Source: Ceratodon purpureus
Taxonomy: Eukaryota > Streptophyta > Bryopsida > Pseudoditrichales > Ditrichaceae
Reading direction: 5' to 3'
Assembly: GCA_014871385.1 (NCBI GenBank)
Contig: CM026426.1
Span: 72,539,573-72,603,572 of the forward strand
DNA length: 64,000 nt
Within the stretch, counting starts at the first letter, position 1; every line of letters starts with the position of its first letter. The position numbers and the translations under genes were made by a program. Positions 1-64,000 of this stretch are shown piece after piece. The notes under the pieces were generated by a model. That model saw only the letters and a list, made by a program, of their open reading frames with translations. It ran no database searches and had not been told where the DNA came from.

Positions 1-835
1 TTAATTCGGGTTCAAATTTTGTGTGGCACTGGAATACTTCCGAAGACAATGGTACCATTGCAGATTAACCTTAAACATTGAGTACAGTCTGTATTGCGGA
101 CAAACTAAGTTTAATTTAACTATAATGCACAGGTATTGCTCATCAAGTAAATAATGGTATTATCGACAGAATTGTCATCTATAAGTTGGTAAAATATGGC
201 TGCTTTGCGCTGGTCAAAATTGTCTGTCTACTGAGTGAGAATCCAGGATTGAGGTGAACACCTTAATCTTTCAGTTTTCAGGATTGAAGTCTGAACCTGA
301 ATCTTCAAGACTTCAGGATTGAGGTGATCTCCTTAATCTTCTTGAGTTGTATGAAGAATACTTGAAGTTTCTAGAGTTGTTTCAATTTGGCATTATATGG
401 TTAAGGTTTCACTGCACATCTGGAAGTAATTAGAATATGTAGTGAAGTCGGATTGTAGTTAAAGGAGTGGGTGTTGATCCCATTTAGCTTAAAAAAACCA
501 CGTTCAGAGTATTTAAGTCAATACATGTGATGCAACGAGGTGTACATGAACTCCATCTGCAACCACTGGCACGACGAGTACTCAGGATCAAGATTTAGTG
601 TAGAATCAATATGATTTTACGCTTCAGGGCATGGCAAGCTGTAGCCTGTTTTGGGGTATAATTCTACACCGTACGAGTTCCTTCACTCTAGATGCTTATT
701 GGATTTTTGTTCTACTCGTTTAGGCCACTTTGCATGATTTAAAATTACGCATTAAATAATAACCAACCTTGCTGAAGGGAGTTGGAGTATGTATTGCAAT
801 TCCGCCATACTCAATGGTTTCTTATTCTATCTTCA

Positions 836-1157
836 TCATATAGACAATTCAGGATAAGTCTCGCTAATCCGCAACATGAGATGAGCATATCTTATCCCGA
901 CACTCTCACTGTGTTTCTGTTGTCTGCGCAAATCGAACCGGAGATCCGCCACATCTCCCTCCAATCTTCCTTTCAAGTGCATTGCGTCCTCTTTTACCCG
1001 ACGCAAAAGAGCGGACGTCCTCTCCTCATCCAGGAGAATTTTTGGCAGTTGCTTAATTTTATTTTCTATTGCCTCCCTCACTGGGTCATCAAAGTCACAA
1101 TCACAGGGAGATGTACTTCGTTTTTCTTGCCCTCTTTGAACTACTTCCTGACATCTT
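836..1157 (-). CDS. Terminal-exon-like fragment, unknown protein
   Basis: A minus-strand open frame of about 105 codons ends in TGA at 836-838. Its composition is charged and helix-like (motifs DDPVREAIENKI, LLDEERTSALLRRVKED, LRRQQKHSE), and it is clearly richer in GC than the AT-rich flanks. There is no convincing ATG at its 5' end. A possible splice acceptor (cAG at 1159-1158) precedes it, so it reads as a last exon or a captured exon. I do not recognise a domain. The sense-strand frame over the same bases is hydrophobic and less plausible. Confidence 0.4.
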
Positions 1158-2219
1158 CTATGATTTTGTAAAGTTTTCAAGTGAAAAATGATAAACGGTT
1201 GTAATGCATGCTAGAAACTGTGAATAGTCCTCATGCTTCCTTGCCATGATGGGTTGCCCCATTTAAAATCACCTATCCACATGTGAAATGATACGGTGTG
1301 ACCAGAAAAGGAAACACATTCGTCAATGTTTGGCTTATAATACACAATGGTTTTAGTTATCTTCATAGATGATTTGTTCCAGGAATGCATGTTTCTAAAT
1401 CATGCGGAGGTTAAATGACTAAGGACAAAATGAATGAAACGGATTTCAATTCTTTCGGTCTTAGGAATTTTTCCATTGCTCTGTCCAGATTGAGGTGGTA
1501 ACCTTAATTTTGTAAGATAGGGGGGTTGGGAGAGAGTTAAGACATGTAATATACAAGTGTCCTCCTGAAGTCATTACTATTTCTTTTGTAGGTTATAGAT
1601 TGAAGCATCTTGCGTCGATGCATGTAAATTGAGGTGGCCACCTTAATTGTATAAGAGATCCGGGTAGATTCTCATTCATTGACATTTGGCTTCCGGATGC
1701 TCATACGAAGTAAGTATTAGTGAGTTTGATCATACTGGACGATATACGTTGTACACGTCATGCACTCTAGAGATTCTATGCATATGAAGACTGAGATTGG
1801 GATGTTAACATTAATCTTTTAACAAATTATGTCGTTTATAATAATTCTCAATGGCTGCATACCAATGCATTAATCCATTACATGAGGGCATAAGTCTTTT
1901 CAAAGTGCATTGTAGAATACTTTTGTATCTTATAATTTTAGCCAAATACGTTTTATGGTAGTGAGGGTAGTGATTCAAATTAAGGGGACCTTCTTAATGT
2001 AACTAGTGGAAGTGGTCACACAAAGTTTCCGTAAATTATAAATATGATATATTGATGATGTAAATGTTGACCATACTTTACAATTTAGGAGGAATATTGT
2101 TGATGGGCATAGATGAATTATACATGGTAAGCTCATGAGCTCTAACGTTCATTTTGAATGTGTAAAGTTAGCAATGTGGAATCACTATATGAGAGAAAAA
2201 GTACAAGTTTCTGTCGCCA

Positions 2220-2462
2220 AGCCATGAGCTCAAATCTGTTGGTTGGGACGAGCGCGTCACATACGATCGGTCCGGGTTCGAAACCCATTGGACTTGTTAT
2301 GAGCGATTATGTGGTACATCATGGCTTGGCACTGCTGGGGAGAAATTCACAGGCAGGAAATGTTGTACCAACCAACAGGGCCCACCCGAAGCACCTGAAC
2401 TGAGCTTGAAGATGCAGTGACAAGATTCAACGGTGGCTCTTGCCGCCAAAAAAAAAAAAAAA
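2220..2462 (+). mobile_element. tRNA-derived SINE with poly-A tail
   Basis: The 5' part resembles a tRNA gene. An A-box-like stretch (TGAGCTC...GTTGGTT...GAGCGCG, about 2225-2256) is followed by a perfect RNA polymerase III B box, GGTTCGAAACC, at 2275-2285. An unrelated body follows, then a run of 15 A at 2448-2462. That is the classic layout of a tRNA-derived SINE. I could not find a clear target-site duplication. The sequence just after the tail, AAGATGTAG...CTACATCTT (2461-2486), forms a hairpin. A 12-bp piece of the SINE 3' body (GACAAGATTCAA, 2419-2430) recurs at 2523-2534, possibly the tail of an older copy. Confidence 0.75.
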
Positions 2463-2831
2463 GATGTAGTTCTCACTACATCTTTTCTTCATTGGATGTA
2501 TGCTAATGAAGTGGGTGGGAGCGACAAGATTCAATAGTATCTGCAAGAGCACCTTAGAAAAAAGGAGAGTTGTTTCTACATTTACTGAATATTTGTTGTA
2601 AGAATATAAAATGTGATTAAGGTGATTACCTTAATTTTGGTGGCATAATAAAGTTGGTGCTACTTGAAGTGGCCGCCTCCGTTTTCCAGTTGCTTTTCAT
2701 ATAAAAATCTACTAGACTTTGAAATAAAAAAAGTCCAATGCCATAATGAAGGGCTTATCTTGGACTACATTTAAAATAACTATTTACAGCTTTTGAAGGT
2801 CGATTAATTTTTCCAGCAGTTAGTGTTATTA

Positions 2832-2853
2832 ATATATATATATATATATATAA
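2832..2853. repeat. (TA)n microsatellite
   Basis: An uninterrupted TA dinucleotide run of about 11 units in AT-rich DNA. Confidence 0.9.
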
Positions 2854-3054
2854 TTTTATAAATCATAATTATAACTAATTTCAACATTCTTCAAAACTGT
2901 TTTAAAATGGATGCACCTCCCGGCTTTTGTTATAACACTTAGTACTGTATTTTTATTTGTTGTCTGGAATAAAAATATGTTACATTCTAAGGTTGTTAAA
3001 GAGCTGTACCTTATGAGGATGATGATGTATCTATATCAGGATCCAGTTCCATGG

Positions 3055-3142
3055 AGGTTCCCCTTACGTTCCCATACCGTTCCCAATGTGTTCCCCTACG
3101 TTCCCAATATGTTCCCGAAGATGTTCCGGAGTTCCCAATGCA
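3055..3142 (+). repeat. 11-12 bp GTTCCC minisatellite
   Basis: About eight degenerate tandem units, each beginning GTTCCC and 8 to 12 bp long (for example GTTCCCAATGT, GTTCCCCTAC, GTTCCCAATAT). It is much richer in C than its surroundings. One frame gives a VPN/MFP-type repetitive peptide, but there is no reason to call it a gene. Confidence 0.75.
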
Positions 3143-3713
3143 TGTGCTCAGGCAACCGTTGTGAGATGGGTTTTATTGCCTAACCCTATATCAAAATTTG
3201 GCCTGAATTTCATTAAAAAACGTTCTGAATTTGGCGGACGAAGACTCTCATTCAAGGCTGATTTGTTTAAGATGAAGACATTGGTTTAAGGTGATAGACA
3301 AAATGGGACATGCTTTATTCCCAAATTAATTAATATGGTGTTATATGCTATTCTATTAACTAATTAAAGATTTGGTAATGTTTGACCTCCTCGTAAAGAC
3401 GCACACCTTTCATTATATATTTATGGAGCATCATATTGCTCTCTAAGTTCATTTTATTAGGTGAAGAATTGTTTATCACTGAATTAACATTTAATTGGTT
3501 TGTAATATTCTCTTACTAAGGTATATTGAATCACCTGATGATTTTGGTGACTATAAATTACCGAAATCATACCTAAATTGTAATTCTCATAATGAAAATA
3601 CCAAACATCTAGAGTTAAATATAAAAAGCAATTTACAAAATTGAAAGTATGAAACTATAAATGAAAAACTAAAAAACAAGAACAAAAGAATTAAAAATAT
3701 TAATAAAAAATTG

Positions 3714-4391
3714 AACATCGTAAATGGAGGATTTAAAATCATAAATGGAGAATTAAAAACATAAATGAAAGATTGAAAATCATTAATGGAGAATCAAAAA
3801 TCATAATTGGAATATTTAAAATCATTTATGGAAAATTAATAATTCAAAATAAATACTTGATTAAACAAACCAATTATTTAAAAATAATATATGAAAATTC
3901 CAAAACAAAAACAAAAACAACCATACATGATTTTTAATGATCTAAAAATGAAATTAAGGATCACAAAAAATAAATTGAAATCAATGTTCGAAAATTAAAG
4001 ATTCAAGAATGAAAAATTAAAATTCTAAATGAAAATTGCAAAACAAAAAATGAAAATCAAAGATTAAAAATAAAAGATTAAAGATTAAAAATTAAAAATT
4101 AAAAATTAAAGATCCAAAAATAACAATTGAAGATCCAAAAATGAAAACTAACATTATACAAACAAAAATGAAGTATCTAAAAGTCAATATGAGAAGTTCA
4201 AAAAAACATAAAATGCAGGGTTTGAAAACATAAATGGAAGTTTAAAAATCATAATTGGAAAATCAAAAATCATAATCGGGAGATTTAAAAACAATTATGG
4301 AAAATTTAAAATTTAAAATAGATACTTGATTAGACAAACTAAATATTGAAAGATACTTTTTGAAAATCCAAAAATGAAAACTAAAAATCAA
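3714..4391 (+). repeat. Left repetitive arm (A-linker-B, two rounds)
   Basis: AT-rich degenerate tandem array with about 20-bp units, described under the foldback-like element. The array breaks off abruptly at 4391, where GC content jumps, and resumes in phase of pattern at 6787. Confidence 0.7.
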
Positions 4392-4418
4392 TCTATTATA
4401 CAAATGAGCATGGATGTC

Positions 4419-4667
4419 TCACTCGACGGTTCCACGCCAGAATCCGTCGAGGAGACAACTCACACCTTCAGCATGTGCCTTGAGGACCGCTACGGCAGTG
4501 GTGGCGCGGAGGGTGCAGTTGCGAACGGTTTGATGGAGAAAGAAGGCGACACATTCTTGCAGTGCTACCTGATCCGCCTCCACGCTTCGACTTTCCATGC
4601 ACATGCAGCCTGCTTTGGGGCAATCTTTTGGAGCTCCTTCCCATGAACTATCAATTTCTTTCCTCAA
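4419..4667. other. Unassigned GC-rich segment at Helitron 5' side
   Basis: Both strands are open here. The minus frame (82 codons) has a plausible protein-like texture (VALQECVAFFLHQTVRNC, ATTAVAVLKAH) and the plus frame a weaker one. It is probably captured exon DNA, but I do not recognise the source and cannot choose the strand with confidence. Confidence 0.3.
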
Positions 4668-5133
4668 ACTTATTCTAAGCTTATCGTAATTTGGTCAGCT
4701 TCAGGGTTTGAGGTCTTGTGTTTGCGGCTCCAGTGATGCTCGCCTCTCTGGACAAGTGTGCAGCAACGGGGGCAGGGTGTAGGCTTGCTGTCGTCTCCTT
4801 TGCACAGCTAGTGCATGTGTGTCGTCTGCATTTTTTTGCGATTCTTTCCGTGCCATTTGCAGTTCACTTCGTGTTCACGTGTGCATGGTTGGTCGTGTCC
4901 GGGGATGGAATCCGCGTTCGTGGTGGTCATATGTGCAGTTGTTTGAGGGGCGTGGTGGTTGGAGGTTCGGTTGACGTCTGACTCCGTGGGACGTTGCAGG
5001 GTGGTGGATTGTGTAGAGAGGTGGAGGTGAAGGCGAGGGGCTTCTGTCATGTCAAGGAGCAGGGAGGACGAGGATAGAGATAAAGTGGAAGAATATAAAG
5101 CAGGACCCTGGATGTGGGCCGGGGTTTGAGCGG

Positions 5134-5870
5134 TCAGTCAATGCGGAGGCAGGTCCCATGGGAGCAGGAGCTGGTGCTGCAGCCGCCATAGACAACAATG
5201 AGCCGTCTCCACGCGGGGTTGCCATCGAGAAAGCTCAAGCTAAACTCAGGTCGGGAGAGGGGCGGGCAACTGAGTGGTGGTGTGGGGTGTGATGTTTTCT
5301 CTGCATTGAGAAGTGGTGGAGTCAGTCGGTTGACTGACGGAAGGCATGGTTGGTTTTTGGGATTGGGGCAGGCAGGATCTGGCTGTCCGGGAGGAGCGCA
5401 GGAGGGAGTTGGAGTTCCTAGAGAAGGTGGTGATGCTGTCCGCACCTGGTCGTCGGTGAACGTGATGAGCGTGAATGATTGTTTGGTGTATGGTGAGGGG
5501 GTGGATGAGGTTGGAGTCCGAGGATGTTCGATGTGGGAGGGGGCGCTGTGTGAGGGGCTTGCTATGTGGTTAGGCGTAGGTGCTCAGTGAGGGCAGTGCT
5601 GTGGAGAGTGTGTTTGGAGGTGCGAGGCGTGGCGCTATCGGTTTGCGAGAGGCTGCTTGTGCCTGCGAGGTGGTGTTTACGATGTGTGGCGGGCTTGGTT
5701 GCAGGGTGGGGAGCCGTTGGATTTTAAGTTTGGTGAGGCTTCCTTGGTCAAGTTATCGGCGGCATCTCCGAAAGAGGCAGGTGTTGATGGGTTGGTTCCT
5801 GTGAAGAGGTGGGTGCTTCGTGAGCGACCTGAGATTCAGAATGCCTGCTCCGCCCTTTTTTTCTGTTAGA
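5134..5870 (+). pseudogene. EAF1-like: Captured N-terminal exons of an EAF1-like chromatin protein
   Basis: Three exon pieces splice cleanly with GT-AG introns. Exon 1 (about 5134-5249) encodes a segment ending AIEKAQAKLR. The intron at 5250-5371 is followed by exon 2 (5372-5426), encoding QDLAVREERRRELEFLEK. The intron at 5427-5704 is followed by exon 3 from 5705, starting GGEPLDFKFGEA. From memory, the plant EAF1 (NuA4 chromatin-modification subunit) N-terminus carries the same run: IEKAQAELRQEYDVREERR, then LEFLEKGGNPLDFKFG. Exon 3 reads into a stop at about 5870, so only the N-terminal part was taken and the HSA and SANT parts are missing. The fragment keeps its introns, which fits DNA-level capture by the Helitron and not a retrocopy. 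The family call relies on recall. Confidence 0.62.
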
Positions 5871-6046
5871 ATCATGATGTGGATGTGGTGGTTTGTTCTG
5901 GGGTGTGCTGGCGGATGAGAGGGCATGCACATTGTTCTCGCGAGGGATCTTTCCTGGTTTGCAGATTGTCTAGCTCCCACATTTGTGTAGTTCGGAATAA
6001 TCCCTAATTCCCATAATGTCTTGTAACAAAACAGCCTAAACCCTGA

Positions 6047-6268
6047 ACCGTAGGCCAATTTGGCCTGCAACCTGGATTAAGGTTTAAGAAGAACCACAAT
6101 GTGACCATAATTATAACAGTGGTGGCTGCTGCTATTATTGTGTTGCTGGCGTCTATCGTCTCTTTGGTTATAATCCGGAGATTTTTCAAAAGGATCCGTG
6201 TCCTTCGTGATATCCAGCGACGTATGTCCACTATCTTTCCTTTTCCAAATCAATCCAAAAGGACTTGA
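6047..6268 (+). pseudogene. Captured transmembrane-segment exon, possibly receptor-like
   Basis: A plus-strand frame encodes about 20 strongly hydrophobic residues (TIIITVVAAAIIVLLASIV, then SLVII). An arginine- and lysine-rich stretch (RRFFKRIRVLRDIQRR) follows, and a stop comes soon after. A single membrane span followed by a basic juxtamembrane stretch is typical of receptor-like proteins, but no kinase or extracellular domain is present to confirm that. It lies in the Helitron downstream of the EAF1-like exons and is probably a second captured fragment. Confidence 0.4.
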
Positions 6269-6759
6269 GCAGTTGTGCAAGTTGATAAGCCCTCCTGGAT
6301 CTGCTACTCATTGAACCGACCAGATTTTGAAGTACGATTTGTTGTGTGGATAGGTACGAGTTCAACATGCGGAAGAATATATTTCGGCTTCGTGGTTTTG
6401 TTTTAGTGCTTCCATCGTGAGCCTCCGGTTCGTGTTTAGAGCGCACTTCTTGGGTTTAAGTACTAGGATCGTGCGCCAATTGAGTGCTCATTTGTACACA
6501 GAGGTATTACTCTGTCTCAGAGAGGCATTGAAATATTTGTAATTGGATTGCTTTTCAAGCAAGGAAAGAACATCATTTTATAAAATATAAATATTTCAAT
6601 CAGAGTTAAAGTTTCAACCAGTGAATCTTTTACAATAGTGAATGTAAAATCTTCTATCATTTACTATTCCAAAATATATACTATTCAATTTAATTTTAAA
6701 TTTTTTTTAATAAAATTATTTGGAGTTTCTAAAAGTCCTTAATATTAATCTAATGACAA

Positions 6760-6786
6760 CGTGCTCAACGGCACGGGTCCCACTAG
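6760..6786 (+). terminator. Helitron 3' terminus: hairpin plus CTAG
   Basis: Five-base-pair stem CGTGC/GCACG with a 6-nt loop, then GGTCCCA-type spacer and terminal CTAG, followed by the host T. This is the replication-termination structure expected at Helitron 3' ends. Confidence 0.7.
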
Positions 6787-7075
6787 TTAATAAAAATTAA
6801 AGATCCAATAATGAAAATTCAGGATCCAAAATTGAAAATTAAAGATCCAAAGTTGAAGATTAAAGATTCAAGCATGAAAATTAAAAATCCTAAAATGAAA
6901 ATTGCAAATCCTAGAATGAAAATCAAACATTAAATATTAAAAATTAATGATTAAAAATTAAAAAATTAAAGATCCATACATGAAAATTAAAGATCCAAAA
7001 ATAACAATTGAAGATCCAAAAATGAAAACTAAGATTCAAAAAACAAAGGTCAAGGATCCAAAAGTGAAATATGAA
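6787..7075 (+). repeat. Block B array continued after the Helitron
   Basis: Tandem units near GAAAATTAAAGATCCAAAAA in the same orientation as the left arm, beginning immediately after the Helitron end. 7,076-7,830 is AT-rich, with no gene or repeat that I can support. Confidence 0.7.
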
Positions 7076-7831
7076 AGGTAATCCAGCTTTATTATCATAA
7101 CCTAGACTTCATGTAGAATGATATTCAAGTGAGAAGAAAACAGAAGAAAAAAAAAGGTGGAGAGATGGCATTGGACGGTATAGATCTGAAAGGTAAGATG
7201 AAAAATAATAAAATGAAGAGTTATGAAATAGGGGGGTGGCGTCCCTCCCAAAAAGAGTTGTGCAATTTAAATCAACTTATTCACCATAAATGCAAATAAC
7301 TTCCAACTTATGTCATCCGCCTTCAAGCTTCTTTAAATCATTTATCGATCAATCAATGACATATTATTTTTATTCTTTTATATTGAAAAACATCATGTAA
7401 AATCTACATTGGTGGCTTCCATTGTTGTTCTTTTAAAACTTCGAGAATATACGCCTGCTACTTCAATGGAAAGTCAATGTTTGGAAGCAAAGGCGATACT
7501 TTCCCTTTAAAATATTAATGAAATTGAAAGCGTTGAGGTACTTTGTCATATAGATTTCCAACATAAGTGTCAATATTTTTAAAATATTTTTGGAAATATT
7601 TGCATCTCTCATATATTTACATTATATTATTGACTTGGAAGATGTAAACCATAAAGGTACTATAAAGCCAAAATTAAATAAAAATATTAAGTGAAAATTA
7701 AAAAAATGTATAACCAATAGATTGGAATTTTAAAAATTAATGAACAATCAATAAAAAACAATAAAATTAAGTTATAATTTTTTTAAGCAAAATGGATAAT
7801 TAACTAAAATTTGAAGTACATTTAAATATAA

Positions 7832-8320
7832 ATATAAGTTGTGTTATACTTATAAAAATCTTAATATAAGTTGTGTTATACTTATAGATATGAATATAAG
7901 TTGTGTTATACTTTTAAAAATATCTTTCTTATTTTTTCTCGCTTAACTATATTATGTCAAGACATATGACTTATTTTTAATTTTATTTAGTTTTATAAAA
8001 GTCAAACCTTCATTTATCTTTATTTTAAAACAATTGGTGTCCACATGAAAAAAAGATGATTCTAATTATAAGCTATATTATACTTTCAACTCCTTTTTCA
8101 TTTTTTATTGCTTAACTATAGTATATCAAGACATATGACTTATTGATTTTATTTTTATTTTTATTTGAAAGTCAAATCTTTACTTATCTTTATTTTAAAA
8201 AATTGGTGTCCACATGAGAATAAGATAATTTCAAACATAAGTTATGGTATATTTTTAAAAACATCTTTTTTCTTTTTATTGCTCAAGTATAGTATATAAA
8301 GACATATAACTAGTTGAAAT
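7832..8320 (+). repeat. Two tandem arrays: about 31 bp x3 and about 170 bp x2.3
   Basis: Three copies of ATATAAGTTGTGTTATACTT start at 7832, 7864 and 7894. They are followed by a longer unit whose landmark GCTTAACTATA-type sequence occurs at 7941, 8110 and 8281, a 169-171 bp period. The unit includes the conserved stretch TTGGTGTCCACATGA. The whole block is AT-rich and sits in the core of the foldback-like element. 8,330-8,520 holds nothing else recognisable. Confidence 0.75.
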
Positions 8321-8526
8321 TATATTATCTCACTTGCCTTCTCTTATATTTTTGAGTGGGTCGCTAATGATATATTTCTTCCTCTCATAAATATATTGTA
8401 CAAAAACATTCCAAAGGTTTGATCACATGCATTTCTATCAATATATTTGAAGGCTTAAACATATCCAAAGATTCTTATAATTTCTATCAATATATTTGAA
8501 GACTTAATTTTACTTATATATATTTA

Positions 8527-8945
8527 ATGAAGATATATTTTAAAAATTCATTTTATGTTTTTCAATTTTCTTTTAACAAGATTTTTAATTTTCATTTTTG
8601 GATCTTCAATTTTCATTTTTGGATCTTCAATTTTCATTTTTGGATCTCCAATTTTCATTTTTGGATCTTCAATTTTCAAGTTTGGATCTTAAATTTTCAT
8701 TTTTGGATCTTCAATTTTCATGTTTGGATTTTCGGAAATTATCTTTAGATATTTGGTTACTCTAACCAAATATCTATTTCTAATTTTTAATTTTCTATAA
8801 ATGATTTTTGATCTTCCATTTATGATTTTCGATCTTCCATTTCTGATTTTCGATCTTCCATTTATGATTTTTGATCTTCCACTTATGATTTTTAATCTTC
8901 CAATTATGATTTTCAATCTTCCATTTCTGATTTTTAATTTTTAAT
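8527..8945 (-). repeat. Right repetitive arm, inverted relative to the left
   Basis: On the minus strand this reads block A, linker, block B, the same order as the left arm on the plus strand. Block B is at 8,580-8,730 and block A at 8,800-8,945. The plus strand happens to be open as a low-complexity F/N/W-rich peptide, which I do not consider a gene. 8,950-9,600 is AT-rich non-coding sequence with no feature I can support. Confidence 0.7.
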
Positions 8946-9620
8946 TCTTTGAGGTCCTTCGAATATTTTGCTCAAAACTTTAGCTAATTATATTGTAAAG
9001 TAAAAAAATCAGAAAAGGTAAACCACGGTAGAGATCACCTATTAGCCACTTGGATTAATATTAAACATAAGTACCTTAAGGGTGGAACAGACTCTGCTCT
9101 TACGGATAAGGGAGCGGCTTTGAGAAAATGGTGGACCCTCACCATTTCCATTGACGTACTCCTGAGGTGGAATGAGTGAGTTTAAGTAGATCTAAGTTTT
9201 TTTGGTGAATAAAATTAAATAAATGTACCATATGTCGAACTTAGACAGTGTTCTTTGTCGGTGGTGTGTTCGAGAGAGGTACTATGCGTTCAACTTGTAG
9301 ACACGATGATCAAACAAGTTCTATGCAGCTTCGCACAGTGTTATAGAGAATGTGTTCGGTACGGATAGAATATGACCTCATTGCAAAATTTGACAAAACA
9401 AAGTCATCAACGGTTGAAAAATAAAGGTAAAAATAAATAAATAAAGATTACAGATAAGTATGGACACTTCATGGGACCATTCATGGTCTATGACACCGTA
9501 AAATTAAGGTAAGCGCCCACTAACAATGTAAGCTTCTAAAAAGAGACGTCATTATTTAGAACTAAAAATTACTGTCTTCGATTTAGAACTCATGACCTCG
9601 TCTGATTAACGCTTACATTA

Positions 9621-10581
9621 CTACTCATGCAACTGTTTTTCTATACGTTTCTTCAGTGACGACTTCAAATGTTTTTTAAAAGCAACCTTAAGCTTTTCTT
9701 TTACAGACAATTTTGCACGCAATGGCTCACTACTTTCTCCGGTTATTTCTTCAACTCCCTGATTAGTGGCAGTAGACCTTGTCTGCGCAGGACGGTCTAG
9801 TACCTCCTTTAATCCTAATGCTTGCAACATTGGATCAAGGTTCGCTTCCGGCAACTTCCTTTCAGCACCTAAACCAACATCCGGCGTCCCTGACGATTTA
9901 AACATTAGGAGAGTAGATTAGACAACTTCAATATACGATAATCAATTATGACCACTACATCAACATAAGGAGGAAAACAAATTTAAAAAATAAATAAATA
10001 TCGACGTCTACTTCAAGTTAGAGTGAATGACCTCTAACTTATGGACTTTGTCAGAATCAGACTTACTGGACGCTATGACTACCACATGGGAAACACAAAA
10101 GTAGGTAGTTAGAATCACTTTCACATAAAATTGCCATATCCGTATTGAAGATTGTTGAAAACTCATGTAGCATGTCGAACACTTCCACTGCAACGTTATT
10201 GATATTGTTTACTCAGCTGGATACTAACAATCTGTATGCAATGCACATTGAAGGCGTTGTAGACATTGAAGACATAGAAAACTAACCCGCTGTGCCGTGT
10301 AGTATTCTTGATTCTGGATAATAGGTTGCCATATCTCTTTTAATTAGCCTTCTTTTCTCCCAATACCCATCCGAAGGTTGATATTTTTGTACCTCCATCG
10401 CAGGCGGAATAGTAAACTTCCATCCGGCCTTGCGATTCGTCTCCTGTTTGTCTAGAGGTCCTTCAGGAGCAGGTAGAGATTGTCCCGCATTCACATCCTC
10501 TGCCTCGGCCAAACCTCGTCTCAGAATCTCCCGGGAAAGCTCAGCTGCTTCTCCAAAAACATAACGGTCTCCAGGCTCCAT
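9621..10581 (-). CDS. Spliced minus-strand gene, unknown product
   Basis: At least three exons can be read. Exon A (10,581-10,282, starting ATG) begins MEPGDRYVFGEAAELSREIL and ends at a GT donor. Exon B (from about 10,191 down) encodes a segment including VEVFDMLHEFS and CESDSNYLLLCFPCG after a cAG acceptor; a GTAGTC donor follows the last codon. Exon C (about 9,889-9,621) begins GTPDVGLGAERK and ends in a basic stretch (VKEKLKVAFKKHLKSSLKKR) before the stop. Frame and phase match at both junctions. I recognise no domain. It lies downstream of, and on the same strand as, the tnp2-like gene, so it may be an extra CACTA-element gene or a host remnant. An upstream exon at 10,650-11,014 is possible but unsupported. 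Confidence 0.45.
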
Positions 10582-11736
10582 TTTCTTCCTACAAATCAGT
10601 CGTAAATGAGGGCCCTAGGTGGTACACAGTAGGAAGCAAACGTCAAACGGATCAAGTAATACCATTAAAAAGAGGATATACCACTACAATATAAGGTGGA
10701 ACCGTAATGATTGCAGGTTGACACAGTCGAGGTTTACATGTAATAGAAGACAAGCAGAGATGAGACTTCAGTTCTACATTTGTTAACATCATGCTAGAAA
10801 GTCCCGGAAAACACCTTTTCCAACTCATAGATAACTGCATCGTACTACTGTTAGATGGTGGAGTCAGAGAAAAAAATGGATCCTTCAAAATCAGATTGTG
10901 TGCCTTACCATGTGCGCCATTAAAGTGAACATAACACACTGAAATGGAACTGCTAGAGACGATGTCAATACTACAACTGATGCAACGTAGGACTGGATGA
11001 AAATTAAACATCAATAAAGACAGGAAAAAGTCTGAGATAAAAATCCTGAATGATGCATAAGTTCCACTCCCACATGGAGTACACTCTTAAGTACCGAAAT
11101 ATAACTACTACATCATAACAATAATGAAGGGATTATTACTATTAGATCATTTACAATGCAAACGACTGGAATGCATACAATGTAGGCATTCTACAATTTC
11201 TTCAGTGTAAATATCAACAAGTAATAAAGCGATTAAAACTCAGCTCAAACCGAAAGTTATATTATATGAGAAGGAATAACATGCATCGCGGAACAAAAAG
11301 TAAATTGACGTATTCATGAGTGTACCCCATATTGGTAGGCGTCAATAAGCCTTTGTTCTCACAAAATAGTGTATAATTTCCTTCACAATTCGGCATTCAT
11401 TCCTGTATGTTAGATATACCCTCCCGATCCACCTCAGCTTATGAATGGACCGGTAAATTGCCGTCCTCATCCACGAAGCACTGCAAGAAAACCTGCCAGT
11501 GAATCAACTTAGGGGGAAGAGAAATCTGTTGGTAGAAGCTGTCGTCTCGGACGACTTGTTTCGGACATCAGGAAGAGAGTTTAGTTGGTTCAATTTGCGG
11601 ACTGCGGGGACGTGCCAGTGGAGGGGGCCAGGTTGGAGCCCCGTGCGGACGTGGGTGACAGGTGGGTGTCCGACGTGGACCATCGACGTGGCGTCTGCAT
11701 CCTAGCACGGGGCTCCTTTGGATTGGTATCCATTTC

Positions 11737-11850
11737 GAAATGCTTGTGTAGGTGAGGTTAGGGTTTGGTGTTTACAAATTGGGGATGCATTTCAAAATGC
11801 TTGTGTAAGTGAGGTTAGGGTTTGGTGTATACAGATTGCGGACGCAGGTG
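11737..11850 (+). repeat. 57-bp direct tandem duplication
   Basis: Two copies of a unit containing AATGCTTGTGTA, GTGAGGTTAGGGTTTGGTGT and GATGCA lie head to tail with few differences. They sit in a GC-richer non-coding stretch (about 11,500-12,370) between the two minus-strand genes. The open frames there look random. Confidence 0.75.
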
Positions 11851-13198
11851 TGGAAGCTTTGACGTCTGCCAGGGAGAATGCAAACCGACATTAAACTACA
11901 CAAGACTTGTTCCCTCATTTCGAGACACAATGTCCCAGTTCTAATCTACAGCTAACTAATGACCTGCGTGGGAAGTGAGGATCGATTGATTCTTCCGTTT
12001 CCCTCCAGAACAATCCCTTAAAAAGAAGGACGCTTGCTAATGCCCAAGTGCCGTTCCTGCTGTGACTAAAAACTAGTTCCTAGACAGAGAGGACGCAAGA
12101 GTGTCTTCACAAACTGACCGCAAGTAGAAGCGCTTCTTTTGCAGCGACGCGCTCCAGTTCCTTCGCAGTGAAGGTGCTCTAAAACTTAGAAGACGCATTC
12201 GCAGCTGCCCTAACTCCTCTCACAGAACCCACCGCATTCACGCTTACCCCATGCGAAGTGCACCTCTGCACCCCAATTTCCCCACAAGCAGCCATGCAGC
12301 TGCCGAAACTCGCTCCTGGGACGCCGAGGTCGACGTCGAGCACGTCAAACCAACTCCCCCAACCCTATCCCCTAAACCCCCTCCTTTGAAATGCCGGGTT
12401 CACACTGTGTCACACCGCCCATATCCACGCAGCCATACATGCGAAAAGAGTCACTCACAAACCCCGCAGTTCCACCCGCGCCCGGCCCGTTCTCAAAGTC
12501 AGCCACGTCGACTTTGGTACCACACTTCAGCACGCGAGCCAACACAGTTCTCTTGATCACGAGAAACTGAAATCCGTTCAGTTGATCGTCCCTCCAAACC
12601 AAGTAAAGCGAATCACTGCTGTTGCCTCCAAGAGAGTTCTCTTGTTCCTTAGTTGATTCACTGGCAAGTTTTCTTGTAGTGAAGTCCACGTCCAACCAAG
12701 CGGCCGTGTCGTTGTCCTCTGCTCTACGGTGATTTATTTCCTCTACTTCGGCCTGTGCTACGTTCTCTCCAACTGGCTGTGAAACATTTCCGTCGTCATA
12801 ATGCATGTTATTAGAAGATGTTGCCACTCCCGCCCTTGGTATCCCATTAGAGTGAATGCCCGTCGTCAACGGCACATGAAGTCCAGGCACATCGAAAACA
12901 TGCTCAGCCTCTTCAGGCCGGTACTCGTCGTCATCTTCTTGTGAATGTCTCTTTGACCTGGGTTGCTTCTCCAATATTACTTTCCATACGTTGTCTTCAG
13001 GGTCGTCTACATAAAAAACCTACACCAGTTTCAGTTAGAGTATTTGTGTATTCTTATGATGATCAACATAAAAAATTGAAAATAAACCTAGGAATGTTAA
13101 TTCTATATCAGACAAGCAACGACTAGAACCTGGTTTGCATGTGACAAAACGAGAAACTACTCATATTATGATTACGGTTGTTTACTGTGAAACAAACC

Positions 13199-13456
13199 TA
13201 TTGTTCTCCATTAAACGAAGGAGACGAACACACACATACATGATCACACCGCTCCATGACAGAGAGCTTGAAGCTCTTCTTTATTCAAGAACTCACACAA
13301 GAATACAAACTAAAACAACAACTCGACAAAGACACAGAGACAGGTTATTCCCGCTCAGCTACACACAGAAAGAGAACGACGACTAAACTACAACGATATT
13401 CATCTAACTAAAGAACTGTTCATCTACTAAGTACTTCATTACAATGTAAACCAATA
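13199..13456 (-). repeat. 3' LTR of the copia element
   Basis: 258 bp, with terminal TATTG/CAATA. The purine-rich tract TGAGTGGGAG (minus strand, 13,466-13,457) immediately precedes it, where a polypurine tract is expected. Confidence 0.9.
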
Positions 13457-13528
13457 CTCCCACTCATTGTCCATGAAGTACGAGTAGCTATTTGTAATCA
13501 TGAAAGAGCATAGAAATATTCTCCCACT

Positions 13529-16500
13529 CTACTGTACTTTCTTGACAATGTTAAGACCATGGCGAAGACGATGAAATTTCTCTGGCGTTAAAGCCTTGGT
13601 GAAGATATCTGCAAGTTGAGCCTCAGTTGGAACGTATACAGTACTGATCTCTCCACGGGTTTGAATCTCCCGTATCACATGGTAGTGAATCTCAATATGC
13701 TTCGTGCGCTTATGATACTCCGGATTGTATATGAGTCTAATTGTTGATTGATTATCCGAAAGCAGGGGTGTAGGAGAACGTTGAGCAAATCCAATGTCGG
13801 CTAGAAGTCTTCGAACCCAGACAGTCTCTTTGCTAGCAAGAGATGCTGCAATATACTCAGATTCTGTCGTAGAAGTGGCAGTGCACATCTGTTTCCTGCT
13901 AAGCCAAACAATCGGGGCCTTGTTCAAAAGAATCACACAGCCACTGCGACTCTTGCGATCATCAAGATCACCAGCAAAGTCAGCATCTGCATAGGCTTTG
14001 AGAACATTGGAACCCTCACTGCCATCATAACAAAGAGAAAAATCGGATGTCCCCCGCAGGTACTTGGCAATACGACTAACTGCAGTGCAGTGAATCTGTC
14101 GATAGTTGTTGGAGAATTGAGACACCTTGTTAACAGCATGAGTGATGTTAGACCTGGTTGCTATCTGCATGTAGAGCAAACTGCCAACAAGCTCTTGATA
14201 CGGAAAGACATGTATCGAAGAGTCATCATCTGATCGTGGAGCTTGTAGCTAGACATTTGAGTCTGCAGGAGTGGCAACGGGATGTGCATCTTCATAACCA
14301 AACTTCAGCAAAAGGGATTCGATAAACCTTTGTTGATCCACGAATAAGAGGCGTTGGGATCGATCTCTGCTGATTCTGAGCCCAATGTACATGTCATCAG
14401 TGCCAATAGTAACTTCCAGATGATGCTTTAGATAATCTATCATGGCTTGAAGTCGTTGGGCACTCTTGCAAATAGCAAGTCCATCATCTACCCATATGGC
14501 AGTAATAAGACGAGGTTCTTTGTCTGAAAAGAAAATACAGGGATCGGAAGTGCTTTGCTAAAGATCATGCTCCTTAAGAAAAGTAGTGAACTTCTCGTTC
14601 CATACCCTGCTGGCTTGCTTGAGGCCATAGAGGCTCTTGCGTAAGCGGCACACCTTGCCTAAGCTATTGGAAATAGTATACCCAGTAGGTAAATTCATGT
14701 AGAGCTCTTCAGATAATTCTCCATGGAGAAAAGCTGTTTTAACATCAAACTGTATCATTTCACTGTCTTCTGCTGCTGTAAGGGCAAGCAGAGTTCTGAT
14801 ACTGTCCATCTTAGCAGTTGGTGCATAGGTTTCACCATAGTCGACACCAACAGTTTGAGAATATCCCTTAGCAACCAATCTTGCTTTGAAGCGATCAATC
14901 GTGCCATCAGACTTGGTTTTAATTTTAAGAACCCACTTATTATCAACTACGGTTCTACCATGAGGTAGCGTTTCAAGCGTCCATGTCTGATTTTGTTGCA
15001 GAGAATTAATTTCTTCTGCCATAGCTGACTCCCACTGATGTCGATGCTCAGATTTGAGCATTTGAGCTATGGTTTTGGGCTCATCCGGGAGAGCAATGAA
15101 ATTGCTTGAAGGCTTGGGCAACATGTTGTGTGACGAAACAGCTACGTTAGCACTTGAAGTGCCGGAAGGTGAAAGGTCAGGATCAGCTTGAGAATTCACA
15201 CTTGAAGAATAGCCCTCAAAAGGAATAGGCGATGTGTTACGGTAAAGATCCGATAAAGCAAGAGTATGTATGACGTTATTTAGGCTGTCGGAAGAGCTGG
15301 GAGATGAGCATGGGGTACTATTCAATGAGACATGAGAATCACTAGTAGAAATTGAAGAGGTACTCCCACTGTCAACGACATCCAAGGGTCGAATACTCCC
15401 ACTGTTGGAAATATCATGTTCAGAAAGGTTTTCATGAGAATTTAAATCTCCCACTGATGAAAAAGGGTGATTGCTAAGAACTGGTAGAGGCACACTTTGG
15501 GAGCTCTGATTGCATCCAAGGGACGGGGTGCTATGAATGTATGGATTATCGGAAGCAGAGTCAAGCCAGGGAAATAGATTGTTGTAACTGATAGTCTCAG
15601 GTATGGAATCGAGACTTAATGTCAATGGAGAATCCTCGTCAAAAATGACATCGCGGCTAACAATGATTCTCTGCTGAGCAGGATACCACAATCAATATCC
15701 TTTGCTGTTGTTGGCATAACCAACAAACATGCACTCTCTTGTCTTGCTGTCTAGCTTTTGACGAATCTCTTTAGGGACGTGAGAGTAAGCAAGACTGCCA
15801 AACACACGTAGGTGTGAAACATTTGGTTTAGATCCAGTCCATTTTTCATATGGAGTGAGACCATGAAGTGTACGAGAGGCAACACGATTCAGAATATAAG
15901 CTGCCGTGTTAACAGCTTCTGCCCAAAAGATCAGCGGAACATGCTTGTGATGAAGCATTGATCGAGCACATTCGACAATGCTACGATTATCTCTCTCGAC
16001 AACAGAATTCTGTTCAGGAGTGTAAGGTGTAGTAGTATCATGGCAAATACCTCTGTTAAGAATGAAGGTCTGGAACCGAGTCGACAGATACTCCTGTCCA
16101 TTATCGCTTCTCAGCTTGGTGATGCGATTTCCAGTTTCATTAAATACTCGAATGTAGAAACGCTTGAAGAAGTCATAAACATCGCTCTTCCGTTTCATGA
16201 TGAATACAAAGCGATAAGAGCTATGATCATCTTTGAAAACCACAAAGTATTTTGCTCCTCCCTGGGACGGAATTTGCATCGGACCTGAAATGTCGGTGTG
16301 GAAAAATTGTCTAGGCTTCTTTGATCGCTTTCTTTCTGCATTGACAGGAAATGGAATACGATGTTGTTTTCCATGCGCGCAGCCACTACATACACCAAGA
16401 TCTGCACGAGCAGAGATAGTAAGTCCAATAACAGTTTCTTGCCGCGCCATCTTTTTGAGAGTGTGAGCGCTTATATGACCGAGTCGATGATGCCATCGGC

Positions 16501-17959
16501 GAAATGTGCAATCTACACGAGATAACTCTGGCTCTGATGAAGATGAGCTGATCACAGCATTTGCGAAGCTTTTCTTGGAGTGCGTAACAGCATCAAGAAT
16601 CCAGAGACCGTCACTTCGATGACCAGTCATGATAAGATGGCCTTCACCGTCTTCAGAAATCATCTTACAAGTCTCACGGATGTGAAGAATCGCAACACCA
16701 TTCTCCGTGAGTTTATTGGTGGATATAAGATTCCTTCGCAGCATAGGAACGTATAAAACATCTTTGAGACGAACTGAAGAGACACGGCCATTAACTGTAG
16801 CTTGAAGTGTAACGTCTCCCACTCCTCTAACCCAAAGGGTGAAGTCATCAGCCACCGTAACACTCCAGCAGCCATGTGCTATTGGTGAGAAAGTTTGAAA
16901 CCACTCGCGCTGCTCCGTCATATGTTCTGTCGCACCAGAGTCAGCATACCATATGGAACGATTGGTGGATGATGAAGCGGTAGTTGTCGCACAATATGCT
17001 TCACTTTCAGAAGGCGATAAAGAAGAATTATCTGAATCAGAGGAATAGTCACAAATAGAACTAGCAGTTACATTTGCTTGACTATGTTTCTGCTTCACTC
17101 TCTCTTTCGTACGATGAGTGCGTGAAGGAGGTGAATCGCCATCATCGCTGCCACTATTCTCACTGCAGATTGGATCACGATGGAAGTGACCACGTTTGCC
17201 GCACTTGTGACAACGTGCATGCTGCTTAAGAAGAGCGAGCTTCTCTGCTTTGGCCTTCTTTTGTGCAGTAGACAGCGGTGGATGCTTAGACTGTGATGAG
17301 AAATTTCGACTATGACTGTAGAAAGCTTTCTCAGCTTGGATATCAGTCTGACCAGCCCGTTCCTTAATAGCGGCCTCTCTTTTAACGAGTCGAGATTGAA
17401 AAGAGACAAGAGTCTGATCGGTAAGTGATACGCTCTCCCATGCTAACAATAAGGAGTCGTAACTGGGAGGCAAGCCGCATTTGATCTTGCTAATAAGCTG
17501 GCGATCAGTAATAGACTGTCCTAAGTCAGTGAGCTGCTTAGCAAGCTTTTGGAGATTACTCACATAGACTGCGATAGAATCATTCTCTCCTAGCCTCGAG
17601 CTGTAATATTTCTCTTGTAAGGATATGATACACTCCTCAGAATGAAGCTCATGATAAGCAACAAGTTGCTTCCACATATCAGCAGAAGTCTCACAATGTA
17701 TCACTTCATGCTTATGGAATCTGTCAATAGCTGAAAGAATTGCAACTGCAGCTGTCTTATCTTTCTTGTTCCAGGCTGCCTGTTCAGTAACAGACATTGA
17801 GTCGAGCTTCTTCTCAGTACCGCTGACAATACCAAAGAGATCTCTCGACTGAAATATAAAGGACATGTGCATCTTCCACAATTGGAAGTTCGTGCCATCG
17901 TATTTTTCGACACCGGATGCCTCTCGTAACTCTGAGTGTGACGTTTCTGCCATGCTCAT
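13529..17959 (-). pseudogene. Copia gag-pol polyprotein with three in-frame stops
   Basis: Starts at the ATG at 17,959. Order of domains: gag; a zinc knuckle CHKCGKRGH (about residue 249, with the last Cys displaced); aspartic protease YADSGATEHM (about residue 338); GAG-pre-integrase WHHRLGHIS; integrase (HTDISGP, LRSDNGQEY, PEQNSVVER); reverse transcriptase (VVDNKWVLKIK, QFDVKTAFLHGELSEELYM, IWVDDG); RNase H (AYADADFAGD, TESEYIAAS). The same frame stays open to 13,529 apart from TGA at 15,692-15,694, TAG at 14,558-14,560 and TAG at 14,249-14,251. There are no frameshifts. As written the polyprotein cannot be made whole, so this copy is probably inactive unless supplied in trans. Confidence 0.92.
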
Positions 17960-18130
17960 GAAACTTAATCGACTTAAACTGATCGAAGACTGCTACAAAA
18001 CGACTCACGATTAAGTGCTCTAAAATCTGGACTGACTTACTCGATTTCTTGAAGAACTAAGATCACGCAACTATAATGCGCACAATAAACCCTACACACG
18101 CAGCAGAAAAACTCACTAAAACGAATTTGC

Positions 18131-18148
18131 GTACATGCGCCCATAACC
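18131..18148 (-). other. Primer binding site, anticodon-region of Met tRNA
   Basis: Immediately inside the 5' LTR the minus strand reads GGTTATGGGCGCATG. The start, GGTTATGGGC, is complementary to a CAU-anticodon loop and stem (CCCATAACC). Drosophila copia is known to prime from a half tRNA-iMet cleaved in the anticodon loop, and its binding site has the same beginning. It is not the usual plant 3'-end TGGTATCAGAGC site. Confidence 0.6.
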
Positions 18149-18406
18149 TATTGTTCTCCATTAAACGAACCAGACGAACACACACATACATGATCACACC
18201 GCTCCATGACAGAGAGCTTGAAGCTCTTCTTTATTCAAGAACTCACACAAGAATACAAACTAAAACAACAACTCGAAAAAGAGACAGAGACAAGTTATTC
18301 CCGCTTAGCTACACACAGAAAGAGAACGACGACTAAACTACAACGATATTCATCTAACTAAAGAACTGTTCATCTACTAAGTACTTCATTACAATGTAAA
18401 CCAATA
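18149..18406 (-). repeat. 5' LTR of the copia element
   Basis: 258 bp, about 97.7% identical to the 3' LTR by my alignment (six differences), flanked by the AAACC duplication. Confidence 0.92.
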
Positions 18407-21400
18407 AAACCTGAGACACCGAATACGGAAATACGTATGGATTGTCCATACTGGCGTCTTGGCGTACTCCTAATTTTGCCAACCAAAACCCGTATTCGTC
18501 CTGCCGAATGGAAGGGTTTCCTGCGAGGTTCGGTCGAATCCAGGAGCATCTCATCAGTGTCCTAGTAATCGTGCGATAGGTGACCACCACAATCTTCTTC
18601 AAGAGGCCAACGTATGGAAGCATTGCGTCCACGACATTTCTATCCTGCGCAGAGCGCAGATGCTCGACAGCCTTGTGGAGAAAAAACAAAAACACCAGAA
18701 TCAAATGTTTCGTTTGTGCATAACTCGTTGTCTGAGAGGCACCGGTAATGATTCCCGTAAGCCCACATAGAGGGATATTCCTCCGCATCTTTTTCTGGAA
18801 TTTTTGACATGAATGCAAGATCCAATGCAACTTCCTCCCTTGAGTCGATCATCCCCTGAACTCGTACCCTCAACTAGTCAGCAAATCGTGGCAACACAGG
18901 CTGACGCGCTCTCCTTCTCCCAGCATGACCCGGGTGCAGCGGCTCATACTCACAGCGTGGACATTTATGCAAGCGTTCAAAACTTAATTAGCTTACACGC
19001 GTGACAAAGCAGTGTGTTCAATCGTCTAATCCTCCTCATATGAGGAATTACAGAAACGGTAGAACTGAATTCACCAAATTACAACCACCATGCTGACCAA
19101 ACACAATCTAAGTTATGATTTGGTTATAAAACTAGCACATGCTTGTATTCACATAAAGTACATGATACAGAAAAATTAATAAGCTTACATCACTGACAAA
19201 GTAATGTGTACAATCGATAAATACTCCACTTATGTGGCAATAATACAAAATGCAGATTAATGAACTGACAGACCACAATCATTCTGATCAAAAAGTCGCA
19301 CATCCGTATATTCACGGAAAGCACGAGTTTCCAAAAAATTGGGTGAACAGAATGTCAGTAGACCTAAAACAGAGAGGAATCCCAACGATACTTCCGTCTT
19401 GCATTGGTGATGCAGACATGTATTGAAAGATGCATCGCTTTCATCTGAACACACTGGCTCTAACGGAAGAAAATTCAAAAACATCGCAGTCCCGAATTTG
19501 ATTATTTACCTCGTGCATTTATCAAACCATCAAATAAACACATAATTGATACATTTCCTATAAACAACAAATCATATTCAGACATAGTACAGTATGAAAC
19601 ACTTGAACAAAGACATGTAAAACTCAAAATCAATTAATCAGATTTATGTCAAGACTTTTACCTCCTCAATTGCTGGGTACAGACTGAGTTCCATATAATG
19701 TAGTCATGTATCTGCAACAAATCCTGCTGACTGAGGGTAACGTTACGAACAACACCCTCTAGGACCTCACCATAATCCTTGTCGTCCTCTGCCATATCCC
19801 ACATTCTCCTCTTGATATACGGAGACAGAGTTGTGTAATCCGTTACAAAGCCTAGTGCTTCATCCGCCAGATACCCAGACGCCATTGATGCCTCAGGACG
19901 ATACCTATTTCTCACTGATTTTTTCAACACGTATAAGTATCTTTCCACCCCATAGTACCATCTACTGTGCACAGGTCCACATAACTTTAATTCCTGTACA
20001 AGGTGAACCATCAAATGTGGCATAGTATCGACAAAACCAGGTGGAAACCAAATCTCCAATAAGCTTAGAGTTTCAGCAGTGTAGGTCATCAACTCATCCA
20101 ACTCATCTCGGTCAATAACTTTTGCGCATATTCTTTTGAATACATTTCCTACTCGTATCACTACATCCCGTGCTCCTGGATGAAGAAACCTGCGTATAGA
20201 TGCTGGAATAACTGTTGCAACAGAACGTGATAGTCGTGGCTCTTGAGCCCCCCCATTCTTTTCTGTCCCACATGCTTGCCCAGTTGCCCGGCATAACCGG
20301 TGGGGGTTTTAATAGAGGCAATTAAGTTGATGAACCTACCACGCTCATGTGTCGTCAAAGCATAGGGGGGGTGTGGTTTCAGATATCGACCTGTGTTACC
20401 GATCTGTCTTAAATGAAGTTCTGGAGTATGTTGATGCCGAGGATTTCGAGTGTCGCCAGGGTTGACAGGCTCTCCGATCTCCTCCATGTCACGGCATATT
20501 GCAGCGGTATCCTTCTCACCAAGTATGAATCCTAGAAGACTCTGGCTCACATTTTTTTCGCAATGCATCGGGTCAAGGGTGTGCCGTATGGGTAAATCCT
20601 GTTCACAACCCTGATTGATTAGTCCCGGTTAAATTAAAAATGACTCTAACTCTAAGCAGAAGATGTCATGTCAACACCATTTCCCAGAGAAGCTTCTGAA
20701 TGAGCTATCATTCGAAAACAGAGATCAATAAATCAAACACCGCATGAGACAACTCATGCAATGTTATATACCAGGTGATACTAGAAACATTATGCACATA
20801 ATAGATGGATAAGTGTGGATTCTGAATTTTACTGAAGCGATGATGACTTAAATCACAGATCAATATTATCCCATAAGAGAGTAACATAATGATTACTCTC
20901 AAAAGCTACCCTCTGTGCATCATTTCGACCAGGACATACCGACATAACAAATTTAGAAAACATAAAATATATAACCAAAACAAAGCTCCAGAATGCAGGC
21001 GTCGTATATTGACAAATTTATCTAACTCTAACGTGTACCATACATCAGATCAGACAATTCATTTAAAAGCAACAGTTAAGTCTGGTTCCTCAATACAATT
21101 GTACATACTCTGTATTTATGTTGACCAAGAGCAGGGCATGCTAATACTCTGGAAATGACACCGAAAACTGCACTGCAGTGCAGTTTGTAATTCAAGACTT
21201 TTATTCATGTTAGAACTAAAACGGTCTGGACTATGTAGGGAACATGAACAAGAATTTAGACATACGCAATTTAACCGTATTGGCTTGTAAAGTACAGTCC
21301 AGCCTAAATCTCTCTAATAAGAAGACGCAAAACATACGAGCAATCTCAAGTCATTCGTTCAACTGAAGAATCAATTCATAAGTGTGACAGACATCGAATT

Positions 21401-24174
21401 CTCTTACTTCAGTGTAAGACTTTCCTATACAAGTTGGGGGATAGAAGTGCTATGACTGAGTAACACATTAATGTATCGAGCTTGTCAAAAAATCGGCAAA
21501 TTATAACCTCACTATAATTTTTGAATCTCTCACCGAGACGACGTAACATAATGCTATTACAGTCAACAATAACGAAAGCGATAGCTTAACATCCACAGGA
21601 GTGGATAAAACACCGATCGAATCAATACAAGAAATAAAAAAAGTAATGACACCGTCATACTAAAAAACCAATTTGAATAACCTTTTGCTACAAATTTCTT
21701 AGCAAGTAATATATTCCATACTTAATTTCCTTAACAGCTAAAAGTAAACCCTCCGCTAAAATTACAGCTATCAAACTACTTACAGAGCATTCAAAACACA
21801 GCTTTGAAAATAAATTGGACAGGGTACGCACCTCCCAGTACGGGAGACTGAAAAGCCCACTCACGCGTTTAACTCCATGCTGTCGTACAGGGTCACCAAT
21901 GGAACCCTTCACTCCACCCTCTTGTAACCACCTCTCTCTTTCCATACCGCAAAGTTTAGTCTCAGCTCCAGTCATCCTAGTAGGTGCAGATCTATACTCC
22001 CGTTGACCTCTGAACTGCACTTCATTATCCCGCAAGTAGTGTGACTGGGGAAGAAACATCCTATGCTGATTGTCCCACACATTTTTTCCCAGACTTTTTG
22101 ATCTTCTACATATGTTCTTAGGCCCACAACATACGCACCCTTTGTACCCTTTTGTAACTAATCCAGATACTAGTCCATACGCCGGGTAATCATTGATAGT
22201 AAACATCAACATGGCTCTCAAATAATGGAAGGACTTTTCGTAATTCCTTGATGCATCTTTAATTAAAACTCCCTCTGACCACAACGATCTCATCTCCTCA
22301 AGCATTGGTTCTAAATACATGTCCCAATGTTCCCCTGTAATAGAGTGTTTACCAGGAATTATTAGAGTCAACATCACGAAAAAACGCTTTAGCGTCAGCC
22401 AAGGAGCGACATTGTAATTGAGGAGCAATACTGGCCACACAGAGTAAATGCTCATTTTTTCTGAAAACGGGTTAACCCCGTCTGTAGCCAACGCTAGTCT
22501 CACATTCCGAGGATCTTCAGCGAATGATGGGTAGGTGGTGTCGATGAAGCGCCAAACATCAGAGTTAGCCACACTGCGCATCTTCGAATCCCTGCTTTTA
22601 TGTGTTGCTGCATAAGACATGGAAGCCGCTAGCATTCGATTTTTAAAAATCCTCACAAGTCTCGGTTTCAGTGGGAAAAACCTTAGAACCCGCCTCGAGA
22701 CCATGCTCTTTCCTCTTCTTTTCCTTCTAGACGCACTGCACCGAGGGCAATTGTCCAGGCCCGCGTAAACCGGCCCTCTGAATAACACACACTGGTTGGG
22801 GCACACATCTATCATTTCATAGGTTAAACCCAATTTCTTCAGCATCTTCGACGCTTCGTATTCTGTTGGCGGCACGCTGTTCAGAGTGGGGAGAAGGACT
22901 TTGGAAAGCAAAGTGAAGAGCTCATCGATAAGGACAGAAGGTGCTCCATGCATGCGCATGCAGTTCAGAATGAGGATAGTGGCACTCAATGAGGAGACTT
23001 TGGCGTTCGGAAATAAAGGGGTCTCGCTGCATCTCTTAGGAATGCCTCTTCCGGGGTAATTGGATCGTCCTGGTTGACATTCCAACAAGGAATATCGTCT
23101 TCATCGGAATCCGTGCGGTCGTTTGGCGTGTCGTCATCTCCGTCATGTCTGTCGATGTTCTGAGGTCTCCCGGGGTCATCATTGTCCTGATAGATATCCT
23201 CCTCCTCTGCAAACTCCCCAGGCTCCGGGGGTAATTCATCTTCATATTCCACGAAATCTGACTGATTCATATCGGATGCTGATGGATCTGTTGCAGTTGA
23301 TGGCTGTCTCAGATTGGCCTCCGCTGCTTGATGTCTCTCACGTTGTTCAGCAACATCTGTGTCCATGCCCACACTCCTGTCATCGGGTACATGAGTTTGT
23401 TCTTCAGCTCCATTTTCACCTGGAAATCGCTCACCAAAGTAGTCGTCGTACATATTAAAAGTTCGAGTAACGCATTCAGTCAAGTCATAGTCGTCTTCGG
23501 TGTACACCGAATGTGCGTGTGCAGTAGGTGCTACCGCTTGTAATCCGTACTCATGTACTATATGGTCATCCCACTCCTGATCAGAGTCATCGGCCTCGTA
23601 CCCCTATGAACAAGCAATCCCAAAGATGAGGTGGTCAATCTCGTTTGTTCTCCGGAGATGACTGTCTACGTCACGTAAGTTAAAGTAAATTACTAAAACC
23701 GCTTTCATGTCTGATTAACAAGTTGTATTGATTAAAAGTATAGCACTACGAATGTCACCAATATATATGAAGAGCATGGTTATGTTTGAAGTAAATCATA
23801 TATGCTAGCATTATTACAACTTAGTATGATGATGAAAAGTAGAGAAAAAAATCATAAAAGTATAGCTGTAAATAAATGCAACAGTTATATTCTACTTCAT
23901 AGGGGTCATGTAACGCTACTCATCAACCTAGAGTGGATGTATTCACAGCAGACCGTACATCAAGGAATTATTGAAGCAATTACCTTTGAAGAACCATAGT
24001 TCCTCGGATCTCTTCCGTACATTTTGGTGGCGTCCAAATGCTCCAAAACCGTCGACACATATTTTTCTTGCCGAAATCCTCTGTTGCACAGCTTGTATGG
24101 GCATGATACCTTAAGCCATGGTTGTTTGGTGCGTCACTGTTCCCTAATAGCCCATGACAACTCTCTGATCCATA

Positions 24175-26055
24175 GCTTTTTCTCTCTGGCTCTCACTCTT
24201 GCCGGATGAGTGAGTGGTAGTCGAGTTGGTGTGTCCATGTGTATGATCTGCTTTCAGGGAGTGCTCAAGTTTGATACGTTTTCATTCTCAAGTACAATAT
24301 GATTCACGTTTTATGATCCACTGCAAACACATCTAAAAATTTAGTATATAACGTATCCCTTCACTCAAAATGACACTTTGAGTAGTCTCAATTTTCACAT
24401 GTGTCTGGATATAAACAATACAGTCAGTGGAATCTATTCAGAAATTCAACGAGGCAGTGTACCTGGTAAGAAATTACAAGAACATTGGAGGTGCAGTTAT
24501 CATGCACACTGTACTTGTGCTCCTAAATTCCCATAGATCGACCCTGCAACCAAAAACGATCTCTAATTAAAGAAATGCACGGTCAATTTATCAACATGTT
24601 GTCTAAATAAGTAGAGAGGAATCTGAAATTCCTTGAGACTTGCCACCTGATCTTGGGTGAAAAAAACAATTCAATCAACTGAATGCGTGTTGTTTCGTGA
24701 TTCCATTTGTTTTAGACTCAAACAACGTAGAGGCCTGAGATACGTCGGCCAAATGGTGGACATAATTGCCGTTTCTCTTGATAAATACAATGAACACAAC
24801 CGCATGGTCGTATCCTAGCAAAATTAGGGTTCCTAAGCATACACAACTTCAGTTAACCCTAATGCTTAATCTCATTGAGAGAGTCATTCCTAATATGAAT
24901 CACGTTGGGAATATGATTTAGTATAGTAAATTGATGCAAAGTTTGAAAATTCAGCGACAGTATGAAGTACACTCACCTGTTCCTGCTGAATGAGTGTCCC
25001 TTCAAGTTGACGGAGCTATCGAGGAAGGCACTAGTCCCTCACTTTCGCACAATGTATCCCCTTTGCCTTTCATCATACAGTCAACTATTAAAAGAATAAT
25101 TAGATATAAATTAGTTGATGGAACGCACAAACATGTAATTTAGAACAATTATATAACAAAACAGATGATGTCGCAGGAGTACCCACCTTTGGCAGAGTTT
25201 ATGATCTGAGGTCCGAATCCCCGTCGACAGAGCAGACGTAACGATAGCATCCCTTAAGCCCGAAGGAGTGTCCACTAGGCAAATAGCATTCCCGCGCTTT
25301 GAGTTTGGGTTGATATTAACTTTCTATTCCTGTCACTACAAACTGGCAGTTGACGTCCACTAAGGTACTGAAAAAATCCTAGGGTTTTAGACGGCTATGT
25401 GCAGAGGTTTGTCTTTCACGGTGGCTCAACTTTGGCAGACGGCAGTATTGTGGACGCATGTGTGCAGATTGCTTGTATCAAGCAGTCGGGCTTTATTGAC
25501 GTGGACCAGCACTTGCTTCTGTAAGTATTCTGCACTTATCTTGTACACAGTGTTGTATTTTTTCACGAGGTCATATTTAGGGTTTCTATAAATATGTGTT
25601 TCTGATATGTCATATGCGAAGTACTATAACAAACCAGGACTCAGGGCTGTCTAGCAATGTTTCACACGTACCCTAATTAGGACAGGATCTCCAAAACTAT
25701 ATAACGGTTGAATTTTTATTCTGATAACATAATTGTGTTCTCCTAGTTTGAATTTAACATATGATTAAACATGAATCAAATTATGTCTGAGATGTACATT
25801 CCGTAAATCCTCTCAGTAGAATTTTTTTATTTCTTGTTCTATCATGTGTTTTAAGGGTCGACGGTGATTGAAGAGCCGCCGTCGTGCTATGATGGAGCAA
25901 TTGTCTTCTAAAAAAAATTTCGTGCTTTAATTTTACGTGGGGATAATCTCGATAGGCTTTTCCATGTTAGTCCAAGTACCTTGGTAAGAAGATAGCATCT
26001 ACGGGGCATCCCCGGAAGGCTAATTATAAAGTTGGCGCCCATACTGCAGAGAACA
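24175..26055. promoter_or_regulatory. Intergenic region between head-to-head CACTA genes
   Basis: The tnp2-like gene leaves leftward and the Ptta-like gene rightward, so this about 1.9-kb AT-rich stretch should contain both promoters. I see no decisive TATA box. One possible plus-strand exon lies at about 25,407-25,520: open frame FVFHGGSTLADGSIVDACVQ after an AG, with a perfect GTAAGT donor at 25,521. It may be a first exon of the rightward gene. Confidence 0.35.
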
Positions 26056-29000
26056 ATGGGCGACAAGAGACTCCTCTTCTCCTCTGTGACCGAAAAGCTT
26101 TCTGGAAGTAATGGAGCTACATATGTTGACGGTGGGAGACATGGTACTCATAATTTGTTGCGCAATGTCAGTGCTGGTTTTAGAGAGGGAGGGTGTTCCG
26201 AGACCAGCGGAGATTATTCGCTTCAACACCGTCACAATCCTCGTGTGCCGGTCACTCCTGCAGTCACTGCTTCTACGTCTACGCGAACTCAAGATCAAGT
26301 GAAAGTGTCTGAGAAGTCCCAGAACATGTTGCACGGTGTTAGAAATGACGATGGTGGATCACGAGGATACCACGCAGGTTACGAAGCTGCTTTGGAACGC
26401 TTTCAGCGTGTGATGATGGAAAGTTTCGAACCGGATTCAGTAACAGCCCAAGCCCTTAAACCGGCATTAGCGACTTTAACGATGGGAACAGAGCGTACAA
26501 AAGAACTCCCTGCAGAAGAGAACCTTGGAAAAGCGAGAGAGGGTCACCCGACGTCATCAAACAAATCTTTGGAAACACATTTTTCGAGGCCTCCTGAGAC
26601 GTCGTTGGTTGTCGTTGGTTCACAGCCAGGTGGCGTTACGAGACCTGCGGACAGTGTAATGTCGGAGCAGAAGGTGATGGAGCTGGCTTGTCAGTATCCG
26701 ACGGCAGGAAATAGGGATACCTCGAGGAGAGCTTTGCAGCGCCGAGCCGGAGTGGCGTACTCTCAGCACAAGAAAGCGGACAACGGGACAAAGTTTATAA
26801 TACAAACGGATGGAGGGGGAAATATCATTACAAATAAACTACGAGTTACACCCTTATTAAGCAGCTAATGGGTTTTTACGTGAATGTGGCTCAGATCCAT
26901 TTCGCGGACAATGACCCCCAGTTTATCACGGTGGAAAATTTTGTGCGCCAAACTTATGAGTTTGATCCTCCACTGAAGGAGGGGTGGTTTCCAACATATA
27001 TGAGGAGGAGTTTGGAAAAGAGTAGATCCATCTTCCGCAAACACTTCAAGACATATGGAACAAAACATCCTGACTGTGCCGAGAACAAACATTATGCTCT
27101 CCAAGCATGGTGGGCTAGTCCTGGCGGGAGCAATTATGCCCAGAGGATACGAGAGATGAACACCAACCGTGCTGCGCAACGACTATCAATGCGGTTAGAA
27201 GGTTTTCATACCGAACGTCGTGAGTCACTACAACAGTCAGACTCTGAAAACAGCCAGGTATGTGTTTGTGTTAACAGCCAACGTATCGGAGAGGAGATGA
27301 GTTAAATGTAATAAGATGTTTAGTGGTTATAATCTCAAACACTTTGATCTACAGACACTTTTTATTTATATATATTGGAGTAACAATCGATGAACGGGGA
27401 ATTCGCTCTATGTACAGGGCCATTTGGAAGTTCCGGAAGCCGCATGTGACCAACACATTCAAATTACAAGTAATATACCCAGCCGCAAACCCGCAGAGAT
27501 GTATGAAAACGAAGATGACCTGGAGATGAACTATGATACATTACACCAAGGAACACAAGAGCCGGACCGAGTCCACCAGGTTTTTCTACTATGAGCCTTG
27601 TGACTTGAACTAGATAGTTTATCGAGTTTATTGACTGGGTGTGTGGAAAAGAAATCACTTATAATAAATTTTCTAAGTAATATGTTACTGCGGTAGAGTT
27701 GTTTATACAACGTGCTTGTGATAACATTGAAATAAATACAGGACAAAGTGGATAAGGATAATATCAATCCAGGAATTGGAGAGCCATCAGTTGAGGGAAG
27801 TACTGATGTGAAGATGGACATATCGAAAATTTTAGATAACATACGAGAACGGAAGGACTATGCGGACATTATGCAACATCTTCGAGCAATGTTGGATTCT
27901 GAGAGTACACGTAACGTCAACACTTTTGCAGCGGAAGAGAACGGAACTTCCCATCAAGTCCACTCTCAATTGGCCTGCGTTTCAGGAATAATAGATACAG
28001 GAGACATAGGCAGCATGCGTGGGGTAGAGCTAACGAAGTCAACTACATGTCCAGGACAGTCACCAATTCCGGAGGCGGAAAATGCATTGAACGAGGTAAT
28101 AAACTTAACTCCGACGTTAGTAAATGCAAACAACACAACTGCTGGTGTTGCAGAGGAAGGTCAAAGAGAGGCGGTTATAGTGGACAACCATATCAGTTTG
28201 AAATCACCAAATTCTACTACAGAAATTCATGATGATATTGGTCTGTCTACTATTGTACGAGAACATGAGGATGAGGTCCATATGAATGATACCAACCGCG
28301 AGCCACAATCAAGCAGTGTTCATTTTTCAGAGCCACACCTTGGTAAGTGTTTGTTACATGCAGTTCGAATTTTTTAAGCAAAATAGAAGAACACTTAATA
28401 TGTATCTGGAACAATTTATTTAATATGTAGTAGGATATGCCTTTCAACTTTGGTTTTAGGGTGATCACGCTATAATATTATCCACTGTCTGATTCACTTT
28501 TATAAATCCCCGACCTCACTAGTTTCCCTACCACTATTGTAATATTAAATCATGTTTCCAAGTTACTAAACTATCACATGAGCGTTTCCAGTGCCGGAGG
28601 CAAAAAGAGCGAAGGTTAATGGATGTTTAGCTTCACCTCTATCTGTTCAACGTATAGTTGTTCTAGGTGCCCCAGACTCGGCACTATCTGATCGTGCTGC
28701 CTTGGAGCACGTCAATGTAGGCACAGTGACATCGTTCAACCACGATGGATTGGTGTTGTGTCCATCGGAGGTGAAAGGTAAGGCTGTCCCGTCTCTTTCT
28801 TCGGACAAGGCATTGACAAGTAAATATGAAGACCGTGTTCCGCCAAATGACATCCTGCCGAGAGGAAATCAGGTAGGTTTTTCGTCGAAATTACTGTATA
28901 AATACTACAGCTGATGCCCTCGTTAGTTATTCCTGTAACTTCGTGTACTGAAATATGTTTGAAAACTATGCAGAGGAAGTTCCCACTACCAAAAGCCAAA

Positions 29001-29288
29001 CACGTATGGGTCCTGCATCCAACTCAACTTGGAGCCCCAGTTGCTCTTGGAAGGACCGGCTACAGCTTTAAGACTACGAAGTCCTTGTTGCAGACATTTC
29101 CCTGGTATACAGTACAGTGGGAAGTAGGAATGCAAGTTGTGGAGATTGTGAAGGTCTATCAATCTGGAGTCAAAGTAATGCACCCGACTAACCAATTTCA
29201 TAAAGCTGTTAAATTGCTTGATGATGTGAAGGGGGCGCAATGCTCCAATGGCGCAACGGTGATGTGGGGCTCTGACTATTTGATATAA
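26056..29288 (+). pseudogene. Ptta/En/Spm (TnpA-like) transposon protein gene
   Basis: Five exons: 26,056-27,257; 27,418-27,579; 27,742-28,342; 28,592-28,872; 28,974-29,288. All four introns are GT-AG and their phases agree. The first exon contains a core, YVNVAQIHFADNDPQF through LQAWWASPGGSNYAQRIREM, that fits plant transposase family Ptta/En/Spm (PF03004). These proteins bind CACTA subterminal repeats. The last exon (GRTGYSFKTT, HPTNQFHKAVKLLDD) resembles the family C-terminal module. The frame slips by one base at about 26,838-26,850, just before the core, so this copy may be broken, or the sequence may have an error there. Start chosen at the first ATG after a cAG. Its divergent partner is the tnp2-like gene. 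Confidence 0.72.
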
Positions 29289-29622
29289 GTCTGCGACAAC
29301 AACAAAAAACGAGGTGGCAAATGAAGACAGATCTTCAAAATTAACAATGAGTGTCAGCATATAATAGAGGTGATTTGACAACCTCTGATGTCTACCTTAA
29401 CTGTTATTGTAACACTTCTTCTTTTGGCATGTTGTGTCGGATATTTTACATCTTCATATAATGTTGAATTTGATAGGCATATGTGACACTCATTTTATTT
29501 CAGTTCAAATTTAGTTATAAATCAATACCCATATCCGTGTAAGTTCCAGTGACTGACTTTTTAAACCGTTCCATAAAAGGCCTAATATGTAGTTGACATT
29601 TCTGAATCTTACAATTGGTATA

Positions 29623-32600
29623 AGGTAACAGCACCCATTCACGTGGGTGCACCCATTCCCGGTTAATACAGTGGCACCACAATCCGAGTATCTTCGAAGG
29701 GCCTTGGTAAAGGGTACTGCAGCTGACGGTATAGCGTTTTCTAAAATTGGTTTCTGGTTCCATGTTAGTTAGAATGAAGTGGGATGAAAGACGGCGAGCA
29801 GCCATCAAAACGGCGGCTCAGACGTGCAGTGCGGCGTGAAATGCCAACCACTGGATCTGGTTTCTGGTGTAGAATGTGGTGGTTGTGTAGTTATACTTGC
29901 CCTGGAAAGAAGAGTTATGGAACACGATTAGTTGTACATTCTAAAACGGTAAGACGGTGCCGGCTTCGACGGAGCAACATACAGAAAATTTCGGAACAGA
30001 TGTCAAATTGCAGCGGAGCCTACTGCATTTCCTGCTTGTTACTCATCGATATATTTTCAATATAAATGTTGGCCAAGTGCTTTGCCTCATTGCTCAGTCG
30101 TCATTCATCTGGACTTTTATTTGTCATGATTGTTTGTGCAGGATACAGTGGTCACTTGAATCTCACATTTCGATTGCACCTGATCTACTGTACTAGTACT
30201 AACAATCCACATTCGAGTCATGGCAGGACACAGAACTCTGAGACACGACACCACTCTCTCACAACACCAGTTCCATTTAGACAGTGAGACCGAAGATGTC
30301 TTCATGGACCATGAGAGCATGAGCGGGAGTGATGAGGACGGCGACTTCCCAATCGTCGATTTGGAGGCCGAGGTGCCACCTGCACTTATGAGTCTCGACC
30401 GGTCCAGGAGATCATCTCAGGTGTCGAGAAGTCATGGACCTGCTGCAAGTAACAGAGAGGTGGAGCAGAGCGCCGACGATGGCGATGACATTATCCTCGC
30501 ATCCACCCCGCCTGAGATACTACGCACTCAAGGAAGTCAGCGACGTGAGTACACCACGAATCCACAGCTGAGAATGTCGAGGGGGCCGGCCTCGGCATCG
30601 AGGAGGGGAGTTGGGGGTATGATGCGAGGTGATCAGAGCGCAATTCCATACAGTGGGCCCATGACCAGTGTCCGGATGAGAGGGCGCGAACCAGCCGTGC
30701 GGACAGTTACGTCGCCGGGAGTTGGAGGTTGTCGCCGCACTGTGCGGAGCTCATTGCTGCCACTGTGCGGTGGCTCACAGCGTGACGACGTCGCCGGTGA
30801 AGAACGGCTGGGAAGGCAGGTGCTCGGCGACGTCACCAACACTGGTGGCCAGCAGGGGGCGCGCATCTCGGAGACTGCCCGCACACCTGCAGTGAAGAAA
30901 CCACGGAGATCAGCTGCATGGTCCGATGAGCAATTGGCGAGGGCAATGCGAGCAGTTGAGGAGGGCATGCGCATACAAACCGCATCTGACATGTACAAAA
31001 TCCCCCCCTCTTCTTTGCGTGACCACTTGTATGGTGTGACCAGAAGTCGTAAAAGGGGTGGCAAATGTGTACTTACAGTGGAGGAGGAGCAATTACTCGT
31101 GGACTGGATTATAAGGCTGTAGAGACTCGGTCATCCCATCACTACTTCAACTTTGCGGATTAAAGTGGCTGAGATATGCCAGGAGAGGGAGACGCCTTTT
31201 ACCGACGGCATTCCGGGAAGAGGGTGGTTGCGTTGGTGGCGACGGCGCCACCCCGAGCTGGCTCTTCATGTGGCACAGGGGCTGGAAACGTCACGTGCCC
31301 GAGCTCTCTGCCCAGAGAATGTGCAATCCTTTTATGATAACCTGAAGTACTTGTATGACACGGGAATGTACTCACCTGACAGAGTGTGGAATTGCGATGG
31401 AACAGGAGCGCAGGCTGGTCACAATGGGGGAGCGCTGGTCCTCGCTCGAAAAGGGGTTCGTTCAGTGCACCAAGTGATGCCAGATGAACGCGAATGGCTA
31501 TCGGTGCTTGTATGCGTTAGCGCCGCCGGCTACGCAATTCCGAGTTTTTATGTCTTCAAAGGAAAGAGGTTTCGACGAAATTACATTAAGAGTTGTGAAA
31601 CTGGCGCCACCATGGCCATGCAGCCTCGCTCCTGGATGACCAGCTTCCTATTCGCTAAGTGGATTTCTCACTTCGTGCAATCGGTGGAGCAGTTTGGGGG
31701 AGTGTCACCGTCGCGCCGTCACTTGCTGATTTTTGATGGTCACGTGAGCCACGTATCGATAGATACGGTTCAAGCAGCTCGCCGCCAAGATATAGACCTC
31801 CTGACCTTGCCTTCCCACACATCGCATTCCATGCAGCCTTTGGATGTCAGCCTGTTTAAGCCCTTCAAAGTTGCGTTCAAGGCATATAGGGATTTCTGGA
31901 CATACCGAAGTGCGGGCGCATCTGCCAAAAAAGAAAACTTGGCCCAGTGGGTCAGCCTTGCGCTGCGGAGGGCCTTGACAGTTGAGAATATCCAAATGGG
32001 ATTCCGAGTGACCGGCATTTGGCCCTGGGATGGTAATGCTATGGCAGAGAAAATGACCCCTTCAGAGGTCTACCGCCGGGAAACAGAGGACGTGGCTGAG
32101 GCCTTGAGCCAGCTCCGCGTTGAGGAGATCGAATCAGATGTCGCAACCTCCAACGACCCGAGCGCCCAACATTTTTATGTCAACGTCGATGCGGTAGAGG
32201 CAGGCAGTAGCCACGACGGCGAAGGAGAGTCAGACCGAGAGCCTCCAGCGCCCGAGGAGCCTGCGTCCATCACACAGTTCCTGACGTTGCCGGAGGTCAC
32301 AGTGGCAAGAAGGCAACGCCGGACAGAAGCCCTCGTGGACTACAGCAAGTCAATTATACTCACAAGCGAGAATTACATCTCACTGATGGAGGAGAAGACG
32401 GCAAGAAAGGAAGCAGCAGAGAAGGCGAAGGCCGACAGGAAGAACCAGCGAGAATCAGACAAAAAGCGAAGGGAAGAAGAAAAGTTACGTGAGCAGGAGC
32501 AAAAACGTGCCAGAGAAGAAGAGCGACTCCGGAAGAAACTCTTCGATACGCGCTGGTCACCTGCAGCGGTATCAGCCTACGGACAGAGTCTCCATGACCG

Positions 32601-33621
32601 CATTAAATCGGGTGCGCCCTTGCCTCCAAATTCCTTCCGACCTCCTTTCGTGGGATTTCCGCCGCAAATTTGCGTACAGAATCAGAGACTTGCAGTGGAG
32701 CGTCGCCGAGCTAAGCGCAGGAGAGAAGACTTCAGTCACCTGCCAGCCGTAACTCCACCGGAGTGGGCACACAAGCCCGGAGCCCCCTTGTGGTCAAGGA
32801 TCATCCCGCAACAGGCTCATGACCCTCGGCTCCTCAGAACTTTCGAAGGAGTGGCGCAGTTCTACCTCCAACCATCCGCAGACGATGGCGCGCCACCTGA
32901 ATGCGCTCTGCAGCCAACGTCGCCTATCATCGGCGTCCTCACGTCTGAAATTCGGAGCATCGACATCGACCGTCGCCTAGCAGTGACCGGCGCCTTGACG
33001 TCTGCAGCAAGTTCTCTTCCATCCTCGCAGTCGGACTCTCTCGGGTTCACTTAAGTTGATCATGGTGGTCATTGCAAACTGCTCGTTGCCAGGGAGCCGT
33101 TTGAGGTTGCTGGGCGGGAGTTGAAGGAGGTCTGGACGTCACAGGGAAAGGTCCAGTTACCAACGGAGTATGGTGCAAAACCATCCGGTAATCTCATGCA
33201 AAATTAGTCGTCTTACAGTGTTTCTACAGTTCCTTTTTCTATTCGAGGATGCTGGGTTTGAAGTACAGCTTGCACGGTAGCATGTGCAACCTAAAGTATG
33301 AATGGGTCCATGTGAAAGTGGGGCTGCATGTCCACTTGACACGATGTTCGTGTTTCTCTTTTCTTAGTTTAGAAAACAAAGTAGCCTGGAATTTGTCGCA
33401 TTTAGGCACGGGAATGGGGTCAGTTCAAACCGGTCAAGGATGCCCAGAGAGTTTTCACTTCGAGGGTCCAGATTGTGCCGAAATTTTTCAGTAACCATGA
33501 GTTTCATTACATAATCGTCCTCCATTTGCATTTGCCTGCCTCTCTCACTAAATTTTATCTCTGATACACTTCTACATGTACCTGAACCGCCTTATACCCA
33601 CGGGAATGGGTGCTGTTACCT
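29623..33621 (+). mobile_element. Pogo/Tigger-type DNA transposon, complete
   Basis: The terminal inverted repeats match over about 26 bp with one mismatch: AGGTAACAGCACCCATTC at 29,623, and its complement ending at 33,621. TA flanks each end (29,621-29,622 and 33,622-33,623), the duplication expected for the Tc1/mariner-pogo superfamily. The motif CACCCATTCCCG recurs just inside the left end, and its complement CGGGAATGGGG lies at about 33,410. One gene occupies the interior in plus orientation. About 600 bp upstream and 570 bp downstream are non-coding. Confidence 0.9.
30220..33054 (+). pseudogene. Pogo/Tigger-like transposase with one in-frame TAG
   Basis: Cut-and-paste DDE transposase. 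Start ATG at 30,220. The first 220 residues are low-complexity and charged. A Psq-type helix-turn-helix follows (LARAMRAVEEGMRIQTASDM, about residues 238-270), then a CENP-B/Tc5-type helix-turn-helix (IPGRGWLRWWRRRHPEL, about 330-347), then the DDE_1 catalytic core: NCDGTG (about 393), LLIFDGHVSH (about 505) and QPLDVSLFKPF (about 541). The C-terminus has a highly charged coil (KADRKNQRESDKKRREEEKL). A TAG at 31,120-31,122 interrupts the frame inside the second helix-turn-helix; the frame continues open on both sides. This single change would truncate the protein before its catalytic domain. Confidence 0.9.
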
Positions 33622-33623
33622 TA

Positions 33624-36418
33624 GCCGATACAGTGTCGTTCAATTTTTTTTCAAGTGTTTGACTTCAATATTTTTTAATGTTTATGTTTATTAACATCTT
33701 TTGGTAATTGATTGTCCATTATGTCCCTTTCTACATATCTCGGTATCTTCACCAGAAATCAGTAATGTTGAAAGAAACATTAATCGTATCAATCTCTGTC
33801 TCCATTTGATTCTTTTAACATTATTTTTAAGTTTCTTATTGTTTACGTCGTACATGATTCCTTGTCCAACTACCGTACTGTAAATGCGATCAAGTAAAGA
33901 ACAATTATCTAATAGTGATTCTGTATTGGTTACAAAACAAAGGTTCTGCTTCTTTGCGTTTTTAAAAACGTATGGAATACAGCACAGTTGCTGCAATGTT
34001 GGTAGTATCATTTACTACTCAACACTTATTCCCGTTGTTTTTTTCTCTAGATAAATTCTGATTTACGTAGCGATTGAAGATGCTCCTCTATTTGTTTTCT
34101 TAATCATCTTGCAATGGTACTTGTGCGCAGGAACATATGAGGACAACAGAGAGGGACAAAATGACTGTGGAAATATGTCCCTGACAATGCCTTCTAAATC
34201 AATTTCCGCGGTAACTGGGGATGACTACTGCTGGGTATTCATTGAGTACATTGCCATACCTAACTACGACTATGTCAGTAGTCTGAGGCAAGCAGATCAT
34301 TTTCTTAGTACTCTGCGTCTGTCTTTTTTCTTCATTTAGTATAGGAAGGGTTTGTTTAGATCCTTTGTTGATGTGCATCTGGTTATGATCTGCATATCCA
34401 ATGCTGTAGGTATACTTCGTACTTCCTAGCTATTCCGCTTTGTATAGCGGTGTGACCTACCTCAGGTAGAGTAGGAAGCTCGAAGCTTGTTTTAAATTAC
34501 TCACATAATACAAGCTGCGTTGTACCGAGTTCATATGCATGTATCATGTCGATTCAATGCGTGGTATTTCATAAAATATACGTGACCAAAATAACCAGAA
34601 ACTATATCGGGGGAGGGGGGAAGCATGATAAAGTGTACAGGAAAAGTGCTTATCTATTTGTCAATTTCAGCCCTTCTTATAAACACTAAAGAAAGTGGCA
34701 TCTACGTTTTGGATATGTAAAATTCGATTTGGAATATAGAAAATAGACTTGATCCACTACAAGTTTGCAAAATGTCAAAGTAAGACACAACTTGTACGAT
34801 GGTTTGGAAAGACCTCAAAGAGAGACAAAGTGAATACAACGATTTTGAAAAGTGATGAAATTGGGTGTATACTTTGGTCAAAAACCACTTTTGTTTTTTT
34901 GGGGCACTCTGTTTGTCAAAGAGGGTTGTAGAAATGGTGCTAACTAAGTTGGTCGTTTATATGCGAGGGGGAGAAGTGCTTTTGGGACGTTTTTGGAGCA
35001 TTGTGAGCAATGAAACTTTTGGGCCTCTTCCCTTCTAATATTGACATATTTGAATACGTTTTCATGATCACTTGAAGATTCTCTAGCACCCAAAAAAAAA
35101 AAAGTGGAAAATATCTAAATTAAAAATTGACGTTTCACTTTAAATTCAGGGGAGAGGAAGTGGCAATGGAATGCAAGTGCCCCCTAAGAATGCCACGTAC
35201 TGAATGGTAGTTGAACAGTTTTCATGGGAACATCGCTCCTTTCGACTGTATGTACTGTACTTATTTATGAAGGGCAACGTGTGAGACTGACAATATTCCT
35301 ATATTCAGAACTGTGAAGGGGAGGAAACTTTTGAAAGTGTTTCGTTTAAATAAACAACACTTGCTCCGGACAACGATGAGTCTACGTGGATTACACTCGT
35401 GTGGAACAGTAAATGCGATTCCCCTTGGGGGCGAAATAATTGTGTGAAGCTGCCGGCGGGACTGTGGCGTACGAACTAACTTGGTAACTGGAAAGGGAGG
35501 TCCGGTCTTCTTCAATAGGGTTTACGTGGAAATTAGGGTTTGACAACAGAAAGCTCCAAGGAATTTGCGAGACAGGAAAAATACTGTGACAGATGCTAAT
35601 TGCTGACAAAAAAAAACGAATTGGCGATGGCGGTTAGGCAAAGATGGGTCCATACCGTCTCAAAGTGCAGTGGGTCAGGCGTTCTGCAACTGCAAGCAAC
35701 TAATCAAGTGACATGAAACGGATTATCCAATTTTACAGTCGACAATGCGGCTCACTCGGACTGTTGCGGGGCCAACGACAGGCGTGGAAGAGGAAAAGGA
35801 AGAGTGATTCCCCGCATCTTCACGAGGAGACGGGGTAAGAATTCTAGGTTCGAAAACTCGGTCCATGCTTAAGAAGAAATTAGGGTTCAATGTAGGGGCT
35901 CCATTACGTTTGAGCTGCATGCTTGGTGTGCATTGAAAATTAGTGCACAATGACAAGAATATGGTGCTTTAGGATCTTGAACAGTTAAATTGTTTTCATG
36001 AAGAAATAACAAGGAAAATGATTGTAGAACGAATTGTGACGGGTTAGGTTGGGTTTGCCTTATGTTATCTGAGAGCACACACAATGGCCGTGTCTTAACC
36101 ATGTATGTGTGCGGAGACTTGGTACATTTTTATTAGATTGGTGGAAGGGCGAGGACGACTGCTGCAGATACGAAATTCCTTCTGAGCGTAGACTCGCATC
36201 TCCTGGGGGACGAGGTAGCATCTTGCAGTTGCATACCATTTGCAAATTGCAGCTCGGCCATATCGGTAGCAGAGTCAGATCACGCCAGGTACGTAACATG
36301 AGCCATGCCCCGACATTCGCAAATAGTGTTGCAAATTATTGCAATGGTCATTGTTTAATAACAACATGGCGGAAAGTTTAATGGCATCAGGGTAGAACGT
36401 CGTCAAACACGCTGCGGT
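33624..36418. other. Non-coding AT-rich spacer
   Basis: No gene, TIR or array that I can support. Short open frames (for example 34,109-34,339 plus and 35,723-35,956 minus) have random composition. A short A-run lies at about 35,091. Confidence 0.6.
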
Positions 36419-36492
36419 GAATTCAATCTCTGCTCTCTATGTAATGCAGCAGTCTCCGACTTATAGAGAGCAGAGATTCAGAGATTGAATTC
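36419..36492 (+). repeat. Long hairpin, 22-nt arms
   Basis: GAATTCAATCTCTGCTCTC (arm 36,419-36,440) is matched by its complement at 36,463-36,492, with a 22-nt loop. The right arm is interrupted only by an 8-bp tandem copy of CAGAGATT. It lies about 65 bp upstream of the transposase-like gene start and could form a stable RNA stem. Confidence 0.8.
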
Positions 36493-36555
36493 ATATAGAT
36501 TGAAATTCATAGAAATTCAGAGATTGCTCTCTGACCTCGGCGTATTTTGCCAGGA

Positions 36556-39500
36556 ATGGGTACAAAAAAGAATCTGCCTGCTCGGACACCTGCGTCAGCA
36601 CGGAGAGAGCAGAGATTGGAGGAAAGCCAACGGCGGGAGGTAGAGATTGAACATCAAAGGGAGGAGGAGCGACTTCAAGTCCTCAGGTTAGGCTCTCCAT
36701 GACCTGCGTGGAATGGGGGACTTTCATGGTGAATCAATGGTGCTTTCAGGTGCCCATCTAGAGCAAAACGTGAATGTATTTGTGAAATTCAGATCGTATT
36801 GTAAGAATTGGTGTGTCAGAGTGTGCAATGTATTGACAGAAACTAGCTCTGTGATTGAAATTGCCTGTTTGTAGGGCGGCTCAAAGGCGAGAGTATCACA
36901 GAACATGGAGGACGAGGAGGACAAGGGACGAGGTCAATGAACGGAAGGATATAGGGACCGGAGCAGGGCCCTTAGGAGAGAACTCTGGTGAAGAACATAA
37001 CACATCGGAGCACGAGGTTTTGGAGTCACCATTGCGCGACCAGGGAGTGGAGAGGAGTGTTGGCGATGAGAGAAGCAGTGGAGTGTCTGATGAGGAAGAT
37101 ATTTTTCTAACTCCTGGCACAAACTTCACGGCAGAGGACGGAGAAGATGGTGACCAAGGAACAGTGACTCCACGCAATCGCAAGATTAGAGCAGCAGCCG
37201 CGAAAGTAAAAAGTCTCTTGATGCAACTCTTGCAGTCAGGATTCACCGACGAAGAGAAGAAGCTTGTCTTGCAGCGTTGCTTCGCCGAGGAACGCACACG
37301 CGCGCTTGATCCGGAATTAAGCGCTACGGTGTTGAGGTTCAATACTGCTGCTGCAACAATTGTGCAGAGCTTGCGAGGGGCGCTCCAGACCATACGAGGG
37401 GCGGGTATGGAGGGAAGGGCCAAGGTGAGGAACATAGTGCTCACGGCTGCTGTGTCCAAGGACAGCTCGCAAAACATGATAAGCATGGCATTAGGGGCGT
37501 CAAGGTATCTTGTTCGCAAAGCGTTTCAATGGCACAACTCAGTTGATGAAAGTGGCAAAATTCTATGGGCGGGGGGGTACAGAAAGCGTCGGAGCGACGC
37601 TCTTAGTGCAGAGGAACAGACTCTGGTCTGCTCTTGGTGGGAGACAGAGACCACAATCTCCCCAAACAAAAGGGATGTGAAGAGACGACGAATAGGAGTG
37701 AAGGACCACGAAACGCATGCTACCCATTACCTACAGGTGTTGCAGGTAGAGTGTTGCCGCATCCTTGCCCATGGCTTCTACTTGTATCATGCTCAAGCTG
37801 CAGCGTTTATTTGCAAAGTGTGTCAGGACATGTTGCCAATGCATCTTTTCTTAATTTAATTTTTTTTTTAAGCAACTGAGGTTGATGAGAATGTTCACTT
37901 GGTCACGAGGTTGGTGGAGTTTGTTTTTCCTCTTGGTTGTCTTTTTTCAATTCATTGTCAGGGGCTTAATCAAACGGCTCCTAGCAGTGCGGTGCTGGGT
38001 GGGAGTAGCTCATTGGGGAATCTTTTTTGTTTATGTCTCGGGCAACAGAAGGGCTGAACAGACTGGTCACACCGACAGAAATCTGGGTCAGAGTCTGAAA
38101 CTAAGATTGCAAAAAGACTTAAAAAATGAAGCATTGTGAGTTGAGTTTTGTGGTGGAGTTGTTGTGCGTGTGGAGACTTAATTTTTTTTGTTTGTTGTAT
38201 GTGTATGTGGTTGAAGTGGTTGTTTCGATGGGGTTGTGATGACAGAAATACTGGAACAAAACGAAGCACGCTTCTGATTACCGATATTTAAGTCGCTGAT
38301 GAACCTATTGGTTTTTTTGTTAGGTATTGTTAATTTGTGCTTTGTGTTTGTATGATGTTGTGCTACGATTATAACAATTCCTCGTACTGAGTGCCGAAGG
38401 CATGAGAGACTACTTTACACCCATAGAATATGAGCACAATGTCTTTTTGTGTCTTTGTTGTTATTAGTTTGGATGTGATCTCAGTTGAATCGTGTTTTTG
38501 AAAGCCGTTCGAGGCATCTGGAGAAACGGCAGTGAGATTTGCCATAGATCTGATCTAGATAGTTCTGTGAGCGGGACCTAAAGTTTGGCTTCCCAGCTGA
38601 TTCCAGTGCTGTGGAGTCGAATAAGGTCTGGGTCTTGTGGTTGAGTGGTCGACGTTGCGTTTCGAGTGTTGCATTCCCGATGTTGACAATACCATTCTAA
38701 TCATGAAAATAAGTGATAACGAAAAAGATATCTGATTGAGGGAACCTTACTAGTCACGGAGTACATTGTGTGGTTGAATGCTTTGGCTGCGTGACGTTGC
38801 CACTTAGTATCCCTCAACAGAGTGGGTGTCGGCTGAAGCAAAGATTACTTAAGTCCAGCCCCAAACCAATGCCTGCTCACTCAATGAGCTTGTGTTGATC
38901 TGTCTACAGGGACATTTTTTAAATCTTTGTATATAAGCATTCTAGGTAATTCAAATGTGATTTAAGTTTGACAACATAGAGAAACTAGAGTTTCCGGAGC
39001 TTTAAATTGAACCGCTCTAATTCGACTTCTGTGATTGAGTTGTTATACGTGTAGAGACCTATTGATAATTTTTTAGACAACTCAGGTTGATGAGAATGTT
39101 TAGTTCTATATGATCTTTGCTCCGGCTTGTTTTCTTTTCGTTTTTTTTTCCTTAAAAAAATGGTCTCTAGGTCTTTCGAACCCGCTCATAGCAGTGCGGT
39201 GGTGCCTGGGACTGGATTGACGGGGAATCTCCTTTGTTAATATTTTGAGGAGGAAAGGAGAGAAGAAAGTGGCCACAGTGACTGATTTTTGGGTCACAGT
39301 AGAGAAACTAACTTTTTCGACACTTAGAATGAAGCACTCTTGAGTCGAGTTTTGTAATGGAGTTGACATGCGTGTGGAGAGTTAAGTTTTTTTTTGTCAA
39401 TGATAACTGAGGTTGATTAGTCTGTGAAGTTCTCATAGTGTTTGCTGCAGCTTCCGAATTGCTTTGTCTCTTTTTTTCTTCAAGTCACTGTTCCTACCTC

Positions 39501-40562
39501 AGTCATCCCGCTCACAGCAGTACGGTGCTGGCTCGGACTGGATCAACGTAGGCACCTCTCATGTTTAAATTTCGAGTAGCAAAGGGGAGCACAAACTGGC
39601 CACGTCATATGTAAGGGTTCAAGTTTGTCACAGTAGAGGGACTAAGTTCAAAGTGTTGGTTAATCTGACCTGCTGTGAGTCCACTTTTGTAATGGAGTTG
39701 TGTGTTATTGTGGCAGTTGGAATCCCATGCGAGGTTTAGGGAGGCCAATGAGTAGAGGACAGTGGGGCTTCGAGCGTTTGAGCTTCTAAAGCCGTTCTAT
39801 GTGAGGAGGTTGAGGGAGAGGAACACATGTGCCTGTCGATATCACTGTGAACTTGCGGAGTTGAGAGTTGGCTGGAACAACATGAGATCCGCGACCAAGG
39901 GCATTCATGGGCGGCACTGTCACTGCTTCTGTGATGTGTGCTTGTGCCCTCCCACTATAGAGCCTACTGCCGTAAGTCGCCCAAGTTCATGCCACGCTGA
40001 CTTATCACACTTTACCGGATTGACCGACATGTGGCACAGCGTCGTATGCCCAGTGACTGCCGACGGTTGGCACACACAAAAATGTCTCAAGGGCGAATGT
40101 GACCTTTGTGGGGTGGAGATGTTGCAGATTTGTCCGAGAGAAATGGAGACAGATTTGCCACTCATGGTCCAGTGGCATAACTTTGAAATGGTAGTTCACG
40201 GGAGGACTCGAAGTGGGAAAGAGAATAAAGTCCCGCGGATGATGTATCAAACTACTAGAGCACCAGTCTTCATAACCTACTTGGCCAAGAAGCTGCGCCC
40301 ATTCATTTTCCACAATTATATTGCAAAATGGCAGGCTGAGCGATTCAAGGAGTCAATTGACACTTTCCCACCTGACTCTATCTTGTCGGCTGTGGATTTT
40401 GCGGAGAACTATACTTTCCAGCCATATCATGAGTTGCAGTCTATGCACTGGCTGCAACACCAGATTACAATTTTGGTGCACATATGCTACAGGTGGAATC
40501 CAGCTTTTCTTGTAGATCCAAGTTCAGACGCACCGAAACTGCTCATAGAGTATCACTATTAC
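36556..40562 (+). pseudogene. Transposase-like gene (DFAENY motif), truncated by the hAT insertion
   Basis: Exon 1 (36,556-36,686, ATG start, MGTKKNLPARTPASARREQR) splices with matching phase to exon 2 (36,875-about 37,736), which includes RDVKRRRIGVKDHETHATHY. After an intron of about 2 kb, exon 3 (about 39,759-40,562) encodes GLRAFELLKPFYVRRLRERN, CHCFCDVCL, CDLCGVE and SAVDFAENYTFQP with HQITILV. This arrangement (cysteine-rich middle, then DFAENY and a hydrophobic strand) matches an uncharacterised eukaryotic transposase-like family that I remember from algae and animals; I cannot name it. The frame runs directly into the left end of the giant hAT element at 40,563, so its 3' part is missing here. 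Only 21-29 bp of the far flank lie in the window. Confidence 0.6.
37857..39700 (+). repeat. About 326-bp degenerate tandem repeat within the intron
   Basis: At least three copies share landmarks in fixed order: AACTGAGGTTGATGAGAATG, GCAGTGCGGTGCTGG, and GAGTTTTGTAATGGAGTTG with GCGTGTGGAGA. GCAGTGCGGT-type landmarks occur at 37,984, 39,191 and 39,517; the last two are 326 bp apart. The block between 38,160 and 39,000 is too diverged to assign or is an insertion. It fills most of the transposase-like gene's long intron. Confidence 0.65.
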
Positions 40563-40587
40563 CAGGGTTTTCTATTCCGTCGCGACG
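40555..40587 (+). repeat. Left target duplication and TIR of the giant hAT
   Basis: ACTATTAC target copy, then CAGGGTTTTCTAT and a CGTCGCGACG palindrome. Confidence 0.75.
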
Positions 40588-41078
40588 TGCCCCTCTCGCG
40601 TCACAATGTCGGGACGTCACGACGGTGTACAGTCACGACCGGACGTCCCATTCGGTCTTTATCGCGACGGCCCAAATATTTACGGCAACATTTTCACTTT
40701 TACATTTCCGCCCCGGCGACACCTCGGACAGCCGATGTCCACGTCTGCGATAAAGGTGGTCTGATACTGGTGGGCCCCAGTACCAGTCCGCTTCGTCCGC
40801 GCCACCCTGTACGATCCGATACCCAGTCCGATGTCCGATCCGACATCCGCTTTCCGCCGGATCGATGCCCCGTCGTCCGACGGGTCTTCGTGATCTCGTC
40901 CGCATTCCGGCATCCCTCAAGGCGCTTATCCGCCATCCGATTGCTGTCGGCTCCGACGAAGTCCGCCACATTCTACTGTCCTCCTCGTGGTCGGACCCTG
41001 GTTCGGCCACTATCCCGATATTGTACCTTCGACGGCCAAGTTCCGACCTGAGTTCGGGTCCGACGCATATCGAATTCG

Positions 41079-41581
41079 GATGTCCGGCAACATATCCCGG
41101 TGGACTCCCATCAAATGGACTGGCGTTCTATGCTACGCCTGCTTTATCTTCATGGTCGTTCTAGGAATCGGTGCATTATTTTCCACTTCGGTAACGGCTC
41201 GTTGAAACGTGACACTTTGACTGCATTTCAGCGATAGCTCACAGTGCTGGGATTCCAGGGAGTCCTATCGCCTTGTTCGGGCCAGCCCAGTTTAGGAACG
41301 ATTCTGACTTTAGCGACGATGAAGAGTATTTGGCGATCGTGGAGATGGGGACGAGAGTCAGGCCGAGTTTCTTACCTGCCATCCCGGGAGACGTCTCGGA
41401 GGGCATCATCTGGAAGATGTTGATGGTCGAGGACGACGACATCGAGAACTACAGAACATGCACACTCCTCCGTTGTGTTTGCAGGGGGTGGAGGAACTTT
41501 GTGGATATTCAGCCACGTTGGTACCAGAGCCGATTTGCATTCAACCTGCGGCCTTTTATGGATTCTGAAGACGAATCCTAG
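41079..41581 (+). CDS. F-box-like protein with N-terminal membrane segment
   Basis: Two exons. The first begins at ATG 41,079 (MSGNISRWTPIKW), includes a hydrophobic stretch (VLCYACFIFMVVLGI) and can end at a GT near 41,171. The second starts after the AG at 41,229 with matching phase and runs to a stop at 41,581. The C-terminal half contains IPGDVSEGIIWKMLMVED, TCTLLRCVCRGWRNFVD and WYQSRF, which fits the pattern of an F-box (leucine-rich helix, then the CRxW-type VCRGWR core). F-box proteins bind SKP1 in SCF ubiquitin ligases. Weak points are the short length, about 150 residues with no substrate-binding repeats, and the tentative splice. It is the first cargo gene inside the left end. Confidence 0.5.
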
Positions 41582-41682
41582 GATATTGTTCATTGAAACA
41601 CTAAGGTGTAGGGTACCAAACATCGCAGTTTAGTACATCAAGATCTGCAATGCTTAGGGTTTAGCGTAGTTGCAGGTCTGCG

Positions 41683-41726
41683 ATGGTCGGATTGGTGTCG
41701 ACCATTGTCCGGCGCCTGTCGGACAA
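41683..41726 (+). repeat. Two abutting 7-bp-stem hairpins
   Basis: ATGGTCG (41,683) pairs with CGACCAT (41,699-41,705). The next hairpin, TTGTCCG (41,705) with CGGACAA (41,720-41,726), begins on the last base of the first. The rest of 41,590-42,270 is non-coding. Confidence 0.7.
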
Positions 41727-42272
41727 CGGGTCGAACACTGCATTGCAGCCGAATAAGGCTGGTTTATCATGATATTGAATCCGTAAGTATTGGAATCATG
41801 AAACTTTAATTCTTAAATCATTGATGATACTGTAATCATACTTGTACATGCGTGGTCACTAATAAGTTCATGATGCCATTACATGTCCGGGGCCGTCTAT
41901 CAATTCTGTTCTCGAGTGATACTCGTGTGATAGGGTGTATTATGAATGATATCATACTCCCTAGACATATCGAGCGTGTTACGTTTTATGATAATACCGT
42001 CGGCCCTGTTATAACTGCGTGTACGTCTGTTCGCAACTTGGGATTGATTTCATAATCCCAAATCTAGGTGGATTATAAGTTTTATTGCAACTGAGAGGGA
42101 AAATTAAATGCCCATTTGGAACTATGATGATCATCGCCTCCCTTCTTCTATGTGTTGAGCGCCGTTGGTAATGCAGCACCATTGCGGAAAACGTTCTTCC
42201 TCCGTGGTGTAGCGTTGTCTATTCTCCGCGCGCTGACCTGCACCAACCTCAACTCATTTCGAGCCGTGCCCG

Positions 42273-43112
42273 ATGGCTTGCTCGCGCGAGTGCCCTCCAT
42301 CTTGTATGGAAGGGAGTAGCCGGTGCCTAAGCAAGTTTCTCCGATCGGACTACGAATCCGCGGATTTGCCAGTGTGGGTTGATGCAGCGAGGAAAAGGGG
42401 AGGGGAGTTTCAACATGCGAAAGATGTGCCGAGATCCAAGGAATGTCTACGGACTTGGCTCGAATCCGTCGACGCGTTTCAGGAAGAGTATGGCCTCTTG
42501 TGTCCCGACTTCTCCGCCGTGCCCCTCATGGAGACCCGTCTGTGGGCGTCGAACTGGGACCCAGTCGCAGTGTTGCAGTTCCAATCCGTGGCGAATTGCA
42601 CAGGCATCATGCATCCGATGCGCGTGCGCATTCCAGCCGAACGGGTGGTGCAAAGTGGGGTCCGGGGTGACGAGGAGGGTCGGAAGATCGTGCGGACACG
42701 GACTGGGGGTCCATCGAGCGATCGAGTGCGTGAGGGGTGTGCATGCGCGCATGCCCGATGGTGGAGGGCTGGAAGTCGGACGAGGACGACGCCACTCCGC
42801 CGGGATAGAATCAGGGGACTTGGCCAGGTTTCATTGCATATGGAAGTGGGAGGCGCAGCGCTGGAATCTCGTAGATCCATAAGGGCGGATGCAGAATCCC
42901 CTAATGCGACACGCGGATCCTCCGGTGATGCTAAGAAGCGTAAGGTGGACGAGGAGGAAGACCACTCCGAGCATGAAAGTGACGAGACTCGCGAAATGAC
43001 GGACTACGAGTTCCAACGGTATTGCTGGAGAACGATGCCTTATCTCGGTGAGATGTCGGATATTGTGAACAAACAGGAGGGTTTTCAGCAGAGTTTTTGG
43101 GAAAACGCTTGA
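42273..43112 (+). CDS. Hypothetical nuclear-type cargo protein
   Basis: An open frame of 279 codons. The first 110 residues (ESADLPVWVDAARKRGGEF, ETRLWASNWDPVAVLQF) and the last 70 (KKRKVDEEEDHSEHESD, YEFQRYCWRTMPYLGEM) look like real protein. The middle, about residues 125-190, is arginine-rich and less convincing and may hide an intron. KKRKVDEEED fits a nuclear localisation signal followed by an acidic patch. I do not recognise a family. An in-frame ATG exists at 42,273, but the true start may be in an upstream exon. Confidence 0.5.
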   Translation: MACSRECPPSCMEGSSRCLSKFLRSDYESADLPVWVDAARKRGGEFQHAKDVPRSKECLRTWLESVDAFQEEYGLLCPDFSAVPLMETRLWASNWDPVAVLQFQSVANCTGIMHPMRVRIPAERVVQSGVRGDEEGRKIVRTRTGGPSSDRVREGCACAHARWWRAGSRTRTTPLRRDRIRGLGQVSLHMEVGGAALESRRSIRADAESPNATRGSSGDAKKRKVDEEEDHSEHESDETREMTDYEFQRYCWRTMPYLGEMSDIVNKQEGFQQSFWENA

Positions 43113-43488
43113 TTTTAATAGACGAGTGTTGCAGCTGTTAATGATTCTGCTCACTACCAATCTTGGAATGCTTAACTCTGGCCTTCTCTTTCTCTGACTA
43201 TTTTGTATATGGGACGAGAATTTTCGTAAATTTTCGGCCTTACTATAATATTTATTCCCCATTTATTATTATGCTGATCTTCCGATGATCAGAGTATATT
43301 TATGTTTTATAATGATGGAGCTATTCCGAACGTCCCCCGTAGTTTGATATCTCCTTTCTGTTTCGGAAATATCCATCCAGTGCAGTTTCTAAGCAGACAT
43401 GCATCTTCCAACCTCTTGTCTAATTGCTAATGCATTGCGTCGATAACGGAGATTCTCCGTATTTAACCGGACACTATTTACTTCGTAA

Positions 43489-43947
43489 CTACCTAGATTT
43501 CCTAGCTTGTTCGATGTCATTATTAAGTTTCTGGTACTTGGATGGCCAAATCGCCTCCAGTTCCTCGACGTAAGTCTTAGGCTTTGAAGTTTCGGTCTCT
43601 ACGGATGCGGCTGGTCTCCCCCGCGAGTTTCTTCGTATCGGACCTATCGCGGTCGTAGCAGCGGTGGAATGCTTCCTTCCCAGTGCTGGGGATGACCTCC
43701 CATTACTACTTCCTCCGGGCTTCCCGTACTCGTTGTTGTCCTTCCACTTGCATCCCTCGTTACCTGGAATGCATAGACCTCCCCCCAATACTTGTACCTT
43801 GTCTACGCCGATGTCCTTGTCTCCACTGCCCGCTCCTGGAGCAGTTTTCTTATCACTGTCCCCAACGACTTCGTTCCTCTCGGGATTCCAAGAGAGCAGG
43901 AACTCTAATACCTCATCCTCTAGACTAGTTATGTCACAAGGATCCAT
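43489..43947 (-). CDS. Hypothetical 152-residue cargo protein
   Basis: Intact ATG-to-stop frame on the minus strand, opposite to the other cargo genes. The N-terminus (MDPCDITSLEDEVLEFLLSW) and C-terminus (LEAIWPSKYQKLNNDIEQAR) look helical. The middle is glycine- and serine-rich with basic clusters. A TATA box sits about 80 bp upstream (44,036-44,028 on the minus strand), which supports it as a real transcription unit. I do not recognise a domain. Confidence 0.6.
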   Translation of the reverse strand: MDPCDITSLEDEVLEFLLSWNPERNEVVGDSDKKTAPGAGSGDKDIGVDKVQVLGGGLCIPGNEGCKWKDNNEYGKPGGSSNGRSSPALGRKHSTAATTAIGPIRRNSRGRPAASVETETSKPKTYVEELEAIWPSKYQKLNNDIEQARKSR

Positions 43948-44027
43948 CTTGTAACTAGAGAGGACTCGTCCACAATAACTTGCAGGCTAACTGCATCAAA
44001 AGGGACCTGTGTTATCACACTTCCCGT

Positions 44028-44036
44028 TTATATATC
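44028..44036 (-). promoter_or_regulatory. TATA box for the 43,947 gene
   Basis: TATATAAAC on the minus strand, about 80 bp before the ATG at 43,947. Confidence 0.5.
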
Positions 44037-45010
44037 ATGGCATACCTCGCGCACTATAGTCCGCCATTCGCCCTTTGCCGGACGACGCTGCCTCGGATTG
44101 AATCCGAACGTCCGTTGCCTGCTGCCCCTATCCGACCGTACCGGATCACCATCCGCGCTATACCGGACCGGCACAATCTCCTGCCAAAGGGCGGATGCGC
44201 GGGGTTCGTATTATCCGGCGCCGTTTTCACTGTCCAGACACAATCCGCCTTTCCGAAGTCGGATTCCGCTTCGCAAAGTTCCGACCCCTGACCTATGCTC
44301 TAGAAGAACGACGCGATATTGTTTAATCGTTCCTGTAATCAACTATGTCCGCCTTCGCCGGAGTACTGCCCCGAGGTCGCGTCCGACCGATTCCGGAACG
44401 CGCACGTTTCGATCGGCGGACCACGTCCGAGCCTCTAATCCGTGGGGGTACCTCGTCCATGTCCGATTGCGGAGTTACCACATTCCGCAAAACGATCGGA
44501 TTTCAGGTAGTCCGCCCGTCCGTGGTTCATCCATCTCCGTACACGGGCCAATCTCACGGAGTGCGAACCACCTCCCCGATGTCAGCACACGACTGCCATA
44601 ATATGCAGATCCTGACCATCTTTTTCCTACAACGCGGACCAAAATCGAATCTGGTTACTGGACCGCCATCGATCCCGCTCTCGTCCGACCTCGTCCGCAA
44701 CACCCGGAACAACTCCGCGATGTTCCGCTTCCTGGTCCCGGACACGCTCGGGGAGTGCCATAAAAGATGCGACTCACCACGATCTGTTCTCCCTTCTTTG
44801 CACTGCGTGTCTCAGGACTCTGGGGTCTCGACTGAGGTTCCTCTGCATGAGACCCAAGTGTGCTCAAGGGGTCAAGCATAGCCCACTGGAACGGACCGTC
44901 CGAACTCCATCGGAGATCTGGAACATAATCAGGGCAAGGCCATCCCTCCACCCTCGTTCAACGACGCTAGAAGTGCGTTGTCGGGCGCAATTTCTGTAAT
45001 AGGTCCATCT
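44037..45010. repeat. TCCG-rich non-coding block
   Basis: Very dense TCCG and CCGAC/CCGGAC motifs in non-coding DNA between the minus-strand gene and the transposase. The long open frames here come from that composition and look random. Confidence 0.55.
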
Positions 45011-45060
45011 CGCCTTAAATAGTGCGTTCACCCTCCAGATTCTTGCTTTCTGTCGCAGGC

Positions 45061-48000
45061 ATGCCGCGAAGAGTAGATGCCTGGGATCAGTGGTGGCAAG
45101 ACTTGGGCGTGGTGGGTGCGAGGCCTCAGAGACAGGTTAGGTGTAGAATTTGTAATGTGACTATTGTGTACCGTCGGGATAGAATGTTCGCCCACTTTGG
45201 ATACAGACCTTTAGGTGGTCCAGGTAACTACGGTATACAAGTTTGCAGGTTGCTGAGTGCGCGGGTGAGGAGGTTGTTCGTAGACTGCGGAGGTGAAGTT
45301 CCTAGAAGAGAGCCCGATGATGTTCATGACATTGGCTTGGGAGGTGACGGGGTCCCAGATCCGGTAATACCTCAAGCTCCCGATAACGAGGGGGCGCGCG
45401 CGAATGATGGGCCAGCTATGCAGGAGCCCGATATGGCACCCCAGGGTTCTCCACCCAGGGAAATGCGTCAAGTGAATCTTGTGCAAGGATTCAATGCTTC
45501 CACGAAGCTTCGATTAGATAAAGTGTGGGCGACGGCATTCTACGAAGCCAATATCCCATTCAACGTTATTAAGCATCCTGCCTTCATTAACGCCGTTCGG
45601 GAAACAGTGCGAGCCCGCTTCCCGGCATACCTGCCGCCATCGATGAATGCTATTCGCACAAAACTGTTGAGCGCGAGAAAGGCGGAAATGGTGAGACAAG
45701 TAAGGGAACTCACGGGCAATTCCACAGAGAAATACGGTGTTACGATATGTGCAGACGGTTGGGACAACGTCCAGAGTCGTCCTCTTCTGAATGTTATCCA
45801 GAGTGGGACCAGGGGCGACGTTTTCCTTGGAACCATAGACACGACGGGACACTACAAAGATAGCGATTACATCACTTCTCAGATCCGTCCGTTTGTGGAA
45901 CGGGCCGGACCGCAACATGTGGTCCAAGTTTGCACTGACAATGCTCCGAACATGCTTGGATCCAGTCGGATGCTCGAGACACGATATCCTCACATTTATG
46001 TTCAAGGGTGTGCCGCACATTGCTTGGATCTGTTGCTCGAAGATTGGGGGAAGCAGGATTGGGTGAAGCACATAGTCAGAAAGGCGAGACTTATTTGTCT
46101 ATGGGTTAGAAATCATCATTCATCAATGGCTTTGTTTCGCAGGATGTGTCCCAATCTGACCATCCGTTTGCCCGTTGAGACGCGGTTCGCGACGAATTTC
46201 ATTATGATCGAGCGTCTTGTGGAACTTCGGAATGCATTTGAGAGAATGGTCATCGATCCGGCGTTTGCAGGTATTTTAGCAACCTATCCTGATGTGAACA
46301 GCTCAGCAGGGAAGAGGGTCCGCCTATTTCGGAAGTACGTGCGTGCGGACGGTTTCTGGAACACGTGCCATAACTTCCTGTACATGGTCATCCCAGTGGT
46401 GAAGGCATTACGCCTTTTTGATGGGAAGGCACCTGCAATGGGCCTAGCTTGGAGGGCGATGTACGATTTGAAGAACCACGTCCGCAGTTTTTCCTCCCAT
46501 CCGTTTAGATTGAACGCGGACCTGGCAGCAGACGCCATGGTCGCATTCGACCACAGATGGGCTATGATGTTGACAGATCTTCATTGGGCAGGTGCGATGC
46601 TCAACCCGACCCTACGTGGATGGGCGCCACTTCATAACCACGAGGAGTCGAGGATCATTTTAAACCGGGTTTTTCGCAAGTTATCCTCTAACGAGGAGAA
46701 TTACGTCCAGATCCTTGTCCAGTATCAGGATTTCCTCGAGAATCGGGAGGCATTTGCTGATTCAACCGATCCCTAGGCGCACGGCACTGCTATCCACGAA
46801 TGGTGGGACGCAATGGGAGGTGGAGCCCGGGCTCTCCAAACAATAGCTAGACGTATACTTGGACAGGTTTGCTCCGTGTCTGCGTGTGAGCGCAACTGGA
46901 GCATGTACTCTTACGTGCACAGCAAGGTGCGCAATAGATTGAAACATGTACGAGCGGAGGACCTCGTGTATATCTACACGAACAGTAGACTCGTTCGTCA
47001 CCGCCGGGCCCCGCGTCCGGCACAGTGGTATGGCTTAGAGGAGGTTCATTCCGACGATGACCTCGATGGCGAGGATCCGGACGAGGACGACGAGGAGGAA
47101 GACGTCGGACGGGGAGGAGACCATGTAGCGGACGATGTGGCGGACGATGCCCGCATGGATGGTGTCGGACAGGGCGGATTGGGCATGGGGGGTGTCGGAC
47201 TTGCGGACGACGATCCGCCCGAGAGCGACTTTGAGGAATCTGGATCGGACGACGCAGGATCTGACGGTGACGACGGTGGCGATGTCCGGATTGCCGAGCT
47301 CTTCCACAATATGTTCGACGCAGGACATCGCCGAGATGCGGTTGAAGATATCCTCCGCCAGGATAGTCGCGTCGGACGGCAGGCGTATGCAGGAGGTGAG
47401 CGTCGAGCTCAGAGTCCGATCAACGAAGCAGAAATACAGTCGGACAGAGGAGATGGTAGTCCGGCCCGGAGGATACCTATCGTCGACGCGGACTTCTCGC
47501 AGCCTTGGAGTGATTCTTTGTCATTTGGCCAGAGGGATTTCGACGAGAACCTGGCGAACATGGAGGGAGAGATTCGAACAGTTTTTCAGGAGGATTTACC
47601 ACCTATCAATCGCCGGAGAGATGAAATGACGGAGGAAGATTCGAGAAGGAGGATGGCCGACCAGGAAGTTCAGACTCCGTCTGAGGAAATACGCCGTCCC
47701 ATAACTCGAAGCCTTGCTAGTACGTCCGGAAGTATGGCTGTAAACCAGCAACAGCGAGCTTCTGCCCTGCTCTCCACCCCCGTTGTTAGGGGTCACATCC
47801 TTCCGCAGCAGACCTCCGGCCGGGGTCGCAGACGCCGAGCAGTAGGATCTGCTGTAACCAACGGTAGCCAGTCCGTTGTTCTGACCGCGTCTTCTTCACG
47901 CAGCCGGCCCGTGCGGAGAGGGGTTCCATCTACGTCGATCCGGGACCCTGCGGCACGTGCATCTAGTTGCACGACTGGGGAAAGAGTGTCCAGTGGTCCT

Positions 48001-48306
48001 GCAAGGGGAAGTGTTATCCAACGAACAACAAGAGGTGTAAAGCGAAAGAAAAGGTTCCTGGGGACTGCGTCGCGTTTCGCCCCGTACGAACCTGACAACT
48101 CCGAAGGTAGACCAGAACTCGATGAAAATGGAATACGCGACCCTCAAGGATCCCGTCCAACGAAGAAGCTAGTTATCACCAGAGACGATGAGTTGCGGCT
48201 AAGCACTAGAAGTCCGCGGTCTGATGACGACATGAGCACAGATGAATCCGAGGAGGACCGACGTTGCGACGAAGCGAACGACCCAACTGTTCGGATCCGA
48301 GAGTGA
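45061..48306 (+). pseudogene. hAT-superfamily transposase with one in-frame TAG
   Basis: Transposase expected to mobilise the surrounding element. Start ATG at 45,061, directly after a possible acceptor; TTAAATAG at 45,015 is TATA-like. A BED-like zinc-binding start (RCRICNVTIVY, MFAHFGY) is followed by a DUF659-type catalytic region (YGVTICADGWDNVQSRPLLN from about residue 226, VVQVCTDNAPNMLGS, GCAAHCLDLLLEDWG). The hAT dimerisation domain comes late (ARRILGQVCSVSACERNWSM, then YVHSKVRNRL). A TAG at 46,774-46,776 separates catalytic and dimerisation regions; the frame is otherwise open on both sides. After the dimerisation domain comes an unusual tail of about 440 residues, acidic and then arginine/serine-rich. 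The tail is longer than in ordinary hAT transposases. Confidence 0.88.
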
Positions 48307-48309
48307 ACG

Positions 48310-48830
48310 CTCGCCTAGTCTTCATACTACGATATGAGGAGACCTCCATTCCGTACTTATCCGAGCCGTGTCCGACAACCTCGTCACCCGTCCGCGCATG
48401 AATCGGTCTGCTCCGCGACAGATGTGCGACCTCTGTCCGCCCACGATTAATATCCCCTTTTGGTGGCTCTCCGACCTCGTCCGCCGTGGATCCTTTAGTG
48501 TTCTGTGTCTTGCCCCTCCCACTCCCCCTCCTCGCACTCCCCTCCTCGCACTCCCCTCCTCGCGCCATCCTCACTTCTGTGTCAGACATGCACTCTTCGC
48601 TACCCCGGATATGGCACTGTCCGACTCACTGTCCGGCGCCTATACTGATTGGATGATCTCGGAGGCTACTCGTCCGATCCCGTTGCCGGATGTCCGCTGC
48701 AGGTCGGACGGGTTGCATTGTAATCTTCGTCCCCGTTTGCGTACAGTTCACTTCCCTTCCGTCCGTATTAGAGTGCACCCTCCGCGGTCCCTCAATTTTG
48801 TCTATTTTATCCTGTTCCGAATAATAAAAA
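48310..48830. repeat. TCCG-rich block downstream of the transposase
   Basis: Non-coding, with many TCCG motifs and a CTCCCCTCCTCGCACTCCCC duplication at about 48,527-48,563. Confidence 0.5.
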
Positions 48831-49266
48831 TATCATTATTTCGTAGAGCATGCATCGTGGGAAGTCCCATTTGGTATAGTATTCCACATGTGGATGTAAT
48901 TGTACGTGATTTACAAACAGAGTGAGAATATGTATTATAAAAAACAAATGGAATAAGGAAAACATTGGAATTTTTTGGCATCCGTTTTATAAAAGCCCAA
49001 ATAACAAGTTATTAAAGCGTGTGACAATCATTTACTAATTACGGCATTTACATTCCAAGATTCCTGTAAAATCTCTAATCTCTTTTTTAAATATTTGTTT
49101 ATGCAACCAACACATGAGTATAGTAATTACGTTGATTTTGCGTACATGTGCATATAACAAACATGTGCATATAAGAAACATGTGCATATAAGAAACATGT
49201 GCATATTAGAAACATGTGCATACGTGCTCTCTAAACCCAAATCCCATTATCCTCATTGTTACGAAA

Positions 49267-49671
49267 GGGGGGGGGGGGGGGTGGGGCTGCGGTGGGGTAG
49301 TGATACCTCACAATGCGGTAAGTTGCGGTATGTTGCGGTAAGTTGCGGTAAGTTGCGGTGCGTTGCGGTAAGTTGCGGTTAAGATTTAATTGAAACGCCT
49401 TTCATATCCAAAACTTTTTGCCTACATATGTTAAACCTTTTGCCTACACGCCAACCAACTTTGTCATACCTAGTTAAATCGTAGTATAATTTATACGGTC
49501 GTTATATTTTTTTAGGAAATTTAATTGTCCTCATCGGAATTGTAGTTGGACTTCTATATTATTTTTTAGTCTACTTTCACTCTTATGCCATCTAATTGAT
49601 CATTGCCACCAATTAATTCTAATTTTAATATCGTTGCAATACTCCCGTTAGTAATCACTCTGTATTTATCG
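49267..49671 (+). repeat. Duplicated module, copy 1
   Basis: Order: a 15-G run (49,267-49,281), the phrase TACCTCACAATGC, a TTGCGGTAAG decamer array (about 49,313-49,380), then a 291-bp block (49,381-49,671). Confidence 0.85.
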
Positions 49672-49687
49672 ATAGATTGGGGAAGGT

Positions 49688-50772
49688 GGGGGGGGGGGGG
49701 GGGGGGGGCGATGGGCTAGTGCTACCTCACAATGCACGTGCAGTCGTCTCTCTACTTCATTTCTTCATGTTATCCGTGTGCACATGGCTCCGCTTAGTTG
49801 CGAGGTTCGGCGAAGGGAATTTCTCATTGCCGTTCCATTTACAACGAACGTCTTCTCCAATGATGGCCATGGCTTCTGCTACGTTTGAAACAATGGATAT
49901 TGACGAATCATTTGCTGAACTCAAGCGCTTAGAGGATCTTCAGGTGACTTAGGGTCGACCTGCAGATTTGCTGGCTTTAGTATATTAGCTTTAGTATGAT
50001 ATAGCCAATTGCAAGCCCTGTTGGTCCAGACGTTAAACACAGCCAAGTTTAACATAAAGTTTAACAAGAAATACATGTATTTGGTCAAATATGAATTAAA
50101 AAGGTAAAGAGAAACGTATAATAAACACATCAAATTTAACATTGCTAAAGAACTCAATTTGTTAAAAGTCGTAAATTGTTTGTGAATCATTCTTTGAATA
50201 CACAGAATATTTAATCGTCATCCAAGAACAATAATGACGCTAAAAACTTGTAACTTTAGCAAATAATTATAGTATAGAGAGGTTGGGCTTTTTTACTACC
50301 ACTGGATTGGACGTTGTTGTACCACTATACTCGTCAAGGAATGTGGCAACTTACTGTTTAAAGCAAGTTACATTACGTTACGTTGCGGTAAGTTGCGGTA
50401 AGTTGTGGTTAAGTTGCGGTACGTTGCGGTACGTTGCGGTAAGTTGCGGTAAGTTGCGGTACGTTGCGTTAGGTTGCGGTTAAGATTTAATTGAAACGCC
50501 TTTCATATCCAAAACTTTTTGCCTACATATGTTAAACCTTTTGCCTACACGCCAACCAACTTTGTCATACCTAGTTAAATCGTAGTATAATTTATACAGT
50601 CGTTATATTTTTTTAGGAAATTTAATTGTCCTCATCGGAATTGTAGTTGGACTTCTATATTATTTTTTAGTGTACTTTCGCTCTTATGCCATCTAATTGA
50701 TCATTGCCACCAATTAATTCTAATTTTAATATCGTTGCAATACTCTCGTTAGTAATCACTCTGTATTTATCG
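49688..50772 (+). repeat. Duplicated module, copy 2, with extra segment
   Basis: Order: a 21-G run (49,688-49,708), TACCTCACAATGC, about 640 bp of extra sequence including the possible exon at 49,862, a second TTGCGGTA-type array (about 50,371-50,481), then the same 291-bp block (50,482-50,772). The two 291-bp blocks differ at about four positions with no indels. Confidence 0.85.
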
Positions 50773-51737
50773 TTTTTAACCCCTAAAGGACAATCTGCCA
50801 CATTTGGGCATTTTTTGAATTTGTGCATGTACGTATGTATGCAAATTATTGAAGTTAGCTACAAGATCTTTTGGTTAGATGTTAAAAAAAAAACCCCCAA
50901 GTTTTCAGAATCAACCTTGCTTCGAAGAGGAGCTGTTTTCAGGCAGTTTTGATGAAAAATACCCTCAGGACTTTAGGGCTTAATATATTCTTTAGCCGCT
51001 CAGTATTCTATTATGTACTCCCACCTCATTCCTTTATCATTCACGATTTTGTTTCTATATCATACTTATTTAAACATCATTTCATAACTTCTCTATAACT
51101 TTCCCTTATATTTATTTCTTATTAAACGCTTATTCGTCCTTCTTCATTCACAGCGTTTTCTTTTCTCCACGAATTTCGTATTTTTGTTTATTCTTGGCTG
51201 CGTGGTCCGTAACAGTCGCTGTGATCGGAGAATCGGAGCGATTGAGCCATCGGAACCTGCGTTCAACACTGGGAATTACGCGGTCAGTGGGTCGGACAGG
51301 TCGGGAGCGTGCTCTCGTCGGATCCAAATGCACACGGGTTCATGCGGACGGGATGCGGAGAGCGCGGATACGAAGGTCGGACGACGGATGGCAATGTCGG
51401 ATTTGAGTGGACGTTCTTCTTTAAGTCATGCACTAACATGTCTCCACTCCCACCAAAACATCAGTAGTTATGATTAACATGCTTGATCTAATCATTGTCA
51501 CTCTTTCCCTGCTCTCGGATATCATGTCAAATGCATTGTTCAGTCATTATTCACTCATTCTTCTACAACGGCAGTCTACTGTCTACACGGTAGATTACCT
51601 ATGCTCTTCCACGATATGCGTATAGTAATTTTGGTTATTCTTGAGACTCTCGTTTTAGAATGAACAGGGTGCTTATTTTTGAGACTGTCATTTGAGACTC
51701 CCACTTGACTCTCTTGATTTCCGCATCGTCTCGTAGC

Positions 51738-52352
51738 ATGGCCGGGAGCTCCTCGTTTAGAATGCCTAGTCCGACAGAGTCCTCCCCGCACCCTGAGTCC
51801 GCCACGGATGTTTTGCAGTGGCTGCTTGTAACCCGCGTGATGCACGAGATTAGAGATTTCCGGTATTTACCAGATCACGAGGATATTGTGAGGTCTTTGT
51901 TGAATACTTCTCGAGATTTCCAGTGGACGCCCATTATGCAGGAGCAGTTCACCAACGTCAACAATGTGTTGAACTACACTTGGGTGCGACGGAGTCTACT
52001 CGCCGCCGGAGCTGCGAACTCGGGAGATCAAACTGCACACGGCTCGGCTCACGCGCAGAGCGGAACTCCCACGAACTCGCAGACCGTATCACCTAGAAGC
52101 GCGCATCGCGAGACGGACATCTCCGCTCCAATCCGACCGGACATATCTTCTCGGACTCTCGCCGGGGGTGGCCGAGTCGCACGGCATCGCAGAAGTCGGG
52201 AACGCCGGCTTAGTCGCGATTACGAAGGTATGCGTCCTCAACCCCCTGCTTTTCGCGGATCCACGACGCCCCGGCGCGTCACTCGCGACCAGGGAACGCA
52301 GACCGATTTCGTGGATCTTCTGTCGGAGCCGGAATGTACGTGTAACTATTAA
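51738..52352 (+). CDS. Hypothetical cargo protein, 204 residues
   Basis: Open frame from ATG 51,738 (MAGSSSFRMPSPTESSPHPE). The folded-looking part comes early (VLQWLLVTRVMHEIRDFRYL, MQEQFTNVNNVLNYTWVRRS). A serine-, threonine- and arginine-rich tail follows, with RHRRSRERRLSRDYEG and ending SEPECTCNY. I recognise no family. The organisation (short helical start, disordered basic tail) is like other cargo frames here. 52,353-53,690 downstream is non-coding. Confidence 0.5.
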   Translation: MAGSSSFRMPSPTESSPHPESATDVLQWLLVTRVMHEIRDFRYLPDHEDIVRSLLNTSRDFQWTPIMQEQFTNVNNVLNYTWVRRSLLAAGAANSGDQTAHGSAHAQSGTPTNSQTVSPRSAHRETDISAPIRPDISSRTLAGGGRVARHRRSRERRLSRDYEGMRPQPPAFRGSTTPRRVTRDQGTQTDFVDLLSEPECTCNY

Positions 52353-53702
52353 TCCATTTGTAACTGGACACTACGGAGCCATATGAAGTGGAACAGTTTA
52401 CGGGCTTATAAGAATGGAGCGGGTATTCCGCGCAATGGAAGGGTGGTCCTGCATTCGAACGAACAATTTTGTTGGAGTATGAATCCGCCAGCGATGCAAT
52501 GCAACTTCCTTTGAACCCGCCTCTTTTGAGGGCAAGCTGGAGCTGCGGTGCATAATGAGCTTTGCAGTTTTTAAGCTCCATTTTGAGAACTTTTCTTCAC
52601 TGTAACTTACGTCTCACAGATCCCTTTTTTGCAGTTCCTATTTTTAATTTACGGAAAGTGATCCTGGGTTGGATTACTCGGCTTTTCTAATCCTGCACGA
52701 ACCTTTGCTAGACATCTTGTTACTGTCAGTTTATGTGCCTTTTTACTATGTATAGAACAGTGCTCTGGCAACGTCCAATAAAGTCCCAATTTCGTAAGAT
52801 TCTCGTCCAATGGAATTGGCGGTGTGCATTAAATCTCGGATCATTCATTGTCGTGATATGGAGTCCGCGTTGCGTTATGGAAATCTGGCTCTGACGGCTG
52901 TCATGTGCCTGCCTTACCCCTAATTAGTTTTTGCGTATGTTGTGTATCCTCTTCATGTACGATACTGGTGTTCTAGCCAGGGCAATGCGTGATAGACTCT
53001 TGAATGCGGGCTTGTAATCTATCTTTTGCAATGGAATTCCTTTGCGTCAAAAAAAAAATAAAATCTTGCATGCAACCTCCATCTGTATGGTTCCTTCCTT
53101 TTTTTCTCGAACACGATTCTGAATGTGCAACTGTCCAGTAAGAACTCACTGTAGAGCTGATCATCACAAAGAACTTGTGTAACGATTAATCTAACATCCG
53201 GTCGGACACATCCTTGCAATTCGAACTAATCCTCATCGTGATCCGTAACTATAAACTTCAGGAATACTTCCGAACTAGTGATGCATTTGTACATGTACAA
53301 TGCTGCAGTATCCTTTCTTTTATGTGAAAAGTCGTCCGACGAGGACCTCAACCCCCTCTTTCAGATGAAGTTTGCTCTTAGGCACAAAAAACATCCGAGA
53401 AAGATAATGAAAAAATAATAAGGAAAACTTTAATCGATAAAAAACCAAGCCGGATGGACGCAGCGGAACCCTGTCCCAGATGGCGTGTTAATTGGGGAGC
53501 ACCAAAGCTTGGAAGAGCGATACGACGGACGAGGTCGGACGAGGTCACTCTGGAACGTTCGCGCGTGTCCGCCATGCAGCGGACTACAATCCGGATTGTA
53601 GCGCGGACTGCGGACTGCAAGCCGGACTGACAATTACGAATCGGAATGCGGATCAGTAGTCGGACTGGACGTCGGATTCCTGGGAACGTTGTGCACTTGA
53701 CA

Positions 53703-53760
53703 GGGAGCGGGGGATGTGGAAGGGAGCGGGGGATGTGGAAGGGAGCGAGGAATGCGAAGG
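53703..53760 (+). repeat. 19-bp minisatellite x3
   Basis: GGGAGCGGGGGATGTGGAA repeated at 53,703 and 53,722, with a diverged third copy at 53,741. Confidence 0.85.
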
Positions 53761-53816
53761 GGCAAGAGCAGGATGGCCAGTGGGTTGGGCGGGTGCGGAA
53801 CGGAGAGGCGGACTCG

Positions 53817-53824
53817 TATAAATG
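53817..53824 (+). promoter_or_regulatory. TATA box upstream of the RING gene
   Basis: TATAAATG in a GC-rich context, about 300 bp before the ATG at 54,120. A leader intron would be needed if it serves that gene. Confidence 0.45.
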
Positions 53825-54119
53825 CAAGTTCGGACGCACGTTCGTTCTCCACACTTCTCAACTTTTGCGCCCAGACCGCTTGCCTCTCTCTGAGTGTGCG
53901 GGCGCGCGGGGTGCGGGGTGAGCGTGGGGTCCTTGTACGACCTGAATATTCCGTATGTACTAAATTGACCCTATTCGTGTGCTCTGTCACATTATATACT
54001 TAATGTTAATTTTTTCCCCTGAACCCAGCATATGCGAAGTGTCCGTTTAGGGTTTAAGAGTAATCGTATCAGGATCTAACCAAGATACTGTGAGCAGGTC
54101 CGAAGTTCGCAGCACGAGG

Positions 54120-57100
54120 ATGTCCACCGGATCGGGCACTCCCTCTAGGAGGAGGCCGAGCAGACCGGGCGGAGATGAGTCCGCCGGCGGATCGCAGTCC
54201 GCCAGTGGTTCGGGAAGAGAGCCCGCAAAGAACTGGATTTGCAGCTGGACGTTTTCCACAATAGAGCGATACTGGCTGCTAATGGCTGGGAGGAAGTGCC
54301 AGAGCCTTGGGACGCTGCGACGGCTATGCATTTTGTCGACTTTCCTCACTTCGATCGGCTTTGGCCAGATAGTTCGCACGCGCAACACTGTAAGTCGAAG
54401 AACGCGAAATATGCATCCTTGACAGACGTGGACGTGAAGTGGAGATTCCTCTGCACTTCTCCGGGCAATTTCCAATGAATCGAAGTGGCCCAAGAACGAG
54501 ATCCCGAAGGCTATTCTTTCCCTGATGTATGCCGAGCATGTGTTGAAGAAGAAGGTCGACTGGTCTACCTTAAAGACTCCAGGCTCCACTTTCGGAGGTC
54601 TAGGAGAGAAATTGACAGCGAAGAAGCCGGTGCACATACCTTATATAGATGTGCCCGAATGGTTCAAGCGTAATCCTTCCCTCGTTGAAGATCCAGGGGG
54701 TCCGATACCGACAGACAGGGAACCGTCGAGGGCCGGGAGACCACGGCAACGCACAATACAGAATGCCACGTACGAGGATCAGATGGCTGGCATGCTCGGA
54801 TCCGATTGGCAGGGAAGTGGGTCGGACCCCATCATTGGCGGGAGTGCGGGAGAAGGGTCGGGCGCGGCGACTGCATCCCATGCGAGGGACGGGGGGAACG
54901 ATCGGACGGGATCGGCATGGGGACCATCCGAGGCAGGTGAAGGAGAGTTCCGGGCCAGATGTGGCTATGGTCGGATTGGAAGAAATCGTCAACGCGACAG
55001 TAGCCTCCTTTTCTGGAGCTGACATAGACCTTGACATGGCGCACGGTGGGACCGAGAGCGCGAATCCGGGTTTAGGTAGGTCGGACGAGGGTTTGGGTGC
55101 GTCGGACGAGGGTCTGGATGCGTCGGACGTGGGTTTAGGTGGGTCGGACCACAGATTCGATGGGAGAATCGCTCCGACGACCTCACGGGATTGGCGGATG
55201 CCCGGCTCGGAACACGGGTTATTCGGACGAGGTGCGACAACTAGCACTGGCCATCACGATCCTCCTCAGCCGAGAGGTGCAGCAAACGTTGTATTGGGAG
55301 CAGACCCGGTAATGCGGCGTCTGCTAGAGGAAGTTTTTGCCAAACATGACGCGGACGTTCGGGAGTTAAAAGCAACAATAGGTGGTTTGGAACTGAAGAT
55401 AGAGGCTCTTCGCGTGTCCGACAGCGGGGACCTAGATGGCAGGAACATCGGACACAGAGTTGATGCGAGAAAGGGACGAGGCGCTGAGATCCGCTGAGAG
55501 AGCGGAGGCACGAGCTAATGCATGGGAAAAGGATATGAAAGCCTCCATGTACGCAGCGAAAACGGCCGAGGACCTGACCACGCAGTTAAATGGCCAACTC
55601 ACGGACGCTGAGGAACGCATAATTGGGTTGCAAACGGAAATGAGGGAGATGAGCGTCCGACTCGAAGATGCGGAAAAGCGAGCAATAGCGGCGGAAGCCA
55701 CATCCACGGAGCGGGCTGTCCGACTAGAGGAATCCGAGATACGTGCGAAGGCAATGGAAGACGAATGTCGGAGACTGTCTCGCCAATTGGAGGAGGAGAA
55801 GAAGAATACATCGAAGCAAGGAGAGATAATCCTGCGACTGGAGTCCAAAATGGAAGATAATAAGAAGAAGGCTTCGGACGCAATAGCTTTGGCAAAGAAA
55901 ATACAGGAAGAACTAAACGAGCTCCGGGAAGTCGCTACGACGAGCGACAACTTGATACGTGCGGAGGCAGAGGCGGAGAAAGAAGCAAACAATGCCAAGG
56001 TGGTGGAATTGGAGACAGAGAACCTGCGACTACTAGAGGAGGTAACACGGCTTGGGAAGGCCACTGGCGCTGTGAGTGAAGGTGGTGCCAACGATGATCC
56101 AATCCAGGGCTGGTCGGAGTCATTAACTCAGGAGCAGAAGGCATTACTCGTGGGTGCGCTCCAAAAAACGGAGGATATGTACGTGATCGCTATACTTGCA
56201 TTAGCGGGGCGACTTCAGTACGAGAAGGAATTCGAGGCAATTCAAAAAGAGTGGACGGAGAATGGACGATTGCGACACTTGCTCCTCACCTCCTGGCCGC
56301 CTTTACAGACGATGTACCCTCTGGAATGGGAGGACAGTCCGGGGATCCGGTCCGGCACGGGCAGCATTCAGTGGGAGAATGTTGCTGAGATTGATCATCA
56401 CTGGAAGCGGGATCAGGAATGGGGGATGGGCAAGACCGAAGAGCTGCGGAAGGCGCTGACTTGGCCCGTCCCGCACGACATGACAAAGGACGGAACCAAT
56501 TGCATCGTGTGCTTTAATCCTTTTGGCCCGGAGGGGTGCTACCAACTGGGGACGTGCAAACATGGATTTCACCCATATTGTTTAATCCCGATGATGATAA
56601 GAAGACGTGCGTGTCCAATCTGCTCAGCCCCTCTCCATCCTCGCCTGTATTTGACATTCGGATTGAGGGATTTCATGCCCAGGGGCTGGGCGTACGATCC
56701 AAGGGAGTTCCCAGATAAGTATCCGCTCGGGACTTTCGAGGGAAAACCAATGGAGTGGGTCTGGCAACTACACACGTCGCAGCTCGAGATGTGGCACCAA
56801 TTTCAGCCTACGGACTTGCTAAAGAAACCGAGGACCATTATGCAAGCGGCCGATTTGTTGTACCCAGGGATGCCTGTCGATAGTGGACTCAGGCAATACT
56901 TTTACCAGATGTGCAAACACTACTGGGACAGTAGGAAGGGCCAGCTGGTTCCAGGGGAGAATCCAAATCCAGTGAATTCACAAGGATTGCCTGCGACATC
57001 TGCCGACGTATTGGCAGGATTTCCAGGAGGAGGATATACGGGTGCTACCAGTAGTCGCGAGATGGATTACGAACAGGGTTACCACACGATGCGGCTAGAG

Positions 57101-57445
57101 ATTCTCGCTTTAGAAGAATTGTTATGCAAAATTCTCCCCGCTACCAAGAGGTGGCTGGATAAGAAAGGACCGAGGCCCAAGCCGAAGGAGCCATCATGTC
57201 GTCAACGCTTGTTATCGAGTGGTGCTTCGACTTCAGGAACTTCAGGGGCCACACCAAGGAGCGCGACACCGCCGGGGAATTCCACGAGGAATGCGTCACG
57301 AACCCGTTTGAACCCAAGCCAGTCGGCACCTCCCTCCAGAGTCCCGACACCGCCGATTCCGCCGTCCGAGGGCCCAACGCAACCTGACCACAATAGTGCA
57401 GCGTCCGGATCAGGTGATACATTGCAATTAGACGATTCGGAGTGA
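54120..57445 (+). pseudogene. Large coiled-coil RING-finger protein, frame broken
   Basis: Several frames in order look like one protein. The start is at ATG 54,120 (MSTGSGTPSRRRPSRPGG). A segment with VFHNRAILAANGWEEVPEPW follows; a possible 55-bp intron (54,390-54,444) and a lysine-rich part (AEHVLKKKVDWSTLKTP) lead to a repetitive GLGASDEGLDASD region. The main 669-codon frame (55,436-57,445) has a long coiled coil (to about residue 205) and a RING-type zinc finger: CIVC (about 355), GTCKHGFHPYC and CPIC (about 392). A proline- and serine-rich tail ends it. RING proteins usually act as ubiquitin ligases. One-base frame changes occur near 54,215, 54,945 and 55,435; they may be decay, sequence errors, or a separate gene starting at ATG 55,436. 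Confidence 0.68.
55072..55150 (+). repeat. 24-bp coding minisatellite
   Basis: Tandem units around GTCGGACGAGGGTTTGGGTG (about 3.5 copies) encode the SDEGLGA/SDEGLDA/SDVGLGG series in the RING gene region. Confidence 0.8.
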
Positions 57446-57631
57446 GATAAACTCCTAGAACTGTATAGAGTGGTAACCATTAACAATGTTTTATTTTCTT
57501 TCATAACTATAGTAACCATTGCATAAACATAACTTCATTTGGCTTTTTCCTTTCCCGAAGACTCACCTAGAGTCACCAACGCCTAAGTCTGGATATATGC
57601 CATATAAAGAGTATCATCCCTTCAGTCCGCG

Positions 57632-57722
57632 CATGCGACCGAGTCCGAGTCCGCCCATGCGTCCGAGTCCGGAATCCGCCCGTGCGTCCGGGTCCGAGTC
57701 CGCCCATGCGTCCGAGTACGCG
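57632..57722 (+). repeat. 24-bp TCCG minisatellite
   Basis: About 3.7 units near CATGCGTCCGAGTCCGAGTC with CCGCC, in the TCCG-rich block between the RING and kinase-like genes (about 57,600-58,100). Confidence 0.8.
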
Positions 57723-57978
57723 TGGTGCAATCACCGATCGACCCATCCGTTCGCATCATAAGATCGCGAGCCCATGCGGACATAGCAACCCCCCCCGTCC
57801 GACGACCCGCCTCGTCCGCATTCACAGTCCGCCAAGTCCGACTGTGCGATCCGACCAACCCGCTAACCCTAATTCGCTCACAGGCCTAGATCCTACGTCT
57901 GCCACCCGACCGATCCCTTCCAAGGGTGATCGCCAAGCAATCAGTTATCGTCCCAGATCAATGATCTTCCTCGTCTCC

Positions 57979-57987
57979 TATATAAAG
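57979..57987 (+). promoter_or_regulatory. TATA box of the kinase-like gene
   Basis: TATATAAAG, 239 bp before the ATG at 58,218. An AG acceptor (CTTTCCAG) ends just 6 bp before the ATG, so a short 5' leader intron is likely. Confidence 0.65.
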
Positions 57988-58217
57988 GTGTCCCTTTATT
58001 TTCCGCTCACTTTCCCATCCTCTCTAGGCCTCTCGTTGGGATCCGAGACTCTGTTGCGTCCGTCGGGACAGCGGCAGTGCGCGGGTCCGGAGGGTCAGTA
58101 GAGCACGGGACCGATTTCAGAGACAAACCCTTGCTAATTTATATCAGGGTTCTGAACTGACTCGCCTACCGAAAAACCAATTGCTGATTGTTCTGTTTTC
58201 TTCCTTTCCAGGGTACC

Positions 58218-60152
58218 ATGGCAAACGAGAGTGGAAGAATACATCAGGAATGGCGATCCGACGGGAGCCCCATCGGAGCACTCGGGGTGGGCGGGGGGCG
58301 TGGCGGAGAGAGAACCAGGTTTAATCAGGAATTCACCCCGATGGAAAACCTCGGAGGAGGCCACTTGCAGCGAGCGCGGGGAACGCGGGGTGGCCATGGT
58401 TCCCGGAGTCACGGCTCTCGTGCAACCCATGGATCAGGGGGGCGACACGGTGCGATAGGGAGCCACGCCGCGGAAAACATCGGCAGCCAAGGCACTAGGT
58501 CTGGTCCAGCAAGCTCGGGAAGTTCTAGCGGAGTACAAGCACCCGCCATGGAAATCGTCCCGGCACCTAAACCACTACCTAGGGTATTGTGGACATCGGC
58601 ACCGTCCGACCAGTGTCCGCCGTCTACTGAAGAGCGTAGGGGAAGTAAGCGGGCAGGGGGGTCGCAAGGAACGGAGTCTGGGTCGACCGCGTCCGGTTCT
58701 GAGGTTAGGAAGCACAAGCATCGGAAGAAGGTAGCCGCGTGTGACCAGCATTCCACGGAGGCTAGGCTTTGCTGTAGAAAGATAATCCTGGACTGGTTTG
58801 CAAGCCACGACATGCCATACTTGGAGAGTACATTCTTGAATGATGGTCCGGCGGGACTCGAGAAAGCTTCGAATGCTCTGAGGTTAATACTGCAGGAGGG
58901 CATGGCGGGGGATGAGTTCCAAGAGGATAGAGGGAAGAGTAATTGGGGACAGTGGATCGAGGAACAGGTGCAGGAGGCATTGTTCAATTCGACAGTGCCA
59001 TTTAACATGTTGTGTGGACCTGGTTCGGGATCTAGTGGGGGAAACTCCGAGCTCCTACAGAAGCTGGAGAATTGGAAAAGAGGTGCTATCCTCGCGAAGG
59101 GGAAGGGAAGGACTACACTGCCGAAGTTTGTCGGAAGAGCTCTGGCCGATGACATCGCTTCTCGGGACGGAAACGGTCTGAAGTGGCTACCGAAGGGTTC
59201 TTACGCCATCCCCGTAGACGAAAATAGTTTTCAGGGTTCGTTTGGAATCGTGCGAAGGGTGCGAATTGCAGAGGCATGTTTCATCCCGGAGTGGCTTCAT
59301 TTTGCAGGGAAGACCATGAAGGTGACTGACTTCAAGACAAGTCGCGATCAACGCTCTATCGAGGCAATGTCATGTCCAGTTGATCACCCTGGTGTGATTA
59401 AGCTGCAATACCTAAACCGGAAGACGCTCGAGTCGTACTCGCTATGGTGGAACGGAGGCTCGTTGAAGAACATGCGTGCGTTCGATTTGAAATTTGGGGA
59501 AACCCATGAAATGGAACTCCTCAAAGACGCAGGTCTGGACTTCGAGGCCCGGAAGAAGCTGGTCGTTTACCGAAAAAATCGAGCTCACTTGGCCTGGGCT
59601 CTCATGTGCATCGTGGATGTGGTACACGGCGAGGAAGTGCTACACTGCGACCTGCACCCTAACAATGTCATGCTCCACTTTCCAACAGACCGCGACGGAG
59701 TTATTTTCATAGGTATATGTGACTGGGGAATGGCTTCTTTCATGCCCAAATCGGCCCCTTCGTACTACGGAGTACAGAGCGAAGACGCGATAAAGAAGCA
59801 CATGGAAATGTACAGTTGTGCCGCTCCGGAGTTGTTCCATGTGCATGGCTCTAGAGGCTCATCCCAATCCCCACGTCGCATGGCAAAGCAGCACCCTCAC
59901 ACGTACAAATCAGAGTCCTATAGCGTTGGAGTACTCGCAAGGCAGATTTACAACTCCGACTCGACATCGGTTCTATTTCAGCAGAACCGCGATCCTAACG
60001 GGGTTAAGATGCGCTTTGAGCAGGGTTTAGACGAAATGACCCAGATCAACCCGGCTGCTAGACAAACCGTCACACACGTCATGAGGACGTTGAAGTTACC
60101 ACCTTACAATCTGCAAACACCGAATATGTGTTTCCGGGACACCCATTCATAA
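58218..60152 (+). CDS. Protein-kinase-like protein carried by the transposon
   Basis: Uninterrupted frame of about 644 codons from ATG 58,218 in a strong context (ACCATGG). The first 200 residues are glycine-, serine- and arginine-rich, with a basic patch (RKHKHRKKV). The kinase fold follows: glycine loop NSFQGSFGIVRRVRI (about 334-348), candidate lysine in FAGKTMKV (about 365), catalytic loop VLHCDLHPNNVML (Asp about 477), metal-binding ICDWGMASF (Asp about 501), APE region CAAPELF (about 534) and SYSVGVLARQIY. The usual HRD is HCD and DFG is DWG, but the key Lys, both Asp and the Asn are present, so activity is possible. It lies in series with a RING protein and other cargo genes, and a TATA box supports expression. 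The substrate is unknown. Confidence 0.78.
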   Translation: MANESGRIHQEWRSDGSPIGALGVGGGRGGERTRFNQEFTPMENLGGGHLQRARGTRGGHGSRSHGSRATHGSGGRHGAIGSHAAENIGSQGTRSGPASSGSSSGVQAPAMEIVPAPKPLPRVLWTSAPSDQCPPSTEERRGSKRAGGSQGTESGSTASGSEVRKHKHRKKVAACDQHSTEARLCCRKIILDWFASHDMPYLESTFLNDGPAGLEKASNALRLILQEGMAGDEFQEDRGKSNWGQWIEEQVQEALFNSTVPFNMLCGPGSGSSGGNSELLQKLENWKRGAILAKGKGRTTLPKFVGRALADDIASRDGNGLKWLPKGSYAIPVDENSFQGSFGIVRRVRIAEACFIPEWLHFAGKTMKVTDFKTSRDQRSIEAMSCPVDHPGVIKLQYLNRKTLESYSLWWNGGSLKNMRAFDLKFGETHEMELLKDAGLDFEARKKLVVYRKNRAHLAWALMCIVDVVHGEEVLHCDLHPNNVMLHFPTDRDGVIFIGICDWGMASFMPKSAPSYYGVQSEDAIKKHMEMYSCAAPELFHVHGSRGSSQSPRRMAKQHPHTYKSESYSVGVLARQIYNSDSTSVLFQQNRDPNGVKMRFEQGLDEMTQINPAARQTVTHVMRTLKLPPYNLQTPNMCFRDTHS

Positions 60153-61390
60153 ATCACATGTGAGTATGCAAAACTCCTTAGAAACGTTTTGTCCAACGCG
60201 CAAGTACCGCTTCTTAGTGGTCTGACAATTTGAATATAACTATATCATTCTAACACCAGGGTCCGAGTTTGCATTCGCCCAGGTTAGGCGCATAGGAGGT
60301 CATGTACCGTCTCTGAACAGATCAATTTGTAAATAGAGTTTGTTTGTCAAATTCCTGACCCCGAAGCCATGATAGAGTGATTGTAATTCCACAATATTGG
60401 GACCGAGAGCCCTAAACACCCAACCTTTATTCCACGACGGACCCTCTGAAAATGGTCCGGCGACGCGGACCACCCCCTTGCCCACTGCACCCGCGGATGG
60501 TGCCCGTTCACCTCAAATCCGTGCGATCCGACACCCTCCTGCAGTGACCACTGTCCGACATCTAGTCCGCCCACTCCGCGTACTCGTTGTGCCCGCTCTC
60601 TGATCCGTCTTACTGGCGTCCGAATCATGCCCGCTTACTAGTCCGCCCCAGCCGCGTCCGCATATCATTGCCTTCCGACTCTAAACCCCGATCCGCATCC
60701 GCCGGTCCGGCCTCAATCGTCCGCTACATTAAACCACTTCGGTCTTCAAACCTGGGGACGAGGAATGTCGGAAAGACCGGACGACTGGCCGAGAAATACG
60801 GCTCGTGTCCCGTGCTTAGGCAGAGACAATGTCACAAATCCTCTTCAACAACGTGAAATTCAAACTCTGACCAACTCATGAACGAAAATCCCCAGTAGAA
60901 CTTACGAACACGAGAGTTGATCGGTGTGACACTTCAGTAGAATTACAAGGTGCATAGATTTTTTGAATGCAATGAATTTCGTGTTCATCCATCTATTAAA
61001 CCGTCTATTACCCACAGCCTACAGGACATTTGAAACACCATATTCATGTTGCAATGATGGAGCCTATTTGGATACACTGAGTGTTGAAGGAGGAGTACGA
61101 AGACAGGAAGTCCTGAAAGGTATGTTGTCAAGTCACAGTCGCCAATCCGAACTCAACCCCTCAAATCACCATAATGAGATGACCACCTTGGCGTTAAATA
61201 TGGCGGCTGCCTGTAGGGGTAGCCATGGCCAGCCATGGCCAGGGCAGTTCCATTCAATCCACGCCATCGCTGAGAGTTTTGGTTGGAGTCGCCATTGCAT
61301 TCTGGTTCCAACTTGTAGTTCGCTGGTCTGAGGTTGCCCCGGTCCGATCGAAGAGGAGGGATATACCTGTTGCGAGTGAGAGGGGTCAGA
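60153..61390. other. Non-coding spacer with TCCG-rich part
   Basis: TCCG motifs cluster at 60,440-60,800. A palindromic decamer AGCCATGGCC occurs twice in tandem at about 61,221-61,240. I find no convincing gene; an open frame at 60,963-61,331 looks random apart from a short patch. Confidence 0.5.
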
Positions 61391-62530
61391 ATGGGAGAAG
61401 TTGGGAAGGAGAATTACTTTCACGTGAAGGTTGGGTTGCCAAATGCAGGTTTGGACCCCGCCTTCGACTGCAACCATGTCAGCAATGAGGAGCTAAGGTC
61501 CGTATTCGGAGAGAGGGTTCCTGGGAAGGGATATCTCGTCGACGGAGCGAATTCAGGAGAGGTCAAGGCGAGAGTGTTGGAGCTGTACCCAGCAATCTCT
61601 CAAATTCCCGAGCTTCCTGCGGGTTTGTTCCTCCCGGAGAGCTTCGCGAGAGCGGTCGTTTCGGAGGTCTTCCATCGCTACCCAATGAACTGGGCAAAGT
61701 ATGCGGAGGATCGCTGGAGGGGTAAGAAAATCGAGAGCGGAGACGAACTCACAGTCCTGTATCGCACCCCTGACCGGAATGCCACCTACGTCGAAACCCT
61801 CTACAAGGGCCTGGAAGCCGAGATTGCGATCGCTGAGAAGGACTTCGAGACGGCCGTGGCAATCCATAGTGGTGCACACGAACGGGCTGCGCTTCTGAGG
61901 CAGACGGCCAAGCCACCGCTCACGGATATGGAGAGGTACAAGCTTCAGATCAAGCTGATGTGCATTGAGGAGACTATGGACTCCTCCGAGGCGAAACTGC
62001 AGAAGTGGGGGGCGATGAAGTCCGTCGTCGAAGGCTCTGCTGATGAAACATTCCTGAGGTTCTTCAAAGACGAAATTTTCGGCGAAGAACAGAGAATCTT
62101 GGAGGCTGGGGAGGAAGTGCAACGTATGAAGGAGGATTTAACTGAAACGTCGGCGAAGGATCTCGCGGTGGCCATCGAGGTTGAGAAACGCCTGTCTTCT
62201 GCAAAGCAGGATGCAAGGGACAAGGTGATGGCTTGAAAGAAAATCTCCGCCAGCTTCAGATATGGTCGTCTTCATCAATGTTCCGTGCCCCCAGTCCTCG
62301 AATCGCAGCGCCCACTCAGAACATCGACTCAATTACCCTTACAGTGCAAGGTTGCTCCCTTTGTAACCAAGGGTTTCCGGCGATGGACATCGTGACTGCG
62401 TCGTGCGCTTGCCCATACCACCCGTGGTGCGCTGGCAGTGCGGACGTCGCTTAGTCAAAACTGCGCAAGATGCGGGGAGCATTTCGCACAGAACTGGTTG
62501 AACAGCTTCGGCTTTTTCAAGTGCGAAGGT
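61391..62530 (+). pseudogene. Coiled-coil protein with C-terminal RING-like zinc site, frame broken
   Basis: Start ATG 61,391 (MGEVGKENYFHVKVGLPNAG). A folded-looking N-terminal part includes NEELRSVFGERVPGKGYLVD and PESFARAVVSEVFHRYPMNW. A long helical, glutamate-rich region (KLQIKLMCIEETMDSSEAKL, AEEVQRM-like heptads) runs to TGA at 62,234-62,236. The reading continues one frame over with LKENLRQLQIW, then a cysteine/histidine site: CSLCNQGF, SCACPYHPWC. A further one-base shift gives CARCGEHFAQNWLNSFGFFK. Together these give the C-x2-C ... C-x-C-x2-H-x2-C ... C-x2-C spacing of a RING-like domain. Two one-base breaks (about 62,233 and about 62,440) mean decay or sequence error. A second zinc-binding coiled-coil cargo gene, similar in layout to the one at 54,120-57,445. 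Confidence 0.55.
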
Positions 62531-62989
62531 ACGTCAATGTCGCGCAGGTGCATTGATTTCCAGTATTGCTGAATCCGTTGCGGAACCGAATATGAAAAAC
62601 TTCCGACTTATGAGTCTGTATCTTGCATCTGATAAGCAATTTTTTTTGAAATTCGTTTTTGACATGATACTGTGCATTAGAGTGTCCAGGGCGCTGGTCC
62701 GGAACTGATATCTGAGTTTTGCTACAACAGCGCGAGTGGGGATTAGCAGTGCGACAGATACCGGAGAGGGAGAAAAGAAGCGCAAGCATTTGAACTCGGA
62801 CATTGGAGGGTGGAATTATGCGCGCAAGGACAAGTCGACCTCTACATGCCGCCGGAAATCCAAATAGTGTTTTCCACCTCCGATTTCTTGGAAGACTGCG
62901 ACTGTATCTCAGCGACGGAATGGATTGCATTGTGACTACGCAGTGAATTTTCTTACAGTAGCTTAGACACTTTACCTTTTTTAAACTCC

Positions 62990-63165
62990 CAACTGTGCAT
63001 CCGAACCAGGAAAACTTTGATCAAAGACTGTTTGTAAGGAATTTTCGGACCTATACTCGTTTGATAACTAAGCTACTATCACGGAAGTCCTGTTTTTTAT
63101 AAGGAACCTTCAGAGCTATACTCTTTCACTGACTAAACTTCTACCAAGACAGCCATGTTTTAATG
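62990..63165 (+). repeat. About 64-bp degenerate tandem duplication
   Basis: TAAGGAATTTTCGGACCTAT (about 63,035) and TAAGGAACCTTCAGAGCTAT (about 63,099) head two similar units, both followed by ACTCxTTxxxTxACTAA-like sequence. The rest of 62,540-63,300 is non-coding. Confidence 0.6.
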
Positions 63166-63317
63166 GCATTCATCTCGATTACAATATATAATCTGATGGA
63201 ATTCAATGTCGGTTTGAGAAGTAGTTGGTCAGTGTGTCACTTCAGTAGTGTCGGATGGTTCGAATTTCATATTTGCTCGTGAAGCAGTTGAGCTGTATGA
63301 AAATTGAAGACAATATG

Positions 63318-63622
63318 TTCCCAATCACAGCATCGCGGACCACCCTGTATGTGTTCGTCCACATCGCGTCCGCCCGGTCCGAAAGCCTCCGTCCGCAATA
63401 CGATCGGCATGAAGTCCGCCCACCCGGATACGCATTATCCCGCCTACACGCCCGTCCGAGCCATGTTCCCAACACCCCACTGCATCGCGGACCACCCTGT
63501 ATGTGTTTCGTCCACATCGCGTCCGCCCGGTCCGACAACCTCCATCCGCAATACGATCGGCATCAAGTCCGCCCACCCGGATACGCATTATGCCCGCCTA
63601 CAGGCCCGTCCGAGCCATGTCC
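63318..63622 (+). repeat. 152-bp tandem duplication in the right subterminal region
   Basis: Two copies, each starting near CATCGCGGACCACCCTGTAT (63,331 and 63,483) and running through CAATACGATCGGCAT, CACCCGGATACGCATTAT and GCCCGTCCGAGCCATGT. Differences are few. The unit is full of TCCG motifs. Confidence 0.88.
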
Positions 63623-63946
63623 GCCTACCAGTCCGGCCCACTCGCGGACTTCCCCGGCATCATACGGTCGTGTTCCTCCTCAATCGTCCGCCAGGCCTAA
63701 ACACGTCCGCCCCTGAACCCTAAATCGGTTGCCCGTCTCTGTCCGCCCGACTCCGCCGTCGGAACTCCTCCGGACATCCACGTCACCGTCCGGGCCACCG
63801 CAATTCCAAGTAGGACGCCACGTAACGGGGCCGAGTAACTCTTTTACCCACGCTACTCACAGGACCTAGAGACCCTACGCTGACCCCTATTGTGACGTCG
63901 GAGGACCCCCGTCACGACCCATTCGGACGTCGCGACGGAAAAGTCA

Positions 63947-63979
63947 CGACCCGACGGCATAGAAAACCCTGACCATTAG
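63947..63979 (-). repeat. Right TIR and target duplication of the giant hAT
   Basis: ATAGAAAACCCTG ends the element at 63,971; ACCATTAG follows. GTCACGAC motifs lie just inside. The 21 bases after that are outside the element. Confidence 0.75.
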
Positions 63980-64000
63980 TGATCTAGCATGACATTGTTT

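Follow-up and report, generated by a model that had tools for sequence, protein, structure and literature searches.

A family of giant, kinase-carrying hAT elements in the genome of Ceratodon purpureus

The 64,000-nt stretch of Ceratodon purpureus DNA analyzed here (hereafter, the window) contains a 23,409-bp element (positions 40563–63971) that belongs to a giant hAT family with many young copies in the genome. The family very probably consists of giant cut-and-paste hAT DNA transposons, with a complete unit of approximately 23.4 kb. A preliminary description of the window had read the element as a giant hAT carrying cargo genes, and the recurrence of ~23-kb units with a protein kinase gene supports that reading.

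An inverted-repeat search located terminal inverted repeats of 27 nt with 89% complementarity at positions 40563–40589 (+ strand, starting with CAGGG) and 63945–63971 (− strand); a CAGRG start is typical of hAT terminal inverted repeats. The sequence CAGGGTTTTCTAT occurred exactly twice in the window, at 40563–40575 (+) and 63959–63971 (−), and two additional sites appeared when two mismatches were allowed. These are the matching inverted ends seen previously, and they bound one mobile unit. The four copies of GTCACGAC in the element were confined to near its ends, two at 40616 and 40632 (40616–40639, +) and two at 63911 and 63943 (63911–63950, +), with none in window positions 1–40562; these subterminal motifs are candidate transposase-binding sites. 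The 8-mers flanking the element are, as described earlier, an imperfect duplication, with ACTATTAC on the left (40555–40562) and ACCATTAG on the right (63972–63979). This imperfection is probably an assembly artifact, as judged from the flanking sequence, because the right flank of a near-identical copy (C2:24371545, hereafter the C2 copy) opens with ACTATTAC and a reading frame stays open across the joined flanks of the window target. The 29 bases of the window right flank that precede an N run match the C2 flank if small deletions are allowed, a manual reading for which a free-end alignment puts in one extra base. The imperfect duplication was therefore rejected as an argument against a single unit, since the flank comparison explains it better.

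The genome was searched with the two element ends (201 bp each), and 40 of 248 left-end candidates and 40 of 261 right-end candidates were scored. As the preliminary description had predicted, this search recovered shared ends, 8-bp duplications, and the kinase, and the two ends co-occurred many times. Of the two outcomes that the description had listed as counting against one unit, neither came up among the 40 ends scored per side and the 69 kinase places scored. Identity to the queries was 99–100% in the scored left ends and 98–100% in the scored right ends; 39 of the 40 left ends start with CAGGG, and the other begins 4 nt further in. For 18 of the 40 scored left ends, a right end lay 23.0–23.8 kb away. 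Both flanks could be read in 17 of these ~23-kb copies, with perfect 8-bp target duplications in 13, a single mismatch in one, and unlike 8-mers in three; unlike 8-mers are found at the two ends of C9:6878948 and C2:24371545. Chance pairing of the ends is excluded by this family of 40 + 40 scored ends, with its recurrent spacing and perfect duplications at dispersed sites. The remaining 22 left ends are without a demonstrated right end at 23 kb: one belongs to a short derivative, 10 are followed by a right end at some different distance (13.0–74.9 kb), and 11 have no assigned right end, partly owing to N runs. Some of the right ends at 13.0–74.9 kb are perhaps part of another copy. The short derivative, 2,366 bp in length, arose by internal deletion, is without most of the cargo, and is cleanly inserted within a perfect duplication, TGCCTAAT. 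In the comparison of copies read from end to end (n = 2), the C2 copy measured 23,401 bp and was 98.9% identical to the window copy; each of the two contains a transposase gene, a kinase gene, and genes of ubiquitin-ligase-like type. Across the last 4.3 kb, ten copies diverged from one another by 0.2–1.4% (44 pairs, the window–C2 pair being left out), and further insertions are present in other copies. Read from these sequence copies, the unit appears to have moved as a whole.

The transposase gene (45061–48306, +) encodes approximately 1,081 aa from the first ATG in unbroken copies. The earlier identification of a hAT transposase was borne out by matches in the window to DUF659 (E = 1.9e−37) and Dimer_Tnp_hAT (E = 8.9e−08); in the 1,095-codon frame, the corresponding values were E = 3.2e−37 (PF04937) and E = 1e−07 (PF05699). 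Of the four copies compared, C2 and L021 have this frame open, and the window copy has an in-frame stop at 46774–46776. The strings ADGWD, CTDNA, and CERNWS, which we take to be a candidate D-D-E triad, and a C-x2-C...H...C pattern, presumably a candidate BED-type zinc finger, can be read by eye, unaligned to known hATs. A tail of ~440 residues extends past the dimerization domain. The transposase core showed a deficit of amino-acid changes among copies (p = 0.008, uncorrected), and the tail showed no such deficit (p = 0.45). A solved-structure search with the transposase gave no match at E up to 0.01, and no relatives of the transposase, the kinase, or the last gene of the element were found in viral contigs. 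Probable binding sites of the transposase are the subterminal GTCACGAC motifs together with the CAGGG inverted repeats, and the unit would be inserted at staggered 8-bp sites. The enzyme may act in trans, because the transposase of the window copy is stopped ahead of the hAT dimerization domain.

Of the kinase, RING, and F-box-like genes named in the preliminary description, the kinase had a Pfam match above the curated cut-off, the RING match fell just under its cut-off, and the F-box match was below its own. The kinase gene (58188–60152, +; 644 aa from the ATG at 58218) has a domain at approximately 59295–60047 that matches PF00069 above the cut-off (E = 6.2e−10), and the stretches GSFGIV (loop), AGKTMK, HCDLHPNN, and CDWG, seen by eye, are what we take to be catalytic motifs. 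A structure prediction from the single sequence had a mean pLDDT of 33.9, and a solved-structure search gave weak matches alone (best E = 0.023). The kinase occupies a fixed place in the family. In a genome search in which the best 69 of 1552 kinase candidates were scored, so that host kinases and kinase copies outside such ends may rank lower, the kinase lay 5.3–5.8 kb inside 33 of the 40 scored right ends, and the other seven, two of them on 23-kb copies, had no scored kinase nearby. It also lay 17,589–17,725 bp from 15 of the 40 scored left ends, 14 of which belong to the 18 ~23-kb copies, and its 3′ part was seen in three of the other four. By manual count, 38 of the 69 scored kinase places contain no stop.

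Two cargo genes encode coiled-coil-like proteins with RING-like features. The first (55436–57445, +; 669 aa) has a RING-H2-type domain at approximately 56498–56623, with PF13639 E-values of 1.3e−05 in the window and 5.5e−06 in a C2 frame, each just under the cut-off, and a spacing, read by eye, of C-x2-C-x14-C-x-H-x2-H-x2-C-x10-C-x2-C; among the three copies compared, its frame is open in the window and L013 and cut by single-base indels in C2. The second, the last gene of the element (61319–62568, +), has a C-terminal Cys/His cluster with the spacing C-x2-C-x13-C-x-C-x2-H-x2-C-x10-C-x2-C, again by eye. Five copies, C2 among them, have it as a 417-aa frame, and the window frame is shifted near 62229. 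Its Pfam match was non-significant (E = 0.94), and no solved-structure match was found at E up to 1. The F-box-like frame (41213–41581, +; 122 aa; PF00646, E = 0.0064) is open in all eight copies compared. The other cargo frames comprise 42237–43112 (+), which in the C2 copy is open over 313 aa; 43489–43986 (−), 165 aa and open in both copies compared; 51738–52352 (+), ~204 aa from the first ATG and open in four of six copies; and 54051–55497 (+), which is open over 481 aa in the C2 copy and interrupted in the window by indels of one base. Three of these had no Pfam match, and 51738–52352 had none near a cut-off. Between the genes, TCCG runs are abundant in several stretches, and repeat searches located an AT-rich stretch at 49127–50714 that contains a 300-bp direct repeat as well as tandem units of 17 bp and 10 bp.

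The preliminary description had proposed that the cargo may influence control of the element or host signaling. It is possible, although we consider it rather doubtful, that the element, and not the plant, benefits from the kinase, RING-like, and F-box-like proteins, which might, for instance, act on host silencing, on repair, or on the stability of the transposase. A real unit with inert cargo, in which captured genes hitchhike and decay and the transposase and ends alone matter, is a serious possibility that nevertheless falls short of even probability. No deficit of amino-acid changes among copies was found in the kinase (p = 0.35), the last gene (p = 0.73), or the C-terminal half of the RING protein (p = 0.89), whereas the transposase core has one; a function of the cargo is thus without support from selection, and the 2.4-kb derivative moved without most of the cargo. 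However, these tests have little power, because copies drift neutrally once inserted. Against inert cargo, a kinase is scored at the fixed place in 14 of the 18 ~23-kb copies and its 3′ part is seen in three of the other four, it retains what we take, by eye, to be catalytic residues, and its pN/pS was 0.30 in a cruder pairwise count of three copies. Furthermore, when one cargo frame was compared with a relative diverged by ~10%, differences were in excess at third codon positions (43, versus 30 at first and 23 at second positions).

The giant size could instead reflect smaller transposons nested in a normal hAT, a pile-up rather than one cargo element; the TCCG-rich stretches, the tandem-repeat region, and the additional insertions carried by other copies are consistent with this. 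We regard it as improbable, since the outer inverted pair was the sole one reported within the element (seed 12, minimum length 20), no second transposase was recognized by Pfam in the main frames scanned, and the near-constant length of 18 copies indicates that any composite moves as one unit. The proposal that the genes are host DNA caught once between unrelated hAT ends, by chance pairing or a single macrotransposition, would be favored by the usual hAT size of ~5 kb (the longest in one cited range being 7.1 kb; PMC6710886) and the imperfect duplication in the window, but is refuted by the repetition of whole units at independent target sites, with the spacing, duplications, and kinase position given above, and retains practically no probability.

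The giant hAT family can be compared with several known systems. Plant hATs such as Ac/Ds have CAGGG-like inverted repeats, and the Ceratodon element shares with them 8-bp target duplications, the hAT dimerization domain, and an internally deleted, Ds-like derivative. In contrast, it is about five times longer, carries several non-transposase genes, and has the long transposase tail; we know of no hAT with such a tail past the dimerization domain. The Ac element of maize has a length of 4.6 kb, and internal deletions of it are known as Ds-del (PMC3260210). In fungi, hATs with a captured histone H3 gene, whose intact units average ~9.5 kb, likewise have 8-bp duplications and amplify a non-transposase gene in the genome, but they carry copies of one host gene rather than several unlike genes (PMC6710886). 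Fungal hAT7 also combines a hAT with an accessory regulatory gene (TET/JBP), but makes 7-bp duplications, and a dioxygenase is its described cargo (PMC12730594). Starships and Teratorn are likewise giant eukaryotic transposons with cargo, but are described as using a tyrosine recombinase and a piggyBac-like fusion, respectively, instead of a hAT transposase (PMC6431247, PMC12134995, PMC10175614). Pfam scans of the main frames found no tyrosine-recombinase (Starship captain) domain. The Ceratodon genome paper reportedly uses the name Lanisha for a transposon. Lanisha resembles EnSpm and falls in a group that mostly makes 2–5-bp duplications (PMC12730594), whereas the present element has hAT domains and 8-bp duplications and does not fit Lanisha/CACTA-like features. 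Among the literature matches listed, we found no report of a giant cargo-carrying hAT; the family may be named in the Ceratodon genome paper.

The copies of the element constitute an age ladder. The 69 scored kinase places divide into 26 at ≤96% identity, of which 25 are on one 110.5-Mb chromosome that is probably a Ceratodon sex chromosome, and 43 at ≥97% identity, which follow chromosome length (16 on the 110.5-Mb chromosome; p = 0.33 versus its genome share). We tentatively suggest, as a proposal more apt to fail than to hold, that land plants have an autonomous giant-hAT lineage with a standing regulatory kit made up of one kinase, a pair of ligase-like RING proteins, and an F-box-like protein, through which the element controls its movement or host silencing, with old copies retained on the sex chromosome. 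As a young, high-copy 23.4-kb unit, the element points to a plant hAT able to move several genes in one block. It therefore offers a testable system for the size limit of cut-and-paste transposition and for why a transposon keeps kinase and ligase-like genes.

The ends of the giant hAT element (window positions 40563–63971, 23,409 bp) are marked by two exact CAGGGTTTTCTAT sites, found nowhere else in the window, and the terminal inverted repeats reach 27 nt. When the genome was searched with the left-end and right-end 201 bp, 40 places were scored for each (of 248 and 261 candidates), with identities of 99–100% and 98–100%, respectively. The sequence started at CAGGG with differing flanks in 39 of the 40 left-end places, and the remaining one began 4 nt further inward. 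For 18 of the 40 (window counted), a right end lay at 23.0–23.8 kb on the same strand; one of the remaining 22 was a short derivative, and in ten the spacing between the ends was different (13.0 to 74.9 kb), reflecting internal insertions, a deletion, or possibly the end of another copy. The other 11 had no assigned right end, partly because they lie in runs of N. Both flanks were readable in 17 copies of 23 kb: the 8-bp target-site duplication was perfect in 13 and had a single mismatch in one (C8:7140686), and the flanks did not match in three (the window, C2:24371545, and C9:6878948). The C9 copy is full-length with unlike flanking 8-mers, and is rearranged or misassembled. Of the 14 perfect duplications (13 full-length copies and the derivative), 11 had C or T at position 2 and 10 had A or G at position 7. 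Ten copies compared in their final 4.3 kb diverged by 0.2–1.4% (mean 0.94%, 44 pairs, with the window–C2 pair omitted). The 23.4-kb unit, proposed in the preliminary description from the window alone, is real and young.

The copies read end to end were those of the window and of C2:24371545 (23,401 bp), which are 98.9% identical. From approximately 17.5 to 23.1 kb of the element, they showed no substitutions and only single-base gaps, and in the last 0.3 kb, they differed by three adjacent substitutions and two gaps. The window's left 8-mer, ACTATTAC, also forms the first bases of the right flank of the C2 copy. The window's own right flank consists of 29 bases followed by a run of N. These 29 bases can be read as the C2 flank with small deletions; a scripted free-end alignment placed one extra base relative to this deletion-only reading, and BLAST reported no match for this very short piece. 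To the left, the giant element splits the frame of another, unrecognised transposon-like protein (39756–40562, + strand), the continuation of which likely lies in the right flank of the C2 copy. When the window's left flank and the C2 right flank were joined after one 8-mer, the frame stayed open for 59 more codons; this openness is weak support for the joined flanks, because one of the other two frames of the C2 flank is open for 89 codons, the other opening with stops. The simplest reading would be that the window and C2 copies have a single true right side in common. On this reading, the duplication of the window, first described as imperfect, would in reality be perfect, and the C2 copy would be a chimera of assembly or recombination.

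A genome search with the kinase scored 69 places (the best of 1552 candidates), all at 85–100% protein identity, and by manual count the kinase had no stop in 38 of them. It exceeded the Pfam cut-off, and candidate catalytic motifs can be read in it by eye. In 33 of the 40 scored right ends, the kinase lay 5.3–5.8 kb away; the seven right ends with no scored kinase nearby included two on 23-kb copies and one on the short derivative. For 25 of the 40 scored left ends, a kinase in the same orientation was found no more than 80 kb away; in 15 of the 40 it lay 17,589–17,725 bp from the left end, and 14 of these 15 belonged to the set of 18 copies with a 23-kb spacing. Four 23-kb copies had no scored kinase, and the 3′ part of the gene was visible in three of these (loci L009, L010, and L014). 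Partial reads of other copies showed the same internal order. The cargo belongs to the mobile unit.

The transposase frame, with DUF659 and a hAT dimerisation domain, spans 1,095 codons in both the C2 copy and locus L021. These are the two open copies among the four read; in the window the frame is stopped at 46774–46776, upstream of the dimerisation domain, and in L018 it is stopped at a different position. The RING protein (55436–57445, + strand) fell just below the Pfam cut-off; its frame runs uninterrupted in the window copy and L013, and single-base indels break it in C2. The F-box match was weak, and Pfam scans of four more cargo frames found no recognised family. The last gene (61319–62568, + strand), which encodes a coiled-coil-like protein, is a 417-aa frame in C2 and in four other copies, and its C-terminus carries a Cys/His cluster of eight ligands that matches the RING protein in its 10-residue and 2-residue spacing. 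Of the 11 copies compared over this gene (one in part), L010 was interrupted by a stop, and one gap was present in each of the window and L014; the window's frameshift is probably an assembly error. A relative of the element at L015 (7841–10000 of C6:31447546–31457545) is 86–91% identical over 12.7–14.9 kb, and there the 481-aa cargo frame (window 54051–55497, + strand) seems to continue into the RING frame. Judging from the sequence, these two frames may be one gene.

Selection was assessed by comparing amino-acid changes with a mutation model built from the non-coding parts (approximately a dozen tests, all p values uncorrected). The transposase core showed a deficit of amino-acid changes (8 of 18, stops counted, vs an expected 74%; p = 0.008), with p = 0.03 for the whole transposase and p = 0.45 for its tail. 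Among the cargo, the 481-aa frame (p = 0.034) and the N-terminal half of the RING protein (p = 0.041) were compared in at most three copies, and the kinase, the C-terminal half of the RING protein, the last gene, the F-box gene, and the remaining frames showed no departure from neutrality in this test. By a cruder pairwise count, pN/pS was 0.17 and 0.92 for the first and second parts of the transposase, 0.30 for the kinase, 0.60 for RING, 0.77 for the last gene, and 0.43 for the F-box. Differences between the L015 fragment and the 481-aa frame numbered 43 at third codon positions, 30 at first, and 23 at second. Constraint on the cargo is hinted at by these sequence comparisons.

The short derivative, at C5:11170295 (L052; L006 1501–3201), is 2,366 bp long, retains only element positions 1–901 and 21938–23409, and is flanked by a perfect 8-bp duplication, TGCCTAAT. 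The element contains four copies of the motif GTCACGAC, none of them farther than 90 bp from an end, and the window's first 40.5 kb contains none. The ends with these motifs, together with transposase from another copy, would seem to suffice for movement.

The main departure of the element from known hAT transposons is its size. hAT elements are reported to be approximately 5 kb, with one cited range of 110 to 7144 bp, and an H3-carrying family to average approximately 9.5 kb (PMC6710886); fungal hAT7 units are described as bearing a TET/JBP gene (PMC12730594). The present element is much larger than the hAT elements in the compared literature. The word hAT is absent from the main text of a review on giant transposons of eukaryotes published in 2019 (PMC6431247), and our literature search, which lay outside the Ceratodon genome paper, found no description of this giant hAT family.

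The window also holds Copia-type retroelement frames (13529–17992, − strand), with gag, integrase, and related domains over 15692–17992 and adjoining reverse-transcriptase/RNase H-like frames recognised by eye; a CACTA-like element (19658–23100, − strand) with Transposase_21 (E = 2.4e−64) and DUF4218; and a pogo-like transposase in two adjoining frames (30184–33054, + strand; DDE_1/HTH_Tnp_Tc5). The window occupies positions 72539573–72603572 of C6, probably the V chromosome, which comprises 110.5 Mb, or 30%, of the 362.5-Mb assembly (151 contigs). The sex chromosomes of Ceratodon purpureus are reported to exceed 100 Mb each, approximately 30% of a 360-Mb genome (PMC8000587). Among the 69 best-scoring kinase places of the 1552 candidates, 25 of the 26 with at most 96% identity were on C6, vs 16 of the 43 with at least 97% identity (Fisher p = 5.5e−07 between the two groups), the latter being close to C6's share of the genome. 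The enrichment of old copies on C6 is likely a result of slower loss on a non-recombining chromosome.
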